A stretch of DNA of 64,000 nt from assembly GCF_014876185.1 (NCBI RefSeq), contig NZ_JADALJ010000001.1:3969001-4033000 (forward strand), in the 5' to 3' direction. The notes beneath the pieces are model-generated. The model was not told the origin of the DNA, did not search any database, and was given only the letters and a program-made list of their open reading frames with translations. Origin of the DNA: Rufibacter sp. LB8 (GTDB lineage: Bacteria; Bacteroidota; Bacteroidia; Cytophagales; Hymenobacteraceae). Position 1 is the first letter of the stretch. The number at the start of each line of letters is the position of its first letter. Below, piece by piece: positions 1-64,000 of this stretch. The translations under genes were made by a program, and so were the position numbers.

Positions 1-2906
1 ACTATAAAGCTTCGTTTTATACTGGTAGCATTGACGCCCACGGCGGTACCCGTTAACCGTGACACCTTGGTAAGACCGGTTGCCGCATTGGTAATGGTAA
101 TTCCCAGATTCCCGAAAGTTTCTCTGCTTTGGGTGAGCGTGCGTGATGTCTCTACTGTGCCGGTGACAAAGGCGGTTTCGCTTTCAATGATGGATCCTTC
201 GGCTTCGCCTAATGTGATTTTAGTGTTGCCGGTTCTTATCTCACCTTTGGACACCAATAATTGCTTTTTTACTGTAATCGGGCCCTGCAAGGTTTTGATG
301 CCCTCTGCGGAAGAAGTCAGGTTACTGTACGCTAAACCCGGAATATTCTGAGCACGGGCACCGTTAAAATCTATGGTGTTTTCTTGGGTCAGAAGATCAG
401 CTGAAGCGCCATCTGTCATTGTAAAGTCTGCCGCAATGCCTGTAGTACCCGAAAACGTTTTTAGGCTTCCGTTGCTTAATTTTAAATTATAGTAGTTAAT
501 AGGCAAAACCTCTTGGGTATTTGCACCATTATACTCTACTGTCACATTCACCGCAGACGCATCAATAGATGTTGAGTTTTCTCTGATAAAAGCCCCTGCT
601 ATGCCAGTGGTGCCTGCCTGTAATGTTTTAGCGCCAGTATTACTAATTACTAACGTTTTGTAATTAAGTGCTGCTATGCCTTGAGAGACAGCACCATTGT
701 ATTCCATTACAGTTGGTAAAATAAGAACAGCTGCTGGGTCAATTGTGAAAGTGCCTGCTATCTGGGCGCTTTCACCATCAAAGGTTTTGGTGCCGGCTTT
801 CAATAACTCTAAATTGCCATATTGCACACCTTTTATAGTCTGGTTAATGCCTTCATAAACCACCGTACTGTTTGCAGCAAATAGATGGGAGGCAAAAACA
901 GGCATGGCTGCGCTTGCTATCCGGAAGGTGCCTCCGTCATTGATGGAGAATAAAGGAGAAGTAGGAAATTCAGTATCACTAATTGTGGTTATGGGTTGAC
1001 TTTTAGCATCTAGCGTCCCTGACTCAATCATCAGGCTTGTCACCGCGTTAAGTGGAGTTTCTAAGGTAAGAGTTCCTGCCCCGGTTTTGGCTACATGTAA
1101 ATGCTGTATGCTAACAGGTTCATTGTTGGCTGCTATAATGCTGGAAGCTCCCGTGCCTTTGAATTTAAACTCTGCTGTAGAGCCATCAAATGAAGTGCCG
1201 TTATGGGTGAAGTCTCCAAAGATGGTTACAATATCATGGGTTATGCTTAAATGGGCACCTGTAGCAACGGTAAGGTTGTTAACAGTGGAAGTGCCCGAGC
1301 CGCTGAAAATGGCGGGTTCTGTGGTTTGGCCTAATTCAGCTTTCTTAGAGGTGAATGTTATGTCAGCACCAAGGGCGTTTAAAACTCCATTGTTCACCAA
1401 GTTGCCATCTAATACATACTTTTTAGTGGCAGCGTGAAGCGTAGCGTTAGCAGCAATAATTAAGTCATCTGTTACACGGACTTCTGAACCTATTAAAGCT
1501 GCCATAGAAACACCATCTTCATGCGTGTTTTCCAAAACCAAACGGGTAAAGGAAGTAGGAAGGGTGCCTATTAATGCCACTTTCTGCGCCCCTCCAATTT
1601 GCAAGGTTCCAGTGCTCCGGAAAGAGGTAGATGATGCCCCGAAGTTTAATGGATAAGCCTGCAGCCCAGCCAGGGCTATTGGACTGAAAATAAGAGTGCC
1701 AGTGCTTAGAATGGTGCCGTTATTGTTAATAGAAGTATAAAAATTGTGGGTGTAGGGGCCTCCAATAAATTTTGCGCCGGCGGATACGTTAAAATCTAGG
1801 TTTACCGTCCAGCCCACACTTGCGCGTATGCCGGCAATATCAGTATTACTAATGGTCAATTTGCCAAAAGTAGGAACCATTGTAGAATTGAACAACGGAG
1901 CCACATTGCCAGCAAACTCTACAGTAGGAGGCACTGCTAAATTAGGAATAGAAGGGTGTGGCAAAGAGCCTTGGAGAGGGGCTTGCAGCTGAATATTTTG
2001 CAGGCGGGTGCCAGCAAAAACGGTATTGCCGCTGCTTTTAAGGATGCCCGTGTTCAGGAAGTCTCCTTCAAAGAAGATGCTGCGGTTAAGCGCATCAACA
2101 CTCCCTTGGTTGGTGAAATCCCCCTTTATTGTAATGTCGCCATCGACAATTTTATAGGAAGCGCCTTCCTCTAATAGCCAGTTGTTCAAGGTGATGTTGC
2201 CTAACAAAGATTTCTGTGTGCCTCCATTGGTTGCCAGTACCAAAGTGCCTTCTGAATAAGCAGTACCTGCTGAAAATGTGCCATTCTGGTTGAAATCACC
2301 CTGTAAAGTAAGGGTTTGGCCGTTTCCGTTAAGGCTTGCTCCATTGTCAATGGTTAAATTGCCGCCTACCATAGTGGCCGCCAGTAACTGCTTGGCATTT
2401 GTGCCGCCGTTGGAGATTTTTAGATTGCCATACGTTACTCCATTTATGCCCTGTGCGGTAGAACCTTGGTAAATAACAGTGCTGGCCTTATCCAACATAT
2501 AGTTATTATAGCTAGTCGGGAAATTAGAACCCTCCAGGCTCAGTGTGGCGGCACTACCCATCATGAACCTGCCCCCGGCGGCACTTCGGTTTATGGTGTA
2601 GTTTCCTAAGTTTAAAATACCGCTTCTAATATCTAAATCAGCGTTAACCGTAACATTACCGGCCGGGGCTATAGGAGAGGAAGCGCCTTTGTTAATAATA
2701 AGATGGTTGAAGGTGGCCGAGGGTATAGGTTGGCTGGTGTTCCCAATAAAGGAAATAGTGCTAGTGCCGGCATCAAAGATGGCTCCGGGAGCTTTGGTCC
2801 AGTTTTGCTGAATAGTGATGGTAGAGGCTCCTATGCTAAACGTACCGCCCTCCTGCACAAGGTCACCCTGCAATGTATAGGTGCCGCCCGGTACAGACAA
2901 AATTCC
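1..2906 (-). pseudogene. Downstream part of giant repetitive surface protein (frame-shifted continuation, runs off window)
   Basis: Reading the minus strand from base 2906 to base 1 gives one uninterrupted frame of about 968 codons with no start of its own. The translation has the same Gly/Thr/Asn/Ser-rich short beta-repeats as the upstream frame, for example repeated units ending in GNLTI, YNGA or YGNLKISN and the recurring pair 'V-Y-x-G-x-x-Q'. This fits a long beta-solenoid or filamentous secreted surface protein. Its direct junction with the 2831-6388 frame at the A5 run 2907-2911 shows that the two pieces were one gene: restoring one A, or a -1 slip, reads through as IKKGILSVPGG. The C-terminus lies outside the window, so a T9SS sorting domain cannot be checked. 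The break may be a real mutation, a recoding site or a sequencing error. Confidence 0.75.
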
Positions 2907-5900
2907 TTTTTAATAGTAAGGGTGCCAGCCACATAGCCAATAGAGGCAGCGGTAAGTTCAGCAAGGCTTTGTTCAGTCTTGTCAATAGTGAGGTGGTGAT
3001 AATATACTTCTCCAATCTTCTGGGTGTTGCCGCCTTGATAAGTAAAGGTGCCATTATCCTTTCTAAAGTTATTTACGGGAGTGCTTATGTTGTAATCACC
3101 GCTCAGGTTGAAATTACCCGTGCCCAAATTGATAATGGCATTACCGGCATGGTTTAAGTTTCCAGCCACGGTTGCCGTTCCTGAGACCAAGTTCAGGCTG
3201 ATGTTGTTGCCTCCGTCACTTAACACCATGTCGCCACCCACGGTAAGTAGCTTAGTGTCTACGTTTATAGCATGGTTTGCAATAGTGCCAGTGCCGCTGG
3301 TGGCCAAGTTACCGCTAACGGTCAAATTACCTGTGCCAAGAGTTAGAGATGTAGGCGCCAAGCCTTTAAACTGCAGGCCTTTAATGGTTGTGTTTAAATT
3401 TACAATAGGCTGATAGGTTGGCACAACGTTGCCCAATTCCACAATGTCTGTTGCGCCAGGCACGCTTGTAGCCTGTATTGGTGCACCAGAGGTAATATTA
3501 TTCCAGTTGGCGGCCAGGTTCCAGTCAGTACTGGTGGTTCCTTTCCAGCTATACACACTGGTGGTAGAAGATAGTGTCCATTGCCCCGTTATATTCGACA
3601 AGCCAGTTTGGTTTACCCAATTCTCAGTGGCGTTGTTCTGGTTTTTACCTTGTGACTCCCAGGTATTGGTAGTGGCGGAGAATTTATACAGCTGCAATTC
3701 ATCCTCTGCGTTGGCATTAAGTTCAGATTCTTGGTATTGCAGTTGAAGCGTGGCCCCGGTATAGGTGCCAACAGGAATGGCAACCGTTAGTTTTCCATTG
3801 ATGGAAGCGCCGAAAGGAAAGTTGTTAACCGCGCCTAGTGTCAACGTGGTAGACACATCAGAAACATTAGTCGCTGTGCCAAACTTAATCTGAGTGTAAG
3901 GTCCATTGAACGCATAGGCAGTATTTGCAGCAAACGTATGGTTTCTCCTTACCGTTCCTATTATCCACCCAAGGCCTGTGCGGTTACCAGATATGTTTAC
4001 CTTAAAGGCACCGGTAAGCAACAAGCCCTTTGTCATGTTAAGGGTGGCAGTAGTCATATCTGTAGTTTGCGTTACAGTACTGCCTTCGTTGCTTTTATTG
4101 ATGGTCAAGGCATTGAACGTGGTGGCACCCGTCAAAGTGGTATTAGTAGGGCCTGCCATTACAACTGTTCCATTTTGGTGGGCAAAAGTGCCGTTATTGA
4201 TCCAGTTGCCGTTTATAGTATGGCTGAACACACCAGCGTTTAAATTAGAGCCTGAATTAATAGTGAAGTTGCCATTTACTAGTAAAGCGCCCGAAGCAGT
4301 TTTTGCTCCAGCGGCAGTAAGCACCAAATTGCTGTATGCTCTGCCCGGCACGTTCTGTGAAGCTGTGCCATTGAAAGTGACGGTATTAGGTGAATTAGTA
4401 GTAGTGTTGAAGGTGCCGGTGGTTGTTAACTCGCCGGCTATACTAAGGTTTGCGTTAGCCACCATGGTCAAGCTCTTGCCAGACGCCACCGTTACGTTAA
4501 ACAAATCATGGGGTCCGGCAAAAGTAGAAGTGCCGTTGAAGGTGACAGTGCCGGCAGTAGCCGTTAATTTACCTATGCCGCTCAGATCAGAGTTTATAGT
4601 AAAGGAACTGCTGGTAGAGATGCTGCCCAACACTCGCAGGCCGAAGAATGTCAAGGCGCCGCTTGACGAGATGTTCTTAGATGCACCGTTCATTAAAACG
4701 GTGCCAGTTGTAGCGGTTAACCCTCCTGCGCTCACCACCAGGTTCCCAGTGACAGTAAAGGAGGCAGTGGTATTGATGGTTCCGGTTACTGTGAGGTTGT
4801 TCAGGCTAATGCCCGTGCCTGTTATAGAAGTAGAGTTTCCGGTCATGGTTAAGGTGCCGTTGCTCTGCGTAAGGGCACCGGCACCCGTGGTCAGCAGGTT
4901 CCCGGCTATTGTAACAGCTGAGGCTGGTATGGTGAGCCCTGCATTTGTAACGGTAAGGTTGTTGAAAGTAGCAGAGCCGTTAACTGTCCTATTGATTTGT
5001 TTGTTTGCGCCGTTCAAAACCACGGTACTGCTGGCTCCGGCAAAAGTAGCATTGTTTGTCCAGTTGCCACCCACCGTGTGCGTAAAGGCGGCGCCATTAA
5101 AATTTGATGCTCCACCAAGTTCCACATCGCCGCTGACGTTTATAGCTCCTCTGGCGGTAAATGAGGCAGAACCAGCACTTGTGAACTTACCGGCAACGGC
5201 CATAGTGGCCGCCGGCAAGGTTTTGGAACCAGATCCACTTAAGGTTAGGTTTCCGTAGGCTTCGTTGGCAACCGTTTGGGTGGAGCCGTAATAGTTAACC
5301 GTGCTGGTGCTGCCCAGGTTTCGGGTGGCAAAGCCTGTTGGGAAGGTGCCGGTTCCACCAATCATTAAAGTGGCACCGTTGGCTAATGTAAGCGTACCCC
5401 CGGCAACGGTAGGATCGCTAACTCTAACTAATGAAAATCCTTGCAAATCTAGTGTTCCGGCCTCTACTACTAGTTGGGTAATTGCAAATTTTGCGGAAAC
5501 AGTAGTATTCCCTGCTAAACTCCTGACCCCACTCCCAGTTATGCGCAATATACCGTATGGACCATTGTTGGCTATTGTCTGGTTGCCGTTAGACGCATAT
5601 TCTACGGTGCTTGCTTGGGTTTCAGAGCCATACATAGTAGGAAAAAGACTGTAATTGTTCGTAAATATGGAAGCCTTTACTTTTAAAGTTCCGCTTACAC
5701 TTACCGTAAACCCAGCATACGAAGTAGGAAAAGTCACTCTGTTCAACTCAGGATCTAAGGTGCCGGTAACCTCAAATTTTGAAGACCCTAAGGCATTAAC
5801 AGTTATGTTAGACTTAAGGATAATACTGCCACTAATAGTAGCAGCATTAAACGTGTTGGTAGAAGTACCACCCACCGTTTTGCCCGACCCGGTGAATTCA

Positions 5901-6388
5901 ATGGTAGGGGGTAAATTATTATAAAGAGATTCACCGTAAGCGCCATCATTAACGAAATTTCCGCCCACTACCAGAATTGAGCCTTGATTTAGTAAAGTGC
6001 CGGTTCCTATGGTGGTTATATTGTTAGTAACTGTTACCGCTAAGTTGGCATTCCTTAAAATCAATTCCACAGGGCCAATGGTGGCCCCCGCGCTGGTTAT
6101 TTCTAAAGAAAACATTCTGACTGAATAGTTTTCTTGAATGATAGGCCGGAACCGCGTAACGCTGCTTGAGTAGTTGTTGCCACCTATTATCACAGCTGTA
6201 TTAGCATCAGGCACGCCATTTGTCCAGTTGCTTGATGTATTCCAATCATTGCTGGTAGAACCACGCCAATACGTAGTTTTGGTTTGAGCATCTACCTGAA
6301 AAGATAGTAAACTGAAAAACACTAGCGCCAGACAAGAGATACCAAAAGAAGAGCGTTTAACAAGACTGCAAAGCGTAGAAAGATTCAT
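2831..6388 (-). CDS. N-terminal part of giant secreted beta-repeat surface protein (frame-shifted)
   Basis: An in-frame ATG at 6388 gives a classic signal peptide (basic SLVKRSS, hydrophobic core, cleavage near VDAQ). Starts at 6418 and 6490 add a charged leader and look less likely. The mature part opens with a TYWRGSTSNDWNTSSNWTN motif, and a second copy of this motif (SWKGTTSTDWNLAANWN) sits near 3520. Motifs of this kind are common at the front of large Bacteroidota secreted proteins. Between and after them lie many short repeats of the type GxLT.TxGTLTMTGN/NLTVTGT, typical of beta-solenoids or adhesins. The frame ends at 2831 with about 25 unrelated residues (from EFCLYRAAP) after a homopolymer break at 2907-2911, so the annotated C-terminus is artificial. 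Role is inferred: cell surface, adhesion or matrix. No enzymatic motif was seen. Confidence 0.75.
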   Translation of the reverse strand: MNLSTLCSLVKRSSFGISCLALVFFSLLSFQVDAQTKTTYWRGSTSNDWNTSSNWTNGVPDANTAVIIGGNNYSSSVTRFRPIIQENYSVRMFSLEITSAGATIGPVELILRNANLAVTVTNNITTIGTGTLLNQGSILVVGGNFVNDGAYGESLYNNLPPTIEFTGSGKTVGGTSTNTFNAATISGSIILKSNITVNALGSSKFEVTGTLDPELNRVTFPTSYAGFTVSVSGTLKVKASIFTNNYSLFPTMYGSETQASTVEYASNGNQTIANNGPYGILRITGSGVRSLAGNTTVSAKFAITQLVVEAGTLDLQGFSLVRVSDPTVAGGTLTLANGATLMIGGTGTFPTGFATRNLGSTSTVNYYGSTQTVANEAYGNLTLSGSGSKTLPAATMAVAGKFTSAGSASFTARGAINVSGDVELGGASNFNGAAFTHTVGGNWTNNATFAGASSTVVLNGANKQINRTVNGSATFNNLTVTNAGLTIPASAVTIAGNLLTTGAGALTQSNGTLTMTGNSTSITGTGISLNNLTVTGTINTTASFTVTGNLVVSAGGLTATTGTVLMNGASKNISSSGALTFFGLRVLGSISTSSSFTINSDLSGIGKLTATAGTVTFNGTSTFAGPHDLFNVTVASGKSLTMVANANLSIAGELTTTGTFNTTTNSPNTVTFNGTASQNVPGRAYSNLVLTAAGAKTASGALLVNGNFTINSGSNLNAGVFSHTINGNWINNGTFAHQNGTVVMAGPTNTTLTGATTFNALTINKSNEGSTVTQTTDMTTATLNMTKGLLLTGAFKVNISGNRTGLGWIIGTVRRNHTFAANTAYAFNGPYTQIKFGTATNVSDVSTTLTLGAVNNFPFGASINGKLTVAIPVGTYTGATLQLQYQESELNANAEDELQLYKFSATTNTWESQGKNQNNATENWVNQTGLSNITGQWTLSSTTSVYSWKGTTSTDWNLAANWNNITSGAPIQATSVPGATDIVELGNVVPTYQPIVNLNTTIKGLQFKGLAPTSLTLGTGNLTVSGNLATSGTGTIANHAINVDTKLLTVGGDMVLSDGGNNISLNLVSGTATVAGNLNHAGNAIINLGTGNFNLSGDYNISTPVNNFRKDNGTFTYQGGNTQKIGEVYYHHLTIDKTEQSLAELTAASIGYVAGTLTIKKEFCLYRAAPIHCRVTLCRRAVRLA

Positions 6389-7298
6389 AAGCGTTTCAAT
6401 AATTTTAAAGGGTCGCATGCTTTTAGTTCTTTGTTTAAATATAAAATTTAAAAGAAAGAGCTTGCGGTTAATCTTGGTGATTAAAAGCAATAGGTCAAAT
6501 ACCCACTTAATAGTTCATTTAAAAAAATTAAAATCGATGAAACCCGTAATTAGGACGATTAATTTCTCTCCTTAATGAAAAAAGCCTTATTTAATCTACT
6601 TTAAACCATAAAAAATATGCTTAGAGTGTTTTTAATATATGAATAAATTAATATAGGGGCGTATATTGTTTAGAGTTTACAGATACAAGTTAACATTTGA
6701 AATATTATATTAATTGATTTATAATATATTTATTAAAAATATAAAAAAATAAGTAATCAATTTATAAGTAATTAGTAATGAGTAGGTCTGCTGCTATGAT
6801 TTGAAAGGGGTAGAGGTTGTCTGTAACCTCTAAGAACGGTAGATGAAGGCCTGCGCCATTACGTTTTAAGTTTTTTTGGCTAGGGCAATTAGACGCGTAA
6901 ACAGCGGGCGGGCAGAAGGACATTTCCACTACCCTAACTTATCAATTGCGCAAAATATGTTCTTACATAAAATATTATGAAAAGGCAGGAACCTCTCCAG
7001 GGAAAAGTCATTTGACCCAGATGTATGCGCCGCTATACTTCCAGACTAAGAAAAGCCGTTTTTTGTACATACGCTCAAGTTGTTAAGTGCGGCATTTGTG
7101 GCCAATCCTCTACTTATTTGCCGAATAGCCTAACCCATCGGAAAATTTTAGTAGCAATGGTTCTAAAGCAAATGATTGCCTATTTTAAGTTGAGATTGGA
7201 CCCATGAGTTAATAGGGCGCAACAGTATTCAAGAAATGGTAGGCATGGCGCGTAAACAATAGAATGCCTACCTTCGCTTTTTACCAGAACCAGAACAA
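6389..7298. other. Long gene-free interval upstream of surface protein and moxR
   Basis: About 900 bases without a convincing gene. The part nearest the surface-protein start (about 6500-6780) is very AT-rich and probably holds its promoter region. A 60-codon frame at 7025-7207 has no recognisable features and I do not treat it as a gene. An inverted repeat lies just before moxR (separate entry). Confidence 0.5.
7238..7272 (+). promoter_or_regulatory. Inverted repeat upstream of moxR
   Basis: GGTAGGCAT (7238-7246) is exactly complementary to ATGCCTACC (7264-7272), with a 17-base loop. It ends 26 bases before the moxR start, so it could be an operator or a 5' leader hairpin. No T-run follows. 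Function is inferred from position only. Confidence 0.35.
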
Positions 7299-8291
7299 AT
7301 GCAGACCGAGGAAATCTCTTACCAGGAAAAGATTCGCGAACATCAGCTCAAGATAAAGCAGGTGTTCAGGGAGATGGGCAAAGTGGTGGTAGGGCAGCAG
7401 TACATGGTCAACCGCCTCTTGATTGGCTTGTTCACCAACGGCCACATTCTGCTGGAAGGTGTGCCGGGTTTGGCCAAGACGCTCACCATCAATACCTTGG
7501 CCAAGGTGTTGCACCTCAATTTCCAGCGCATACAGTTCACCCCAGACTTGCTGCCCTCAGACTTGGTGGGCACCATGATCTATAACCAGAGTTCCAGCGC
7601 GTTTGAGGTCAAGAAAGGCCCCATCTTCGCCAATTTGGTCCTGGCCGATGAAGTGAACCGCTCGCCCGCCAAGGTGCAGAGCGCGCTGCTGGAGGCCATG
7701 CAGGAAAAACAGGTGACCATTGGCGAGAAAACCTACCGCCTGGATTTGCCATTCCTGGTGCTGGCCACGCAGAATCCCGTGGAGCAGGAGGGAACCTACC
7801 CGCTGCCCGAAGCCCAGGTGGACCGGTTCATGATGAAAGTCTACGTAGATTACCTCTCCAAGCAAGACGAATTGGAAGTGATGCGCCGCATGTCTAACCT
7901 GTCTTACAGCAGCACCGTGAACACCGTGCTCACCAAACAAGACATCTTTGACATCAGAAACGAAATCAACCAGGTGCAGATCTCTGAAACCCTGGAACGC
8001 TATATTATTGAGTTGGTGTTCGCCACGCGGCACCCGGCAGACTATGACTTGCCAGATTACGCGCAGTACCTGCAATACGGTGTGTCGCCTAGGGCCAGTA
8101 TTGCCCTGAATTTGGCCGCTAAAGCCACCGCCTTCTTTGAGGAACGGGACTACGTGCTCCCCGAAGACATCAAAGAAATTGCCTCAGACGTGCTCAGTCA
8201 CCGCGTGATCCTGAACTATGAAGCTGAAGCCGACAACGTGAAAACCAAGGACTTCGTGGAAGCCATCTTGCGCAAGGTGCCCATCAGTTAA
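7299..8291 (+). CDS. MoxR-family AAA+ ATPase
   Basis: A 330-residue cytoplasmic ATPase of the MoxR/RavA AAA_3 class, which remodels protein complexes and is often paired with DUF58/VWA proteins. Visible motifs: a Walker A-like GVPGLAKT near residue 54, Walker B LVLADEVNRSP near 110, sensor 1 in LATQNPVEQEGTYPLPEAQ near 150, and an AAA lid region ending in KDFVEAILRKVPIS. The length is normal for the family. In many Bacteroidota a DUF58 protein and VWA/Bat genes follow moxR. Here the next 300 bases hold only a palindromic repeat and the next gene runs the other way, so this copy is solitary. The substrate cannot be told from sequence. Confidence 0.93.
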   Translation: MQTEEISYQEKIREHQLKIKQVFREMGKVVVGQQYMVNRLLIGLFTNGHILLEGVPGLAKTLTINTLAKVLHLNFQRIQFTPDLLPSDLVGTMIYNQSSSAFEVKKGPIFANLVLADEVNRSPAKVQSALLEAMQEKQVTIGEKTYRLDLPFLVLATQNPVEQEGTYPLPEAQVDRFMMKVYVDYLSKQDELEVMRRMSNLSYSSTVNTVLTKQDIFDIRNEINQVQISETLERYIIELVFATRHPADYDLPDYAQYLQYGVSPRASIALNLAAKATAFFEERDYVLPEDIKEIASDVLSHRVILNYEAEADNVKTKDFVEAILRKVPIS

Positions 8292-8316
8292 TCAAACCTG
8301 CAATTCGCAATTCACC

Positions 8317-8370
8317 AATAGTCCCGTTTTCGGGCTCATTTCCAGAAATGAGCCCGAAAACGGGACTATT
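8317..8370. repeat. Family-P palindrome, copy 1 (perfect 25-bp arms)
   Basis: A perfect palindrome with 25-base arms and a CCAG loop, 25 bases after the moxR stop. The core is CCGTTTTCGGGCTCATTT with its complement. Pairing extends outward through AATAGT/ACTATT, so the flanks match as well. No strong T-run follows. Confidence 0.9.
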
Positions 8371-8550
8371 TTATTTAACATGAACTTGATTAGGGGAGAG
8401 AAATCATGGCCTCCATCCTGGTCTCTCGCCCTTGTTGTTATCACCAACAAGCAAGATAACATCAGCCATCAAGATTGACGGCCCCAAGGACGTCTATTAA
8501 ATCGGCTTTTAACCTGGCGCCTAACAGCTTCAAAGTACTGTAAATAAAAA

Positions 8551-8574
8551 AGCACTCCAGAAGAGTGCTCTTTT
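8551..8574 (-). terminator. Rho-independent terminator of the LTxxQ protein
   Basis: The stem AGCACTC/GAGTGCT (8551-8557 and 8563-8569) has a 5-base loop and is preceded on the plus strand by an A-run, which reads as a T-run for minus-strand transcripts. It lies about 30 bases beyond the stop of the gene at 8601-8936. Confidence 0.75.
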
Positions 8575-8600
8575 GATCTAACCTATCTGTATGAAAATTT

Positions 8601-8936
8601 TTATTTGATGAAAGTGCCTTTGCTGGCCACGTAAGCCTCTTGCTGCGCGGGCTTCAATAACTGCAGCACCGCCGTCTCAAAACGCTCGTTGATCTCTGCC
8701 ACAAACGTAGGCAGCATGTCAGCAGAGGCGACGGTTTGGGCGTCTTTCAGGTCTTGGGTCTTGGTTTTCTCCAGAGCTTTCAATTTTATGTACTGAGACT
8801 CCGTCAAGGCCAACGCCTGAATCAAAGCACGGTCAACAGAAGAACCTTTGCCCTTGGCCGCTGGACCTGCCTGCGCAGTGAATGCACCTGCTGCTACAGT
8901 GAAGAAGAATATGAGGGCGAAGGCTACCTTTTTCAT
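8601..8936 (-). CDS. Small secreted LTxxQ-motif protein (Spy/CpxP-like)
   Basis: From the ATG at 8936 the product is 111 residues with a clear signal peptide (MKKVAFALIFFFTVAAG...AQAG). The ATG at 8981 adds 15 residues ahead of the signal peptide and looks wrong. The mature part is helical and charged, and contains LTESQ in the context ALALTESQYIKLKALEKTK. This resembles the LTxxQ motif of Spy/CpxP periplasmic chaperones, which bind unfolded proteins under envelope stress. The family assignment rests on this one short motif and on size, so it is tentative. The gene is monocistronic, with its own terminator at 8551-8574. Confidence 0.7.
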   Translation of the reverse strand: MKKVAFALIFFFTVAAGAFTAQAGPAAKGKGSSVDRALIQALALTESQYIKLKALEKTKTQDLKDAQTVASADMLPTFVAEINERFETAVLQLLKPAQQEAYVASKGTFIK

Positions 8937-9127
8937 GCGTTTGTGCTTTTCTGCGTGATTGATGATACAAATATAGAGCACGAAATCAGGCCCAAATCTG
9001 ATTTTAGACCACTTCGCCCAAACACAAGTTTAACCTATTTCTTTACTCGTTTAAGGACACGCTGCTCAGATGAATAGGTTAAATCACCCGATGAATCCTA
9101 GTCCAACCATAGTTTAGTGCTATTGGC

Positions 9128-9173
9128 TTTTCCGTTTTCGGGCTCATTTCCAGAAATGAGCCCGAAAACGGAA
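9128..9173. repeat. Family-P palindrome, copy 2 (perfect)
   Basis: TTTCCGTTTTCGGGCTCATTT pairs perfectly with its complement around CCAG. This is the consensus form. It lies 163 bases beyond the stop of the minus-strand lipoprotein gene. Confidence 0.9.
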
Positions 9174-9181
9174 ATCCTTTA

Positions 9182-9211
9182 AAAAGAAAAAGCCCGCCAA
9201 TTGTGGCGGGC
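9182..9211 (-). terminator. Terminator of the TonB receptor/lipoprotein operon
   Basis: The hairpin GCCCGCCA/TGGCGGGC (9192-9211) with an ATTG loop is preceded on the plus strand by a run of A residues, giving a U-tract for leftward transcripts. It lies about 125 bases past the operon's last stop codon. Confidence 0.75.
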
Positions 9212-9335
9212 CCTCTGCGCATGAGAGACTACTTCATGGGCAAAGTAATTGTCGCGTCGTTAGTTCTCACCCATAATGACCGACAATATTTCTTTAATGA
9301 TGCAAGGTTGGATAGAATCCTGTAGGCAATTGGGT

Positions 9336-10703
9336 TTAGTAATCAGTGTTTTTCGGGTCCCAGTTGGCCCAGCCCGCGGTCCAGTCCTGGCCATTGGCGA
9401 AAGCGCCTATGTTGGTGCCGGTGCTGGTGAAGAAGGCGGGCAAGCCCGTGAAAGACGCACCAGTCAGCAGTTGAGCGCCAACCGTGAAGTTAGGAGCGCC
9501 TGCCTGCGTGAAAGAACCGGCAATGCCCAGGTCACTGTTGTTGGCGACTACCATGTTGTTCTTACCGGCGGCATTGAACCAGGTGGCCACGTCATAGGTG
9601 CTGCCAGATTCTTTGGTAAGCGCATTGGCGGCAATGGTGCCAGCTATATAAGTGTTCTGGATTTTAAGCGTACCGGCCGTGGCGTTGGCCTGAGATTTGG
9701 TGCCGTCTAGCAATAAGCCCACTGGCCAGCCCGCAAACAGCGAGTTGTGGATGGAGATGTTGCTGTTTCTTCTGATGTGCATGGCGCGCTTGAAGTTGGT
9801 GTTGAACGTGGTGTTGCCGGTAGCATTTGGTCCGAACAAGCTCACGTTAGAAAACACCGCCGATGTCTTGGGCGTGTTGTCAGAACCCTGGGCGTCACCG
9901 TCAGACTCAAAACCGTTGGAACCAGAAGCATCTGCCACGTTGGGGTCAGAGATACCCAGCAAATACTGGAAGTTGCCCGAAAAACCATTGTCTGTATCAA
10001 ACATATCATCCACGGTTTTGTAGGCAATCAGGTACTTGGCGTTCACCGTACCGCCAAACATTTCATAAGAGTCATCGCCGCAGAAAGATACCTGCACGTG
10101 GTCAATCTGGGTGCCACTGCCCACGCCGCCCAAAGTCAGGCCGTTGATTTCATTGTCTGGCTGAAAGGCAATACCCGGAAACTCAATGCGCACGTAGCTC
10201 AGTACGCCTGAGTTGTCTGCCGCAGTGGTTCCGCCGTAGGCGCGGTCTACGCCACCTTCAATCTTGGCATTGGCGCTGGGCAGGTTGGTAGGCGCGGCGC
10301 CCAAGATGATGATGCCGCCCCAGTCACCGGCGTTGCGGCTGCCTTTGGGTTGGTTAGACGTGAAGACAATTGGAGCCTGGGCAGTGCCTTGGGCCATGAT
10401 CCTCGCGCCGCGTTCAATCACTAGCGTGGCCATAGATGTTTTATCGCCTTTGATAATGGTGCCCGGCTGAATGGTGAGGGTGGCACCGGGCTTCACGTAC
10501 ACAAAGCCTTTCAACAGGTACTTTTTGTTGGCCATAAAGGTGACGTTTTCCTCAGAGGAACCTTCCACGGTAACTACGCCGCTGGCTTCAGTCATAGTGA
10601 ATTGTTCGCCGGTGGCGGTTTCTACCGCGTCATCGTCATCTGAGCAGGAGAAGCCGGCAAAGGTGAGCGCGAACAGGAAGGCAAGTTGTTGTAATCTTTT
10701 CAT
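9336..10703 (-). CDS. Surface/periplasmic lipoprotein, beta-helix type, partner of TonB receptor
   Basis: 455 residues with a lipoprotein signal (lipobox AGFSC). SDDDD directly after the Cys resembles the acidic surface-export signal of Bacteroidota lipoproteins. The body holds short beta-strand repeats such as KGFVYVKPGATLTIQPGTIIKG and later SNISIHNSLFAGWPVGLLLDG, fitting a right-handed beta-helix. Asp/Asn-rich loops (DDMFDTDNGFSG, FESDGDAQGSD) could bind metal or glycan. It lies 45 bases downstream of the TonB receptor on the same strand and shares its terminator, so it is probably the substrate-binding partner of that receptor. The ligand is unknown. Proteins of this layout are widespread and usually uncharacterised. 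Confidence 0.8.
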   Translation of the reverse strand: MKRLQQLAFLFALTFAGFSCSDDDDAVETATGEQFTMTEASGVVTVEGSSEENVTFMANKKYLLKGFVYVKPGATLTIQPGTIIKGDKTSMATLVIERGARIMAQGTAQAPIVFTSNQPKGSRNAGDWGGIIILGAAPTNLPSANAKIEGGVDRAYGGTTAADNSGVLSYVRIEFPGIAFQPDNEINGLTLGGVGSGTQIDHVQVSFCGDDSYEMFGGTVNAKYLIAYKTVDDMFDTDNGFSGNFQYLLGISDPNVADASGSNGFESDGDAQGSDNTPKTSAVFSNVSLFGPNATGNTTFNTNFKRAMHIRRNSNISIHNSLFAGWPVGLLLDGTKSQANATAGTLKIQNTYIAGTIAANALTKESGSTYDVATWFNAAGKNNMVVANNSDLGIAGSFTQAGAPNFTVGAQLLTGASFTGLPAFFTSTGTNIGAFANGQDWTAGWANWDPKNTDY

Positions 10704-10748
10704 GTCGTTTTACTTTAAAATTTGGTTGTTTAAATCTGCGTTGGTTGG

Positions 10749-13553
10749 TTAGAATTTGTAAGTGATGCCCAGGCTGGAGTAAGAGCCGCGGCGGTAATCC
10801 TGCACGGTTTCATCTACCTTGGTGATTTTTGCGTCTTCATTGGAGTCCTGCACCAGGCTCACTTTCTGGTTGAGAATGTCCTGGATGCCGGCTTTCAGTT
10901 CAAAATGCTTGCCCAGGCCTTTGGTCACGCTCACGTCCAGCAGGTTGCGGGGCATTTCATAGATGGTGGGGTTGGCGTAAGAACCAGCGGCCCAGATACG
11001 TTGGCCCACCACGTTGTAGAGCACGTTGAGCTGCAGCTGGCGCTCGTCGTTCTGGTAGTACAACCCGGCATTCACCACGTAAGGCGACTGGCCCATCATG
11101 GGTCTGGTGGTTTGTTTCATGCCCACGGCAGCTTCCTCAGACAGTTCCACTTCGCTCTTAATCAAAGAGGCGTTCAGTAAGAGTGTGATGTTTTGCAGAA
11201 TAGGCGATTGGGTCAGTTCCCGAAGGGACTTCCTGATTTCTACTTCCACGCCGTAGGTGGTGGCGCTGGGCGTGTTGGTATAAGTGAGTGAGTTGCCGAT
11301 GTTGGTGACCTCAAAGTATTTCTCAATAGGGTCTTTGAAGTATTTCCCGAACACGCCCACGCTCAACAACTCTGTCTGGGATGGGTAGAATTCATACCGA
11401 AGGTCTGCGTTGTAAATGGTGGCCGTTTTCAAGGGTGCGCCTCTTTCCTCAAACAGTGTGATGAAGTTGTAGTAGCTGAACGGGGCCACTTCTCTGAACT
11501 GCGGACGGTTCAAAGTGATGCTGCTTCCGGCGCGTAACATGGAGCGCTTGCTGAACTCGTAGGTCATGTTCAACGAAGGCAGCACGCGCAGCACCTTGTC
11601 ATCAAAATTATAGGCGCGGCCCAGGGAATTCAGGCTTTGCAGTTGCTGGTGGTTATACTCCAATCGGGCACCGCCTGAAACCGAGAACTTGTCTGTGATG
11701 GGAGCGGAACCGCCCACATAGCCGGCAGCGTAGGTATTGGAAGCCGTGTAAGAATCTGACGGGTTGGTGCCCTCCACTATGGCTAGGCCAGTAGTGGCGT
11801 TGATGTTCTGCGGTGCGAAAACTTCGTCAATGGGCAAAAACGGAATGTTCTGGTTAAAAGAATCTGAGTTGGCCGGTCGGTAAGACAGGAAGCGGGCGTC
11901 AAAATCACGGTTCTTGCGCTCCACGTAGAAACCGGCTCTCAGCTTTGGCGCGTTCTCAGACAAAGAATCTGCGGGATTGAATTTATGCTCAATCTGGCCA
12001 GAGCCGGTGTACACATGCTCGTTCAAGTCTGAGTAAAACCGGCCGGCGTCTGCCAGAGAAGCGGTTGGCTTGAACGCAACCGCGAATTTGTCATTGGAGC
12101 CAATGTCCCGTTGGGTTCTCAGGCGGCGGTAGTCAGGCTCGTTGCGGTTGGTGTAGGAATAGCCGCCGTTCCAGGTAACCGTGGTCTTTAAATCGTTGAA
12201 ATCATGCGTGCCCTGTAACTGACCGGTGTACAAGGTGCGGCTCTCAAACCGAAGCGCGTAGTTCTGCTGCTCCAGCCCGTTGAAAAACTCGGTGCCTTTT
12301 CTGAACAAGATGGAATTGGAACCCAGTTGGTTGAAAAGGTTGCTGAATTCCAGTTTGTTGCGGTTGTTGAGTCTGGCGGTCCAGTTGTGGAGCACGCCCA
12401 GGCGGGTGTTCTGGGTAGAGGTTTCGTCTTGGTAGCTGAAATCAAGCGGGCTCTTGCCGGTGCTTGGGTCAAACTGTTGGTACTTGTTGCGCGAGCCCGT
12501 GGTAAAGGTTCTGGTGTTGCTGTACGAGATGGCGGTCACGTTGCTCAGGCGCAGGTCTTTCACATCTACCAATCTGGTCATGCCCAGGGAAAAGCGCATG
12601 TCTGGCAGGGCGTTCCCGTTGGTGCCGGTCCAGGTGTTGGGCAGCTGCCGTCCTAATTCCGCCAGTTGGCCATTGTTGCCAACCTGGTTGATGTTGGTGG
12701 GAAAGCTGCCAGGCAATTTGCGGTCGCCGTTGTCAAACCCCAGGAAATCTGTCTTGGTGCCCGGCGCCGAAAGGAAGTTGCTGAACGTGGTGTTGCCTCT
12801 ATACGAAGTGGAGAAACCCAGGCTGGTGGTATTTTCATCGGCGAAGTTTTTGGTGAAGACCTTGATCACGCCTCCGCCAAAATCCCCGGGCAATTCCGGT
12901 GAGCCGTTTTTGTAAATCAAGATGCGGTCAATCACGCTGGTGGGCAGAACGTCAAAGGAGAAGGCGCGGCTGTCGGGTTCGGTGCTGGGCGTGAGGGCGT
13001 CATTGAGCATGACAGAGTTGTAGCGCTCGTTCATGCCCCTGATCACAATGTACTTGTCGTTCATGATGGTCACACCGGGAATCCGTTTCACGGTCTCGGC
13101 AGCATCACGGTCCAGGGATTTGGTGATCTGCTCGCCAGACACGCCACTGACCACTACTTCGCTCTGTCTCAGTTCATTGATTAGGGAGATGTCTGTGTTG
13201 GTCTGGCGCGTGCCCACAATGGTCACGGCGTTGAGGTTGGTGCTAGCCGTTTCCTCAATCTCGAAGTCCATGGTGGTGGTTTTGCCGGCTTCTATTTTAA
13301 TGTTGTCATACACCGCCTGCTTGTAACTCACATAAGATACCGTGATTTTATAGATACCCGGCTGTAGTTTAAGGCTGTAAGAACCGTCAATGTCAGTGGC
13401 CGCGGCCGTGCCCGAGCCCGTGATGAACACCACGGCCCCAATGATGGGCTCTGCGGTTTTCTTGTCCTTCACTTTTCCGGACAAGGTGCCCTGCTGGGCC
13501 TGGCTGTAAAAGAAGGTGGTGAGAAAAGAGAGGGTGAGTAAAAAGGTTTTCAT
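10749..13553 (-). CDS. TonB-dependent outer-membrane receptor with carboxypeptidase-like domain
   Basis: 934 residues. A signal peptide ends near SQAQ. A CarboxypepD_reg-like beta-sandwich follows (about 22-105, QGTLSGKVKDKKTAEPIIGAVV). A plug domain spans about 115-235 (VKRIPGVTIMNDKYIVIRGMNERYNSVMLND), then a long outer-membrane beta-barrel ending in Phe (SLGITYKF), as expected for BamA-dependent insertion. It imports a substrate across the outer membrane using TonB energy. It is transcribed with the beta-helix lipoprotein at 9336-10703. A TANNTTTG-like element (TACTTTTG) lies 23-30 bases upstream on the minus strand. It lacks the usual SusC/SusD pairing, so iron, phosphate or peptide transport is as likely as glycan. 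The substrate is not visible in the sequence. Confidence 0.93.
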   Translation of the reverse strand: MKTFLLTLSFLTTFFYSQAQQGTLSGKVKDKKTAEPIIGAVVFITGSGTAAATDIDGSYSLKLQPGIYKITVSYVSYKQAVYDNIKIEAGKTTTMDFEIEETASTNLNAVTIVGTRQTNTDISLINELRQSEVVVSGVSGEQITKSLDRDAAETVKRIPGVTIMNDKYIVIRGMNERYNSVMLNDALTPSTEPDSRAFSFDVLPTSVIDRILIYKNGSPELPGDFGGGVIKVFTKNFADENTTSLGFSTSYRGNTTFSNFLSAPGTKTDFLGFDNGDRKLPGSFPTNINQVGNNGQLAELGRQLPNTWTGTNGNALPDMRFSLGMTRLVDVKDLRLSNVTAISYSNTRTFTTGSRNKYQQFDPSTGKSPLDFSYQDETSTQNTRLGVLHNWTARLNNRNKLEFSNLFNQLGSNSILFRKGTEFFNGLEQQNYALRFESRTLYTGQLQGTHDFNDLKTTVTWNGGYSYTNRNEPDYRRLRTQRDIGSNDKFAVAFKPTASLADAGRFYSDLNEHVYTGSGQIEHKFNPADSLSENAPKLRAGFYVERKNRDFDARFLSYRPANSDSFNQNIPFLPIDEVFAPQNINATTGLAIVEGTNPSDSYTASNTYAAGYVGGSAPITDKFSVSGGARLEYNHQQLQSLNSLGRAYNFDDKVLRVLPSLNMTYEFSKRSMLRAGSSITLNRPQFREVAPFSYYNFITLFEERGAPLKTATIYNADLRYEFYPSQTELLSVGVFGKYFKDPIEKYFEVTNIGNSLTYTNTPSATTYGVEVEIRKSLRELTQSPILQNITLLLNASLIKSEVELSEEAAVGMKQTTRPMMGQSPYVVNAGLYYQNDERQLQLNVLYNVVGQRIWAAGSYANPTIYEMPRNLLDVSVTKGLGKHFELKAGIQDILNQKVSLVQDSNEDAKITKVDETVQDYRRGSYSSLGITYKF

Positions 13554-13575
13554 TCGGTTGTGATTAGTCTCGCTG

Positions 13576-13583
13576 CAAAAGTA
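13576..13583 (-). promoter_or_regulatory. TANNTTTG element upstream of TonB receptor operon
   Basis: TACTTTTG on the minus strand matches the Bacteroidota -7 consensus and sits just upstream of the receptor start at 13553. No clear -33 TTTG was found at 17-20 bases, so it is a partial match. Confidence 0.4.
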
Positions 13584-13679
13584 GAGCGGCTGTTTAACCC
13601 CATGATTACCTCCTTGTTACTCTATTGTTAAGGAGCAGTGCGCTGTGTTACGGTTGTGTTAAGCGGCTTGGCAGTAAGT

Positions 13680-13719
13680 GCGTTTTCAGGCTCTGGAATG
13701 GAAATGGAGCCGAAAACGG
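13680..13719. repeat. Family-P palindrome, copy 3 (degenerate)
   Basis: GCGTTTTCAGGCTC ... GGAGCCGAAAACGG around an altered loop. It is recognisable but imperfect, and lies in the divergent gap upstream of two operons. Confidence 0.6.
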
Positions 13720-13785
13720 ACTACCCCCAACCCCTCCTAGGACAGGAGGGGAGTTTTTTGGATGCGGGGAGCAGCAGAAAGCCAT

Positions 13786-14070
13786 GCGTGGGAGACAAGG
13801 CGATGCCTGGTCTCTACAAGTACGAACCTGTTTTTACCTCCATTTCCAAAATAGAGCCTAGAAACGTAATTGGCGGAGACACTCTTAGGAGCTGCGCACA
13901 CTACGAGGTCTTTTGAGCAACAGCAGTCGGAACCTTCACCGTAGAGACAAGGCAGTGCCTGGTCTCTACAACCGGCACACGTATTGCCCAGTTTTGCTTC
14001 CATTTACAATCCAGAACACGAAAACGCAATTGGCGCAGACCTCACAGGTTTCCAAAATCTGTGAGGTCTT
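13786..14070. repeat. Imperfect tandem duplication with GTAGAGAC palindromes
   Basis: The unit [GAGACAAGGC..TGCCTGGTCTCTAC - spacer - AATTGGCG.AGAC - GAGGTCTTTTGAGCA] occurs twice, at about 13790-13920 and 13941-14075, with diverged spacers. The second unit contains a clean palindrome at 13941-13969 and a GACCTCACAG/CTGTGAGGTC hairpin at about 14038-14068. The last hairpin matches a sequence type also seen at 40728-40758. Confidence 0.65.
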
Positions 14071-14558
14071 TTGAGCAGGCGGCACTGCTAATGACCGAAA
14101 ACGCAGACTGCCTTTAAATCCACATCTTTTCCAGCCTTTCCACCGAGCGCCTCGCGGGTTGGCCTTGCATGGCTAGGGCTATGAAACAAAGAACAGAAAT
14201 GGCCAAGACGGGCAGTGCGAGAGGGGAAGGCGGGGCCTCGCGGCCGTGAGCGCTCGGATCCATAATATGGAAAAGGCTGTCTTGTAAAACTCAGGATGCA
14301 GCGAAATTTTGGAAGGAAAGCAAACTGCGTGCACAATAACAGCTACTTGAACCGCAGTATAGGTCGTTGGTGAGAACACCAACAACGGCGGAATACAGCC
14401 GAAATAATCTTCGTTAGATCCTTCGACTACGCTCCGGATGACCATTTCTATAGTCATCAATTCCTCCCCATCCCTAACTATCCCAAAGGAAAGCCACTAA
14501 CCAAAGGCCAATACTGTGAATAATGACAGAAATCATGGGGCGGCCCACTTTTGTGTTG

Positions 14559-14566
14559 TACCTTTG
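14559..14566 (+). promoter_or_regulatory. TANNTTTG element at ccmB
   Basis: TACCTTTG matches the Bacteroidota -7 element and ends 16 bases before the GTG proposed as the ccmB start. It would be inside the coding sequence if the ATG at 14523 were used, which argues for the GTG. No good -33 partner was found. Confidence 0.4.
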
Positions 14567-14582
14567 CGCAAAACCGAAAAAC

Positions 14583-15251
14583 GTGCTGCTGAAAGAGGTT
14601 ATCTACTTGATGCAAAAGGATTTTGTGCTGGAATGGCGGCAGAAGTATGCTTTTAACGGCATGCTGCTGTACGTGGGCAGCACGGTCTTCATCTGCTACC
14701 TCAGCTTCAGCCTGCGGTTTGGCGGACTGGAGGTGCCGGTCTGGAACGCGCTGTACTGGATCATTCTGCTGTTCACGGCGGTGAATGCCATTGCCAAAGG
14801 CTTCGCGCAGGAGAGCCGCGGACGGTTGCTCTACTATTACAGTGTGGTGAGTCCGCAGGGGGTGATTGTGGCGAAGATGCTCTACAACGCCGCGCTCATG
14901 CTGGTGCTGGCGCTGTTGTGTTTCGGGTTTTACGCGGTAGTGATTGGAAATCCGGTGCAAGATGTGCCCATGTTTCTGCTCACCATTGTGCTGGGCGCTA
15001 TTGGGTTCGCCTCATCGCTGACCATGATTTCGGGCATAGCGGCCAAAGCGGCGAACACGGGAACCTTGATGGCAGTGCTGAGTTTCCCGGTGATGGTGCC
15101 CATGCTGCTGATGCTGATGAAGATGTCCAAAAACGCCATTGACGGCCTGGACCCCAGCGTGAGTGTAGACGAGGCGCTTACCTTGCTGGCCATCAACATG
15201 ATAGTGGTAACGGTGTCTTACATCTTGTTCCCCTACCTGTGGCGAAGCTAA
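14583..15251 (+). CDS. ccmB: Heme exporter protein B (CcmB)
   Basis: The membrane subunit of the CcmAB transporter that drives release of holo-CcmE in system I cytochrome c maturation, in the inner membrane. From the GTG at 14583 the product is 222 residues and begins VLLKEVIYLMQKDFVLEWRQ, matching the usual CcmB N-terminus and length. The ATG at 14523 adds a 20-residue leader that overlaps a promoter-like TACCTTTG. Six hydrophobic segments are visible, with the conserved region AKGFAQESRGRLLYYYSVVSPQ after the second or third. It is followed by ccmC after 148 bases. No ccmA lies next to it, so the ATPase must be encoded elsewhere. Confidence 0.88.
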   Translation: MLLKEVIYLMQKDFVLEWRQKYAFNGMLLYVGSTVFICYLSFSLRFGGLEVPVWNALYWIILLFTAVNAIAKGFAQESRGRLLYYYSVVSPQGVIVAKMLYNAALMLVLALLCFGFYAVVIGNPVQDVPMFLLTIVLGAIGFASSLTMISGIAAKAANTGTLMAVLSFPVMVPMLLMLMKMSKNAIDGLDPSVSVDEALTLLAINMIVVTVSYILFPYLWRS

Positions 15252-15399
15252 ATATAGTGGGCAATTGTGCGTTGGTAAAAGGTAAAAGTCAAACCCTCAA
15301 TTATCATCCTGAAAGGAACTTTAGGGCGAATTAGAAAACCGATTGAAATAAAAGAAAGTCCTTTAACCAGACTTCGACTGAAATAATAAATAAAAAAGC

Positions 15400-16065
15400 A
15401 TGAAACTAAGCTGGTGGAAATGGCTCACAATTGCTCTGCTGCTCTACACGGTAGTCATGGGCTTTTTGAGCGACGTGCCGCGCCTGGCCATTCTGAACGA
15501 GACCATCCGGAACCTGTTCTTCCATGTGCCCATGTGGTTCGGGATGATTTTGATTCTGCTGGTAAGCGTGGTGTATTCCATTAAATACCTGCGCAACCCG
15601 CTACTCAAGCATGATATAATTGCGGTGCAGTCGGCCAATGTGGGCATTTTGTTTGGCGTGTTGGGCATTGTGACCGGCATGGAATGGGCCAAATTCACGT
15701 GGGGCGAGTTCTGGAGCAATGACCCCAAGCAGAACGGCGCGGCCATCGGGCTGTTAATTTACTTTGCCTATATGATTTTGCGCGGTTCTTTTCAGGACCA
15801 CCAGCAGCGGGCGCGCATCAGTGCGGTGTACAACGTGTTCGCGTTTGCGGCTTTGATTCCCTTGCTGTTCATCTTGCCGCGCATGACCGACTCCCTACAC
15901 CCCGGCAACGGCGGAAACCCGGGCTTCAACGCCTATGATTTAGATGCGCGGCTGCGGGCGGTGTTCTACCCAAGCGTGCTGGCCTGGACCTTGTTGGGCA
16001 TCTGGATGGTAAATGTGCGCACGCGCCTGGAAGTGTTAACCCAAAAATTCTATGAAAATGCATAA
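15400..16065 (+). CDS. ccmC: Heme handling protein CcmC
   Basis: 221 residues, six transmembrane helices, CcsA/CcmC family. It presents heme to CcmE in the periplasm. Visible landmarks are the first periplasmic-side His in FFHVPMWFGM (near residue 45), the tryptophan-rich heme-handling segment MEWAKFTWGEFWSNDPKQNGA (about 88-110), and a second candidate heme-ligand His in DSLHPGNGG (near 165). The ATG at 15400 follows an A-rich leader. The end overlaps the next gene by 14 bases, implying coupled translation with the CcmD-like protein. Confidence 0.9.
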   Translation: MKLSWWKWLTIALLLYTVVMGFLSDVPRLAILNETIRNLFFHVPMWFGMILILLVSVVYSIKYLRNPLLKHDIIAVQSANVGILFGVLGIVTGMEWAKFTWGEFWSNDPKQNGAAIGLLIYFAYMILRGSFQDHQQRARISAVYNVFAFAALIPLLFILPRMTDSLHPGNGGNPGFNAYDLDARLRAVFYPSVLAWTLLGIWMVNVRTRLEVLTQKFYENA

Positions 16066-16315
16066 ATGGCTTTTGGCGCTGCTCCTGCTGTGGGCAGCCG
16101 TGGGCACGGTTCCGGCCATGGCTCAGTCTGGTACCACCACCGTTGAATATTCTTCCAGCCAGGCTTCTGCGCCAGAAATGGCCGATGCCCTGCGCCGCGA
16201 CGGCAAGATTTACATTGTAGTCATTGTGTTGGTGAGCGTGCTGCTAGGCGTATTGTTTTACTTGATAAATCTTGATAAGAAAGTTAGTCACCTGGAAAAG
16301 GAACTTCGCCAATAA
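16052..16315 (+). CDS. CcmD-like small membrane protein
   Basis: 87 residues with a cleavable-looking N-terminal signal (LLALLLLWAAVGTVPAMAQ), a single transmembrane helix (about 52-72, IYIVVIVLVSVLLGVLFYLI) and a charged tail NLDKKVSHLEKELRQ. It overlaps the end of ccmC and precedes ccmE, the usual place of CcmD, which stabilises the CcmABC-CcmE complex. CcmD proteins are very short and poorly conserved, so the call depends on position and topology. An alternative start two codons downstream is possible. Family-P palindrome copy 4 begins one base after the stop. Confidence 0.75.
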   Translation: MKMHKWLLALLLLWAAVGTVPAMAQSGTTTVEYSSSQASAPEMADALRRDGKIYIVVIVLVSVLLGVLFYLINLDKKVSHLEKELRQ

Positions 16316-16316
16316 A

Positions 16317-16357
16317 CCTGTTTTCGGGCTCATTTCCAGAAACGAGGCCGAAAACGG
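16317..16357. repeat. Family-P palindrome, copy 4
   Basis: CCTGTTTTCGGGCTC with a right arm GAGGCCGAAAACGG around CCAG. The right arm carries the GGCC variant while the left arm has consensus GGGC, leaving a mismatch. It starts directly after the ccmD-like stop, inside the ccm cluster. Confidence 0.8.
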
Positions 16358-16455
16358 AAATGCTGCCTACCTTTGCAGAAATGCAGCGCCTCAGGATTTA
16401 ATTTTTTAGAAGTGTTGTTGACTAGGCGGCGCAAACCGCCAAAGCGTTCAAAACC

Positions 16456-16881
16456 ATGAAGAGAATACACATTATCGGGATTTTAGTGATTGCCGTAGCC
16501 ATTGGCATTATTACCTCTACGGCCTCAGATGCCAGCGTGTACGTGCCTTTTTCTGAAGCGCAAGCCCGCGCCAAAGACGGCGACGACGGCAAGGTGCACG
16601 TGGTGGGCCGCCTGAAGAAAGATGCCAAAGGCCACATTGTGGGTATGAAGTATGACCCCACGCTAGACCCCAATTACTTCTCGTTCGTGCTGGTAGATAC
16701 CAACCGCGTAGAGCAGCAAGTGGTGTATTACAGCCCCAAACCCCAGGACTTCGACCGTTCTGAGCAGGTGGTGATTACGGGCAGCATGAAAGACCAGGTG
16801 TTTATAGCCGATAAAATCTTGCTTAAATGCCCGTCTAAATACACAGAAAACGAAATCAAGGCCGAAACGGCGAGCCTTTAA
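16456..16881 (+). CDS. ccmE: Cytochrome c maturation protein CcmE, CXXXY type
   Basis: 141 residues: an N-terminal membrane anchor (IHIIGILVIAVAIGIITST) followed by the OB-fold heme chaperone domain (VHVVGRLKKDAKGHIVGMKYD ... VVITGSMKDQVFIADKILLKCPSKYTENE). Classical CcmE binds heme covalently through His in a HXXXY motif. Here the equivalent position is Cys (KCPSKY), giving CXXXY, the variant known from archaeal and some bacterial systems. It follows ccmC/ccmD after a palindrome-containing gap and precedes ccmF. A TACCTTTG element at 16368-16375 may give it its own promoter. Confidence 0.9.
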   Translation: MKRIHIIGILVIAVAIGIITSTASDASVYVPFSEAQARAKDGDDGKVHVVGRLKKDAKGHIVGMKYDPTLDPNYFSFVLVDTNRVEQQVVYYSPKPQDFDRSEQVVITGSMKDQVFIADKILLKCPSKYTENEIKAETASL

Positions 16882-16884
16882 AAT

Positions 16885-17025
16885 AGTCCTGAGTCTAGAG
16901 TTCTGAGTCCTGAGTTGAAATTGGGACTAGGTCAAGGCTCACTGAGTTAATATATGTTGCAAGAGTTCTGGTAGTACAGGTTCTCGGGTTTTAAACTCAG
17001 GACTTTAGACTCAGAACTCATAACT
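16885..17025. repeat. Long inverted repeat between ccmE and ccmF
   Basis: The segment around GAGTTCTGAGTCCTGAGTT (16898-16916) is complementary, with a few mismatches and a short insertion, to the segment around AACTCAGGACTTTAGACTCAGAACTC (16993-17018). GAGTCTAGAG/CTTTAGACTC-type pairing is repeated within it. It could form a long RNA hairpin ending just before the ccmF start. No T-run follows, so it is not an obvious terminator. Confidence 0.6.
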
Positions 17026-17032
17026 ATCTGAA

Positions 17033-19630
17033 ATGATAAATACGCTTATTGGTGACATTGGTCACGTCAGTGTGATTGTCGCGTTTGTGGCGGCACTGGT
17101 TTCCTCCCTTTCTTATTCATTCGCAGCCAATGCGCAGGAACTCACCTCTGAGCAAGCCGGCTGGAAGAAAATGGCCCGAGGTGCGTTCTTCGTGCACACG
17201 TTGGCGGTGTTCAGCATCATTTTCTGCCTTTTCAACATCATCTACAACCACCGCTACGAATACCATTACGCGTGGAGCCACTCGTCTAACCACCTGGCGG
17301 TGCATTATATGATTTCCTGCTTCTGGGAAGGCCAGGAAGGTTCTTTCCTGCTCTGGATTTTCTGGCACGTGCTGCTGGGGCTAGTCTTGATTAAATATGC
17401 CGGCAAGAAATGGGAAAGCCCGGTGATGGCGGTTTTCTCGTTTGTGCAGCTGTTTTTGACGTCCATGATTCTGGGAATTGTGATTGGTGACCTCAAGATT
17501 GGGTCATCGCCGTTTATCTTGATGCGTGATTTCATGGCCGATGCGCCGGTGTTCCAGATGGACCCTAACTATGTGCCCAAAGACGGAACCGGCCTGAACC
17601 CGCTCTTGCAGAACTACTGGATGGTGATTCACCCGCCGGTCTTGTTCCTGGGTTTTGCTGCTACCTTGGTGCCGTTTGCCTTTGCCATTGCCGGTCTCTG
17701 GAAAAAAGATTTCTCAGCCTGGACCAAACCCGCCTTGCCGTGGGCGCTGTTCGCTGCCGTGGTATTGGGCATAGGTATCATGATGGGCGCGTACTGGGCC
17801 TATGAAACCCTCAACTTTGGTGGTTACTGGAACTGGGACCCGGTGGAAAACGCCGTGTACATTCCGTGGCTGGTGCTGGTGGGAGCCATTCATACCTTGC
17901 TGGCCTACCGCAAAAGCAGAACCGCGCTGCGCGCCACGTTTATCCTGTTCATCGTTTCGTTCCTGTTGATTTTATACGCCACGTTCTTAACAAGAAGCGG
18001 TATTCTGGGCAACGCCTCGGTGCACTCGTTCACAGATTTGGGCTTGTCTGGGCAGTTGTTCACCTACATGGCGGCGTTCTTCGTGCTGGCTATTGGCTTG
18101 CTGATCTACCGTTGGAAATACATTCCGGTCACGGATAAAGAAGTAGCCACCTATTCCGGCGAATTCTGGGTGTTCATAGGTGCGGCCGTGCTTTGTTTGG
18201 GCGCGTTTCAGGTGCTGTTCACCACGTCTATTCCGGTATATAACTCGTTCATGGGCTTTATTGGCATTAAAACCAACGTGGCCCTCCCCGCCGACCAGAT
18301 TGCGCACTACACCAAGTTTCAGCTATGGTTGGGTGTGGCCATTGCGCTGTTGTCGGGTACGGGGCAGATGCTCTGGTGGCGCAAGCAGAACAACGGAAGC
18401 AAGATTTCTGACGTGTTCATTGTGCCTTTGATGCTTACCGGTCTGTTTACGGCTTTGATTCTCTTGATCAGCAAGCTGGGCTATATTGAGCGCATCAACA
18501 ATCCGGTGTATATCTTGCTGCTGGCGGCGTCTCTGTACGCGGTGTTCAGTAACCTGGGCATTCTGTTGGGCGTCCTGAGAAAGAACGTTTCTATTGCCGG
18601 CGGCGCCGTGGCGCACATTGGCGTGGCCATGATGCTGATTGGCGTGCTGTTCTCCTCTGGGTATTCCAACATCATCTCCAAAAACATGTCGGGCATGGTG
18701 TACGCCCGCGAGTTTGGCGATGACATTAACCGCGACAACGTGCTTTTGTGGCGCAACGTAGCCACTGATATGGGCCCTTACAAAGTGAGCTACAAAGGCC
18801 AGTACCTGGAAGTGAAAGACATTCCAGACTACGTGAACAAGCAGTTGCTTTTCAGGATTGACGATGAATACAAGGCCATCGCCCGCGGTCCGTTGAAAGA
18901 CGGTGACCAAATCCTGTACAAAGCCGGTGACACCGTGGAAATATCGCCAGAAAACACCTATTACCAGGTGGAATTCAAGAACCGCGAGACCGAAGAAGTC
19001 TTCACCTTGTACCCACGGGCGCAGGTGAACCCAGATATGGGGCTTCTGGCTTCGCCGGATGTCAAGATGTTCTGGTCTAAAGATTTGTACACGCACGTTT
19101 CTACCATTCCAGACCCCAACGAGGAGAAGGAGTGGGGCGAAATGAAGGAGTACAACGTTAAAATTGGCGATACGCTTATTCTCAATGATTACGTGGCTAT
19201 TCTGAAAGGCATTGAACCCGCCAAAGACACGTTAATGCTCAATCTGAAACCCGGCGACGTGGCCGTACAAGCTGACATGCAGATTCTGGGCGAGCGCCGC
19301 ACCTACCACGCACACCCTATCTATGCCATCAGAGACCGCATGGTGGGCCGCGTACCCGAAGAAATTGAAGACCTGGGCTTGCGCCTGATGCTCCTAAACA
19401 TCAACCCAGACAAAGGCGAATTCACCATTGGTATCAACACCAGCCAAAAGGACTACATCATCCTGAAGGCCATGGAGAAACCGTTCATCAACATTCTCTG
19501 GATAGGCACGCTGGTCATGAGCCTCGGGTTTGTGATGGCCATTGTGCGCCACTTCAAAGACGGCAAATCTGGCAAGAAACCACCTCTGCCTAAAGGCAAA
19601 GCCGTAAAGCGCCCTGAATTGGTGGCCTAA
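17033..19630 (+). CDS. ccmF: Cytochrome c heme lyase/assembly protein CcmF (CcsA family)
   Basis: 865 residues, a multi-spanning inner-membrane protein that attaches heme to apocytochrome c in system I. It has a long N-terminal membrane part with MVIHPPVLFLGF (His near 200) and the WWD-type heme-binding signature GGYWNWDPVENAVYIPWLVL (about 262-281). A second membrane block lies near 490-560. The C-terminal 280 residues form a periplasmic domain, ending in one more helix (FINILWIGTLVMSLGFVMAIV) and a basic tail. The length is larger than proteobacterial CcmF but usual in Bacteroidota. It is the last gene of the ccm run. No CcmG/CcmH-type thioredoxin or lyase partner follows. Confidence 0.92.
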   Translation: MINTLIGDIGHVSVIVAFVAALVSSLSYSFAANAQELTSEQAGWKKMARGAFFVHTLAVFSIIFCLFNIIYNHRYEYHYAWSHSSNHLAVHYMISCFWEGQEGSFLLWIFWHVLLGLVLIKYAGKKWESPVMAVFSFVQLFLTSMILGIVIGDLKIGSSPFILMRDFMADAPVFQMDPNYVPKDGTGLNPLLQNYWMVIHPPVLFLGFAATLVPFAFAIAGLWKKDFSAWTKPALPWALFAAVVLGIGIMMGAYWAYETLNFGGYWNWDPVENAVYIPWLVLVGAIHTLLAYRKSRTALRATFILFIVSFLLILYATFLTRSGILGNASVHSFTDLGLSGQLFTYMAAFFVLAIGLLIYRWKYIPVTDKEVATYSGEFWVFIGAAVLCLGAFQVLFTTSIPVYNSFMGFIGIKTNVALPADQIAHYTKFQLWLGVAIALLSGTGQMLWWRKQNNGSKISDVFIVPLMLTGLFTALILLISKLGYIERINNPVYILLLAASLYAVFSNLGILLGVLRKNVSIAGGAVAHIGVAMMLIGVLFSSGYSNIISKNMSGMVYAREFGDDINRDNVLLWRNVATDMGPYKVSYKGQYLEVKDIPDYVNKQLLFRIDDEYKAIARGPLKDGDQILYKAGDTVEISPENTYYQVEFKNRETEEVFTLYPRAQVNPDMGLLASPDVKMFWSKDLYTHVSTIPDPNEEKEWGEMKEYNVKIGDTLILNDYVAILKGIEPAKDTLMLNLKPGDVAVQADMQILGERRTYHAHPIYAIRDRMVGRVPEEIEDLGLRLMLLNINPDKGEFTIGINTSQKDYIILKAMEKPFINILWIGTLVMSLGFVMAIVRHFKDGKSGKKPPLPKGKAVKRPELVA

Positions 19631-19703
19631 GTTTTATCAATGATTTATTGGAAATCCGGTGGAAGGAGAGTTGTTCTCTCTCCGCCGGATTTTTTGTTTT
19701 TAG

Positions 19704-19743
19704 CCGTTTTCGGGCTCATTTCTGGAAATGAAGCCGAAAACGG
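19704..19743. repeat. Family-P palindrome, copy 5 (CTGG orientation)
   Basis: CCGTTTTCGGGCTCATTT, loop CTGG, AAATGAAGCCGAAAACGG. The loop is the reverse complement of CCAG, so this copy is inserted in the opposite orientation to most. It lies about 73 bases after the ccmF stop. Confidence 0.85.
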
Positions 19744-19874
19744 TGAGTGTACAGAAAATAACTACAGAAATCTAAAACTTATTGTCAATTTCTATACACA
19801 GACTACGGTTCAACATTGTCTTTCTTTAAAAGAGGAGGCGAATTTGCCAACGAGAACACGCCTTTCTTATGATG

Positions 19875-20057
19875 GTAGGGACAGGTCGCGACCTGTCCTA
19901 ACGCATATCTGATACCGCGCATGCAGATAATGTAGGGGCGTATGGCATACGCCCTTACGCATTTCTGAAAACGCATTTCCGCTTATCCTTTGTTGCATTC
20001 CTTACGGTAACAGAGCTGCCAAGGCCACTGCGTAGGGCGTATGCCATACGCCCCTAC
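19875..20057. repeat. Three family-G palindromes (GTAGGG...CCCTAC)
   Basis: GTAGGGACAGGTCGCGACCTGTCCTAAC at 19875-19902, then GTAGGGGCGTATG/GCATACGCCCTTAC at 19932-19958 and GTAGGGCGTATG/CATACGCCCCTAC at 20032-20057. Each is a near-perfect palindrome with its own core but shared ends. The first two are followed by ACGCATATCTGAT or ACGCATTTCTGAA. Related copies occur near 37051, 43055, 43161 and 63233. Confidence 0.75.
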
Positions 20058-20125
20058 AAAATTTCAATGCGTAGTCTGTTACTGAATTGTTGGTACCTTG
20101 CCACTGCAACAGTAGAGTTACATCC

Positions 20126-20959
20126 ATGAAGATAGGCATCATTGGCACGGGCAACGTAGGTACGCATCTGGTGAAAGGTTTGGCCGCGGCTGGGCTGGAA
20201 GTGGTCGTCATTTACAGCCGAACGCTGGCCCATGCCCAGGAAGCAGTTCAATTTGCGCCAACCGCCAGAGCCGTAGATTTTCTTGATTTCACTGCTTGCC
20301 CAAGGGCTGACTTGTACTTGCTGGCCGTGCCAGACCAGGTGCTGCCAGAAATTGTTGCCAAAGCCCTTTTCCCGGAAGGGACGGTGGTGGCGCATACGTC
20401 GGGGACGCAGCCAATGGAGGTGTTGCAGCCTTTGAAGAACGTGCAGGTGGGTGTATTTTATCCGTTGCAGACCTTTAGTAAGGAGAAAGACGTAGACTGG
20501 CCGCGTATTCCTATCTGTTGGGAAGCCTCCTCGCCGGAGGCGGGGGAGATGCTGCAGCAAGTGGCCGTTGCTTTAAGCCGGAATGTGCTGGAAATGGCCG
20601 GTCCAGCGCGGCGGCAGTTGCATGTGGCGGCGGTGTTCGCGTGTAATTTCACCAACCATCTGTGGGGCGTGGCCCAGGAAATCCTGCAAACCGCCAATCT
20701 GCCTGTGACCCTGTTGCAGCCTTTGGTAGAAGAAACAGTGGCTAAAGCGTTTCAATTTCCGCCGTTTGCGGTGCAGACCGGCCCGGCCCGGCGCAATGAC
20801 CAGACCACGCTGCAGGCGCATGCCAACCTGCTGCAAGACTTTCCGGAGTATACCGCGTTATACCAGGTGCTCACTGCCAGCATTCAGCGGCAGGCTGGTT
20901 TTGCCCCCGTTTCAGGTTTAGAGGCCAAAAACAGAAACCCAGGCAAGCCCGCGCAATAG
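20126..20959 (+). CDS. Rossmann-fold DUF2520 protein (NADP-oxidoreductase-like)
   Basis: From the ATG at 20126 the product is 277 residues, opening with a dinucleotide-binding fingerprint MKIGIIGTGNVGTHLVKGL (GxGxxG) directly at the N-terminus. The upstream start at 20087 adds a Cys-rich leader with no meaning. The N-terminal Rossmann domain (about 1-120) resembles ketopantoate/F420-dependent reductases. The C-terminal helical domain (about 130-260, containing AGPARRQLHVAAVFACNFTNHLW) is typical of DUF2520. The substrate is unknown. It is followed by the ferredoxin gene, which has its own promoter. Confidence 0.85.
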   Translation: MKIGIIGTGNVGTHLVKGLAAAGLEVVVIYSRTLAHAQEAVQFAPTARAVDFLDFTACPRADLYLLAVPDQVLPEIVAKALFPEGTVVAHTSGTQPMEVLQPLKNVQVGVFYPLQTFSKEKDVDWPRIPICWEASSPEAGEMLQQVAVALSRNVLEMAGPARRQLHVAAVFACNFTNHLWGVAQEILQTANLPVTLLQPLVEETVAKAFQFPPFAVQTGPARRNDQTTLQAHANLLQDFPEYTALYQVLTASIQRQAGFAPVSGLEAKNRNPGKPAQ

Positions 20960-20970
20960 AACGTTCGGGT

Positions 20971-21001
20971 TTTGATTAGGGCGCGTGTATGCCTACCTTT
21001 G
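20971..21001 (+). promoter_or_regulatory. Bacteroidota-type promoter of the ferredoxin gene
   Basis: TTTG (20971-20974) and TACCTTTG (20994-21001) are separated by 19 bases. This matches the TTTG-N19-TANNTTTG consensus of the primary sigma factor in this phylum, and it ends 21 bases before the ferredoxin ATG. Confidence 0.75.
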
Positions 21002-21022
21002 CTGCCTTAACACCGCGCGTTT

Positions 21023-21352
21023 ATGAAAGTAGTGACCATCACATATAAGTTTGCCAACGGAAAACCAGACGAGACCCATTCGGGCGCCGAAGGGGAGTCT
21101 GTGTTGGATGTGGCCCTGAACAACGGAATCCAGCTGCAGCACAACTGCGGCGGCGTGTGCGGCTGCAGCACCTGCCACGTCTATATTGAAGCTGGCATGG
21201 ACGACCTCCCTGAAATCACTGACAAAGAGGAAGATTACATTGACCGCGCCGTGGACCCGCGCATCAACTCGCGCCTGGCTTGCCAGTGCGTGGTGCAGGG
21301 CGGCCAGGATTTAGTGGTCACCATTCCCAGACAAGATTTCTTAGGGCATTAA
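21023..21352 (+). CDS. [2Fe-2S] ferredoxin, adrenodoxin type
   Basis: 109 residues, cytoplasmic electron carrier. The cluster ligands are visible as HNCGGVCGCSTCHVYI (C-x5-C-x2-C, about residues 42-51) plus a fourth Cys in SRLACQCVV (about 88-90). This is the pattern of ISC-type Fdx rather than plant-type ferredoxins. The length is normal. The next gene but one element is IscX, so a role in iron-sulphur cluster assembly is likely. A well-formed promoter precedes it. Confidence 0.92.
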   Translation: MKVVTITYKFANGKPDETHSGAEGESVLDVALNNGIQLQHNCGGVCGCSTCHVYIEAGMDDLPEITDKEEDYIDRAVDPRINSRLACQCVVQGGQDLVVTIPRQDFLGH

Positions 21353-21399
21353 TTCAAGGGCTAGAAATTAGTTTTTAGACCACATTCTTCACGTAAGTG

Positions 21400-21441
21400 A
21401 AAATACTGGTTAAGCACCAGGAGTAAGCAAGCCAGTATTTT
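21400..21441 (+). terminator. Hairpin after ferredoxin gene
   Basis: AAAATACTGG (21400-21409) pairs with CCAGTATTTT (21432-21441), followed by TGTTTG. It lies about 50 bases past the ferredoxin stop and may terminate its transcript, though the loop is long (22 bases). Confidence 0.45.
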
Positions 21442-21442
21442 G

Positions 21443-21534
21443 TTTGTCATCTTCTAAGGAACTTGGTGGCAAACTGTAAAAGCGAATAGTAAGTGCCTGT
21501 CTAGCTGGCCACCAAAATCTTTCCAAGATGACAG
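21443..21534. repeat. Inverted repeat of a TGTCATCTT...GGTGGC element
   Basis: TTTGTCATCTTCTAAGGAACTTGGTGGC-type sequence at 21443-21470 faces an inverted, diverged copy at 21508-21534. Single related copies occur near 42905 and, more degenerate, near 15303. It is a dispersed intergenic element in back-to-back arrangement before iscX. Confidence 0.55.
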
Positions 21535-21580
21535 AGGGGGTTAACGCTTATCATGCATAACAACTGACAATTATAAAAAT

Positions 21581-21820
21581 ATGAGCAATCAATTTGAACC
21601 ACCCATCAAGTGGGCCGACCATGAAGATATAGCCATGGCGCTCTATGAGAAGTTCGGGGATGATTTCAATGAAGCCAAGATTTACCGCGTTCGGTTCACA
21701 GACCTGCTGGAGTGGGTGCTGTCTATCCCTAACTTTGAGGGTACCCGTGAAGGCGCCACCGAGGGGCACCTGGAAATGATTCAGGCCCAGTGGGTGTATG
21801 AGTGGCGCGATAACCAATAA
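21581..21820 (+). CDS. iscX: Iron-sulphur assembly protein IscX
   Basis: 79 residues, all-helical acidic protein of the IscX/YfhJ family that binds IscS and modulates cluster assembly. Conserved blocks are visible: KWADHEDIAMALYEKF near the start, the DFNEAKIYRVRFTDLLEWVLSI segment, and a C-terminal EMIQAQWVYEWRD. Size and motif order fit the family closely. It lies 228 bases after the ferredoxin on the same strand. Palindrome copy 6, with a T-run, follows its stop by 18 bases. Confidence 0.93.
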   Translation: MSNQFEPPIKWADHEDIAMALYEKFGDDFNEAKIYRVRFTDLLEWVLSIPNFEGTREGATEGHLEMIQAQWVYEWRDNQ

Positions 21821-21838
21821 CAAGCCAGCACGTGTAGG

Positions 21839-21885
21839 CGCGTTTTCGGGCTCATTTTCAGAAATGAGCCCGAAAACGCGTTTTT
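21839..21885 (+). terminator. Family-P palindrome, copy 6, with T-run (iscX terminator)
   Basis: CGCGTTTTCGGGCTCATT and its complement around TTCAG, followed at once by TTTTT. This copy has all parts of a Rho-independent terminator. The outer bases are CGC/GCG instead of CCG/CGG and still pair. Confidence 0.85.
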
Positions 21886-21906
21886 CTGTTTAAACTTTTT
21901 AAGGCC

Positions 21907-22407
21907 ATGACCATGCAGGCACTTCCAGATTTCAGCCATATCAACACGTTCATCTTTGACGTGGACGGCGTGCTCACAGACGGCACCTTGCTGTGCTTCT
22001 CTACCGGTGAGCAGGCCCGCGCCTTCAACATAAAAGACGGCTACGCCATCAGGCACGCGCTTAAGAGTGGCTACCGGGTGGCCATCATCTCGGGGCGCAA
22101 CGAGCCCGGCGTGCGCAAACGTCTGGAGACCCTGGACATCAAAGACATTTACCTTGGGGCAGAGAACAAGCTGGACACGTTCCAGAATTACATCTATTAC
22201 CACGGCATTGACCCGGAGAATGTGGTGTTCATGGGCGATGACATGCCTGATCTGGAGGTAATGCAACACTGCGGCATCTCGGCGTGCCCCGCAGACGCGG
22301 CCATTGACATCTGTGACATCAGCCAGTACGTGGCCTCTGCCGAGGGCGGGAAAGGTGCCGTGCGCGAGTTGATTGAGATGGTGATGAAACTGCACAAGAC
22401 CTGGTAA
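21907..22407 (+). CDS. kdsC: KdsC-type HAD phosphatase
   Basis: 166 residues, a cap-less class III HAD phosphatase of the KdsC/YrbI family, which releases Kdo from Kdo-8-phosphate for lipopolysaccharide core. HAD motif I is FIFDVDGVLTDG (about 17-28), motif II lies in AIISGRNEPGVRKR, and motif IV is MGDDMPDLEVM. The size fits tetrameric KdsC. A second ATG at 21913 is an equally possible start. It is separated from iscX by a terminator palindrome and from cspA by a promoter, so it is probably a single-gene unit. Confidence 0.88.
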   Translation: MTMQALPDFSHINTFIFDVDGVLTDGTLLCFSTGEQARAFNIKDGYAIRHALKSGYRVAIISGRNEPGVRKRLETLDIKDIYLGAENKLDTFQNYIYYHGIDPENVVFMGDDMPDLEVMQHCGISACPADAAIDICDISQYVASAEGGKGAVRELIEMVMKLHKTW

Positions 22408-22458
22408 GACCAATATATCCTTATTTATATATTCATATTATAATTTTTGTAAATAAAG

Positions 22459-22488
22459 TTTGGTGTTTCGTTAATAATCATATATTTA
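22459..22488 (+). promoter_or_regulatory. Promoter and AT-rich leader of the cold-shock gene
   Basis: TTTG (22459-22462), an 18-base spacer and TATATTTA (22481-22488) match the TTTG/TANNTTTG consensus in 11 of 12 defined positions. The transcript would carry a U-rich leader of roughly 30 bases before the ATG. Confidence 0.6.
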
Positions 22489-22522
22489 CAACATCATTCA
22501 TTCTTTCAATTTTTATTTTTTT

Positions 22523-22717
22523 ATGAAAACAGGGACTGTCAAATTCTTCAACGACTCTAAAGGCTACGGCTTTATTACAGAAGAAGCCACCAATGAGGAC
22601 TTTTTTGTACACATCACCGGCCTCAACGGTGTTCAGATCCAACAGCACGACAAAGTGGAGTTCGACACCAAAGAAGGGAAAAAAGGCATTAACGCGGTAA
22701 ACGTGAAAAAGCTCTAA
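22523..22717 (+). CDS. Cold-shock domain protein (CspA family)
   Basis: 64 residues, a single five-stranded cold-shock domain that binds single-stranded RNA/DNA and acts as an RNA chaperone. RNP1 (KGYGFI, residues 13-18) and RNP2 (DFFVHI, about 27-32) are intact. It has its own AT-rich promoter and a strong terminator 40 bases after the stop, so it is an independent unit. It is shorter at the C-terminus than E. coli CspA by a few residues, which is common in this phylum. Confidence 0.95.
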   Translation: MKTGTVKFFNDSKGYGFITEEATNEDFFVHITGLNGVQIQQHDKVEFDTKEGKKGINAVNVKKL

Positions 22718-22753
22718 CACTTCTACTTATCATACTCATTTTGTAACTCTTCA

Positions 22754-22780
22754 AAAGGCCCCTGCTCTAGGGGCTTTTTT
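22754..22780 (+). terminator. Terminator of the cold-shock gene
   Basis: AAAAGGCCCC / GGGGCTTTT stem with a short TGCTCTA loop, followed by TTTTTTCTTTT. A standard Rho-independent terminator. Confidence 0.9.
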
Positions 22781-22827
22781 CTTTTGTGGCCGTTTAGCCG
22801 TACCTTTCCTGCTCGCTCCCGGCCGCC

Positions 22828-23673
22828 TTGAAGAACTTTCTCACCCTCATCAGATTCCCCAACCTGCTCATCATGCTGCTGGCCCAGTTGCTGGTGCGCA
22901 AATACCTGGTGTTTCCGGAGCGTACCTGGGCAGAGGCCCTTACCTGGCCTTTTCTGGTGCTGGCCCTGGCCACGCTTTGCATTGGGGCGGCGGGCTACAT
23001 CATCAATGACTACTATGACCTCAAGATAGACCGCATCAACAAGCCAGACCGCGTGGTGCTGGGCAAAGGCCTCACCCGCCGAAAGGCCATTATGGTGCAC
23101 TTCTACCTGTCGGCTACGGGTGTGGCGTTGGGTACTTTGCTAGGCGTGCGCGTGGCGGTGGTGCTGTTTGGCGTGGCCATGCTGCTGTGGGGTTATTCGG
23201 CGCAGTTCAAGAAGCGGCCGCTGGTGGGTAACCTCACCATTGCCCTGCTCTCAGGGGTGATGGTGCTGGTAGTGCCGCTACAGGCCGGTGAACCGTCTGT
23301 GGCGGCCTGGGCGTACGGGGTCTTCGCATTTTTGATATCGCTTATACGGGAGATTATCAAAGACATGGAAGACGTGGAGGGCGATGCTTCTTTCCGGTGC
23401 CGCACCTTGCCCATTGTGCTGGGCCTGCCCAAAACCAAATGGGTGCTGTACCCGCTGCTGGCCTTGTTTCTTCTGTATACGTTGGTGGTGATGTGGGCGA
23501 AAGCCGAGCAACCTCTGTTTCTAATGTATTTGGGCATTGGGGTGGTACTGCCCACCTTGCTGCTGACCCGGCAACTGTATTACGCAGACAGAAAGTTAGA
23601 ATACGCCCAGTTGAGTTGGTTTTGCAAGGGCATTATGCTGGTGGGCGTCTGTTCCATGCTGGTGTTGCGGTAA
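22828..23673 (+). CDS. UbiA-family prenyltransferase
   Basis: 281 residues, an integral membrane enzyme with about eight hydrophobic helices. It transfers an isoprenyl chain to an acceptor. The two Asp-rich Mg-diphosphate motifs are present: NDYYDLKIDRINKPDR (about 67-82) and KDMEDVEGD (about 178-186). Bacteroidota homologues are often labelled geranylgeranylglycerol-phosphate geranylgeranyltransferase, but quinone or other acceptors cannot be excluded. The start is a TTG in the context GCCGCCTTGAAGAAC. No in-frame ATG precedes the conserved KNFLTLIRFPN, so TTG is favoured. TACCTTTC at 22801-22808 may be its -7 element. Confidence 0.85.
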   Translation: MKNFLTLIRFPNLLIMLLAQLLVRKYLVFPERTWAEALTWPFLVLALATLCIGAAGYIINDYYDLKIDRINKPDRVVLGKGLTRRKAIMVHFYLSATGVALGTLLGVRVAVVLFGVAMLLWGYSAQFKKRPLVGNLTIALLSGVMVLVVPLQAGEPSVAAWAYGVFAFLISLIREIIKDMEDVEGDASFRCRTLPIVLGLPKTKWVLYPLLALFLLYTLVVMWAKAEQPLFLMYLGIGVVLPTLLLTRQLYYADRKLEYAQLSWFCKGIMLVGVCSMLVLR

Positions 23674-23701
23674 GCGAGGCTTGCCCAATAAGAAATCCAT
23701 T

Positions 23702-23740
23702 CCGTTTTCGGGCCCATTATATGAAATGAAGCCGAAAACG
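23702..23740. repeat. Family-P palindrome, copy 7 (degenerate loop)
   Basis: CCGTTTTCGGGCCCATT ... AAATGAAGCCGAAAACG with the loop replaced by an ATAT-like sequence. It begins 28 bases after the prenyltransferase stop. A TATCTTTG element (23754-23761) follows and may serve porZ. Confidence 0.75.
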
Positions 23741-23917
23741 CGTTGAAACTGTGTATCTTTGGGTAAGCAGCTAAGGGATTTGTTTTGCAGGGAAAATGCA
23801 TTTCAGGGCTTGGCCAAAAGTGCTTTTTGCAGGACTGTAGGATGCTTGAAAGAAACATGGTCTGATTGCTGCCGGGCTTAGGGCCGAGTTTGAAATTAAC
23901 ATAGTAATAGTGCTCTC

Positions 23918-26236
23918 ATGGCATATTTAGGTTTACATAAATGGGTTGGGGTTGTCTGCGGTTTGTTGCTGGCATTCACGGCTATGGGGCAGTCAGCGTT
24001 GCCGCTAGGTTCCTGGAGTTTGCACGCGCCTAACAACCGGGCCAAGGCACTGGCAGAAACCAAGACCTCTGTGTACGTGGCCACCGAAGACGGCTTTTTT
24101 AGGCTCATCAAAAGTGACAACACGGTCCAGACGCTTTCTAAGATTGACGGTTTCAGTGATGTGAACCTCAGCACCCTGGCCTATGACTCTGCCTCAGAAA
24201 CGCTGGTGGTGGCCTATGAAAACACCAACATTGACCTGCTCCGGAACGGCAAGATCTATAACCTCACAGATTTGCTGCGCAAGCCTTTGATTGGGGCCAA
24301 AGAAATTTACCATATCTACACCCATGAGAAGAAGGCCTATCTCTCCACTTCGTTCGGGTTGGTGGTGCTGGACCTGGAAAGGCGCGAAGTGAAAGATACC
24401 TACAGCAACATTGGCCCTCAGGGCGAAGTGGTGCAAGTCTATGCCGCCACCGTGCTCAAAGACAGCGTGTACATTGCCTCGTCTATGGGAATCATGGCGG
24501 CGAATATGCGTAGCGCCAACCTGCAGGATTTTAAGAGCTGGCGAAGGTTTGGTCAGGCGCAAGGCTTGCCCAATGGTAACCCAGATTTCCCTACCAGAAA
24601 CATTGCCACTTTCCAGGAAGCCGTGTACACCGGTGTTTCTGACCAGGGCATGTTCCGGTTCAACGGTGTCTCCTGGGAAACGGCTCCGTTCAACAACCCC
24701 AGCAGCCGCTACGTGTCTATGTACAGCAACGGCAAGCGCCTGGCCTTCGCCAATGCCCATGAGATTGTGGAAGTGAACGCCGCTTTGCAGATGGTGACCA
24801 GAAGAGTAGATCCTACCTTGGCGGCACGCATGGTGCTCCCAGCCCGCGACGGCGGCCAATGGATTGCCAGCTACAGCAAAGGTTTGGTCAGGTTTCAGGG
24901 CGCTACAGAAAGTCAAGCCTATGCCCCCGCCGGCCCCGCGTACGGCAATGCTTTTAGTGTGTACGCTGAGCCAGGCAAGTTCACGGTAGTGGGCGGCGGT
25001 TTCAGCCAGTCGTACGTGCAGAACGAATCAACGGCAGGGTATTACCAGTTTCAGAACGGTGCCTGGACCAGCTTTGATGCCGGCACAGGCGTGTACGCAG
25101 ACTCCGTGCGTGACATAGTGGGGGCGGTGCGCAACCCGGTGAACGGTAAGTTCTACCTGGCCAGCTACGGTGACGGTCTGCTGGAGTTTGAGGCAGGGGC
25201 CACCAAGGCCAAGGTGTACAATGAGAAAAACAGCACTTTACGCTTAACCCAGCCCGGCGAAAAACCATTCTTTGTGCGCGTGCCCGGCGTGGCCGTGGAC
25301 CAGGAAGGCAGCGTTTGGGTGACCAACAGAAACCAGGTGGCCCAGGCTGCGGGCCTGCACCAGTTAAAACCCGACGGCACCTGGGAGGCCCATCCTTTCC
25401 CGGGCATACAGTTCGCCAACACGGCGCACAAAGTGCTTGTAGATGACTTGGGCTACAAATGGGTGAGTTTGTCTATCAATGCCCCGGGCTCTGGCTTGGT
25501 GGTGTATGATCACGTGGAAGGGCGCTACAAATACCTGGGCGAAGGAAGCATTGGCGGTCTGCCCAACGGTCAGGTACATGCCATGGCTGTGGACCTGAAC
25601 GGCGAGGTGTGGGTGGGTACCAGTGACGGCGTGGCCGTGTTCACCAGCAGTTCATCTATTTTCACCAGTTCATCTTACAGCGCGTATTTGCCCATCTATG
25701 AACGCCGGCCGTTGTTGCAGGGGCAGGTGATCAGGAGCATAGCCGTGGACGGGGGCAACCGCAAATGGATTGGCACCGACACAGGGCTCTGGCTGTTCAG
25801 TGAAACCGGCGAAGAGATGGTTCTCAACTTCACCACCAAAAACAGCCCGTTGCCATCAGATAAAATAAGGGAAGTAGCCATTGACCACTCCACCGGAGAC
25901 GTGATGGTGGCCACAGATGGCGGAATTGCCATTTACAAAGGCGCCAGCACCAAGACAGAGAAAGTGGAGGAGAATTGCCTTAATGTGTTCCCAAATCCCG
26001 TGCGCGCCGGTTTTACGGGCACTATTGGCATCTCAGGATTGCCTAACAATGGTTGGGTGAAAATCACAGACATTTCCGGGGTGCTGGTGTACGAGGGCAA
26101 GTCGGCGGGTGGCACCTTTGCCTGGAACGGCACCAACTACAACGGGCAACCCGCCAAACCGGGCGTGTACCTGGTCATGGCCTCCTCGGCAGACGGCTCT
26201 GAAACATGCACTGCCAAAATCGCTATTCAACGGTAA
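23918..26236 (+). CDS. porZ: T9SS protein PorZ
   Basis: 772 residues with a signal peptide (LLLAFTAMGQS). Two long beta-propeller blocks made of short repeats such as VYVATEDGFFRL, VYIASSMGIMAANM, VWVTNRNQVAQAAG, VWVGTSDGVAVF and KWIGTDTGLWLF cover about 25-670. A C-terminal Ig-like sorting domain spans about 685-772 (LNVFPNPVRAGFTGTIGISGLP ... PGVYLVMAS). This layout is that of PorZ, the cell-surface T9SS component that delivers anionic LPS to the attachment complex and keeps its CTD. It is followed by recO after 143 bases. It supports the T9SS inferred from the cargo proteins at 49.9-62.3 kb. Confidence 0.9.
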   Translation: MAYLGLHKWVGVVCGLLLAFTAMGQSALPLGSWSLHAPNNRAKALAETKTSVYVATEDGFFRLIKSDNTVQTLSKIDGFSDVNLSTLAYDSASETLVVAYENTNIDLLRNGKIYNLTDLLRKPLIGAKEIYHIYTHEKKAYLSTSFGLVVLDLERREVKDTYSNIGPQGEVVQVYAATVLKDSVYIASSMGIMAANMRSANLQDFKSWRRFGQAQGLPNGNPDFPTRNIATFQEAVYTGVSDQGMFRFNGVSWETAPFNNPSSRYVSMYSNGKRLAFANAHEIVEVNAALQMVTRRVDPTLAARMVLPARDGGQWIASYSKGLVRFQGATESQAYAPAGPAYGNAFSVYAEPGKFTVVGGGFSQSYVQNESTAGYYQFQNGAWTSFDAGTGVYADSVRDIVGAVRNPVNGKFYLASYGDGLLEFEAGATKAKVYNEKNSTLRLTQPGEKPFFVRVPGVAVDQEGSVWVTNRNQVAQAAGLHQLKPDGTWEAHPFPGIQFANTAHKVLVDDLGYKWVSLSINAPGSGLVVYDHVEGRYKYLGEGSIGGLPNGQVHAMAVDLNGEVWVGTSDGVAVFTSSSSIFTSSSYSAYLPIYERRPLLQGQVIRSIAVDGGNRKWIGTDTGLWLFSETGEEMVLNFTTKNSPLPSDKIREVAIDHSTGDVMVATDGGIAIYKGASTKTEKVEENCLNVFPNPVRAGFTGTIGISGLPNNGWVKITDISGVLVYEGKSAGGTFAWNGTNYNGQPAKPGVYLVMASSADGSETCTAKIAIQR

Positions 26237-26379
26237 TCTTTAGCTTCTTACTATTTCCGTGCTTAAAAACCTTGCGTTTGGTGGTTCAGTATGCAAGGTA
26301 GAGTAGCTAGGAGGTGAATAGCATGTATTCCCAATAAGTTGCTTTTTAGTTAGAATTCTGTTCAAGAAACCCATTTACT

Positions 26380-27090
26380 ATGCTGGTAAAAACCCGAGGC
26401 ATTGTTCTCAACTTCATCAAGTTCAGGGAGTCCTCTATCATTGCCAGAGTTTACACAGAGGAGCTTGGGTTGCAGAGCTATATTGTGAACAGCGTGCGCA
26501 AGAAAGGCAGCGCCTCGCGCATTGCGCTGTTCCAGCCGTTCACCTTGCTGGACATGGTGGTCTACCCCTCGGCCAAAGGCGGCATTACCCGTATTTCTGA
26601 GTACAAATGCAGCCATCATTTCAGCAGCGTGCCCTATGACATCAGGAAGAGCAGCATCTTGCTGTTTTTGTCTGAGATGGTGGCCAAAACCGTGCGCGAG
26701 GAAGAGGAGAACCGGCCGCTGTTTGACTTTCTGCACCGGGCCATTCAGGAATTTGACCAGATGGCCGCTGGGTATGAGAACTTCCACCTGGTGTTTATGG
26801 TGCAGTTAGCGGGGTACCTGGGCTTTGGCGTGTCTTCCGCAGATGATTTGATCAGCCAAGTGGCCTTTGATGCCGGCGGGGCCAAAGTGTCTGGGACCAC
26901 GCTCATGCAACTGCAGCAACTGGAACCCTACCTTTCTACCTTGCTGGAGAACGGCTTGGAAGCCAACCTGGCCAACGGACGGGTACGGCGCGAGCTCCTG
27001 CATCTGCTGGTGCGCTATTTCCAATTGCACGTAGACAACCTGGGCGAAATAAAATCTTTGCCGGTGCTCTCTGAAGTGCTAAGTGAATAG
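26380..27090 (+). CDS. recO: DNA repair protein RecO
   Basis: 236 residues. The N-terminal OB-fold (MLVKTRGIVLNFIKFRESSIIARVYTEE...) is followed by the helical RecO domain (KSSILLFLSEMVAKTVREEEENRPLFDFL ... HLVFMVQLAGYLGFG). RecO anneals DNA and loads RecA with RecR at gaps. The zinc-binding Cys cluster of some RecO proteins is absent, which is usual in Bacteroidota. It is convergent with the FKBP operon, with a family-P palindrome and a bidirectional terminator between them. Confidence 0.9.
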   Translation: MLVKTRGIVLNFIKFRESSIIARVYTEELGLQSYIVNSVRKKGSASRIALFQPFTLLDMVVYPSAKGGITRISEYKCSHHFSSVPYDIRKSSILLFLSEMVAKTVREEEENRPLFDFLHRAIQEFDQMAAGYENFHLVFMVQLAGYLGFGVSSADDLISQVAFDAGGAKVSGTTLMQLQQLEPYLSTLLENGLEANLANGRVRRELLHLLVRYFQLHVDNLGEIKSLPVLSEVLSE

Positions 27091-27104
27091 AGTCATGCTC
27101 AAAT

Positions 27105-27150
27105 TTTCCGTTTTCGGGCTCATTTCCAGAAACGGGCCCGAAAACGGAAA
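27105..27150. repeat. Family-P palindrome, copy 8
   Basis: TTTCCGTTTTCGGGCTC / CGGGCCCGAAAACGGAAA around ATTTCCAGAAA. It starts 14 bases after the recO stop. Confidence 0.85.
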
Positions 27151-27192
27151 TGCCTACTGCCAAGAATTTACAACCTGCACCGCAATGGGCAA

Positions 27193-27231
27193 AAAAAAAG
27201 CCTGTCCCTTTTAAAAGGACAGGCTTTTTTG
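27193..27231. terminator. Bidirectional terminator between recO and FKBP operon
   Basis: AAAAAAGCCTGTCC and GGACAGGCTTTTTT form a stem with A and T runs on both sides. It sits between convergent genes and should stop transcription from both directions. Confidence 0.92.
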
Positions 27232-27247
27232 GTTTCAGGCCAGCGGC

Positions 27248-27793
27248 CTAGTTGTTTTTCTTGATGTCAAGGAGTTCCACCTCAAAGATAAGGCAGGCGT
27301 CTGGGTGAATAGATGAGCCATAGCCAGGCACATGCCCATACGCCAGTTGTGACGGAATAAATAATCTGATTCTGCCGCCTTTCTCCACGTACGTGAGGCC
27401 TTCATCCCAGCCTTTGATCACACTGCCCACGCCTACTTTAAACTTGAAAGGGTAGCCACGTTTCCAGGATGAGTCAAAAACTATTTGATCATTCTCAACA
27501 AACTTACCGGAGTAGTGCACGGTCACGGAGTCACCAGCCACCGGCTTTTGTTGGGTAGTGCCAGGGCTCAGAATCTTGTAATACAGGCCAGAAGCCGTTT
27601 TCACGGTGTCTCTGAGATTCCTGGATTTAAAGTAATCCTGAATGAGCTGGTCATCTTTGGCAGTCTGGGCCACGGGGTCAAAGCTAGCCCAGGGGTCATA
27701 AGGGTTTTCCTCTTCGCAAGAAGAGAGAAGACCGCCCAAACCAACCAGCAGTACGCATGCCCACAACCAACCTTTCTGTAAGAACCCTTTCAT
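27248..27793 (-). CDS. FKBP-type peptidyl-prolyl isomerase, lipoprotein
   Basis: 181 residues. A lipoprotein signal (LGGLLSSCEEEN; acidic after the Cys) leads into a linker, then one FKBP domain (about 80-178) with AGDSVTVHYSGKF, VIKGWDEGLTYVEKGGRIRLFIPSQLAYG and a final FEVELLDI. It catalyses proline cis-trans isomerisation in envelope protein folding. It is the last gene of the nrnA-FKBP-FKBP operon, 28 bases after the preceding FKBP gene, and ends at the shared bidirectional terminator. Confidence 0.92.
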   Translation of the reverse strand: MKGFLQKGWLWACVLLVGLGGLLSSCEEENPYDPWASFDPVAQTAKDDQLIQDYFKSRNLRDTVKTASGLYYKILSPGTTQQKPVAGDSVTVHYSGKFVENDQIVFDSSWKRGYPFKFKVGVGSVIKGWDEGLTYVEKGGRIRLFIPSQLAYGHVPGYGSSIHPDACLIFEVELLDIKKNN

Positions 27794-27821
27794 GGTAAGC
27801 TAAATTTAAAATTTGGTAAGG

Positions 27822-28775
27822 CTATTTAATGTCAACCAGTTCCACGTCAAAACGCAGAATGGAGTTGGCCGGCAAATCAGCACCGCGTGCCATAGAACCG
27901 TAGCCCTGCGGCGAAGGAATCAACAGAATGCCTTTGGCGCCTTTGTTGAACTGCTTGATGCCGTCTTCCCAGCCTTTGATCACCTGGCCCTGGCCCAACG
28001 GGAATTCAATAGGGTTTCCGCCGTTAGATTTGTCTGAAGAGTCAAACTCTTTGCCGCTCAGCAAGGTGCCTTTGTATTTCACGCTCACGGTCTGGCCGTC
28101 TGCGGCATTGGCGCCAGTGCCCGGCTGGGTAACTACGTAGTATACGCCAGAGGCAGTTTTCTGCGCAGTCAGGTTTTCTTTTTTGATGTAATCCTGAATT
28201 AGTTTGTCATCTACGGGACCTTGCTTGGCGGCGCGGGCTTCCATCTCTTTCTGCTGGCGCTCCATCATTTTAGGGTAATCGGCCATGGCCTCTTCCTCAG
28301 TCTGCAGGTTAATGGCTTTCACGTAAAAGGTCAAAAAGCTGCCTTTGGTGATGAACGGAGGCAAGGCGCTCTTGAAGGTCTTGGCGAACAAGGTGTCTGC
28401 GTTGATCTTGAACACGGCGCTGTCGCCTTTGTCCAGCATTAAGAAGGCTTCCTCAATGCTGCCTTTGTTAGGCGATTCCACCATTTTGATCTGGATGGGC
28501 ATGGCGTTGTCTTTGGTGCTGAACAACACAGAATCTTTGGCCGTGCGGTATTCCATCTCAAAGCTCATGACCTTGCCTAACTTGGCTTTAAAGGCGGCTG
28601 AGTCTACCTTGGTCACATCTTTTGATTCAAATTTGCCTTCTTTGCTCTGGCTATACAGTTTGTACTCCAGACCAGAAGGGGTTTTCGCAAATTTATCTTC
28701 TCCCAGGCCTTTGCAAGAAGGAGAGATCAAAGCCACTGCCAGGGCAGGCAGCAGGTAAAGTGATTTTTTGAACAT
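27822..28775 (-). CDS. FKBP-type peptidyl-prolyl isomerase with N-terminal extension, lipoprotein
   Basis: 317 residues from the ATG at 28775. The lipobox is ISPSC. The start at 28925 would run through an unrelated Trp/Cys-rich leader overlapping nrnA and is rejected. An N-terminal region of about 180 residues is mixed alpha/beta (KDSVLFSTKDNAMPIQIKM, LMLDKGDSAVFKINADTLF) and resembles a degenerate FKBP domain. The canonical FKBP domain follows at about 215-317 (VSVKYKGTLLSGKEFDSS, GQVIKGWEDGIKQFNKGAKGILLIPSPQGYG). It is a periplasmic folding factor, 34 bases downstream of nrnA and 28 upstream of a second FKBP gene. Confidence 0.9.
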   Translation of the reverse strand: MFKKSLYLLPALAVALISPSCKGLGEDKFAKTPSGLEYKLYSQSKEGKFESKDVTKVDSAAFKAKLGKVMSFEMEYRTAKDSVLFSTKDNAMPIQIKMVESPNKGSIEEAFLMLDKGDSAVFKINADTLFAKTFKSALPPFITKGSFLTFYVKAINLQTEEEAMADYPKMMERQQKEMEARAAKQGPVDDKLIQDYIKKENLTAQKTASGVYYVVTQPGTGANAADGQTVSVKYKGTLLSGKEFDSSDKSNGGNPIEFPLGQGQVIKGWEDGIKQFNKGAKGILLIPSPQGYGSMARGADLPANSILRFDVELVDIK

Positions 28776-28809
28776 CGGTTTTAGATTAAAAATATAGAGT
28801 CTTACTAAA

Positions 28810-29820
28810 TTACTTTGTGAGTTGGGGTGCGTACAGCGGCAACAGGTCCACAAACTTCTCCACGGTGTCCACCAAAGGCAGGTAAGAGATGCCGCCGGCC
28901 GCGTTTTTGTGCCCGCCGCCCTCAAAATGGTTGCGCGCGAACTCGTTCACCGAGATGTCACCCACCGACCGGAAGGAAATCTTGACGGCCTCTGTGCGGT
29001 CAATGAACAGGGCGGCAAACCGAACGCCTTCAATGGAGAGCGCAAAATTCACCAAACCTTCTGTGTCGCCGGTTTGGGAGTCATAGTCTTTGAGTTCCTG
29101 CGCGGTCACGGCAATGTAGGCGGTGTTGTACTCGCGCACCACCTGCAGCTTGTCTTTGAGCACGTAACCCAAAAAGCGCAGGCGCTTCTCTGAGTAACTG
29201 TCATAGATGTTGCGGTGGATTTTGCAGATGTCAATGCCGGTCTGCAGCAGGTCTGCAATGATCAGGTGCACGTTGCGCGTGGTGCTGGCATGCCGGAAAG
29301 AGCCGGTGTCTGTGACAATGCCCGCGTACAGGCATTCGCCCATGGGCACGTCAATGAGGTGCTCCTCGCCCATAAGCCGTATCACGTCAAACACAATCTC
29401 ACACGTGGCCGCGGCCGTAATGTCTGAGAACATGATGTCTGCGAACGTGTCTGGCTGCAGGTGGTGGTCAATCAAGACCTTGGTGGCCGGGGCCACCCGC
29501 ACGTACTCGCCCAGTTCATTGATACGGCCCAGGTGGTTAAAGTCCAGGCAGAAGATGACGTCTGCTTCCTGGGTGATCTGCCGGGCTTTGGCATCTGTCT
29601 TGGGGCCGTACACCAACACGTCTTCGTTCCCGCTCATCCAGTTCAGGAAAGAAGGGTAGTCAGACGGGGTGATGACCTGTACCTGGTGGCCTTTTTTCTT
29701 AAGGTAGCCGGCCAGCCCCAGTGAAGACCCCAATGCGTCTGCATCAGGTTTATGATGCGTGGTGATCATGATCTTCTTGGGAGTTGCTAGAAGCTCCTTT
29801 AGCGCGTTGATTTGCTGCAT
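28810..29820 (-). CDS. nrnA: DHH-family phosphoesterase (NrnA-like oligoribonuclease/pAp phosphatase)
   Basis: 336 residues from the ATG at 29820, preceding QQINALKELLATPKKIMITTHH. An upstream ATG at 29889 adds a Phe/Leu-rich leader not expected in this cytoplasmic family. Conserved motifs: THHKPDADALGSS (motif I), CLDFNHLGR (motif II), IDHH (motif III) and GIVTDTGSFRH. The C-terminal DHHA1 domain carries the GGGHKNAAGG substrate loop. NrnA degrades nano-RNAs of 2-5 nucleotides and dephosphorylates pAp. First gene of an operon with two FKBP lipoprotein genes. Confidence 0.92.
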   Translation of the reverse strand: MQQINALKELLATPKKIMITTHHKPDADALGSSLGLAGYLKKKGHQVQVITPSDYPSFLNWMSGNEDVLVYGPKTDAKARQITQEADVIFCLDFNHLGRINELGEYVRVAPATKVLIDHHLQPDTFADIMFSDITAAATCEIVFDVIRLMGEEHLIDVPMGECLYAGIVTDTGSFRHASTTRNVHLIIADLLQTGIDICKIHRNIYDSYSEKRLRFLGYVLKDKLQVVREYNTAYIAVTAQELKDYDSQTGDTEGLVNFALSIEGVRFAALFIDRTEAVKISFRSVGDISVNEFARNHFEGGGHKNAAGGISYLPLVDTVEKFVDLLPLYAPQLTK

Positions 29821-29962
29821 TGTATACTCTAAGACCCGTTGCAAAAAGAGCGGGTACAAGATGCAAAATTCTGAAGAAATAAGGTACAAACCAAATTAAA
29901 TCAAGCATCTGTAAACGCCCCGGGTATTTTTGCCGTACTAGGTGGCTTTTGCCGTAATTTGT

Positions 29963-29970
29963 TAATTTTG
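29963..29970 (+). promoter_or_regulatory. TANNTTTG element of ndk
   Basis: TAATTTTG, 41 bases before the ndk ATG, matches the -7 consensus. No TTTG lies at the ideal distance upstream, so the match is partial. Confidence 0.4.
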
Positions 29971-30011
29971 CAGACTTAAATTCACAACAACATTAACTAG
30001 AGAAAGAAAAA

Positions 30012-30431
30012 ATGGCTGGAAACGTAACGTTCACCATGATCAAACCAGATGCCGTGCAGGACAACAACATTGGCGGTATCACCAAAATGATGGAAGAGGC
30101 CGGCTTTAGAGTGGTGGCCATGAAAAAGACCCGCCTGTCTGAGGAGCGCGCCGGCGCCTTCTACGAGGTGCACAAAGAGCGTCCCTTCTACGGCGACCTG
30201 GTGAAATACATGAGCTCTGGCCCTATTGTGGCTATGATTCTGGAGAAAGACAACGCGGTGGTAGACTTCCGTAAACTGATTGGTGCTACCAACCCGGCCC
30301 AGGCCGAGGAGGGAACCATCAGAAAGGTTTACGCCAAGTCTGTGGAGGCCAATGCCGTACACGGCTCTGACTCAGATGAGAACGCCCAGATTGAAGGCGA
30401 ATTCTTCTTCTCTGCTGACGAGCGTTTCTAG
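30012..30431 (+). CDS. ndk: Nucleoside-diphosphate kinase
   Basis: 139 residues, a cytoplasmic enzyme that moves the gamma-phosphate between nucleoside triphosphates and diphosphates through a phospho-His. Conserved parts: TFMIKPDAV near the start, the [16 protein letters not shown] loop, and the active-site NAVHGSDS (His near 116). The length is standard. It is a single gene with a terminator 27 bases downstream. The DNA just after the stop contains half of a family-P palindrome fused to the terminator stem. Confidence 0.96.
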
Positions 30432-30488
30432 GCTCTGTTTTCTAAATGAAGCCCAAAACGCCTGGCCCAACGGTCAGGCGTTTTTTTT
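30431..30488 (+). terminator. ndk terminator with half of a family-P palindrome
   Basis: ACGCCTG (30458-30464) and CAGGCGT (30475-30481) form the stem, followed by T8. Bases 30441-30460 (TCTAAATGAAGCCCAAAACG) match the right arm of family P, whose outer AACG is shared with the terminator stem. The left arm is missing. Confidence 0.85.
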
Positions 30489-30500
30489 GTGCCTGCCGGG

Positions 30501-30546
30501 TTTCCGTTTTCGGCCTCGTTTTCAGAATTGAGCCCGAAAACAGGAA
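30501..30546. repeat. Family-P palindrome, copy 9
   Basis: TTTCCGTTTTCGGCCTCG left arm with a right arm TTGAGCCCGAAAAC, around TTTTCAGAA. The left arm is of the GGCC type and the right of the GCCC type, leaving mismatches. Confidence 0.75.
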
Positions 30547-30579
30547 TGGGTTTTGTAGCTTTGGGGAAGCGTAATTTTT

Positions 30580-31719
30580 ATGTGCATGGCCCTTCGTGTT
30601 TTCCTTCTTCTATTCTTAGCTGGCTTTATGAGTACGGCCGCCGCGCAAACCAGCGCGCCGCAGGTAGTGCCGGTGACTGTTTTCTTTGATGCCAACTGGC
30701 AGGTCACTGAGAAACCGGAGGCTGCCTTTATAAGGGTTGGTAAATTAGACACCCTGGCCCACACCTTTCACGGCACTGTCACCGATTATTATGTAAGTGG
30801 CGCCCCGCTGATGCAGGTTGCCTATGTGGCTAACATAAAGGAAGGCGTGTTTTCTCTGTATTACAGCACCAAGCAACTGGCGCAACAGGGCATTTTCCTG
30901 AATGACAAGCGAGCCGGTGCCTGGAACTATTTTTACCCAGACGGCAAGCCCTGGCAGACCCTGGAGTTCTTAGATGATAATTTCAAGGTCATCAATTATT
31001 ATGATTCTACCGGCCAGCAGTTGGTGAAAGAAGGCACTGGTGCCTGGCAAAACTCCCTTCAGGCCAAAGTGGGTGCCAAAAATGTGAGCATGCAGGTTTC
31101 GGGCAATTGGGCCGATGGGAAAAAAGTAGGCACTTGGTTTGCAACACAGCCTACCGGAGAGAAGGTGTTTGAGGAGGAATTTGAGAACGGCAGCTTGGTC
31201 AAAGGCAAGGTGTATGACCAAACCAGCGGCAAAATGGTGTACCAATACAAAGACAAAGAGCAGGAGAAAGTCATGCCCCTGGGTTTCCTAGCCCAAGCCG
31301 AGGCGTTCTCCCCCAGTGACAGGTTTTTCACCAAGGGAAGGGCTCTAGATTATATCCTGCGCAAAGAATACCTGTTGCCTCCCGCAGAAACCACCTCAGT
31401 CTTGGCCGATGAAGATAAAGTGGAACGAATGCCGGAGTTTCCGGGTGGCCATAAAGCCATGTTCCAGTACCTGTCTAACAAATTCAGGTTTCCTGAGAAC
31501 TTTAAGAAAGTGGACATGAACAAGACCGTGGTTGTTACCATGGTGTTGGACAAACGCGGCAAAGTGCAGGATGTGACAATTGTCAAATCTGTGGACCCTA
31601 TCTTAGATGCGGAAGTGGTGAGAGTAGTGCAGGCCATGCCTTTGTGGCAGCCAGGGTATATCAACGGGTTGCCGGTAAACGTGAAATACACTATTCCGTA
31701 CCGCATTGTCATTCAATAA
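30580..31719 (+). CDS. Secreted MORN-like protein with C-terminal TonB_C domain
   Basis: 379 residues with a signal peptide (ALRVFLLLFLAGFMSTAAAQ; ATGs at 30580 and 30586 are both possible). The central part (about 90-215) has short Gly/Trp repeats such as GAWNYFYPDGKPWQTLEF, KVGTWFATQPTGEKVFEEEF and GKMVYQYKD, reminiscent of MORN/YwqK repeats. The last about 95 residues, from MPEFPGGHKAMFQYLSNKFRFP to YTIPYRIVIQ, form a TonB C-terminal domain, here without the TonB membrane anchor and Pro-rich linker. It may therefore be a periplasmic adaptor rather than a true energy transducer. It is followed, 1 base after its stop, by a second TonB_C protein. Confidence 0.85.
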   Translation: MCMALRVFLLLFLAGFMSTAAAQTSAPQVVPVTVFFDANWQVTEKPEAAFIRVGKLDTLAHTFHGTVTDYYVSGAPLMQVAYVANIKEGVFSLYYSTKQLAQQGIFLNDKRAGAWNYFYPDGKPWQTLEFLDDNFKVINYYDSTGQQLVKEGTGAWQNSLQAKVGAKNVSMQVSGNWADGKKVGTWFATQPTGEKVFEEEFENGSLVKGKVYDQTSGKMVYQYKDKEQEKVMPLGFLAQAEAFSPSDRFFTKGRALDYILRKEYLLPPAETTSVLADEDKVERMPEFPGGHKAMFQYLSNKFRFPENFKKVDMNKTVVVTMVLDKRGKVQDVTIVKSVDPILDAEVVRVVQAMPLWQPGYINGLPVNVKYTIPYRIVIQ

Positions 31720-31720
31720 A

Positions 31721-32692
31721 ATGAGGTTGAAAATGAGTTTCAGTAGACTTGTAGTTCTCTTGGTTTTGGTAGGGTGTTCACTAGTAAGCTGGGGGCAAAT
31801 ACCAACCAATGCCACCTCCTATGCCCAAGAAATCTCCCGCCACCGCGCCAAAGAAGACAGCGTGTTCAAACATTCTGAGAATTCGCCTCTCAGCGCCCTG
31901 GACAAAGCCACGTTTAACGGCCTGCCGTATTTCGCGGTGAACGAGGCCTATAAAGTGAAAGCCCAGTTTGTGCGCACCGCCCAGGAAACCATCTTCAAAA
32001 TGCCCACCACCACCGGCCGCCAGCCAGACTACCTCAAGTACGGCGAACTGCATTTCTCCCTGCAGGGCCAGCCGCTGCGCCTGAGCGTGTACCAAAGCCA
32101 GGAATTGATCTCGCAGCCCAAATACATGACGTACCTGTTCATTCCCTTCACAGACGCCACCACCGGCCAGGAAACCTATGAAACCGGCCGCTACCTGGAC
32201 TTCGCCATTCCCATGACCCCAGACAGCGTTTGGCTGGATTTTAACCTGGCCTACAACCCCTACTGCGCCTACAGCCCTGAGTATTCCTGCCCCATTCCTC
32301 CCAAAGAAAACAAGCTGCCAGTGAGAATTGAAGCAGGGGTGAAGAGGTTTGAGAAGAAAGAACAGGGGCCAGAGATTCAATCAATTGGTTCGGGAGACAT
32401 CATGCCAGAATTCCCCGGAGGAATTTTGGGTTTGATGACTTTTATGAAAAAAACCTTTGAAATGCCTCTTCAGGCTAAAAGAGCCGGAGTGGAAGGCACA
32501 GTAGAGTTTTCATTTGTGATAATGGCAGACGGGACTACTGATGATTTCAAGATTGTTAAATCACTACGGCCAGATGTAGATATTGCCGTATTGAACGCCG
32601 CCAAACAAATGCCCCTCTGGAAACCGGCCGAGCAGGCAGGCCGCAAAGTAAGGTTTAGATACACAATGCCTTACAGGGTAACTGGTCGGTAA
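31721..32692 (+). CDS. Secreted DUF1684-TonB_C fusion protein
   Basis: 323 residues from the ATG at 31721 (31706 and 31733 are alternatives), with a signal peptide ending SLVSWGQ. The N-terminal two thirds match DUF1684: a KEDSVFKHSENSPLSALDKATFNGLPYF start and the diagnostic NPYCAYSPEYSCPIPPKENKLPV segment near 190-210. The C-terminal about 95 residues (MPEFPGGILGLMTFMKKTFEMP ... KVRFRYTMPYRVTGR) form a TonB_C domain paralogous to the gene just upstream. DUF1684 proteins are usually stand-alone and of unknown function. It is cotranscribed with the MORN-like TonB_C protein. Palindrome copy 10 follows its stop by 28 bases. Confidence 0.82.
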   Translation: MRLKMSFSRLVVLLVLVGCSLVSWGQIPTNATSYAQEISRHRAKEDSVFKHSENSPLSALDKATFNGLPYFAVNEAYKVKAQFVRTAQETIFKMPTTTGRQPDYLKYGELHFSLQGQPLRLSVYQSQELISQPKYMTYLFIPFTDATTGQETYETGRYLDFAIPMTPDSVWLDFNLAYNPYCAYSPEYSCPIPPKENKLPVRIEAGVKRFEKKEQGPEIQSIGSGDIMPEFPGGILGLMTFMKKTFEMPLQAKRAGVEGTVEFSFVIMADGTTDDFKIVKSLRPDVDIAVLNAAKQMPLWKPAEQAGRKVRFRYTMPYRVTGR

Positions 32693-32720
32693 TTCCTATT
32701 CCTGTTCACAAACTTTCGTG

Positions 32721-32766
32721 TTTCCGTTTTTGGCCTCATTTCCAGAAACGAGGCCAAAAACGGAAA
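32721..32766. repeat. Family-P palindrome, copy 10 (T-A at position 8)
   Basis: CCGTTTTTGGCCTC pairs fully with GAGGCCAAAAACGG. Relative to consensus, position 8 changed C to T with G to A opposite, and position 11 G to C with C to G opposite, so both changes are compensated. Outer TTT/AAA also pairs. Confidence 0.9.
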
Positions 32767-32901
32767 TATTTGTGACAGCCATAGAACAGTTCTTGGTTAC
32801 TTTTTCCGGTGAAAGGTACATCAAACAGCATCGCCCTCAAACAGCATCGCCCCTTGCATTCCAACATGCAAAGGGCGATGCTGTTTCAAACCGGGTACTA
32901 T

Positions 32902-33465
32902 CTACTGCACCTTAATACTGGTCAGCATTCTAGTAAAACCGTTAGACGTTCTCAGGTCATCGGCACCAATGGCGGTGAAGATGTGAAATTTGCCTTTTTG
33001 GTCTGTGTGAACGTAGCCTCTCACTATCTTTTTAGCTGTGCCGATGGTAAACGTGCCGCTGGCTAAAAAGGCGGTTTTCTGGTTGTTCTGCTCTACAATC
33101 TCCAGCTTGAAATCTGTGCCGCCCAATTGGGTCACGGCGTTGGTGATGGCGCCGTTCAGGCTTCCGGCCGCGTTGCCGGTAGTAGTTTTCATGTGCATGA
33201 ACAGGGCATACAACACGAAATCGCCTGCTTCTGCCATGTGCGCCTCCATGCTATGGAACAAGGCTTTCTGGTCTTCTGGCAACGGGAAATCCAACTTCTT
33301 CAAGGCGACAGGCGTGGAGAAAGAAAAACCCTGAAACGAGAATTGCACCCACGGCGCATCTTGAAAAGTAGCCACCGCAGCAGGAAAAGGCACCTTGGCG
33401 GTCAAAGTGGCGAAAGGCGACAGGCAAACAGCTAAGCCTAGGATAATACGAGGTGCAAAGCGCAT
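32902..33465 (-). CDS. Secreted protein of unknown function
   Basis: 187 residues from the ATG at 33465 with a signal peptide (RFAPRIILGLAVCLSPFATLTAK). The longer frame from 33567 runs through a family-P repeat and is rejected. The mature protein looks like a compact alpha/beta domain (WVQFSFQGFSFSTPVALKKLDFPLPEDQKALFHSMEAHMAEAGDF ... TIGTAKKIVRGYVHTDQKGKFHIFTAIGADDLRTSNGFTRMLTSIKVQ). I do not recognise the family. The ending resembles small bacterial proteins that assess surface or lipid binding, but this is only an impression. It is convergent with the TonB_C pair. Confidence 0.7.
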   Translation of the reverse strand: MRFAPRIILGLAVCLSPFATLTAKVPFPAAVATFQDAPWVQFSFQGFSFSTPVALKKLDFPLPEDQKALFHSMEAHMAEAGDFVLYALFMHMKTTTGNAAGSLNGAITNAVTQLGGTDFKLEIVEQNNQKTAFLASGTFTIGTAKKIVRGYVHTDQKGKFHIFTAIGADDLRTSNGFTRMLTSIKVQ

Positions 33466-33508
33466 AAAAGGAACTCTATAGTTTGAAAAATAGGTAAGGC
33501 AATAAGAA

Positions 33509-33550
33509 GCGTTTTTGGCGCTGTTTCCAGAATTGAGCCCGAAAACGGAA
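33509..33550. repeat. Family-P palindrome, copy 11 (diverged left arm)
   Basis: GCGTTTTTGGCGCTG ... TTGAGCCCGAAAACGG around TTTCCAGAA. The left arm is diverged. It lies 63 bases past the pectate lyase stop. Confidence 0.7.
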
Positions 33551-33612
33551 ACACTTTTGTCAAGCAACGCGAAAGCATAACACTCAGAAAAGCTGGGGGT
33601 TAAACCACGAAA

Positions 33613-34740
33613 TTATTCGGTCAACGCCCACTTCTGCTTCCAGCGCAAAAACTTTCTGCCAACCAAATCCTCCGGAAACTCCGCGTACCAGTTGTAGCCG
33701 GTGCGGCGTTCCTGGGCTAATTCTGAGAGGTGTTGCTTCACTTTCCCATCTCGGCCTACAAATAAAGGCGTGTTGGTGTTAATGTCATAAAACCGGGCCA
33801 GCAAGGGCGGGGCCGCGGGGTCAGGCACCACCACCAGGTCATAACCTTTGGTGTAGTGCTCGTTCGGGATTCTGTCTAACCTAAGACCGGTGATTTTAAC
33901 GCGTTGCAGCCAGGCAACCGCACTGGTAATGGCCGTTTGCACCGCTGGGCTGGGGTTTTCCAGCTTCATAAGATATTCTACAATACCCACGCTTTCCATG
34001 CCACTCAAAGAAACTAATTCATAGGCACGCGCTTTCTGTGGCTGAAACGTGACCGGGTCATGCTGCGCGCACCAGGCGGTGAATTGGCCATTTGCCGTAA
34101 TCTGGGTTTTGAGAATTATGTCTAAGCCTTTTTCAATGGCTTGCGCGGCGGCTTGCTTTCTGGCGGCATCCACAAAAGAGTACGTTTCTTTGCCTTTCGC
34201 TATGTCGCGCAGCAGGGTCATCACGCCAATCATGGCGCCGTCATTAAAGGTGATGTAGGAATAATAGCCCTCCCTCAGCGGAAAGAACTGCGGCCAGCCG
34301 CCATTGGGGTACTGGGCTTTCAACAGGTAATCAAGGCCGCGCAAAAAGCTTTCTCTGTATTTTACCTGCTGGGTGCTTTGAAAAACCTTCGCCAGGTAGG
34401 CCATTTGGGTGAAGGTGGCGCGGTTGTCAATGGTGGAGATACCGCTTTTCTCAAATGGAGAGGCCAGTTTCTCTGCTTCTGCGGGCGTGAGCGGCTTGGC
34501 CATGTCCAGGTTCTTGTCCCAGCCGCCGTTGTTTTTCTGATAAAGCAGTACGTTGTCGGCAATTCGGGTGGCCTCTGGCGTGGCGTACCACTCCGTCGGC
34601 TGGCTTTGCGCGCGGTACCAGTTGATGCCGGCGGGCGCTTGGGCCGTGGGCTGCGCATTGTTCACCGAAGGAGAAGATGGCACCTGCGCCGTGCAGCCCA
34701 GCATTCCCAACAACAGCACACAGGCAAAAGAGAATTTCAT
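33613..34740 (-). CDS. Pectate lyase, PL10 type
   Basis: 375 residues, lipoprotein signal (LLLGMLGCTAQ). The (alpha/alpha)-barrel PL10 domain is recognisable by NNGGWDKNLDMAKPL near residue 65, ISTIDNRATFTQMAYLAKVF, LDYLLKAQYPNGGWPQFFPLREGYYSYITFNDGAMIGVM and the C-terminal RFYDINTNTPLFVGRDGKVK ... ERRTGYNWYAEFP. It cleaves polygalacturonate by beta-elimination, probably at the cell surface. No SusC/SusD pair or other pectinase lies next to it, so it is not in an obvious polysaccharide locus. Family-P copies flank it on both sides. Confidence 0.9.
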   Translation of the reverse strand: MKFSFACVLLLGMLGCTAQVPSSPSVNNAQPTAQAPAGINWYRAQSQPTEWYATPEATRIADNVLLYQKNNGGWDKNLDMAKPLTPAEAEKLASPFEKSGISTIDNRATFTQMAYLAKVFQSTQQVKYRESFLRGLDYLLKAQYPNGGWPQFFPLREGYYSYITFNDGAMIGVMTLLRDIAKGKETYSFVDAARKQAAAQAIEKGLDIILKTQITANGQFTAWCAQHDPVTFQPQKARAYELVSLSGMESVGIVEYLMKLENPSPAVQTAITSAVAWLQRVKITGLRLDRIPNEHYTKGYDLVVVPDPAAPPLLARFYDINTNTPLFVGRDGKVKQHLSELAQERRTGYNWYAEFPEDLVGRKFLRWKQKWALTE

Positions 34741-34883
34741 GAAACGAAGTAAAAAGGCCTCAGAACGATTGGCAGAATCGGCTTAAGAACAGAAATTAAA
34801 GGCCTGCTGAAGAAAAGGCCTGCCCAGGATTTCTTCGAAATATAGCTAGCATAACATTCCGTAGTTGGATTATCTGAAAACCG

Positions 34884-34929
34884 TTTCCGTTTTCGGGCTC
34901 GTTTTCAGAAATGGGCCCGAAAACGGAAA
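34884..34929. repeat. Family-P palindrome, copy 12
   Basis: TTTCCGTTTTCGGGCTCG / TGGGCCCGAAAACGGAAA around TTTTCAGAAA. It begins 3 bases past the stop of the minus-strand flippase-like gene. Confidence 0.85.
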
Positions 34930-34931
34930 GG

Positions 34932-35987
34932 CTATTCCTCGTCCTCCGGATGTTCGCCAAACACACGCAACACCCAGCGCGGTAAGAAGAACGAACCCAG
35001 AATCAGATACAGATAATACGTCACCACGCGGTACAGCAGCACAATCACGGTAGTAAACCTGCCCAAAAATTGCCCGAAAAACGTTGGAAAAGCCACCTCA
35101 GCAATGCCCGCGCCGCCCGGCGTTACGGCTACCAGCAAGACAATCTTATAGACCATGTTGCGCGAAAAAATCAGCACGTGGTCATGGAAACTGATATCGG
35201 TGAAGGCGGCAATCAAGCAGTTAATTACAAAGTAGCGGGCCGTCCAAACGAAGGCGGTTGAAAGCGCGGCGTTCAGCCAATAACTAAATGTACTGCCTTT
35301 GAGGTGCTGCGAGGCCCACACCAGCTCGTTGCCGTGCTTGTAAGCGCCAGCCCGGAAACGGCGCGTGAGCCGGAAAGACGTGGCTCGCAGGAAGAGTCGT
35401 TTCACGGCCTTCGGGTTAATCAAAAGGCCATACGCCATCAAGAACGCATAAAACGCAATCAACAAATAACTGACAATAAACGCTATTTCCAGGCTTTGCG
35501 TCACGGAGAATTCCATGGCCGAAACCTCGGGAAAAATATCTCCGGCGGTAATCAAAAATATCAATGGCACAGCAATGATGAAGTAAAGGTTGTCCAGCAT
35601 GGCGGTCACCATCACGTAGGCCAATGACTTGCCCAGACTCAAACCTTCCTTGTTCAAAATGAAAGCGGCCACCGTAGAACCGCCCACCACACTGGGCATC
35701 ACGCAAGACGCGAATTCCCAGAGCATAATCACATCCACGCTTTTGCGCCAACTCAGGAATTTCTCGGTCACGTACCTAATGCGGTAAATATACCCGAAGT
35801 CCCGCACCACCAGCACCAGAAACGTCATGAAGAGCCAGAACGGCTTGGCGTTGTAGAGCGGCGTGAGGTCCATCTCGGCGGAGTCACGGTAGAACATGTA
35901 GCCAATCATGCCCAGACCAATCACCACCGGAATCAAAATGCGCTGCGGGGTGAAGTAGGAGAGGAGTTTCTTACGATTGAGGTCCAT
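34932..35987 (-). CDS. Lysylphosphatidylglycerol synthase-like (AglD/MprF flippase domain) membrane protein
   Basis: 351 residues from the ATG at 35987 (MDLNRKKLLSYFTPQ). About eight transmembrane segments. The family hallmarks are the region VVGGSTVAAFILNKEGLSLGKSLAYVM (about 105-130) and VTPGGAGIAEVAFPTFFGQFLG (about 295-315), typical of the UPF0104/LPG_synthase_TM family, thought to flip lipids or lipid-linked molecules. It lacks a synthase domain. The start lies inside the end of scpA (17-base overlap), so translation is probably coupled. The longer frame from 36071 overlaps scpA deeply and is rejected. Confidence 0.85.
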   Translation of the reverse strand: MDLNRKKLLSYFTPQRILIPVVIGLGMIGYMFYRDSAEMDLTPLYNAKPFWLFMTFLVLVVRDFGYIYRIRYVTEKFLSWRKSVDVIMLWEFASCVMPSVVGGSTVAAFILNKEGLSLGKSLAYVMVTAMLDNLYFIIAVPLIFLITAGDIFPEVSAMEFSVTQSLEIAFIVSYLLIAFYAFLMAYGLLINPKAVKRLFLRATSFRLTRRFRAGAYKHGNELVWASQHLKGSTFSYWLNAALSTAFVWTARYFVINCLIAAFTDISFHDHVLIFSRNMVYKIVLLVAVTPGGAGIAEVAFPTFFGQFLGRFTTVIVLLYRVVTYYLYLILGSFFLPRWVLRVFGEHPEDEE

Positions 35988-36750
35988 GGTCTTGGGTAAG
36001 GGTGAGGTGCTGCGCGTCTGAGAACGGCACAATGCGGAAATTATTAAACCCGTCGCCAATCTCCAAACCAATCTCGTTGAGCTGCAGCAAGTCTAAGATA
36101 GCCAGGAAGTTAAAGATTAAGCCTATTTTATCTGGAAACGCTTCTAGCAGCTCCACAAACGTGACGGTGCCTTGCGTGCCCACACGGCGCTTGATATAGT
36201 TGCGCTGCTGGTCTATGGTGTACGGGTAGGTATAAACGGTGTGCTTGGGCCGGTTCTGCTCGTCCTCGTAGCGCTGCATGGCCTTGTAGAACGCGTGCAT
36301 GAGGCCATACAGGTTCAGGTCTTTGAGTTCGTACTCCAGTTGGTGCGAAGCCGCAATCTTGGCCAGTTCTGCATCTGTGTTGCCGCGGTGTTCCTGTTGC
36401 AGGCGCACGTCTTCCAGGAGACTTAAATCGCCCAAGACTTCTTTGTAACGCTTGTATTCCAGCAGGTGCTGCACCAGTTCCTGACGTGGGTCAATCTCGT
36501 TGCCTTCTTCGTCTTTCTCAAAACGGGGTAGCAGCATCTTGGCCTTAATGCGCATGAGCGTGGCGGCGGTGAGAATAAACTCGCTGGCCACTTCCATGTT
36601 CATGGTTTCCAGTTGCCGGATGTAGCCCACAAAGTCATTGGTGATCTGCGAGATGGGAATGTCATGGATGTCCAGCTCGTCGCGTTCAATAAAGAACAAC
36701 AGCAGGTCAAACGGCCCCTCAAACAACGATAGCTTTATCTCAAAACTCAC
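35971..36750 (-). CDS. scpA: Segregation and condensation protein A
   Basis: 259 residues. ScpA is the kleisin subunit that bridges SMC heads with ScpB for chromosome condensation. Conserved N-terminus SFEIKLSLFEGPFDLLLFFIERDELDIHDIPISQITNDFV and LMRIKAKMLLPR, a charged middle, and a C-terminal winged-helix part (VTFVELLEAFPDKIGLIFNFLAILDLLQLNEIGL). Length typical. It overlaps the flippase-like gene downstream. scpB is not in the window. Confidence 0.93.
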   Translation of the reverse strand: MSFEIKLSLFEGPFDLLLFFIERDELDIHDIPISQITNDFVGYIRQLETMNMEVASEFILTAATLMRIKAKMLLPRFEKDEEGNEIDPRQELVQHLLEYKRYKEVLGDLSLLEDVRLQQEHRGNTDAELAKIAASHQLEYELKDLNLYGLMHAFYKAMQRYEDEQNRPKHTVYTYPYTIDQQRNYIKRRVGTQGTVTFVELLEAFPDKIGLIFNFLAILDLLQLNEIGLEIGDGFNNFRIVPFSDAQHLTLTQDHGPQS

Positions 36751-36828
36751 AGGCAGGCAATACGCAACGGTTCAAAAACCAAAAATACGTAGAAGAATCG
36801 CCCTATGCCAACCTTTGCCGGTTTGACT

Positions 36829-36869
36829 TCCGTTTTCGGCTTCATTTCTGGAAATGAGCGGTAAAACGG
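36829..36869. repeat. Family-P palindrome, copy 13 (CTGG orientation, degenerate)
   Basis: TCCGTTTTCGGCTTCATTT, loop CTGG, AAATGAGCGGTAAAACGG. It lies upstream of scpA. Confidence 0.7.
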
Positions 36870-36949
36870 TGGAATTGTTCATTGTTCTTTGTTGATTGTT
36901 TTTTTGAAAGTAATCAAAACCAGCAAAATAGTTAGTCGCTTGCTACGTG

Positions 36950-37077
36950 CAGATTCTCCCCTTGAGGATTGCTCAAACGAGAGTTTGAGGCAGCGAGCGA
37001 AGCTCTGTAGAGGGGTGTTTACTTCTGCTGATTCACGTTTTTTTGATAATGTAGGGGCGTATCGCAAACGCCCGCAC
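36950..37077. repeat. Compound element: CTCCCCTTGAGG unit plus family-G palindrome (copy 1)
   Basis: A 70-base unit beginning ATTCTCCCCTTGAGGATTGC and ending GGGGTGTTTA contains the inner hairpin CAAACGAGAGTTTG. A GTAGGGGCGTAT...CGCCCGCACGCAT palindrome follows at 37051-37077. The same unit-then-palindrome order recurs at 42958-43082. Confidence 0.7.
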
Positions 37078-37086
37078 GCATTCCTG

Positions 37087-37345
37087 ATTTTGACGCATTT
37101 CGTCCCCCTTTGAAGGGGGTAGGGGGATGATTTACTCGTGCTGATTACTTTTATGGCGCGGAAGTTACTTCCGTGACTTACTTTTAGGCTGTTCTTTAAG
37201 TCACGGAAGTAACTTCCGCGCCATAGAGGAGTGATTACAAACTCTCCCGAGATTCACTTTTACTAGTCGCAGTTTTTAGCCGATTACTTCTCCATCTGAC
37301 TTTTTCATCCCCCAACCCCCTTCAAAGGGGGACGATATGCGTCAG
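37087..37345. repeat. Nested inverted structure with a perfect 28-bp-arm palindrome
   Basis: The C-rich element GTCCCCCTTTGAAGGGGG at about 37089-37128 and its inverted copy at about 37300-37340 enclose a palindrome at 37153-37224. The palindrome's arms (ATGGCGCGGAAGTTACTTCC... and complement) are 28 bases and match exactly. A third C-rich copy is at about 47440-47480. Confidence 0.8.
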
Positions 37346-37514
37346 TATCTAAAATGCGTAGTGTCGTTGCTGGGGCAGCGAGGGTAGTCAGGAGACTACC
37401 CATCATCCATAGACACGGGTGACCGCTGCGCTAAACACTCGCGCCAGCATATTTAATGGTTAATGGCTGGTTGCTGATTGTAAAGAAAACTATCAGCAAC
37501 CAGCCATCATCAAT

Positions 37515-37560
37515 TTCCCGTTTTTGGCTCCGTTTCCAGAAATGAGCCCGAAAACGGGAA
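37515..37560. repeat. Family-P palindrome, copy 14
   Basis: TTCCCGTTTTTGGCTC / GAGCCCGAAAACGGGAA around TTTCCAGAAA. Outer TTCCCG/CGGGAA pairs. It lies 78 bases past the stop of the 37638-38453 lipoprotein gene. Confidence 0.8.
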
Positions 37561-37637
37561 CACTACGCCCGAATGCAAATGTGCTTTAATGGCTATTAGT
37601 TGAGAAGGAGGCAACAAGGCGCCTCACTGAAGCAGGC

Positions 37638-38453
37638 TTAGTTTTCATAGGTGAAATTGATTCTCTCTATGCTCCCTTCATGCCATAATCTTATGGAAGA
37701 GACCGGGTAACCTGCATCATTGTATTGGTAAGTAGCCTCAAATGAATAGTTGTTGCCTTGGTAGTTTTCGGTTTTTGAGTGTGCCACCAGGTTGTGGTCG
37801 GCTAAAATCTGACGGGGAATCTCCTGCATTATCAACGTAGGTACAGATAATTGATAAATGCCCTGCAAAGGCACTTTTTTGTCATCATAGACAAACGTGT
37901 AATTATTATAGGTGCCGCCAGTAGGCAACTCTCCGTGCATGAATGTTACTTGTCCGTTGGTGTACGTATAGGTATAGATAGGGCCTGGAACCTCTGCTCC
38001 GTCAATGATATTCCACATTTGTAAGCTGGTACGTTGGCCTGACGCACTATAGGAATTTTTATAATAATGTATTTCTGTTGAGTTGTCTGTGTTCTTAGAA
38101 GTACGAATCTGTTTATCTACCTGATTTTTTTCGTTGTAAGTGATGTCCCACATTAACTCAGGCGAATATTGAATGCGCACGAGGCGGTCTTGGGCATCAT
38201 AAGAATAAAGGATGTTGATGGCACTGGAAGCCGAACCAGATCTTTGGTTAGTGCCAGTGATAGAACTTAGCTGCTTCTTTTCATTGTAATTATACCTTAG
38301 GTCAATGGTTAGCGTTTGACCACCGGGGAATTCACTTGTTGAGACTTTACGGGTCAGGTAATATTTTTTTTCTGGCTCAGGTAGCTCGGCATCGTCTGCA
38401 CAGCTGCACATAAGTAAAAAGAAAGCTAATAAGGGCAGTAAATGCTTTTTCAT
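37638..38453 (-). CDS. Lipoprotein with YD-like repeats, unknown function
   Basis: 271 residues with a lipobox (LLMCSCADDAELPEP; acidic after Cys suggests surface display). The mature part consists of beta-strand repeats each holding an aromatic-Asp/Asn motif: LRYNYNEKKQLSSI, ILYSYDAQDRLVRIQY, DITYNEKNQVDKQI, YTYTYTNGQVT, TFVYDDKKVPLQGIY and ATYQYNDAGYPVSSI. These resemble RHS/YD-type or DUF4595-like repeats that form a beta-barrel. No enzymatic motif. It stands alone on the minus strand with an AT-rich upstream region. Family-level homologues are common in Bacteroidota and uncharacterised. Confidence 0.75.
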   Translation of the reverse strand: MKKHLLPLLAFFLLMCSCADDAELPEPEKKYYLTRKVSTSEFPGGQTLTIDLRYNYNEKKQLSSITGTNQRSGSASSAINILYSYDAQDRLVRIQYSPELMWDITYNEKNQVDKQIRTSKNTDNSTEIHYYKNSYSASGQRTSLQMWNIIDGAEVPGPIYTYTYTNGQVTFMHGELPTGGTYNNYTFVYDDKKVPLQGIYQLSVPTLIMQEIPRQILADHNLVAHSKTENYQGNNYSFEATYQYNDAGYPVSSIRLWHEGSIERINFTYEN

Positions 38454-38784
38454 ATAAAATTATAGGATAAGGTTATAGTGCTATAAATGTAGCTGTAAAA
38501 GCCAAATTATATATTGTTTCTTGAATATTATTTCTTCCGCCAGACTTGCTGCACAATCAGCCAATTTTCCGTTTTCGGCTTCATTTCTGAAAATGAGCCC
38601 CAAAACGCAATACACTACCCGCAAAACCAGTTACCAATCCATAGTCTATTAGCCTGCGGTGGGCACAAAAGTTCACGCTAAGAAAAAATCTGTAAATTTG
38701 CCTTTTGTCTGGCGGTAACTTCGTATAGTAAAAAACTTTCAGTACGTTACGCTGTTGCAACCGTATCACCCAACCCGCACCCCT
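38454..38784. other. Divergent intergenic region (lipoprotein / dxs)
   Basis: 331 bases between divergent starts. It contains family-P copy 15 (38567-38608), one of the few in a divergent promoter region, and a TAAATTTG element (38693-38700) that could drive dxs. Confidence 0.5.
38567..38608. repeat. Family-P palindrome, copy 15 (reverse orientation)
   Basis: TTCCGTTTTCGGCTTCATTT, loop CTGA, AAATGAGCCCCAAAACG. Partly mismatched. Confidence 0.7.
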
Positions 38785-40701
38785 ATGATCATTGAACCCG
38801 GAGAACTGCTGGCCAAGATAAACAAGCCAGAAGATTTGCGCCAACTGCCTGAAGACCAGTTGCTGCAGGTATGCCAGGAATTACGGCAGTTTATCATAGA
38901 CAACGTGTCTATCTACGGCGGGCACTTCGGGGCGAGTCTGGGGGTGGTGGAGATGACCGTGGCGCTGCATTACGTGTTCAACACGCCGTATGACCAGTTG
39001 GTCTGGGATGTGGGGCACCAGGCCTACGGGCACAAAATCCTGACGGGAAGACGTGATAATTTCCACACCAACCGCAAGCTGAACGGGATTTCGGGTTTCC
39101 CGAAACGGAAAGAAAGCGAGTATGATGCGTTTGGCGTGGGGCATTCCAGTACCTCCATTTCGGCGGCGCTGGGCATGGCTGTGGCCTCGCAGTACAAGAA
39201 AGAGCACGATCGGCACCACATTGCCGTGATTGGCGATGGTTCCATGACCGCCGGTATGGCGTTTGAAGCCCTGAACCACGGCGGCTCCACCGATGCAGAT
39301 TTGCTGGTCATTCTCAACGACAACTGCATGAGCATTGACCCCAACGTGGGCGCGCTCAAAGAATATTTAACCGACATCACCACCTCGCGCACCTACAACA
39401 AAGTCCGTGACGAGCTTTGGAACATCCTGGGTAAAATCAGCAAGTTCGGGCCAAATGCGCAGCAGATTGCCTCCAAGGTAGAAAGCGGCATCAAAGCCAC
39501 GCTGCTCAAGAATAGCAACCTGTTTGAAAGCCTGAAATTCAGATACTTCGGGCCGATTGACGGGCATGATGTGAATCATATGGCCAGCGTACTGCAAGAC
39601 CTGAAGAAAATCCCTGGGCCGAAGATTCTGCACTGCGTGACCGTGAAAGGCAAGGGTTATGCCTTAGCTGAGAAAGAGCAGACCAAGTGGCACGCGCCCG
39701 GCCTGTTTGACAAACTCACCGGCGAAATCTATAAAGTCCACCACACCACCCCGCAGGCCCCAAAATATCAAGACGTGTTTGGGCATACGCTGCTGGAGAT
39801 GGCCGAGCAAAACCCCAAAATCATGGGTGTGACGCCGGCTATGCCTAGTGGTTCCTCCATGAACATTATGATGGCGGCCATGCCAGACCGTGCGTTTGAC
39901 GTGGGCATTGCCGAACAGCACGCCGTTACGTTCTCTGCGGGCTTGGCGACGCAGGGTTTGGTACCGTTCTGTAACATTTATTCCAGCTTTATGCAGCGCG
40001 CCTATGACCAAGTGGTGCATGACGTTTGTCTGCAGAATCTGCACGTGGTGTTCCCGCTGGACCGCGCTGGTTTTGCCGGGGCCGATGGCCAGACGCACCA
40101 CGGAAACTATGACATTGCGTACATGCGCTGTCTGCCTAACATGGTGGTTTCCAGTCCTATGAATGAGCAGGAATTGCGTAATTTGATGTTCACGGCCAGC
40201 CAAGACGGCATGGGGCCGTTTACCATACGCTATCCGCGCGGCGAAGGTGTGATGCCCGAATGGCGCACCCCGCTGGAACTGATTGAAGTGGGCAAAGGCC
40301 GCACCATTCAGGAAGGCGAGGAAGTAGCCATTCTCACTATCGGGCACATTGGCAATTACGTGGTGGATGTTTGCCAAAACCTGAAATTAGATGGGCTGCG
40401 GCCGGGGCACTATGACATGCGCTTCGCGAAGCCCCTGGACGAGCAACTCCTGCACCAAATCTTCCAAAAATACGAGAAAGTCATTACCATTGAAGACGGC
40501 TGCCTGCAAGGCGGTTTCGGGAGTGCAGTGGTAGAGTTCATGGCCGACCACGGCTACACCGCCCAAGTGAAACGCCTGGGCATTCCGGACACCATTGTAG
40601 AACACGGTTCCCAACTGGAACTGCACCGCCTCTGCGGCTTCGACCCAGACGGCATTGAGCGCGCCGTGCGCGAGTTAATGGGCGTGGCAGTACGGGTGTA
40701 A
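38785..40701 (+). CDS. dxs: 1-Deoxy-D-xylulose-5-phosphate synthase
   Basis: 638 residues from the ATG at 38785 (MIIEPGELLAKINKPEDLRQLPEDQL). A TTG at 38755 is less likely. It condenses pyruvate and glyceraldehyde-3-phosphate with thiamine diphosphate, the first step of the MEP isoprenoid pathway. Visible parts: GGHFGASLGVVEMTVALHYVF, the ThDP motif GDGSMTAGMAFEALNH with the distal N-D of LVILNDNCMS, the catalytic Glu in GIAEQHAVTFSAGLA (about 376), and DRAGFAGADGQTHHG in the transketolase pyrimidine domain. The isoprenoid product could feed the prenyltransferase at 22.8 kb. A hairpin and a family-P copy follow the stop. Confidence 0.95.
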   Translation: MIIEPGELLAKINKPEDLRQLPEDQLLQVCQELRQFIIDNVSIYGGHFGASLGVVEMTVALHYVFNTPYDQLVWDVGHQAYGHKILTGRRDNFHTNRKLNGISGFPKRKESEYDAFGVGHSSTSISAALGMAVASQYKKEHDRHHIAVIGDGSMTAGMAFEALNHGGSTDADLLVILNDNCMSIDPNVGALKEYLTDITTSRTYNKVRDELWNILGKISKFGPNAQQIASKVESGIKATLLKNSNLFESLKFRYFGPIDGHDVNHMASVLQDLKKIPGPKILHCVTVKGKGYALAEKEQTKWHAPGLFDKLTGEIYKVHHTTPQAPKYQDVFGHTLLEMAEQNPKIMGVTPAMPSGSSMNIMMAAMPDRAFDVGIAEQHAVTFSAGLATQGLVPFCNIYSSFMQRAYDQVVHDVCLQNLHVVFPLDRAGFAGADGQTHHGNYDIAYMRCLPNMVVSSPMNEQELRNLMFTASQDGMGPFTIRYPRGEGVMPEWRTPLELIEVGKGRTIQEGEEVAILTIGHIGNYVVDVCQNLKLDGLRPGHYDMRFAKPLDEQLLHQIFQKYEKVITIEDGCLQGGFGSAVVEFMADHGYTAQVKRLGIPDTIVEHGSQLELHRLCGFDPDGIERAVRELMGVAVRV

Positions 40702-40727
40702 GCTTGATTTGATATTGAAGTGAGCGA

Positions 40728-40758
40728 GGCCTCACAGGTTTATAAAACCTGTGAGGCC
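40728..40758 (+). repeat. GGCCTCACAGGTTT hairpin after dxs
   Basis: GGCCTCACAGGTTT (40728-40741) and its exact complement (40745-40758) with a 3-base loop, then TTTCT. It may act as a weak terminator. The same hairpin type is at about 14038-14068. Confidence 0.7.
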
Positions 40759-40804
40759 TTTCTGTTTTCGGGCTCGTTTTGGTAAATGAGGCCGAAAACG
40801 GGAA
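40759..40804. repeat. Family-P palindrome, copy 16
   Basis: TTTCTGTTTTCGGGCTCG ... GAGGCCGAAAACGGGAA with an altered TTTTGGTAAA loop. It abuts the preceding hairpin directly. Confidence 0.75.
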
Positions 40805-40867
40805 TCTCAGTAATTCTTTTCAATTGGTTTTAATTTGCTTTCTTACAGTGTATTTCACAACTCGCTG

Positions 40868-41383
40868 ATGAAAATTTTCTCCTGCATTCTATTCATGTTC
40901 GCTTTAAGTTTCGGCAATTGCTATGCCCAAAAAGTAGAACTAGACTTTAAGTTGTTTCGCCTGAAAGGCTTGAAATTTGATGCAAGCAAGGAGGAGATTG
41001 CCGCCGAGCTTGGCAAGCCCAAAAAAGTAGTCAAAGCGAACAATGAATGCGGATTCCATTCTGTGGAACAAGGCACCTACTACGAGCTTTGCTATGAACA
41101 AGTCACCTTTATAGGGAATGCGAAAGAAAAATATGTCATTGACGAAATAGAATTCAACCCTGAAAGTCAGTTGGCTTTGGAGTATGGTAAGGTCAGGTTC
41201 ACCCATAAGATGTCTATGGCTGCCTTCGCCAAGATGTTCAAAAAGTCCGTCAAAGAAGATTTTGATGATAGAGAAAACGGGGTGAAAGATGCGCTGGTTT
41301 TTTTTAAAGAGTCAGATGCCGGGTTGGTGTTTTCCTTTAAAGCCGGCTATTTAATTAAAATTCATTATTGGTCACCGTGCTAA
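40868..41383 (+). CDS. Small secreted protein of unknown function
   Basis: 171 residues from the ATG at 40868, signal peptide KIFSCILFMFALSFGNCYAQ. The TTG at 40835 would add an extra leader. The mature part (KVELDFKLFRLKGLKFDASKEEIAAELGKPKKVV ... ECGFHSVEQGTYYELCYEQVTFIGN...) resembles small envelope proteins with a 'distance from activator' lipoprotein-like fold, as in SmpA/BamE-type modules (FDASKEEIAAELGKP), but this similarity is weak. Two Cys in the mid-region could pair. Its AT content is higher than that of dxs upstream. The next gene is another small secreted protein. Confidence 0.7.
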   Translation: MKIFSCILFMFALSFGNCYAQKVELDFKLFRLKGLKFDASKEEIAAELGKPKKVVKANNECGFHSVEQGTYYELCYEQVTFIGNAKEKYVIDEIEFNPESQLALEYGKVRFTHKMSMAAFAKMFKKSVKEDFDDRENGVKDALVFFKESDAGLVFSFKAGYLIKIHYWSPC

Positions 41384-41494
41384 CTAGATTTGAAATGGCT
41401 ATGGAAGTTAATTTAGTACCATCTCTAGGCTGTTTTTAGTAATATAACCTTCAGTAGAAAACTTGATAATAACAGAATCAAATTAATTATATAA

Positions 41495-41917
41495 ATGAAG
41501 CGTATTTACCCATTTATTGTCCTTTTAATATTAATGGTTTCTTGCAAAAGCGCTAGTGCCACCATGTTAGAAGATGATTTAGACACAGAATTTAAATACT
41601 ACTTTTCAGTGTTAGATTCTGTTGCCGCAGGTAAGAAGCAAGCACATCAGCTAAAGCATGAACATATTGCTTTCCTGTACTTAATTGATTCTTGGACAGG
41701 CACAAATGTTAATGTAGATCATACTGGATTCTTGAAGTTTAAAAGCTCTGATTTGCAAAGTTGGATAAGTTGGTATGAGAAAAAAAAGGGTAAAATTGAT
41801 AAAGAGGAATATCAGAAAGCCTTTGGCACTTATATGTCATTCCTGCAGAATGGGATAACTGATGCTGGTTTGGAGTATCTAATGAAAATAAGCGAAAAGT
41901 ACAGAGCATTATATTGA
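41495..41917 (+). CDS. Small AT-rich lipoprotein, unknown function
   Basis: 140 residues with a lipobox (IVLLILMVSCKSASA). The mature part is helical and charged, with Trp/Tyr-rich patches (LYLIDSWTGTNVNVD, LQSWISWYEKKKGKIDKEEYQKAFGTYMSFLQ). I do not recognise the family. The codons and surrounding DNA are noticeably AT-richer than the housekeeping genes around it, which with the neighbouring 40868 gene suggests recent acquisition or relaxed selection. No mobile-element gene is adjacent. Confidence 0.7.
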   Translation: MKRIYPFIVLLILMVSCKSASATMLEDDLDTEFKYYFSVLDSVAAGKKQAHQLKHEHIAFLYLIDSWTGTNVNVDHTGFLKFKSSDLQSWISWYEKKKGKIDKEEYQKAFGTYMSFLQNGITDAGLEYLMKISEKYRALY

Positions 41918-41972
41918 TTTTTAGATTGTTTATCCTTACTTAAGTTGCTTCATTTCGTTTCAAATTATTCCC

Positions 41973-42013
41973 GCTGTTTTTGCCCTCCATTCCGTAAACG
42001 AAGCCTAAAACGC
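41973..42013. repeat. Family-P palindrome, copy 17 (strongly degenerate)
   Basis: GCTGTTTTTGCCCTCCATT ... AAACGAAGCCTAAAACGC. The arms still pair in part, but the loop is lost. Confidence 0.5.
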
Positions 42014-42020
42014 ATTTCCC

Positions 42021-42836
42021 ATGACCAATTCACCACTTGCCTATACAGACGCCGGCACCGGCCCCACCTTGGTTTTCCTGCACGGCTTCTGCGAAAGCAA
42101 AGAACTCTGGACCGACTTCGTGAAGCCGCTCACGCACCATTTCCGGATCATTGCCCTGGATTTGCCGGGCCACGGGCAAAGCGCCCTCCCCGGTGATTTT
42201 TCCATGGAAGCGCAGGCCCAGCAGGTGCAGGAGACCTTGCAGGCGTTGGGCGTAGACAAGTTTCTGTTGGTGGGGCATTCCATGGGCGGGTACGTGAGCC
42301 TGGCGTTTGCAGAGCAGTTTCCAGAGCAGCTGTTGGGGCTGTGCCTGTTCCATTCCAGCGCCCTGGCAGACACCGCAGAGAAGAAAGAAAGCCGCGACAA
42401 AACCATTTCCTTCATAGAAAAACACGGCGTGGAGAAATTCATGGAAACGTTTGTGGGGCCCCTCTTCGCCGAAGGTAACCGTGAAAGCTGCAAAACCGCC
42501 ATTGAGAAAATGCAGGCTATTGGCAAAGCTACGCCCCAGGCCACCATCACAGGTTGCCTCAAAGCCATGCGCGACCGCCAGGACCGCACGCACGTCTTGA
42601 AAGACACCGCCTTGCCTGTACTGTTTTTGGCCGGAAAAGAAGACGCCGCCGTACCCTTGGAAGCCGTGCTGCAGCAATGCCATCTTCCGCAGAACAGCAT
42701 GGTGTATTTCCTGGGCGGCGTGGGGCACATGGGCATTTTTGAGAAAACCGCCGCCACGCGCCTAGCCATCCTCAAGTTCTCAGAAACCCTCACCTTCGCC
42801 GGAAGCCAGCAGAAAAAGCAGGAGCGTGGGTTTTAA
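42021..42836 (+). CDS. Alpha/beta-hydrolase
   Basis: 271 residues, no signal peptide. Alpha/beta-hydrolase fold with the oxyanion-hole strand LVFLHGFCESKELW (about 14-27), the nucleophile elbow GHSMGG (Ser near 88), an acid in the KEDAAVPLEAV segment (about 212) and the catalytic His in GGVGHMGIFE (about 241). It resembles small esterases or C-C hydrolases of the MenH/BioH group. The substrate cannot be assigned. The C-terminus ends in a charged tail QQKKQERGF. No operon partner is evident. Confidence 0.88.
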   Translation: MTNSPLAYTDAGTGPTLVFLHGFCESKELWTDFVKPLTHHFRIIALDLPGHGQSALPGDFSMEAQAQQVQETLQALGVDKFLLVGHSMGGYVSLAFAEQFPEQLLGLCLFHSSALADTAEKKESRDKTISFIEKHGVEKFMETFVGPLFAEGNRESCKTAIEKMQAIGKATPQATITGCLKAMRDRQDRTHVLKDTALPVLFLAGKEDAAVPLEAVLQQCHLPQNSMVYFLGGVGHMGIFEKTAATRLAILKFSETLTFAGSQQKKQERGF

Positions 42837-43375
42837 ACTTGCTTCGGATTTTTTGCTTTTACTTCTTTAAGACTCTATCTCCCTCTCGTTCTATCTCTCA
42901 ATTTGTCATCTTGAAAAGATTTTGTGGGCGAACTAGACAGGCCGTAATTCAACGCAAATTCTCCCCTTGAGGATTGCCCAAACGCGAGTTTGAAGCAACG
43001 AGCGTAGCTCTGTCTTGGGGTGTTTATACAGGTGAAAAACTATTCTAGACAAATGTAGGGACAGGTCGCGACCTGTCCTCACGTATTCCTGATATGCGCG
43101 CATTTCTGCGGGGTGCAACTTTTTCTTTGTCTAGCGAGTTTGCTTGCTTCGGCCACCGTTCAGGACAGGTCGCGACCTGTCCCTACAAACCAAAATAGTT
43201 ATTTTCTATTTCGGCCTGCCGCCTTTTCATTCATTTATTCCGCCGCATCTTCCGTTATGAAACACCTTGACCATCAGTAAATTTGGTTAGATATAGGGTT
43301 TTTGCTATTTAATTACTAGTATTAACCGCAATTTCATGCACTATCCATTTATCCCCCAAAACGTTACGCGGTCTT
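42837..43375. other. Repeat island B (no genes)
   Basis: 540 bases holding a TGTCATCTTGAAAAGATTTTG-type element (about 42905), the second copy of the compound CTCCCCTTGAGG unit and two family-G palindromes (43055-43082 and 43161-43186, opposite orientations with the same ACAGGTCGCGACCTGT core). Confidence 0.7.
42958..43186. repeat. Compound element copy 2 and paired family-G palindromes
   Basis: ATTCTCCCCTTGAGGATTGC... (42958-43027) aligns with 36950-37020 over about 70 bases. GTAGGGACAGGTCGCGACCTGTCCTC follows at 43055-43082, then a tail ACGTATTCCTGATATGCGCG. A third palindrome, CAGGACAGGTCGCGACCTGTCCCTAC, ends the island. Confidence 0.75.
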
Positions 43376-43840
43376 ATGAATACACTTTACTTTCTGCAAA
43401 TATTCAGTTATGCGCCCTTGTATGCTTGCCTCTTCGGGGTGTTGTTGTTGGGGTTTGGCCTGGTGCGCATTAATATCAGTTTAATCAAAGCCGGTCTGGT
43501 GCTGGTGCTGGCGGGAGCCGGGCTGGCCTTTTTCCTGGTGTCTAGGGTGGAAAGCATTTCAGAGATGCAGGACCAACTTTGGGGCGGGTACCTGCAGCAA
43601 GCGCAGTTCCAGCAATGGGGCCAGTGGGCGATGGGTGTGACCGGGGTAGCGGCGCTGCTGGGGTTGTTCACTACGTCCAGCCGTCCGGCCCGGGCCCGCC
43701 GCCCGAAGGTGTGGGCCGTGATCGCTTTGGTGTTGAGCCTTGGGTGTCTGGGATTGCTGGTGAAGACAAGCCTGATGGTGACACCGCCCGCCCAAGCCTC
43801 GCCGGCGCAGGCAGCCGTGCCGGTGATCCCTGTGCAGTAA
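43376..43840 (+). CDS. Small membrane protein, unknown function
   Basis: 154 residues with four hydrophobic segments: about 8-28 (YAPLYACLFGVLLLGFGLV), 35-55 (LIKAGLVLVLAGAGLAFFLV), 80-97 (WAMGVTGVAALLGLF) and 110-130 (VWAVIALVLSLGCLGLLV), plus a Pro/Ala-rich tail. There is no recognisable domain. It is followed by family-P copy 18 with a T-run, so it is probably a single-gene unit. Confidence 0.7.
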   Translation: MNTLYFLQIFSYAPLYACLFGVLLLGFGLVRINISLIKAGLVLVLAGAGLAFFLVSRVESISEMQDQLWGGYLQQAQFQQWGQWAMGVTGVAALLGLFTTSSRPARARRPKVWAVIALVLSLGCLGLLVKTSLMVTPPAQASPAQAAVPVIPVQ

Positions 43841-43862
43841 GTAGTTCAAAGAAATATAAGTT

Positions 43863-43914
43863 GGCGTTTTAGGGCTCGTTTTCAGAAATGAGCCCTAAAA
43901 CGCCTTTTCTTTTT
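43863..43914 (+). terminator. Family-P palindrome, copy 18, with T-run (A-T at position 8)
   Basis: GGCGTTTTAGGGCTC pairs fully with GAGCCCTAAAACGCC around GTTTTCAGAAAT, followed by TTTTCTTTTT. Position 8 is A with T opposite, and outer GGCG/CGCC is also compensated. It lies 22 bases past the preceding stop. Confidence 0.88.
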
Positions 43915-44025
43915 AACGCCCGTTTGAGGATGCACCCGCGAGCGGGCAATTATTTCGGATGCTCGCATTTTTCCGCTATTTTCAGCACTTCAAACGCACC
44001 TCTAACAAACAATCCTTCGCTACAT

Positions 44026-46959
44026 ATGCAATTTCGCAAACCACTCTATCCCTTAATGCTGATGGGGCTGTTGAGTCTCCCGGCCATCGCCCAGCAGAAA
44101 AACAAAGAGAAAGTCCCCGCCCATACGCCCGCCAAAGATCGCCTTGACGGCTACCAGCAGCGCCTGAAACTCCAGCAGAACTCCTTGGTGAACAACGTGC
44201 CTTTCCGCAATGTGGGGCCAACGGTAATGAGCGGCCGCGTGGTAGATGTAGATGTGAACCCCAATGACCCCACGCAGTTTTACGTGGCCTACGCCTCCGG
44301 CGGATTGTGGCGCACCCTAAACAACGGTATCTCCTTTGAGCCGCTGTTCGACAAAGAAGCCGTCATTACAATTGGTGATATCTCCGTGGACTGGAAAACC
44401 AATTCCATCTGGCTGGGCACCGGCGAAAGCAATTCCTCCCGTTCTTCTTACTCGGGCGTGGGTATTTACCGCAGCACCGACGGCGGCCGAACCTGGCAGA
44501 ACAAGGGCCTTCCGGAAAGTCACCACATCGGTCGCATTATTCAGCACCCTACAGACCCTAACACGGTATGGGTAGCGGCGTTGGGTCACTTGTACTCGGC
44601 GAACCCTGAGCGTGGTGTGTACAAAACCACCGACGGCGGTACTACCTGGAAACACGTGCTCAAAGGCGGAAACGACAACACCGGCGCGGTTGATTTAGTG
44701 GTAGACCCGGCTAACCCCAACAACGTGTACGCCAGCCTGTGGCACCGCGAGCGCCGCGCCTGGAACTTCGTGGAAGGCGGCAACACCTCAGGCATCTACA
44801 AAAGCACCAACGGCGGCGAGACCTGGCAGAAAGTAGGCGGGGGTTTCCCCAGCAGCGACGGCATTGGCCGTATTGGCCTGAGCATTTTCCCCAGCAACCC
44901 GAAGATTCTCTACGCCAGCGTTGATAACCAAGACTTGCGCTCAGATGTGAAAGCCACGCCCACAGCCGGCAACCGTCTGCGCAAAGAGCAGTTCAAAGAC
45001 TTCACCAAAGAAGATTTCCTGAAGCTGGAAGACGCCACTATTAACGCGTTCTTAGACGACAATAACTTCCCGCGCCAGTACACGGCCAAATCTGTGAAGG
45101 AAATGGTGTCCACTGACAAAATCAGACCGGTGGCGCTGTCAGATTTTATGGTAGATGCCAACAGTGCTATGATTGAGACGCCGGTGACGGGCGCGCAGGT
45201 GTACCGCTCAGATGATGGTGGCCAGACCTGGAAGAAAACCCACACGGGCTATATTGATGATCTGTACTATACCTACGGCTACTATTTCGGGGTAATCAGG
45301 GTGTCGCCCATGAACCCAGACCACGTGTATATTCTGGGAGTGCCCTTGCTGAAATCTGAAGATGCCGGTAAAACCTGGAAAGAGATTGGCGGGCCCAACG
45401 TACACTCAGACCACCAGGATTTATGGGTGAACGCCACCAAACCCGGCCACCTGGTCAACGGCAACGATGGTGGTATCAACATCACGTATGACGATGGGAA
45501 AACCTGGTTTAAAGCCAATACACCAGCCGTAGGTCAGTTCTATTCCGTGGCCGTTGACATGGCCACCCCTTACAACGTATATGGCGGCCTGCAAGACAAC
45601 GGCGTGTGGGGCGGGCCCAGCACGTACCAAGCCAGCCAAGCCTGGACGGATAATGGTCGGTACCCGTACCAGCGTTTGGGCGGCGGCGACGGTATGATGG
45701 TGCAGGTAGATTTTAGAGACAACAACACGGTGTACACCGGCTCTCAGTACGGCGCGTATTTCAGGCTGAACAAAGCCACCGGTCAGCGTTTGTCTATTCA
45801 ACCGAAGCATAACTTGGGTGAACGCCCATTGCGGTTCAACTGGGAAAGTCCCATTCTACTATCACGGCATAACCAAGATGTGCTGTACTTCGGCTCTAAC
45901 AAATTCCACCGCTCTCTGAACAAAGGCGAGAACATGGAAGCTTTGTCTGGTGACCTGACCAAAGGTGGCCGCGTGGGCGATGTGGGCTATGGAACCTTGA
46001 CGGTGATTGAGGAATCTCCCAAGCGTTTCGGGTTGCTGTACACGGGCTCAGATGATGGCTTGATTCACGTTTCAAGAGACGGCGGCTATACTTGGACAAA
46101 GATTGTAGACAAACTGCCGGAGAACCTGTGGGTGAGCAGTATTTCGGCCTCTGTGGAAAACGAAGGCACCGTGTACGCCACTCTGAACGGCTACCGTTGG
46201 GATGATTTTACGCCGTATCTGTTTGTCTCCAATGACTACGGAAAGACCTGGAAGCGCATTGGCACCAGCTTGCCCAAAGAGCCTTTGAACGTAGTAAAAG
46301 AAGACCCTAAAAACCCGAATCTGCTCTACGTAGGCTCAGACAACGGTTTGTACGTGTCCTTTGACAAAGGGCAGTCGTTCCAGGCGTTTGGCGGGGATGC
46401 CTTGCCAAGTGTGGCGGTGCATGATTTGGCGATTCACCCTAGAGAAAATGATTTGGTGGTGGGCACGCACGGCCGGTCATTGTACATCGGGAATTTAACG
46501 CATGTGCAACAACTCACGCCTGCCGTGCAAAGCAAAGCCGTGCATGTGTTCCAGGTGACCGCGCCGCAGTATTCAGACCGTTGGGGACAGCGCTTCGGGG
46601 CCTGGAATGATGCGTTCCAGCCGGGCATGACTATTCCGTTTTACGTGAACACCGCCGGTACCACCACCGTGCGCATAAAAACCGACAAAGGCCAGGTGCT
46701 CAAGGAAACCAAAGACCAGAGCGAGCGCGGCATGAACTACGTGGGCTATGATTTAACGGTAGATGCCACTAATTCTTCAGCGTATGAACGTGCCCTCAAC
46801 GAAGGCCGTAAAGCTGGTGACCCCGTGAAAGTAACTCCGTCTATGGACGAGAAACTTTACCTGCGGCCTGGCAAATACATCATTGAAGTAGAAGCCAACG
46901 GCACCAAGTCCACCCAGGAATTCACGCTAAGGGCCCCAGAACGCCGCGGCCGCGAATAG
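44026..46959 (+). CDS. Secreted VPS10/sortilin-like beta-propeller protein (Asp-box repeats)
   Basis: 977 residues from the ATG at 44026 (QFRKPLYPLMLMGLLSLPAIAQ signal). The ATG at 43888 lies inside the palindrome region and is rejected. At least nine Asp-box-like motifs are visible: STDGGRTW, TTDGGTTW, STNGGETW, SDDGGQTW, SEDAGKTW, TYDDGKTW, SRDGGYTW, SNDYGKTW and SFDKGQSF. Such proteins form large propellers and are often labelled 'glycosyl hydrolase' or 'VPS10 domain'. Enzymatic activity is uncertain. The C-terminal about 150 residues form a beta-sandwich-like extension ending TLRAPERRGRE. There is no T9SS sorting domain, so it is probably periplasmic. It is followed by a strong palindrome terminator. 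Confidence 0.88.
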   Translation: MQFRKPLYPLMLMGLLSLPAIAQQKNKEKVPAHTPAKDRLDGYQQRLKLQQNSLVNNVPFRNVGPTVMSGRVVDVDVNPNDPTQFYVAYASGGLWRTLNNGISFEPLFDKEAVITIGDISVDWKTNSIWLGTGESNSSRSSYSGVGIYRSTDGGRTWQNKGLPESHHIGRIIQHPTDPNTVWVAALGHLYSANPERGVYKTTDGGTTWKHVLKGGNDNTGAVDLVVDPANPNNVYASLWHRERRAWNFVEGGNTSGIYKSTNGGETWQKVGGGFPSSDGIGRIGLSIFPSNPKILYASVDNQDLRSDVKATPTAGNRLRKEQFKDFTKEDFLKLEDATINAFLDDNNFPRQYTAKSVKEMVSTDKIRPVALSDFMVDANSAMIETPVTGAQVYRSDDGGQTWKKTHTGYIDDLYYTYGYYFGVIRVSPMNPDHVYILGVPLLKSEDAGKTWKEIGGPNVHSDHQDLWVNATKPGHLVNGNDGGINITYDDGKTWFKANTPAVGQFYSVAVDMATPYNVYGGLQDNGVWGGPSTYQASQAWTDNGRYPYQRLGGGDGMMVQVDFRDNNTVYTGSQYGAYFRLNKATGQRLSIQPKHNLGERPLRFNWESPILLSRHNQDVLYFGSNKFHRSLNKGENMEALSGDLTKGGRVGDVGYGTLTVIEESPKRFGLLYTGSDDGLIHVSRDGGYTWTKIVDKLPENLWVSSISASVENEGTVYATLNGYRWDDFTPYLFVSNDYGKTWKRIGTSLPKEPLNVVKEDPKNPNLLYVGSDNGLYVSFDKGQSFQAFGGDALPSVAVHDLAIHPRENDLVVGTHGRSLYIGNLTHVQQLTPAVQSKAVHVFQVTAPQYSDRWGQRFGAWNDAFQPGMTIPFYVNTAGTTTVRIKTDKGQVLKETKDQSERGMNYVGYDLTVDATNSSAYERALNEGRKAGDPVKVTPSMDEKLYLRPGKYIIEVEANGTKSTQEFTLRAPERRGRE

Positions 46960-46973
46960 GATTTCTGCCTTCT

Positions 46974-47035
46974 AAAAACCCTTCCGTTTTCGGGCTCATT
47001 TCTGAAAATGAGCCCGAAAACGGAAGGGTTTTTTT
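46974..47035 (+). terminator. Family-P palindrome, copy 19, with T-run
   Basis: Arms of 28 bases (AAAAACCCTTCCGTTTTCGG... and complement) around CTGA, ending in a T-run. It is 14 bases past the preceding stop. Perfect pairing extends well beyond the core, and the loop is in reverse orientation. Confidence 0.9.
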
Positions 47036-47091
47036 GTATGCTTTTTGTATATGATTTTTGCTGTATAGGCAGCTTCGTGCCCATTTTCCTT

Positions 47092-47382
47092 GCTGTTGGG
47101 AGTGTTTAGCGCAGCGTCACTCCCGACGACATGTATTGGGTAGTCTCTGACTACCCTCGCTGCGCAGCGGCGAAATTACGCAATGGAGATGTTTACGCTA
47201 ACACTCCAAAAAAAAACTGAATCCAGACGTTTTTCAAGAAACTGTCCAGCCACAAGGTAGCTTCTTAGATGGGTAGGCAAAGAAATAGCCATGCGTGTCT
47301 TCGCTGTTTCTCAGCGAGGGTAGTCAGAGACTACCCATCACAAGTGGTTGGGAGTGACGCTCCGCTAAACACTCCCAACAGC
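47092..47382. repeat. Long inverted repeat of GGGAGTG/GGGTAGTC elements
   Basis: The left arm (47092-47174) and right arm (47299-47382) are inverted copies over about 84 bases with few mismatches. Each contains a smaller palindrome GGGTAGTC..GACTACCC and a GGGAGTGTTTAGCG/CGCTAAACACTCCC edge. A related single copy is at about 37383-37440. Confidence 0.8.
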
Positions 47383-47592
47383 GGAGGGTTAGCTACTCCC
47401 AACAGCATGGTTTTTTGGATCAAGGATGACTTAGTACGCATTTCGTCCCCCTTTGAAGGGGGTAGGGGGATGATTTTTCTGTCCTTACTTGTCCCCCCTG
47501 ACAAGCCAACCAATTAAGGTAGTTTCAGGCCGGATTCTTTCGGTCTGTCAGGGGACAGCCCGAGGGATATAATTACTTTTTTATCTTTCCCT

Positions 47593-47711
47593 ACCGCAAG
47601 TTTAGCGCTAGCGTAACTTATGGTTTTACAAGTTGTAAGTTTATAAACTTACGTCAGTTGTTAAACCGACCAAGTTTTTTACCACAAGTTACGCTGGTGC
47701 TAAACTTGCGG
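47593..47711. repeat. Nested inverted repeat (CCGCAAGTTTAG...)
   Basis: CCGCAAGTTTAGCGCTAGCG at 47593 pairs with CGCTGGTGCTAAACTTGCGG ending at 47711 with few mismatches. Inside lies a second palindrome GTAAGTTTATAAACTTAC. It could fold into a long cruciform. Confidence 0.75.
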
Positions 47712-47807
47712 CAGTTTTTTTCACAGCTTTATCATCTCTCTACCCGCTTGCAAATGGGGATGAAATGCGTGTTGTCATGAACGGAACGCTGAAGTTTCTT
47801 ATCAAAC

Positions 47808-47861
47808 AAAAAACCTGTTTTGGGGCTCATTTTCAGAAATGAGCCCCAAAACAGGTTTTTT
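47808..47861. terminator. Family-P palindrome, copy 20, with A/T-runs (G-C at position 8)
   Basis: AAAAAACCTGTTTTGGGGCT... pairs perfectly with its complement around TCAG over 25 bases. Position 8 is G with C opposite, and outer CCTG/CAGG is compensated. It is 20 bases past the stop of the minus-strand receiver gene, with T6 for either direction. Confidence 0.9.
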
Positions 47862-47881
47862 GTTACGGCAGTAGAACGTTA

Positions 47882-48316
47882 CTACAAATCTGATGCTTCC
47901 TCTGGAGCGCCATCCCCGAAGTGTTCCTTCACCAGGGCCAGGGCGTCTGCCTGGGTGAGGGGCTTGGAAAGGTGACCGTCTACATCTTGAAATTCCTTGA
48001 GGCGGTGCAGGTCATAGAAGCTGGCCGACGAAGAAAGCGCGAACAGTTTTTTGGCTTTCTGGGTCTCCGGCAGATGCTGGTAATGCTCCAGGAAATCGAA
48101 GCCGTCCATGCCAGACATTTTAATGTCCACCAGAATAAGGTCCAGGGGTTGGGCGGCATTTAGGTGGGCGGGGCTGGCCAGGTAATTGAGCGCCGCCTGC
48201 CCGTCGGTGACTACGTCAATGTGTTTCACAATTTCGGCCTTGTTCAACACGCGCATGTTCATGTAATTGGTGATCTCGTCGTCATCTATCAGCAGAATGC
48301 GTTGCAGCATTTCCAT
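47882..48316 (-). CDS. Single-domain response regulator (receiver)
   Basis: 144 residues from the ATG at 48316. The longer frame from 48382 lacks family similarity. CheY-like receiver fold: acidic cluster DDDE (about 11-14), phospho-acceptor Asp in LILVDIKMSGMDGF (about 61), switch residue in FALSSSA (about 92) and Lys in HLSKPLT (about 113). No output domain, so it works through protein contacts, as in many Bacteroidota phosphorelays. No histidine kinase is nearby. It is divergent from the lipoprotein at 48606 and terminated by family-P copy 20. Confidence 0.9.
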   Translation of the reverse strand: MEMLQRILLIDDDEITNYMNMRVLNKAEIVKHIDVVTDGQAALNYLASPAHLNAAQPLDLILVDIKMSGMDGFDFLEHYQHLPETQKAKKLFALSSSASFYDLHRLKEFQDVDGHLSKPLTQADALALVKEHFGDGAPEEASDL

Positions 48317-48605
48317 AGTCTTCTCAGGTTGGTGGTAGTAGGTTTGCGGCAAAGATAGACATTGCAGGGCTAGGGCTGGCATGTCTTCTCTAGAAGCGTT
48401 CGCCTTTATGCCGCAGCAGTCTGTGGTCGCGGTATTGCTATACGGGCGGGGCGTGAAAGAGTGAACACCAACGGCGGCAACAGGAGAGTAAAAAGGCTAG
48501 TTTAGAATATTTACCCGCAGAAACTGGGGCGATAGACAAGAAAAAAGTATCTTCCAACAAAATAGCGTACCGCCTAATAAGGTCGGGAGGAAACACAGGA
48601 AACGT

Positions 48606-49619
48606 ATGAACAGAAGGATGATGACATGGAACCAGCTCGCGACGGCGCTGCTGGTTGGGACCACCCTGGCAACCACCGGTTGCGGGGCCGAGGGAGTGAA
48701 AAAAGAAGCCACCGCGCCTGCCAACCAGGCAAGTGTGCAAACCGTGGCCCTGCAAGATACCAGTGCCGCAGTCAGCCCAGCAACAGTTGCAGATACCACC
48801 AAGGCAACCCCCGCCACCGTTGAGACCGCCAAAGGCGCTATTCTGCCGCACAAGCGCGTTGTGGCCTATTATGGCAATCCGCTGTCAAAGCGCATGGGTA
48901 TCCTGGGCGAACTTCCGCCAGATAAAATGCTGGCCCGCTTAGACCAGGAGGTCAAGAACTGGGAAAAGGCAGACCCCGCCACCCCGGTACAGCCCGCCCT
49001 GCACGTGATTGTGCTCACCGCCCAAGGCAAACCCGGCAAAGGCAACACCTACAGCCTGCGCATGAGTGACCACGTTGCCGATTCTGTGATTTCCTGGGCC
49101 AAGCGCAGAGACGCCATTGTGTTCCTGGACATACAGATTGGGCAGAGCACCTTTGAGAAAGAAATTCCCCGGTTGGAGAAATGGCTGAAGCTGCCGCAGG
49201 TACACCTGGGCATTGACCCGGAGTTCGCCATGAAAGCTGGGGCTGTGCCCGGCCGCAAGATTGGCACCGTAGACGCCAAAGACATTAACTACGCCACCTC
49301 GGTGTTGGCAGACATTGCCAAACGCTACAACCTGCCGCCCAAGATTCTGGTGATTCACCGGTTCACGCAACGCATGGTCACCAATTACAAAGACATCAAG
49401 ATCAGGCCAGAGGTGCAGATTGTCATGCACATGGACGGCTGGGGCGACCGCGTGCTCAAGAAGAGTACCTACAACGCCTACATCAAGAAAGAGCCCGTGC
49501 AGTTCACCGGATTCAAGATCTTCTATAACAATGACACCAAGAAACCCGGCTGGAAACTGTACGCCCCTGAAGATATTCTAAAGTTAGACCCCAAGCCTGT
49601 ATACATTCAATACCAATAA
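48606..49619 (+). CDS. Lipoprotein with TIM-barrel-like domain, unknown function
   Basis: 337 residues, lipobox ATTGC near residue 25, then a Thr/Ala/Pro-rich linker (about 30-80). The globular part starts HKRVVAYYGNPLSKRMGILGELPPDKML and continues with alternating strand-helix units: LHVIVLTAQGKPGKGNTYSLRM, RRDAIVFLDIQIGQSTFEKEIPRLEKWL, VHLGIDPEFAM, PPKILVIHRFTQRMV and VQIVMHMDGWGD. The strand-ending motifs with His/Asp/Glu suggest a (beta/alpha)8 hydrolase-like fold (LDIQIG and GIDPEF would be barrel strands). I do not know a named family with certainty. It is followed by a hairpin with T8. Confidence 0.75.
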   Translation: MNRRMMTWNQLATALLVGTTLATTGCGAEGVKKEATAPANQASVQTVALQDTSAAVSPATVADTTKATPATVETAKGAILPHKRVVAYYGNPLSKRMGILGELPPDKMLARLDQEVKNWEKADPATPVQPALHVIVLTAQGKPGKGNTYSLRMSDHVADSVISWAKRRDAIVFLDIQIGQSTFEKEIPRLEKWLKLPQVHLGIDPEFAMKAGAVPGRKIGTVDAKDINYATSVLADIAKRYNLPPKILVIHRFTQRMVTNYKDIKIRPEVQIVMHMDGWGDRVLKKSTYNAYIKKEPVQFTGFKIFYNNDTKKPGWKLYAPEDILKLDPKPVYIQYQ

Positions 49620-49653
49620 TAATTTTTTTTATTATATAAATTAGTGTAGATTT

Positions 49654-49715
49654 AGTGCCTTAGGAATCTGGTAGTTGTGAGACAGCGCAGATTACTAAGG
49701 CATTATCTTTTTTTT
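49654..49715 (+). terminator. Probable terminator of the 48606 lipoprotein gene
   Basis: AGTGCCTTAG (49654-49663) pairs with CTAAGGCATT (49695-49704), followed closely by a T-run. The loop is long (31 bases). It lies 35 bases past the stop. Confidence 0.55.
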
Positions 49716-49940
49716 AAGATAGGTTGGAAAGGCAGTTGCCTTGGCAGGGAATCCCCACAGTACTGCCTTACGAGAGAAAGGAGCGGCTATCTTAAGAGCG
49801 CTTACCGGCTGGCCAATCAAAGGCGGCCCTATCACTAGTTCATTTAGTGTCCAGTTTGGGGTGTTCTCATGCCACGCTGGGTTTTTATATGTTGTTGCGG
49901 TGGCAACAGGCTTTTTATTCTTTCATTTAACCAATCTAAC

Positions 49941-52900
49941 ATGACAAAAAAACTACCTCTTAACCGATGGCTCATGGCCGGGGCTCTGTGTCTCATGGGC
50001 ACAAGTCTGGTACACGCGCAGGCTGTGCCGCCTACGTATGTGAATGCACCCGTTGTGCTTGCACCCCCAAGTAGTGGTACTCCGTACTTCTCGGCAAACA
50101 ATGGTGCCACAGGGCAAGGAGTGGCCGTGGCCCCAGATGGCAAAGTCTGGTCAATCTCTAACCAAGCAAGCACCACCAGCGGTATTGTCATTCACAATCC
50201 TAATGGAACTGTCTTCCGGTTTGCAGAGAACACAGCTAAGTTTACGTACAGTGGAACCACGGCTGCTCCCTATATGAGTGCCGTTATTTTCAGTAATCCA
50301 GCAAAAACCATTAGTCTTGGACTTGGAAGAGGAATCAGAACATCACAAGACGGAAACATTCTGGTTGTGGCGGATGGAAATAAGATTGTTAAAATTAATT
50401 ACCAGACGGGAGAGCCCATTGCCTACTATGAAACGCTAAATGAGGCCGTAACCCCAGCAGCTGCAGTAGCCGTTGGATCTCCATCAGATGATGTGAACGG
50501 AAACATCTTCGTGTCTGCCGTTAGTCCTAACCTGAACTGGATTGTTAAGGTGGTTCCCGGGCAAGACAAAATGCAGGAGGTGAAAGCAGCCTTTGTTTTG
50601 CCAGAACGCACCGTTACTGCCGGAAACCCAACTATTAGAACGGCCACTATCAGCCCAGATGGTAAAAACATCTACATTCCTTTTGCCAGCACTGAACAGG
50701 CGATGGTCAAGTTCTCTAGTACAAATGGCCTTGATTGGACCTTTGCAGAGAAAATAACGCTTCCCGGCTTCAGCAACACCATTCAAGCAGAGCCAGACGG
50801 CCGTGTGTATGTGGTGAGCTGGACAGCTTTTGGGGCAACCAATCCCTTCAAGTTCTCCATGTTTGACCAGGTCAACCCTAAGCTTTCCTGGAGTTATACA
50901 CTTCCTTATTTGAACCCATCTACGGCTACAGCAGACGTGAGAGGCATGGACATCAAATCTGGAAGAGATACCGTGTACATGATTTCTGCCCAGACTGGCA
51001 GAATTTATAGGTTTGGGGCCACTGGGCCTCAGAACTACAGAATTGCAGAAACTCGCTCTGCCAACTCAGACGGGGTAGAGGCCAATGTGAACGAGAATGT
51101 GCGTTTACATGGCGTTGTACAAAGCGCTAGCATTGCTGGCGGGGACTACAACTTCTTCCTGGCGGCTAAAAATGACGGTGCCATACAAGTGTTTAAAGCC
51201 GACAAAGGGGCAATGACTTATGCCCCGGCGTTAGGCGATAGTATTGCCGTAATGGGCAAGCTGGTGCAAAACAAAGGCTCACTCAGAGTAGAGGTAGACT
51301 CCATTAGGTTAATTGCCGGTAACCAGCCATTGATGGCCGCCAAGGCAGTGACTACCCTAGATGAATCTTCTGAAGGCATGAAAGTGCGCCTGCAGGGAGC
51401 CGTGAAGTTAGTAGACCCAGCGCAGTGGACTACTGGCCAAGGCGAAGGTGGTTTTGGGGTACAGGTACGTCAGGGAACAGAAACCTATATGGTGTACATT
51501 CCCAGCACATCACCTTTGTACAGCATGCCCGCCCCAACGGGTGAGTTAGAAATAAGCGGGTTTGTAGTGCAGTCTAAAGAAGATGCGCCGTTCACCTCAG
51601 GGTATTATATTATAGCCACCAGCGTGCAAGACGTGAAATACGTTTCTGCCGGTGCGCTGGCTGACAGAGAGTGGTGCCCAGGGGAAGCCATCAGCTTGCC
51701 AGTGTATGCCATGGGTAATTCTTCTACCTCTACGGTAACCGTTGAAATGTCTGATGCTGCGGGCAGCTTTGCCACCCCAAGAGTGATTGGCACCTACACC
51801 GGCCAGGGCAACGGCAACGCAGCCGTGACCGTGCCACAGGTAGCCAATGGTACCGGGTATCGTATTCGCTTGGTTCTAGATGACCCGGCGTTGACCACAC
51901 TGCTACCAGAAAGCTTCAGCATCACTACCGCGGTAGCCACTGTTTCTCAAGTTGGAAATACTTTGACCGCCTCTGAAGGGAGCGCTTACCAGTGGTTCCG
52001 GAATGGCGTAGCTATTGGAGCTGCCACAGAACGTACTTATACCGCCACTGAAACCGGACGCTACTCTGTAAGAGTTGGTGCCGCAGGCGGTTGCCAGGGA
52101 ACCTCTGACGTAACTGCAGTAACAGTACTTACCAGTGAAATTTTGCCTACCTATAAGCGTGACTGTCTTGAGAGAGACCCAGTGACGGGTGAGTGTTTGA
52201 AATTCTTCTCAAATAACACGGGTATTGTAGACATACAGAGTATGGCCGTTGACAAGCAAAGCAAGCTTTGGGTAGCTTATTATACCAAAGGAATTGCCGT
52301 GCGGAACCCAGATAACACTCTATATGAGTTAACCAGCAGCAATTTAGTTACCGCTACAGACCCAGCCGTTGACAAATCATTTATCAAACAAATCAAATTC
52401 AAGACCTTCACAGATAATGCTATAAATGTGACTGGTATTGGCAGGGCCCATGACGGCAATATTTTGGTGCTTGTCAATTCAAGCATTCTCTACAAACTAG
52501 ACGCTATTACCGGTGAGCCTTTGGCGCGGTATGTGGCACCAGTAGCAGTTGCGGGTCTTACATCTACGGCAGACGGTAGAATCTATTTTGGTGGTGTTAC
52601 TGTGAACAGAAGCTTCATAGTGAAACAAAGCAGCACTGACCCCACCACGTTTGATGTGCTGGAAGATGATTTCTTGCTTCCGAGCAGAGTTGGTTTTGCC
52701 ACCCGTTCCTCAGCTATTTCACCTAGCGGCAACACTATTTTCTACTCAAGTGAGAACTCCACCCTGAGCCTAAACGTTAGAAATAGCGCAGGCCAGTGGG
52801 AAGCTGGAACACCAGTGACGTTCACTAACATTACCAGGGTGTCGCGGCCAATTGATGATACCCGCTTCTTTACTGTTTCACAAACGGGCAATGGCGCACC

Positions 52901-54470
52901 TGCCATGTTAAATTTCCACGATCTTGGTACTCCCGCCCGTTCATGGGCTATGGCTTTGCCAGAAGTGGTAGATGTGCATGCCAATGGAACTATAGATCTT
53001 AGAGGCCTTGCTTTCTCACCTAATTTTGACACGGTATATGTAGGGTCTGCTTTCTCCGGAAACATCTACAGGTACATTGCCCAAACGCCTACCAATTACA
53101 CCATTGCCCAGGTAAGACCAGTCAATGCGCAGGGCGTGGCTGAAAAAGTGGGTGAATACGTGCGGTTGAACGGCGTGGTAAGCACCACCAATATGGCCTC
53201 TACTGGATTCAACTTCATCATGACAGAAAACGGAAGCGCCATTCAGGTGTTCAAGCCAACTACTGCTGGCATTGTCTACACTCCAACTTTGGGTAATACC
53301 ATTGAAGTCCTGGGTACTTTGGTTCAAACCAACGGCATGCTGCGCTTAGATGTGGACTATATTAAAGTGATAGGTACCGGTGGTACAGTAGCGGCACCAA
53401 CCGTAATAACCACTGCCTTGACCGAAGCCAACGAGGCCATGCCTGTACGTCTGGAGAAAGTAACCTTGGTGAACCCTGCTGCCTGGACCACTGGTCAGGG
53501 CGCCGGCGGCTTTACCGTGCAGGTAATGCAAGGCACTGAGACGTATGATGTCATGATCCCGAGCAACTCACCGCTATACAACGTAGCAGCCCCAGGCGGC
53601 GAAATTCAGATAGATGGTATTGTGATGCAATCAGATGCCACGTCGCCTTTCACCGCAGGTTATTACATTATGCCACGCACCGTGAATGATGTGAGATTCG
53701 CGTCTACCCCAGCCCTGACAGATGTGCAGTTCTGCTCCGGTGAAACGGTAGTCTTGCCAATCTACGCCATGGGTGCCGCTGGAGCTACCAGAGTAACGGT
53801 AGAAATGTCTGACAAAGCGGGCAGCTTTGCCGCCGCCAGAACCGTGGGCACCTACACTACCAACGGCGCAGGCAACGTAACCTTAACCGTACCGCAGGTA
53901 GAGAATGGAGCCGGCTACAGACTTCGTCTGATGTTGGAGAACCCAGCCTTGACCTACACCGTGCCGCAGGACATTACCGTCACCACCGCCCCAGTGCCTA
54001 CTATTGCTTTGACCCAGGGAACTTCTAACGGAACCTTAACCGCTTCTGAGGGAGATGCCTACCAGTGGTATTTCAACGGAACCGCTGTAGCGGCCCCAGC
54101 AGGTACTGCCCGCGTTCTGACCATTGGCCGTTCAGGCATGTACAAAGTAGAAGTAAGAGTGAATGGCTGTAGCGCTGTCTCTGCAGATACGCAGGTATCG
54201 TTAACAAGCGTCAGAAATGATGAAATAGCCAAGCAGGTAGAACTCTACCCGGTACCTACGGAAGGTATGCTGCACCTGAAAATGCCAGCTTCTGTGCGCA
54301 AAGCCACCCGCGTACAGATCACTGACTTAGCCGGACGCACCATTTCTACCCAGGAAGCCCAAGGAAGCGATGTGTTGGATTTAGATCTGACCACGCAACC
54401 AGCCGGCGTATACCTGGTAATTCTTCACACGCCAGAAGGCAGAATTGTCAAAAGAGTAGTGAAACGCTAA
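49941..54470 (+). CDS. T9SS cargo protein: two propeller-OB-Ig-like units and a sorting domain
   Basis: 1509 residues from the ATG at 49941 (MTKKLPLNRWLMAGALCLMG...HAQ signal). The ATG at 49869 adds a Cys-rich leader and is rejected. Order: propeller-like repeat domain (about 30-365), OB-fold-like domain (about 366-560, IAETRSANSDGVEANV ... LRVEVDSIRLI), Ig-like (about 570-725, WCPGEAISLPVYAMG), then the same three modules again (about 732-1054, 1054-1250, 1258-1420). A type A sorting domain closes it (about 1425-1509, ELYPVPTEGMLHLKMP ... GVYLVILHTPEGRIVKR). It is exported by T9SS and probably surface-anchored. Internal duplication is evident at the protein level (AQWTTGQGEGGFGVQV / AAWTTGQGAGGFTVQV). 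Function unknown. Confidence 0.85.
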   Translation: MTKKLPLNRWLMAGALCLMGTSLVHAQAVPPTYVNAPVVLAPPSSGTPYFSANNGATGQGVAVAPDGKVWSISNQASTTSGIVIHNPNGTVFRFAENTAKFTYSGTTAAPYMSAVIFSNPAKTISLGLGRGIRTSQDGNILVVADGNKIVKINYQTGEPIAYYETLNEAVTPAAAVAVGSPSDDVNGNIFVSAVSPNLNWIVKVVPGQDKMQEVKAAFVLPERTVTAGNPTIRTATISPDGKNIYIPFASTEQAMVKFSSTNGLDWTFAEKITLPGFSNTIQAEPDGRVYVVSWTAFGATNPFKFSMFDQVNPKLSWSYTLPYLNPSTATADVRGMDIKSGRDTVYMISAQTGRIYRFGATGPQNYRIAETRSANSDGVEANVNENVRLHGVVQSASIAGGDYNFFLAAKNDGAIQVFKADKGAMTYAPALGDSIAVMGKLVQNKGSLRVEVDSIRLIAGNQPLMAAKAVTTLDESSEGMKVRLQGAVKLVDPAQWTTGQGEGGFGVQVRQGTETYMVYIPSTSPLYSMPAPTGELEISGFVVQSKEDAPFTSGYYIIATSVQDVKYVSAGALADREWCPGEAISLPVYAMGNSSTSTVTVEMSDAAGSFATPRVIGTYTGQGNGNAAVTVPQVANGTGYRIRLVLDDPALTTLLPESFSITTAVATVSQVGNTLTASEGSAYQWFRNGVAIGAATERTYTATETGRYSVRVGAAGGCQGTSDVTAVTVLTSEILPTYKRDCLERDPVTGECLKFFSNNTGIVDIQSMAVDKQSKLWVAYYTKGIAVRNPDNTLYELTSSNLVTATDPAVDKSFIKQIKFKTFTDNAINVTGIGRAHDGNILVLVNSSILYKLDAITGEPLARYVAPVAVAGLTSTADGRIYFGGVTVNRSFIVKQSSTDPTTFDVLEDDFLLPSRVGFATRSSAISPSGNTIFYSSENSTLSLNVRNSAGQWEAGTPVTFTNITRVSRPIDDTRFFTVSQTGNGAPAMLNFHDLGTPARSWAMALPEVVDVHANGTIDLRGLAFSPNFDTVYVGSAFSGNIYRYIAQTPTNYTIAQVRPVNAQGVAEKVGEYVRLNGVVSTTNMASTGFNFIMTENGSAIQVFKPTTAGIVYTPTLGNTIEVLGTLVQTNGMLRLDVDYIKVIGTGGTVAAPTVITTALTEANEAMPVRLEKVTLVNPAAWTTGQGAGGFTVQVMQGTETYDVMIPSNSPLYNVAAPGGEIQIDGIVMQSDATSPFTAGYYIMPRTVNDVRFASTPALTDVQFCSGETVVLPIYAMGAAGATRVTVEMSDKAGSFAAARTVGTYTTNGAGNVTLTVPQVENGAGYRLRLMLENPALTYTVPQDITVTTAPVPTIALTQGTSNGTLTASEGDAYQWYFNGTAVAAPAGTARVLTIGRSGMYKVEVRVNGCSAVSADTQVSLTSVRNDEIAKQVELYPVPTEGMLHLKMPASVRKATRVQITDLAGRTISTQEAQGSDVLDLDLTTQPAGVYLVILHTPEGRIVKRVVKR

Positions 54471-54491
54471 TCCGCTGATTTGCCTGAATTG

Positions 54492-54522
54492 AAAAGGGAG
54501 CCCCAACGGGCTCCCTTTTTTT
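54492..54522 (+). terminator. Terminator of T9SS cargo gene 1
   Basis: AAAAGGGAGCCC / GGGCTCCCTTTT with a CAAC loop and T7. It lies 21 bases past the stop. Confidence 0.93.
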
Positions 54523-54643
54523 GCTTGCGGCGCTTCTGTTTTGTATAGAATAGCAACGCAACTAACCTTGCCTTAACGGCCACCAGAAGCCAGTGAGAAC
54601 AACCAGTAATTGCATAACAAGGAAAGTCTGGTCTGGCTGGGCG

Positions 54644-54686
54644 TTCCGTTTTTGGCCTCGTTTTCAGAAATGAGCCCGAAAACAGG
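54644..54686. repeat. Family-P palindrome, copy 21 (hybrid arms)
   Basis: The left arm TTCCGTTTTTGGCCTCG is of the GGCC/T type; the right arm ATGAGCCCGAAAACAGG is consensus. Two stem mismatches result. Confidence 0.8.
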
Positions 54687-54831
54687 CCTAGGGTTGTCTC
54701 TGCCGGGCAGTGTAAGTAATCACTTTTTGAAATGATGTCGCCTAAAGGAAAGTGTGGTAGAACAAGCCTTCACAGGCAACAACTTGATGTCAACCAAAGA
54801 CGGTGGCGGGTTCAACTAAGAGAGATACTTA

Positions 54832-54877
54832 TTTCCGTTTTCGGGCCCAATTCCAGAAATGAGCCCAAAAACGGAAA
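54832..54877. repeat. Family-P palindrome, copy 22
   Basis: TTTCCGTTTTCGGGCCCA ... GAGCCCAAAAACGGAAA around TTCCAGAAA. Outer TTTCCG/CGGAAA pairs. Confidence 0.8.
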
Positions 54878-55190
54878 GGCTGCATGCAACCTTCTGTCTC
54901 TTGGAAGGGTCCTTCAGGAAGTGAAGTAGCTATTTAAGTGCTTCTAATTGGTAGGAAGTGGTGTTTCTTGTTTAACTAGAGTTGACCTTTCTTAGGTATC
55001 CGCATCTTTAATATTTATTAAGAAGAGTATTTAATTTTGCTTTTTATTTCATAATCTCTATTTTGCATGTTCAAACCTTGGAACAGTTAGTTCCAGAAAG
55101 AGTATCAGCCACAAAGTTGTGGTGGCCATTTCAGTCAACGGCAGACTTGGCTTTCAGTGAACCTAATCCTTTAAACCTAACCTTACTTAC

Positions 55191-56498
55191 ATGAAAAAAA
55201 CTTTACAAACACTAGCCTTCTCAGTACTGGCGCTAGGAACAGTTGTGTTCAACAACACTGCTGTGGCCCAAGGCGTGAACCCGCCAACGTATTTGAATGA
55301 CGATGAAAACGGCGTTGGTAACGGATTCTTTATCAAAGGTGCGCACTCTTCCATTTCACAAGGTGTGGTAACAGACCCCGCTGGCCGCGTTTGGACCAGC
55401 AGCAATGCCTTGGGTTTCTATGTAGCCAACCCAGATGGTACTGAATACAGACTGACCAGCCCAGATTTGACGTATGCGGCCGCGCCTGGCGCGGGTCTTA
55501 CCCAAGCACACGTATCAGCTATTTTCACAACTGCTGCTAACACCAATGAGACTGTTACCGGAGGCCGTGGCTTAGCCCTTGCCCATGACGGCCACATTCT
55601 GATAGCCGCTGGTAACACCCTGTGGAAATTGAATCATATAACGGGTGCTCCTATAGCGCGTTGGGTATCGCCTGCCGCTAACATTGCCGCCCCTAGCTCA
55701 GACGCTAACGGAAATATCTTTATTTCCAGCGTAACCCAAAACAAGCAGTACATCATCAGACAAAGCACCACCAACCCAGCTACGTTTGAGACTGTAATGG
55801 CTGAGACTGCCTTCACGCCTCGTAACAGAGTAGCTGGCGCGGTAGTACGTAGCACGGCTATCTCCCGTGACGGCAAGACCTTGTACATCCCGTATGCTGA
55901 TCCTATCACCTATATTGAAAAGTATACCAGCACAGACATGGTAAACTGGACGCACGTTGGTGATATTGAAAACGGTGCCGCCTCTAACGCTATCTGGGCT
56001 GGTCGTTTTGGTAAATTATATTATGTGACTTTCGGCACTGCTTCTTCTCGTCCTAAGTTGCATTTCAGAGATGAAACCAACCTGGCCCGTAACTGGTCAC
56101 AGGAATTGACTGAGATTGGCGCGAATGACATTCGTGGCCTGTCTTTGACCGAAGGTTATGACACAGCTTACATTGCCAGTGGAGATACCAATGGAAACGT
56201 GTATCGTTACATCACCATGGATGACGTCATCACTGGTATTCGTAATGACGCCGAAGCGCAGGCAGTAGTAGCTTACCCAGTTCCTACCTCAGGCGTGGTG
56301 ACCTTGGAGTTGCCAGAGTCTCTGCGTAGAAACACCAAAATCCAGGTAACGGATTTGGCTGGTAAGAGCGTATTGTTCCGTCAGTCTGCGGTGAGCAACG
56401 GATCTTCACTTGACTTTACTGGTTTAGCCGCCGGAACTTACCTGGTGATGATCAACACACCAGAAGGAAAAATTGTAAGAAGAGTAGTAAAACAATAA
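55191..56498 (+). CDS. T9SS cargo protein: single propeller domain and sorting domain
   Basis: 435 residues, signal peptide (KKTLQTLAFSVLALGTVVFNNTAVAQ). One propeller-like domain (about 30-345) has repeats such as SQGVVTDPAGRVWTSSNALGFYVANPDGTEYRL, GGRGLALAHDGHILIAAGNTLWKLNHITGAPI and RGLSLTEGYDTAYIASGDTNGNVYRY. A type A sorting domain follows directly (about 350-435, VVAYPVPTSGVVTLELPESLRRNTKIQVTD ... GKIVRRVVKQ). It is the minimal version of the modules in the flanking large proteins, lacking OB and Ig-like domains. It has its own terminator and is probably transcribed independently. Confidence 0.85.
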   Translation: MKKTLQTLAFSVLALGTVVFNNTAVAQGVNPPTYLNDDENGVGNGFFIKGAHSSISQGVVTDPAGRVWTSSNALGFYVANPDGTEYRLTSPDLTYAAAPGAGLTQAHVSAIFTTAANTNETVTGGRGLALAHDGHILIAAGNTLWKLNHITGAPIARWVSPAANIAAPSSDANGNIFISSVTQNKQYIIRQSTTNPATFETVMAETAFTPRNRVAGAVVRSTAISRDGKTLYIPYADPITYIEKYTSTDMVNWTHVGDIENGAASNAIWAGRFGKLYYVTFGTASSRPKLHFRDETNLARNWSQELTEIGANDIRGLSLTEGYDTAYIASGDTNGNVYRYITMDDVITGIRNDAEAQAVVAYPVPTSGVVTLELPESLRRNTKIQVTDLAGKSVLFRQSAVSNGSSLDFTGLAAGTYLVMINTPEGKIVRRVVKQ

Positions 56499-56847
56499 GT
56501 ACTGCTTTTTCTTAAAGCGCATAAAAAAAGGCCTCAAGTTGAGGCCTTTTTTTATGCGCTTTTGGTAAGTATTTGACTTTCCCTTAACCTGAAACAAGGT
56601 AAGTCTGGTTATCGACTTTTGATTATTTAACTTAAGAAGGTTGTGTTCTTTGAAAAAATTGTTTTTATTAGCCTGTAGCTTATTAAAAAAATGTAAGTTA
56701 CTCAAAATGGCTGCCTCCACAGTATGCAAGCAGGGAGAACGGGGCAGGAGCGCAATTGATTACTAGTAACAGTTTCATATACATAAGATTACCTACAGGT
56801 AATACTTCTAGTGCTATTTTACATCTATTACTTAACCTAAATCCTGC
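56499..56847. other. Intergenic region between T9SS cargo genes 2 and 3
   Basis: 349 bases. After the terminator palindrome (56516-56560) the rest is AT-rich leader or promoter sequence with no clear element or gene. Confidence 0.5.
56516..56560 (+). terminator. Perfect 21-bp-arm palindromic terminator of cargo gene 2
   Basis: AGCGCATAAAAAAAGGCCTC... and its exact complement around AGT, with an internal T7 in the right arm. Eighteen bases past the stop. The stem continues beyond the T-run, which is unusual. Confidence 0.88.
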
Positions 56848-59800
56848 ATGAAAAAAAGCGTACTCCCCTTAAAGGTGTTGTTTTTGGCCGGCTGGCTGCT
56901 GTGTTGCACACAGCCGCTCTTCGCCCAACTCAACCTCACCTGGACCAAGCCAGCCGAGCTAAATGCCGGCCTGCCGCCCTCCGTTCAGGTTTTCTACTCC
57001 AATACCCCGGTCAATGGGGCGGTCATGAAAACCTATTACGCCCTCATTGACCTGAATGACCCCAACCTGGAATTTAAAACCGGGTACATACCAGGGGTGA
57101 AAAAGACGCCCAACCAATGGGCTGCTGCTGAAACTGACCCCGTGTATGCAGTAGTGAACGGTGGATTCTTCAATACCACCACCAACGTAGCCTTGGGCAC
57201 GGCCGTGCAAGACGGTCAGGTGTTGGCCATTAATGCCAAAGACAACCGCACCAGAAGCGTGTTTGGGGTGTTGCCCGGCAACATAGCTGATATCGCCTGG
57301 ATCTATCACGTGGGGGCTCAGAACACCATGTACCAGTACCCTAATCCTAACACCGCCATCAACCAATCGCCGTCGGCTACATTCCCAGCCGGGGCTCAGC
57401 TTTGGCCCGCCTCCACGGCTTTGGGTGCCGGTCCGGTGATTGTACACAACGGGCAGCTCAGAATCACCAAAGACGAAGAGGCCATGTGGGCCAGCGGTGA
57501 CAACCGGGAGCCACGCACCGGTATTGGTCGCACGGCAGACAACAAAGTGATTTTAATGGTAGTAGAAGGCCGTAACCCAGGCATCAGTTCTGGGGTGACC
57601 ATTCCAGAAATGGCTCAGATTTTCCTGGGCATTGGCGCGCATGAAGCCATGAACTTTGATGGGGGTGGATCTTCAGCTCTGGCCATACAGGGCAAAAACA
57701 CCATTCTGCCTTCAGATGCCGGTGAGCAACGCGCGGTTCCTACCGCCCTGCTAGTAAAGCGCCGTACGCATGTGTATGACACAGAGAACGGTGTTGTTTA
57801 TTTTGAGCGCGGTGGCGCCTGGACAGAATCAGCTAACACGGGTTTCCATGGTCCTTCTAAATCAAGGGTGATAGAAACCGGTGACGGCAGCAAATTCGCG
57901 ACGTATAAATTGGCGGGCATTAACCCCGGCCGCTATGAACTGAAAGCCTGGTGGGTGGCGGCTAACAACCGAAGCACCAACACCCCTTACACCATTTACA
58001 GGAGTGGCGCTGCTTCTCCGGTAACCGTGCGGGTAGACCAAACGGCAAACGGAAGCAAATTCAACGTAATTGGTACCTATGATCTGGGCCCGAATGACTC
58101 CATTGTCATCAGCAATGACGCACAAGGTCAATTTGTGGTGGCAGACGCGCTGAGCCTGATCAAAGTAGGGGAAAGCCTTCCGGCCATTTCCTTCGCCGGC
58201 AACCAAGACAGAGGCGAAGCTATAGAAAACCAGAACAGCACCTTCAATGTGACTCTTGCCAGCCCCAACTCCGGCTTCACCTTGAGCAAACTGAGAATCT
58301 TCAAGAAAGTAAACGGTGGCGCTGAGGCGCAGGTAGGGGATGAGATTGCCCTTAACGGGGTTTACACCCATACCTATCCTTTCACCTACAATGGATCAGA
58401 CCCTGTGGGCGCCAATGTGTCTTTCCGGTTTGAGCTGGAAGACAGCTTTGGCCGTACCGTTTCCAGAACCTTTGACTATACCGTGGTAACGCTTACCCAG
58501 GTAGTTTTCAAAGGTGGCGCAGCCGAAGGAACACATCCGCAACTGCGGCCTCTTTCGCTGGAGCTTTCTTTGGAGACGCGTCAGCCAGCGGTGAACGTGA
58601 AGGAACTGAAAGTATTCAAGTCTGTTAACGGTGGTTCTGAACAACAAGTAGGAACAACGGTGGCCTTGGCTGCCCAGCCCCAGCAAGACTATACCTTCAC
58701 TACTACCTTAAGTGAAGCCGTGAACAGCAAAGTGAACTTGAGATTTGAGCTCACAGACGCCAATAACGTAAAAGCCAGCCGCACTTACCAAGCCACCGTG
58801 GCACCGCCGCGCGGAGATTTCCGGTTGGCCGTGATTTCTGACTTGAACTCCAGCTTTGGGTCTGTGACCTATGAGTGGCAGGTAGACAGTATCATGCAGC
58901 GTATTCCTAGGTTATGGAGACCAGACATGGTGGTAGCCGGTGGTGACATGATTGCCGGTCAGTCCGCTACTTTGACTGCTACGCAAGTAGCCGCTATGTG
59001 GGCCGGGTTTGACGCCAAAGTGGCCCAGCCACTGAAAGCCGCCAACATTCCGTTTGCCTTTACCATGGGTAACCATGACGCCGCCCTGGCACTTGACCGC
59101 ACAGAAGCAGAGAAATACTGGAAGAAACCAGAGAACATGCCATCGTGGCATCCGGTGGATATGACCAATTATCCGTTCTACTTCTCGTACAAGCCAACGC
59201 CTACCTCAGACATCTTCTTTGTCTCCTGGGAAGCCAGCTCCGCCACCATCTCTGCGTCACAGCTGGAGTGGGTGCGGGCACAGTTCACCAGCCCAGAGGC
59301 CAGAGCTGCTAAGTTCAGGTTCCTGATTGGTCACTTGCCGCTGTACGGTGCCGCTGCGCAGTATAACATTGCCGGCAACGTACTGAACAACGCCACCGCC
59401 TTGCAGGCCATGATGGAAGAACTGGATGTACACACCTACATCAGTGGTCACCACCATGCCTACTACCCTGGCAAGCACGGTTCTGTGGAATTCCTGAATG
59501 CCGGTGCCGCCGGTTCCGGACCACGCGCTTACATGGGTTTAGATGAAGTAGCCCCTAACTCGGTGACCTTAATGGACATCTTTGTGGAGCAGGACACCAT
59601 CATCTACACCACCTATGAGATAAAAGAGCAGATTGCCTCCAACATGAAGATCACAGATGAAAAGCGTCTGCCAGAAATCATGAACGGGGTGAACGGCTAC
59701 ATGATCAGAAGAGACATTGCGGTGTCTGGAGCCGGCGTAGGTTCCCTTTCTTCTTACAACAAAGAAAGAAGCCGCGCTTCTGCTGCCACGGGTACTGTCA

Positions 59801-62307
59801 CCACGGTAGACCAGGGCCAGTCTGTTCAAATCACGGGTTCCTTCAGCAACTTGCAAGGGACACTTCTGCCTGAACGCGGAGCGGTAGGCCTATACCAAGG
59901 CAGTTACCCAAGTGACGGCGTGTTTAAAATGGCCCTGGAGGTAACTTCTACCAACGGCCGCTCCGGCACCTTCAAAGGCACCTTGCCTGCTAACCAAAGC
60001 GTGAAGGAACTGTTGAGTACCGGTATGTTCTATGTGTTGATCAAAACCGATGCCTTCCCGGCCGGTGAATTGAGAACCCAAATCTACAGAGCCACCAACC
60101 AGGGACCTGCCGTGCCGGTGTTCGCCACCCATAATGGAACCGATACGTACCCAATCCGCAACATCAAAGCGGTGTTCCCGGTGAGATGGAACGCGGCCAA
60201 AGACCCTGAGGCCAACGCCGTGACCTACACGTACCAGTTAGCCAAAGACGAGCAGTTCACCCAGCTGTTAGTGGAAGAAGCCACAGCTACGGCTTTGAAC
60301 TACACCGCTCAGCAGGAGAAGTGGTTTGCCTTATTAGGCGAAGAGAATACTGCCACTTTCTACCACCGTGTGATTGCCTCAGATGGTAAAAACGTAACAG
60401 TGGGAGCCACGCAGGCCTTAAAGCTGGAGAAAAACGCAGACCCTGTTACAGGCCCAGTAAATGTGCCCGCGCCTAACTTTGTGTATGACTGCAAAACCAA
60501 AGACGCAGACGGTAAGTGTATTGCCGCCTTCGGGGAAATGCCTTCTACCCAAGGCCACGGTGTGGTGATTGACAGAAAAGGCAGAACCTGGTCTGCGGCC
60601 TATGGCCTTGGTATTAGAATTCATGCCCCTAATGGAGACGTGGTGAATCTGGCCAACGCGCCGGGTATGGTGGTGGGCAGCAATGCCAGCGGAAGCCATA
60701 TCTCGTCCCTTACCTTAAATGGTGCCACCCATGCCGTGAGCAACGTGCGTGGTCTTGGTTTAGCCCATGACGGAAACATTCTGGTGGTGGTGAGAGACCG
60801 CGTGATCTACAAACTGTCTGTGGAGACCGGCCAGCCTTTGGCCAGTTGGGACGGCACCGCTACCGTAGGTACCGCCAGCTTCACCAACCCAACCTCTACC
60901 GCAGACGGAAAAGTGTACGTAGGTTCTGTTTCTACCAATGCCAACTGGCTCTTGAAGCAAAGCACCACAGAGCCAACCAAGTTTGAGCTATTGGCCAACG
61001 GCTTCACGTTGCCAGAACGCGCAGGGACTATCCGTTCGTCTATGATTTCGCCGGAAGGCAACAACATCTACGTACCTAGCTCCAGCTTGAACCGTCTGTT
61101 CAATTTCCACAGCGCCAACGGTTTGACAGCCTGGAACTTGGTGGAGACCATTAACATGCCTAACCCAGCCTCTAACTCAGTGTATGCGGCGGGCAAAAAC
61201 AAGGTATACGTAGTGGCCAACACCAGCGGAAACACACCACCCACCCTCATGATGCGTGATGACACAGACCCTGCCCAGAAAATCTCCTGGACCCTTCCAT
61301 TGCCAGAGGTAGTTGGAAATGACCTGCGCGGTCTGTGGCTCTCAAAAGGCGAAGACACCTTGTACACCACGGCGGCCAACGGGTTCATCTACCGTTACAT
61401 CATTCCTGCCACCGGTGGAACCGAGGTGCCAAGAGTACTGGAAGACATGACTATTGGCCAGGCCCGGCCGGTGAACACCAATGGGGTGGCCACTCAGGCT
61501 GGTAAATATGTGCGGGTGAAAGGCGTGGTGAACGCCACCAACCTGTCAAGAGCCTACCTGGACCTGGCGCTTACCAGCGGCGGACAAGGGATTCAAGTAT
61601 ACAAAGTGAGCCGCGGCGAGATGACGTATACCCCAACCCTTGGCGACAGCATAGCCGCCATTGGGGTGTTGAGACAGTACAACGGCCAACTTAGACTGGA
61701 AGTAGACTCTGTGCGCCTTATTCAGGCAGGCAAGCCGTTGATTTCACCGTCTGTGGTGACCGCAGCCTCAGAAGAACTGGAGTCTTACGTGGTGCAGTTC
61801 AGCAATGCTACGTTGGTAAACCCAGCGCAGTGGACCACCGGCCAAGGCTACCACGGCTTTGAAGTACAGCTGCAGACTGAAGGTGGAATTGTGCCCATGT
61901 TCATTCCGGCTACTTCTGACCTGTACAACCTGCCAGCGCCAAACGGACGTATCCATTTCACAGGCGTGGTGCAGCAGTTCAAAGCCGAGGCACCGTACAC
62001 CTCTGGGTATTATGTAGTACCGTTGGGTGCCGCTACCTTAACCGGCGTGCGTACAGACACTGAGGCGCAGCAAGTAGCCGTGTACCCAGTGCCAACCTCC
62101 GGAAGCCTGCAGGTGCAATTGCCAGAGTCACTTAGAAAAGGAACCCGCCTGCAGGTAACTGACCTGGCCGGGAAAACCATCTTGGTGAAGGAAACCAAAA
62201 CCCACGACGGAGTAACGCTTGATTTAAGCAACCAGGCAGCCGGCGTTTATCTGGTGGTGTTGCACACGCCAAACGGCAAAGTGGTGCGCCGCGTAGTAAA
62301 ACAGTAA
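56848..62307 (+). CDS. Multidomain T9SS cargo protein: phosphodiester glycosidase, metallophosphoesterase, CHRD, propeller, OB, sorting domain
   Basis: 1819 residues, signal peptide (KKSVLPLKVLFLAGWLLCCTQPLFAQ). Order: NAGPA-type phosphodiester glycosidase domain (about 50-305; YAVVNGGFF, PRTGIGRTADNKVILMVVEGR, MNFDGGGSS); golvesin-C-like beta-sandwich (about 307-437); two Ig-like domains; calcineurin-like metallophosphoesterase (about 654-896; ISDLNSSFG, GGDMIAG, MGNHDAA, IGHLPLYG, SGHHHAYYPG); CHRD-like domain (about 985-1081, AFPAGELRTQIYR); an Fn/Ig-like segment; propeller (about 1204-1525); OB-fold-like (about 1531-1730); type A sorting domain (about 1738-1819). It probably acts on phosphodiester-linked sugars or phosphate esters at the cell surface. 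The propeller, OB and sorting modules match the two preceding proteins. Confidence 0.87.
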   Translation: MKKSVLPLKVLFLAGWLLCCTQPLFAQLNLTWTKPAELNAGLPPSVQVFYSNTPVNGAVMKTYYALIDLNDPNLEFKTGYIPGVKKTPNQWAAAETDPVYAVVNGGFFNTTTNVALGTAVQDGQVLAINAKDNRTRSVFGVLPGNIADIAWIYHVGAQNTMYQYPNPNTAINQSPSATFPAGAQLWPASTALGAGPVIVHNGQLRITKDEEAMWASGDNREPRTGIGRTADNKVILMVVEGRNPGISSGVTIPEMAQIFLGIGAHEAMNFDGGGSSALAIQGKNTILPSDAGEQRAVPTALLVKRRTHVYDTENGVVYFERGGAWTESANTGFHGPSKSRVIETGDGSKFATYKLAGINPGRYELKAWWVAANNRSTNTPYTIYRSGAASPVTVRVDQTANGSKFNVIGTYDLGPNDSIVISNDAQGQFVVADALSLIKVGESLPAISFAGNQDRGEAIENQNSTFNVTLASPNSGFTLSKLRIFKKVNGGAEAQVGDEIALNGVYTHTYPFTYNGSDPVGANVSFRFELEDSFGRTVSRTFDYTVVTLTQVVFKGGAAEGTHPQLRPLSLELSLETRQPAVNVKELKVFKSVNGGSEQQVGTTVALAAQPQQDYTFTTTLSEAVNSKVNLRFELTDANNVKASRTYQATVAPPRGDFRLAVISDLNSSFGSVTYEWQVDSIMQRIPRLWRPDMVVAGGDMIAGQSATLTATQVAAMWAGFDAKVAQPLKAANIPFAFTMGNHDAALALDRTEAEKYWKKPENMPSWHPVDMTNYPFYFSYKPTPTSDIFFVSWEASSATISASQLEWVRAQFTSPEARAAKFRFLIGHLPLYGAAAQYNIAGNVLNNATALQAMMEELDVHTYISGHHHAYYPGKHGSVEFLNAGAAGSGPRAYMGLDEVAPNSVTLMDIFVEQDTIIYTTYEIKEQIASNMKITDEKRLPEIMNGVNGYMIRRDIAVSGAGVGSLSSYNKERSRASAATGTVTTVDQGQSVQITGSFSNLQGTLLPERGAVGLYQGSYPSDGVFKMALEVTSTNGRSGTFKGTLPANQSVKELLSTGMFYVLIKTDAFPAGELRTQIYRATNQGPAVPVFATHNGTDTYPIRNIKAVFPVRWNAAKDPEANAVTYTYQLAKDEQFTQLLVEEATATALNYTAQQEKWFALLGEENTATFYHRVIASDGKNVTVGATQALKLEKNADPVTGPVNVPAPNFVYDCKTKDADGKCIAAFGEMPSTQGHGVVIDRKGRTWSAAYGLGIRIHAPNGDVVNLANAPGMVVGSNASGSHISSLTLNGATHAVSNVRGLGLAHDGNILVVVRDRVIYKLSVETGQPLASWDGTATVGTASFTNPTSTADGKVYVGSVSTNANWLLKQSTTEPTKFELLANGFTLPERAGTIRSSMISPEGNNIYVPSSSLNRLFNFHSANGLTAWNLVETINMPNPASNSVYAAGKNKVYVVANTSGNTPPTLMMRDDTDPAQKISWTLPLPEVVGNDLRGLWLSKGEDTLYTTAANGFIYRYIIPATGGTEVPRVLEDMTIGQARPVNTNGVATQAGKYVRVKGVVNATNLSRAYLDLALTSGGQGIQVYKVSRGEMTYTPTLGDSIAAIGVLRQYNGQLRLEVDSVRLIQAGKPLISPSVVTAASEELESYVVQFSNATLVNPAQWTTGQGYHGFEVQLQTEGGIVPMFIPATSDLYNLPAPNGRIHFTGVVQQFKAEAPYTSGYYVVPLGAATLTGVRTDTEAQQVAVYPVPTSGSLQVQLPESLRKGTRLQVTDLAGKTILVKETKTHDGVTLDLSNQAAGVYLVVLHTPNGKVVRRVVKQ

Positions 62308-62325
62308 GCTTTATTCATTCCATAC

Positions 62326-62352
62326 AAAAGGGGACCCACAGGGTCCCCTTTT
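62326..62352 (+). terminator. Terminator of T9SS cargo gene 3
   Basis: AAAAGGGGACCC / GGGTCCCCTTTT with an ACA loop, then TATTTTT. Eighteen bases past the stop. Confidence 0.93.
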
Positions 62353-62366
62353 TATTTTTGCCCAGG

Positions 62367-62407
62367 TTCCGTTTTAGGCTCCATTTCCAGAAATGAAGCC
62401 AAAAACG
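62367..62407. repeat. Family-P palindrome, copy 23
   Basis: TTCCGTTTTAGGCTCCATTT, loop CCAG, AAATGAAGCCAAAAACG. Partly mismatched. Confidence 0.75.
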
Positions 62408-62456
62408 TTTGGCTGAAATCGGGCCATTCCAAACCCATAAAACTTTTGCTACTCTT

Positions 62457-62500
62457 CCCGTTTTCGGGCTCTGTTTTTGAAACGAAGCCCAAAACACGGG
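62457..62500. repeat. Family-P palindrome, copy 24
   Basis: CCCGTTTTCGGGCTCTG ... ACGAAGCCCAAAACACGGG with an altered loop (TTTTTGAA). Only 49 bases after copy 23. Confidence 0.75.
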
Positions 62501-62817
62501 TACCTATCCTCAGGTAATTTTCCCTTCTGTTCACCTGCCGTCGGCTTCGTTGAAAATATTTGAGCGCGCGCAAGGAACCACTATTCTGAATTCATGGAAA
62601 ATTTCGGTTTTAAGCCCTTTTAAAGCCGATGAAGAAGTGACGTTTGGCAACGGGAAGGTTTGGCCAGGAAAGTGCCGTAAAAGTGAGCTAATAGCCTTTT
62701 TTGAAAACATATTTCTGTGGGGAAAGAAAGGCCAGCGGTGTTGTGGAGGGAAATGAAGGTAGGGGGCATGCAACCTTCGGGCTGTTACAGGACTCTACTG
62801 TATAAACCCACGCACCC

Positions 62818-63165
62818 ATGAAAGTTCACTACGCCCTTTGCTTGTCAGTTCTGCTTCTTTTTTCTGGGTGCGACCTGGACGATGACCAAAAAGTTTGCAA
62901 CGTCAGCAATCCTACTGAGAACCTGCCCTGGCTTAAAGCCAAAAAGGAAGAGTTGCAGACGTCTATTAATTGCCATTTCATTGATCAGGGTGAGTGGCGT
63001 GGGATAACCGTTTTCATATTTGGGACCTGTTCGCCCCTCATTAGTTCTGTTCTGCTTGTCTATGACTGTGAAGGCAACCTGCTTTGCCCCAGCTCAAGTG
63101 CTGCTTGCCCTACTTTTCAAAGAAATGTGAGGTCGCGCAAAACCATCTGGCGAAACGGGAAATAG
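62818..63165 (+). CDS. Small Cys-rich lipoprotein, unknown function
   Basis: 115 residues with lipobox LLFSGC followed by DLDDD, an acidic surface-export-like signal. The mature part contains ENLPWLKAKKEELQ, a motif frequent in small Bacteroidota lipoproteins of unknown role, and six Cys after the lipid Cys (for example KVCNV, INCHF, GTCSP, YDCEGNLLCPSSSAACP), which could form disulphides. It ends in a basic tail. It stands alone between repeats, with family-P copy 25 beginning 15 bases after the stop. Confidence 0.75.
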   Translation: MKVHYALCLSVLLLFSGCDLDDDQKVCNVSNPTENLPWLKAKKEELQTSINCHFIDQGEWRGITVFIFGTCSPLISSVLLVYDCEGNLLCPSSSAACPTFQRNVRSRKTIWRNGK

Positions 63166-63179
63166 CTGGGTCTGGGGCA

Positions 63180-63223
63180 TTCTGTTTTCGGGCTCATTTC
63201 CAGAAACGAGGCCAAAAACAGAA
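63180..63223. repeat. Family-P palindrome, copy 25 (hybrid arms)
   Basis: TTCTGTTTTCGGGCTC with right arm GAGGCCAAAAACAGAA around ATTTCCAGAAAC. The outer TTCTG/CAGAA pair is compensated relative to TTCCG/CGGAA; the inner part has two mismatches from arm types that do not match. Confidence 0.8.
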
Positions 63224-63232
63224 AGCCCAACC

Positions 63233-63265
63233 TGTAGAGACACAATGCCTTGCGTCTTGCCTCTA
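63233..63265. repeat. Family-G palindrome (GTAGAGAC type)
   Basis: GTAGAGACACAATGCCTTG... ending TGCCTCTATG. An imperfect relative of the palindromes at 13941-13969 and in the islands. Confidence 0.5.
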
Positions 63266-63324
63266 TGCAACAATTATTAAAGATGAAGTAACTGCTGCTG
63301 CAAGATGAGGAGTAAACGAAAAAC

Positions 63325-63368
63325 AAAAAAGCCGTGCCCGGAAATGACTCCAGACACGGCTTTTTTTA
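63325..63368 (-). terminator. Terminator of asd
   Basis: AAAAAAGCCGTG and CACGGCTTTTTTT form a stem with a long loop. On the minus strand the stem is followed by a U-run, 16 bases past the asd stop. Confidence 0.85.
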
Positions 63369-63383
63369 TGCGGTTTGAATTGG

Positions 63384-64000
63384 TTACACCAGGTTGTTGG
63401 CCACCAAATACTCGGCAATCTGCACGGCGTTGGTGGCGGCTCCTTTGCGAAGGTTGTCGGCTACAATCCAGAGGTTGAGGGTGTTGGGCTGTGATTCATC
63501 GCGGCGCACGCGGCCTACAAACACCTCGTCGCGGCCGTGGGCGGTCAAAGGCATGGGGTACTGCAGGTTGGCGGTATCATCTACCACCACCACGCCCGGG
63601 GTTTCGTTTAAGATGCGGTACACTTCCTCCATGGTGAAATCTTTGGCAAACTCCACGTTCACGCTTTCAGAGTGGCCGCCCACTACCGGAATGCGCACGG
63701 TGGTAGCCGTTACTTGTATGCCTTCATCGCCCATGATTTTCTTGGTCTCCAGCACCATTTTCATCTCCTCTTTGGTGTACCCGTTCTCAGTGAACACGTC
63801 AATGTGCGGAATCACGTTCAGGTCAATGGTGTAGGCGTAGGCTTTCTCGCCTTCTTTGCCGGCACGCTCGTTCATGAGCTGGTCCACGGCTTTCTTGCCC
63901 GTTCCCGTCACTGACTGGTACGTGCTCACCACAATGCGCTTGATTTTTAACGCCTGGTGCAAGTGGTTGAGTGCCACCACCATTTGTATGGTAGAGCAGT
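63384..64000 (-). CDS. asd: Aspartate-semialdehyde dehydrogenase, C-terminal part (runs off window)
   Basis: The minus-strand frame enters from the right edge. The first complete codons read CSTIQMVVALNHLHQ, where the Cys is the catalytic nucleophile of Asd (NCSTIQ motif). About 205 residues are present, including VSTYQSVTGTGKKAVDQL, the substrate-binding RIPVVGGHSESVNVEF (catalytic His near GGHSE) and the C-terminal VADNLRKGAATNAVQIAEYLV with the conserved KGAA.N loop. Asd reduces aspartyl phosphate to aspartate semialdehyde for lysine, threonine, methionine and diaminopimelate. The N-terminal NADP-binding half lies outside the window. Confidence 0.95.
   Translation of the reverse strand, partial: CSTIQMVVALNHLHQALKIKRIVVSTYQSVTGTGKKAVDQLMNERAGKEGEKAYAYTIDLNVIPHIDVFTENGYTKEEMKMVLETKKIMGDEGIQVTATTVRIPVVGGHSESVNVEFAKDFTMEEVYRILNETPGVVVVDDTANLQYPMPLTAHGRDEVFVGRVRRDESQPNTLNLWIVADNLRKGAATNAVQIAEYLVANNLV

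Follow-up and report, generated by a model that had tools for sequence, protein, structure and literature searches.

The window, that is the whole stretch of 64,000 nucleotides analyzed here, is part of a Rufibacter chromosome and contains a family of self-complementary motifs of about 40 bases, and this palindrome family is real, abundant, intergenic and genome-wide, with the same sites spelled differently from one species to another. In appearance the motif is closer to the recognition site of a DNA-binding factor than to a transposable element or a standard terminator, and the mobile REP/MITE and terminator readings are both disfavoured. We tentatively explain the palindromes as largely vertically inherited boundary marks that would act at the DNA level and co-evolve with a putative trans-acting factor, a proposal to which we give slightly less than an even chance; persistent positions, species-wise spelling, strand-neutral stems and one-per-boundary spacing together point to selection by such a factor.

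Architecture and Copy Number

Regarding its architecture, the element has a 4-nt loop flanked by two inverted half-sites of 17-18 nt (CCGTTTTNGGNNTCRTTT in G000), and a master-like half-site sequence, CCGTTTTCGGGCTCATTT, accounts for 102 of 612 halves. At a score of 18 in 684 kb, 524 half-sites were in pairs and 4 were alone; lone half-sites as the ends of a longer transposon are thus almost absent.

The family was recovered in the window by a model-free search, and a weight matrix (score of at least 14) placed 29 copies between 8324 and 63221, compared to the 25 reported by an earlier sequence-only reading; the additional ones are presumably among the weaker-scoring copies, the lowest scores ranging from 22 to 50. 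At the same threshold, 684 kb of sampled Rufibacter chromosome held 306 copies, which extrapolate to about 2,050, and a degenerate pattern gave 1,748 matches in the whole G000 genome. The reversed 684-kb sample returned 0 matches (matrix score of at least 14), and 76 loci taken from other genera, 882,750 bases in total, returned 0 even at score 8. A restriction to one half of the chromosome was ruled out, as the sampled stretches carry copies throughout and exact copies lie in the supposed gap; contig C2 has just 5 copies in 155 kb. Loop orientation by replichore was 83 against 72 and 74 against 85 (Fisher p 0.26), with no polarity. Finally, Rfam had no entry in the window at gathering scores, the exact 34-mer had 0 matches in a genome-contig collection that possibly omits its own and near genomes, and no published description of the family was found in the open-licence literature; the family is neither a catalogued repeat in these sources nor a peculiarity of the window, in agreement with the sequence-only reading.

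Copies in the Window

The window copies are given below with strand and weight-matrix (PWM) score. Two match the consensus exactly, 8324..8363 (+, 69.3) and 9132..9171 (+, 69.3); the former is in a convergent gap and its stem extends into the flanks AATAGTC/GACTATT, while the orthologous site in G007 and G013 has different self-complementary flanks. Convergent gaps also hold 27108..27147 (+, 63.1), which adjoins a separate intrinsic-terminator-like hairpin in the alignment, and 32724..32763 (+, 63.3).

As for the copies placed by their stop codons, 16318..16357 (+, 63.7) lies 2 nt beyond the stop, 34887..34926 (+, 62.8) lies 5 nt beyond the stop of a minus-strand gene, and 30422..30461 (-, 36.2) overlaps the stop at an offset of -10 that recurs in G006, G007, G013 and G015; the same four genomes have a copy near the offset (56-61) of 40762..40801 (-, 55.4). 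At 16318..16357 the alignment retains the outline of the motif in every one of the 16 Rufibacter genomes, some of which have a degenerate form, and 7 of 15 relatives attain a score of 12 with the G000 matrix. At 21840..21879 (+, 63.8), in the gap 21821-21906, the alignment has the element in 10 of 16 species and none in the other 6.

The copy at 38569..38608 (-, 59.9) is midway between divergent genes whose called starts are 157 and 176 nt away, 47815..47854 (+, 61.2) has a T-run flank, and 13680..13719 (-, 41.6) has a divergent loop. Weak copies are 13828..13867 (+, 34.6), 41974..42013 (-, 38.2) and 20895..20934 (+, 32.9), the last within the end of the called ORF 20126-20959; the weakest is 13988..14027 (+, 22.0). 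The other copies are 19704..19743 (-, 68.6), 23702..23741 (-, 47.6), 30504..30543 (+, 62.6), 33509..33548 (+, 50.4), 36830..36869 (-, 54.8), 37518..37557 (+, 64.3), 43864..43903 (+, 55.4), 46984..47023 (-, 68.3), 54646..54685 (+, 64.5), 54835..54874 (+, 61.0), 62369..62408 (+, 52.8), 62458..62497 (-, 49.8) and 63182..63221 (+, 60.7).

Position Relative to Genes

Genes were called by our own script, because of which some apparent gaps hide genes, and 78% of the 684-kb sample was called coding. Of the 306 sampled copies, 295 had their centre outside called genes (8 of these at stretch ends) and 11 inside one, 6 of the 11 well within a sizeable gene. The claim that the palindromes never fall inside a gene is therefore nearly correct, the exceptions being one of the 29 window copies (20895-20934) and these 11, in spite of the high coding density.

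Copies lay within 0-10 nt past a stop in 62 of 242 cases, and 71 of 87 convergent gaps were occupied against 43.8 expected if copies were uniform per base, with an under-dispersed variance/mean of 0.51; the spacing is about one copy per gene boundary. Divergent gene pairs also carry copies, many near the middle of the gap. Loop orientation had no clear bias with gene direction, being 75 against 55 (15 ties) in tandem gaps and 47 against 44 (7 ties) in convergent ones. Proximity to stop codons, on both strands and in both loop orientations, had been noticed from the window alone and is confirmed; co-option at 3' ends, proposed on that basis, is too narrow, because copies also occur between divergent genes and the stems give no sign of RNA selection.

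Occurrence and Inheritance in Rufibacter

With the degenerate pattern, 16 of 16 Rufibacter genomes carry copies, from 57 to 1,748 each (G009 57, G015 125, G007 1,082), against 0 of 13 genomes of other genera. A covariance-model search, of the kind suggested along with the sequence-only reading, scored 150 candidates per genome and gave at least 117 matches in each of the 16 Rufibacter genomes; the 28 other genomes gave none, apart from a single one with 2 matches. In 140, 140 and 120 kb from three genomes of other genera of the bacterial family, no hairpin family shared to a comparable degree was found.

Positions are common with G006, G007, G013 and G015, whose proteins are 63-88% identical to those of G000 (three genes). 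Elements up to 200 nt from orthologous stops were common to G000 and G007 in 22 of 33 cases and to G000 and G006 in 20 of 26; of these shared elements, 11 of 22 and 9 of 20, respectively, had offsets that agreed to within 5 nt (p 0.0005 by permutation in both comparisons). To judge from the sequences, the palindromes thus appear genus-specific and largely inherited in place, which disfavours the mobile reading.

Of the 6 copies well inside genes, 3 were followed in 16 species (folC, polX and comEC), the best match being scanned over the whole gene. In folC and in polX the homologous 40-mer was the best match of the gene in every one of the 16 species, with a score of at least 14 in 4 species for folC (below in 12) and in 8 for polX (below in 8), a likeness that protein conservation alone may have kept. 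In comEC it was the best match in 9 of 16, each time with a score of at least 14, and the other 7 species matched best at a different site of the gene, at a distance of 1,547 nt.

Species Dialects and Stem Covariation

The spelling differs by species: at position 14 of the half-site, 92% of the halves in G000 have C, and G stands there in 62% of those in G007, 76% in G013 and 82% in G006, and position 8 is T in 88% in G007 and 98% in G013. Orthologous copies were more alike than shuffled pairs, clearly so for G007-G013, G000-G006 and G000-G007, with no clear excess in G000-G013, G000-G015 and G007-G006; at the free positions, likeness was significant in G007-G013 and G000-G006 alone, among the pairs compared.

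Within G000, covariation was found at pairs 8/33 (z 7.8), 5/36 (z 5.6, near-invariant) and 14/27 (z 3.0) and at the outer pairs; most inner stem pairs had none beyond independence, and 15/26 (z -4.3) and 12/29 (z -2.9) ran in the opposite direction. In 15 of 16 sequences aligned over 16316-16455, double-sided pair changes numbered 20, compared with 9.8 for shuffles, none of 500 reaching 20, and the stem extended by at least 5 bp into unique flanks in 24 of 351 copies against 3.9 expected.

Proposed Role

In the explanation that we prefer, each palindrome would act in DNA, with about one copy between adjacent transcription units where promoters allow the space. A putative sequence-specific trans-acting factor, probably a protein that binds DNA as a dimer or one that binds cruciforms, would recognize each half-site. 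When the preference of the factor shifts, the sites would be re-selected in place, giving rise to the species dialects. The role may be the topological separation of transcription units, as a supercoil or nucleoid boundary, of the kind that gyrase-binding REP/BIME elements are thought to perform in Escherichia coli. Several data fit this explanation poorly: most inner stem pairs of G000 do not covary and 15/26 and 12/29 are inverse, the likeness of orthologous copies is unclear in three species pairs, the intragenic copies are often weak, the one in folC scoring below 14 in 12 of 16 species and the one in polX in 8 of 16, and in 7 of 16 species the best match of comEC is elsewhere. In addition, presence varies at some sites, a composite described below hints at dispersal, copies exist in divergent gaps, and the intragenic ones suit a strict boundary role badly.

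A more specific version, possible but doubtful, is that one palindromic site for one fast-evolving putative factor lies between most units, has been inherited in place for as long as the genus has existed and is respelled in concert species by species, decaying in some of them (such as G009 and G015) once the factor weakens or disappears. If true, this would be a dialect-forming genome-wide motif distinct from uptake sequences, Chi, KOPS and RAYT-driven REPs. What REPs and other extragenic palindromes do, and whether they serve the host or only themselves, is an old dispute; in Rufibacter a family of similar appearance can be traced at individual sites through 16 species, and the range of copy number in Rufibacter constitutes a natural experiment among related species.

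Possible Mobile Hairpins

An unlikely alternative, although the best placed of those considered, is a selfish REPIN-like population, in which a putative transposase or HuH nuclease would copy single-stranded hairpins until nearly every safe intergenic site is filled, and the dialects would arise from the spread of a single master sequence that at times replaces older copies. REP, REPIN and BIME elements lie mainly outside genes, chiefly where the neighbouring genes are in tandem or convergent, and near 3' ends (PMC3733652), and REPINs are doublets forming hairpins (PMC3116915); the palindromes resemble them in being abundant, short, mostly intergenic, near 3' ends and paired into hairpins, and they fit the palindromic, extragenic, many-copy definition. 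The master-like half-site, the high occupancy of convergent gaps, the few copies on C2 and the RAYT-like genes present in the G000 genome are consistent with this alternative. So are the variable gap 21821-21906, whose flanks are too diverged to reveal a clean insertion, and a second repeat that some copies flank, forming a composite of ~210 bp at several loci; the composite suggests some dispersal and, with the presence/absence differences, may leave room for past movement.

However, a link to RAYT, for which a check was suggested with the sequence-only reading, was not found. A search with PF01797 and NF047646 gave 30 RAYT-like loci, some of them weak matches, with 43 copies in 103,677 bases, or 4.15 per 10 kb, and control genes had 3.92, 3.22 and 6.13, so there is no enrichment. 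Copy number does not follow RAYT number either: G007, with 0 over the cut-off (one weak match), has 1,082 copies, and G015, with 4, has 125. RAYT was therefore rejected as the mobiliser, at these loci and across genomes, and a diverged mobiliser could have been missed by the search. An IS200-like TnpA (G000:C1:4307271) has a copy on each side of its open frame (213 nt before, 119 nt after) and was set aside as a candidate, as the homologous loci in G008 and G001 have only one copy each.

The flanks are likewise unlike those of REPs: in 305 copies, with 30 positions covered on either flank, neither palindrome end had a GTAG or CGTC tag, and nothing stands out beyond TTT before and AAA after, apart from weak preferences for A at -4 and for T at +4; separate GTAG-tagged hairpins exist in the G000 genome. 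No target-site duplication was detected among 350 copies (0 at 8 nt), and tests at 3 and 5 nt with three boundaries were near shuffled values, bar 12 against 7.1 (3 nt, next to the palindrome). The many positions shared with G006, G007, G013 and G015 also speak against the mobile reading, and spelling differs between species.

Comparison with Transcript Ends, Uptake Signals and Other Chromosomal Motifs

That the palindromes are RNA hairpins at transcript ends, either bidirectional terminators or barriers to 3' exonucleases, is improbable. Like intrinsic terminators, they are strong inverted repeats beyond stop codons, enriched after stops and in convergent gaps, and a few have T-runs. In contrast, a U-tract after the stem is not the rule, so that, as the sequence-only reading held, T-run termination leaves most copies unexplained, and their sequence is common genome-wide and also present between divergent genes and inside genes, with no clear bias of the loop to gene direction. 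In 157 tandem copies from four species, elements near stops had 151 G-U against 157 A-C on the transcribed strand, and their flanks 103 against 89, whereas 98 T-tailed control hairpins in the same sequences had 70 against 12 (p 4e-11); since the bias is absent from the palindromes and present in the T-tailed hairpins, the constraint on the palindrome stems appears to be at the DNA level. With the orientation set by the matrix and not by gene direction, A occupies +1 to +3 in 60%, 71% and 52% of 305 copies and T occupies +4 and +5 in 49% and 42%, the outer T before and A after being the reverse of an intrinsic terminator; separate conserved T-tailed hairpins are also present.

Short recognition sites spread over the chromosome, such as matS, KOPS and Noc sites, differ from the palindromes, which number about two thousand, are placed by gene boundary and lack replichore polarity. 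DUS work as single sites, whereas the half-sites are almost never alone (4 against 524). An uptake-signal-like motif, with biased DNA uptake or recombination spreading copies and shifting their spelling together, is very improbable: the dialects, chromosomal abundance and shared positions parallel the DUS of Neisseriaceae, which are very numerous in each genome and have a single spelling in each species or clade (PMC3630211), but in the palindromes the half-sites of 17-18 nt come as obligate inverted pairs, nearly all of them between genes (of 306 sampled copies, 295 are outside called genes), and their spacing of nearly one per boundary is unexpected of an uptake drive.

Distribution and anatomy of the palindrome family

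The palindrome consists of two inverted half-sites of 17-18 nt separated by a loop of 4 nt, which often reads CCAG or TCAG on one of the strands. An iterated weight matrix found 29 copies in the window, where the sequence-only reading had counted 25 and called the family abundant, which it is. Nor is it restricted to the window: in 684 kb of C1, the 4.59-Mb chromosome-sized contig of the source genome G000 on which the window occupies 3969001-4033000, the matrix found 306 copies; three of the stretches in this sample were picked around RAYT genes, one stretch of the sample contains 5 kb of N, and the density of 4.47 copies per 10 kb extrapolates to ~2,050. The reversed 684 kb gave 0 matches, and all of C2, the second contig (155 kb), held 5 copies. 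Across 76 loci of other genera, 882,750 bases in total, the matrix gave no match even at score 8.

As for the rest of the genus, a 36-nt pattern (at most 3 mismatches) gave 553 and 527 strand matches in G000 and 0 to 3 per genome in the 15 other Rufibacter; a degenerate palindrome pattern (at most 2 mismatches) occurred at 1,748 places in G000, with 57 to 1,653 places per genome in the 15 relatives and none in 13 genomes from other genera. The motif is abundant in G000, G001, G013, G007, G010, G008 and G006, and has few copies in G009 (57) and G015 (125). As a control, the reversed degenerate pattern was absent from all 16 Rufibacter genomes and matched once apiece in two outgroups. A covariance model, whose training sequences were selected partly on pairing, agreed: it found at least 117 matches in each of the 16 Rufibacter genomes, with 150 candidates scored per genome, and two matches in a single genome of the 28 outgroups. 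The family is real and genus-wide, and no published description of it was found in a search of open-licence papers at the level of titles and abstract beginnings.

Within the half-site, positions 5-7 and 17-18 are near-invariant and 8, 11, 12 and 15 variable; at score 18, 524 half-sites are paired and 4 stand alone. Flank enrichment is clear only for TTT before and AAA after the palindrome, and the stem extends into the unique flanks by at least 5 extra pairs in 24 of 351 copies (3.9 expected) and by at least 7 in 10 (0.3 expected). Within G000, pairing exceeds independence at 8/33 (z 7.8), at the near-invariant 5/36 (z 5.6), at 14/27 (z 3.0) and at the outer pairs, lies below it at 15/26 and 12/29 (z -4.3 and -2.9), and is not clearly above it at the remaining inner pairs; because of this pair-by-pair pattern, the arm sequence itself is taken to be constrained, with pairing visible mainly at the free positions.

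Regarding spelling, 92% of the G000 half-sites have C at position 14, where G stands in 62%, 76% and 82% of those of the relatives G007, G013 and G006, respectively; at position 8, G007 and G013 mostly have T, G000 has C or T, and G006 has G or A, and the half-sites of G015 are degenerate. In a four-protein tree, the seven genomes that have under 500 copies all fall into a single clade with support 97, which also contains G010 (1,069 copies) and G011 (700); several other nodes of the tree are weak.

Placement relative to genes

The view that the palindrome never lies inside a gene holds for most copies, but 11 of the 306 sampled on C1 are centred in a called gene, and 6 lie well inside a sizeable one; called genes make up 78% of the sample. 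Convergent gaps carry a copy in 13/18 cases at 50-100 nt, 19/22 at 100-200 nt and 22/26 at 200-400 nt, tandem gaps of 100-200 nt in 36/76, and divergent gaps in 4/19 (100-200 nt) and 17/38 (200-400 nt), many copies being near the middle of the gap; gaps shorter than 50 nt have none (0/105 in G000). Compared with a uniform distribution per base, 71 of 87 convergent gaps are occupied (43.8 expected; variance/mean 0.51, that is, under-dispersed), 117 of 232 tandem gaps (85.7 expected) and 38 of 90 divergent gaps (31.5 expected), counts that rest on genes from our own calling script, so that some gaps conceal genes, and on a rough uniform model.

Inheritance in place

At window 16316-16455, the outline of the motif lies directly 3' of the same stop codon in all 16 species, degenerate in some, and 7 of the 15 relatives reach score 12 with the G000 matrix. 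Pair changes on both sides amount to 20 cells against 9.8 after shuffling, with none of 500 shuffles as high; this count, on 15 sequences (G008 omitted for an indel), is open to inflation by relatedness, and slid controls give at most 8.

More broadly, elements that follow a stop codon in G000 are shared after the orthologous stop in 22/33 cases in G007, 20/26 in G006, 15/20 in G013 and 14/18 in G015. An element in a convergent gap can score here for each of the two genes, and in reversed sequence the matrix for G015 gives 2 matches, against 40. The offset of the shared elements agrees within 5 nt for 11/22, 9/20, 6/15 and 6/14, respectively, which is above permutation in all four species (p 0.0005 to 0.002). 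Orthologous copies are also more alike than shuffled pairs for G007-G013 (p <0.0005, n=17), G000-G006 (0.0015, n=12), G000-G007 (0.0055, n=13) and, weakly, G006-G013 (0.04, n=4), and not significantly so for G000-G013 (0.16), G000-G015 (0.23) and G007-G006 (0.33); when the comparison is limited to the free positions, significance holds for G007-G013 and G000-G006 only. The family is in large part inherited in place.

Three of the 6 copies well inside genes (in folC, polX and comEC) were traced in the 16 genomes by whole-gene scans with a genus matrix. In folC and polX, 16/16 species each have their best 40-mer at the homologous place, and it reaches score 14 in only 4/16 and 8/16, respectively; the protein alignment is gap-free, and this likeness can partly be explained by protein conservation. 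In comEC (L211-L226), 9/16 species have it there, all at 14 or more, and it is strongest in G007, G013, G001, G006 and G000, each with its own spelling; in the other 7, the best match lies at a second place, 1,547 nt upstream of where G000 has its copy, and scores up to 38. Because of these scans, the intragenic copies look inherited, not newly inserted, a weaker case than the comparison at stop codons.

A constraint on DNA and its possible meaning

Among 157 copies that lie no further than 80 nt from a stop codon (tandem gaps, four species), sense-strand stem pairs include 151 G-U versus 157 A-C, and their flanks 103 versus 89; the 98 T-tailed hairpins that a search with an equal penalty for both detected in these sequences have 70 G-U versus 12 A-C. 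The orientation of the loop has no clear link with gene direction (75 versus 55 in tandem gaps, 47 versus 44 in convergent ones, ties excluded). The constraint fits DNA, not RNA.

This DNA-level constraint, the obligate pairs of half-sites, the dialects and the placement near one per boundary fit the binding-site set of a putative factor. We tentatively favour the reading that the palindromes are largely vertically inherited, DNA-level boundary sites for such a trans-acting factor, and their role would most likely be to separate neighbouring transcription units. That they form one genus-wide, dialect-forming system of boundary marks for a single fast-evolving putative factor is rather doubtful.

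The main rival, which we consider unlikely, is that a selfish hairpin population filled the safe intergenic sites. In its favour is a composite of ~210 bp, made of a palindrome, a second kind of repeat (CCTTCTCCC...GGGAGAAGG.TAGG), a variable middle, the inverted partner of that repeat and another palindrome. It is present at a G015 locus with copies in G000 spelling, syntenic with G000 at 77-81% identity (L025 1499-1714), and at several other loci of G000; instances are L022 12198-12418, L040 13964-14177, L176 15606-15824 and L012 14541-14750 (coordinates internal to each stretch), L296, L297 and L306. These loci were selected by the motif of the second repeat (13 of 44 close pairs, three being the same place twice and one lacking the repeat). 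That the composite occurs at several loci points to some dispersal and counts against a history wholly in place. Matches to the second repeat are few: there are 10 in 804 kb, of which 6 lie no more than 90 nt from a palindrome copy, and none in the examined G007, G006 and G015 stretches or outgroup loci.

Against selfish hairpins, and against the RAYT link that the sequence-only reading proposed to look for, stand the transposase genes themselves: G000 has four RAYT-like genes above the NCBIfam cut-off, three of which entered a further test with two other Y1 proteins; at RAYT-like loci the motif is no denser than at control loci, and across genomes the number of RAYT genes does not correspond to that of motifs.

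REP-like hairpins and other repeats

Hairpins tagged with GTAG (GTAGGGACAGGTCGCGACCTGTCC and GTAGGGGCGTATGGCATACGCCC), separate from the palindrome, number 22 in 804 kb; the reversed 684 kb contains 0, and 370 kb from other genera contain 2. G000 thus possesses a system that is more like REP than the palindrome family and distinct from it. They occur at window 19875-20057 and 43055-43186 and at 9198-10215 of L041 (G000:C1:1142001-1162000), where several are placed around a Y1 transposase-like gene (near G000:C1:1151252) and may be G000's own RAYT-REP system. At the RAYT loci L228 (1376-1399) and L249 (1403-1426), a short hairpin, GTTCGGGAGT/ACTCCCGAAC or GTTCGGGATT/AATCCCGAAC, lies ~100 nt from the RAYT match and is unlike the Rufibacter palindrome family.

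The stretch L011 (G000:C1:1700001-1720000) was discarded as a low-G+C island, its apparent 0.365 being due to 5,000 masked bases. Window 1-6490 encodes on the minus strand a long repetitive protein of secreted type, a 1219-aa part of which has no match in Pfam; its open frame apparently changes near 2831, possibly a frameshift. Another palindrome, of the AGACCTCACAGGTTT...AAATCTGTGAGGTCTTT type, lies at window 14037-14071 and 40727-40761, with a similar one in L031 (1135-1169), a locus of G021, which belongs to another genus. Further repeats are at window 36949-37133, 42954-43026 and 47436-47476, for example ACGCATTTCGTCCCCCTTTGAAGGGGGTAGGGGGATGATTT, identical at 37093 and 47436. Finally, in L057 (G000:C1:3300001-3320000), half-sites near 1976, 11620 and 14171 point outward, as in AACCAAGCCCGAAAACGG-ACTGG-CGTTTTCGGGCTTGG.
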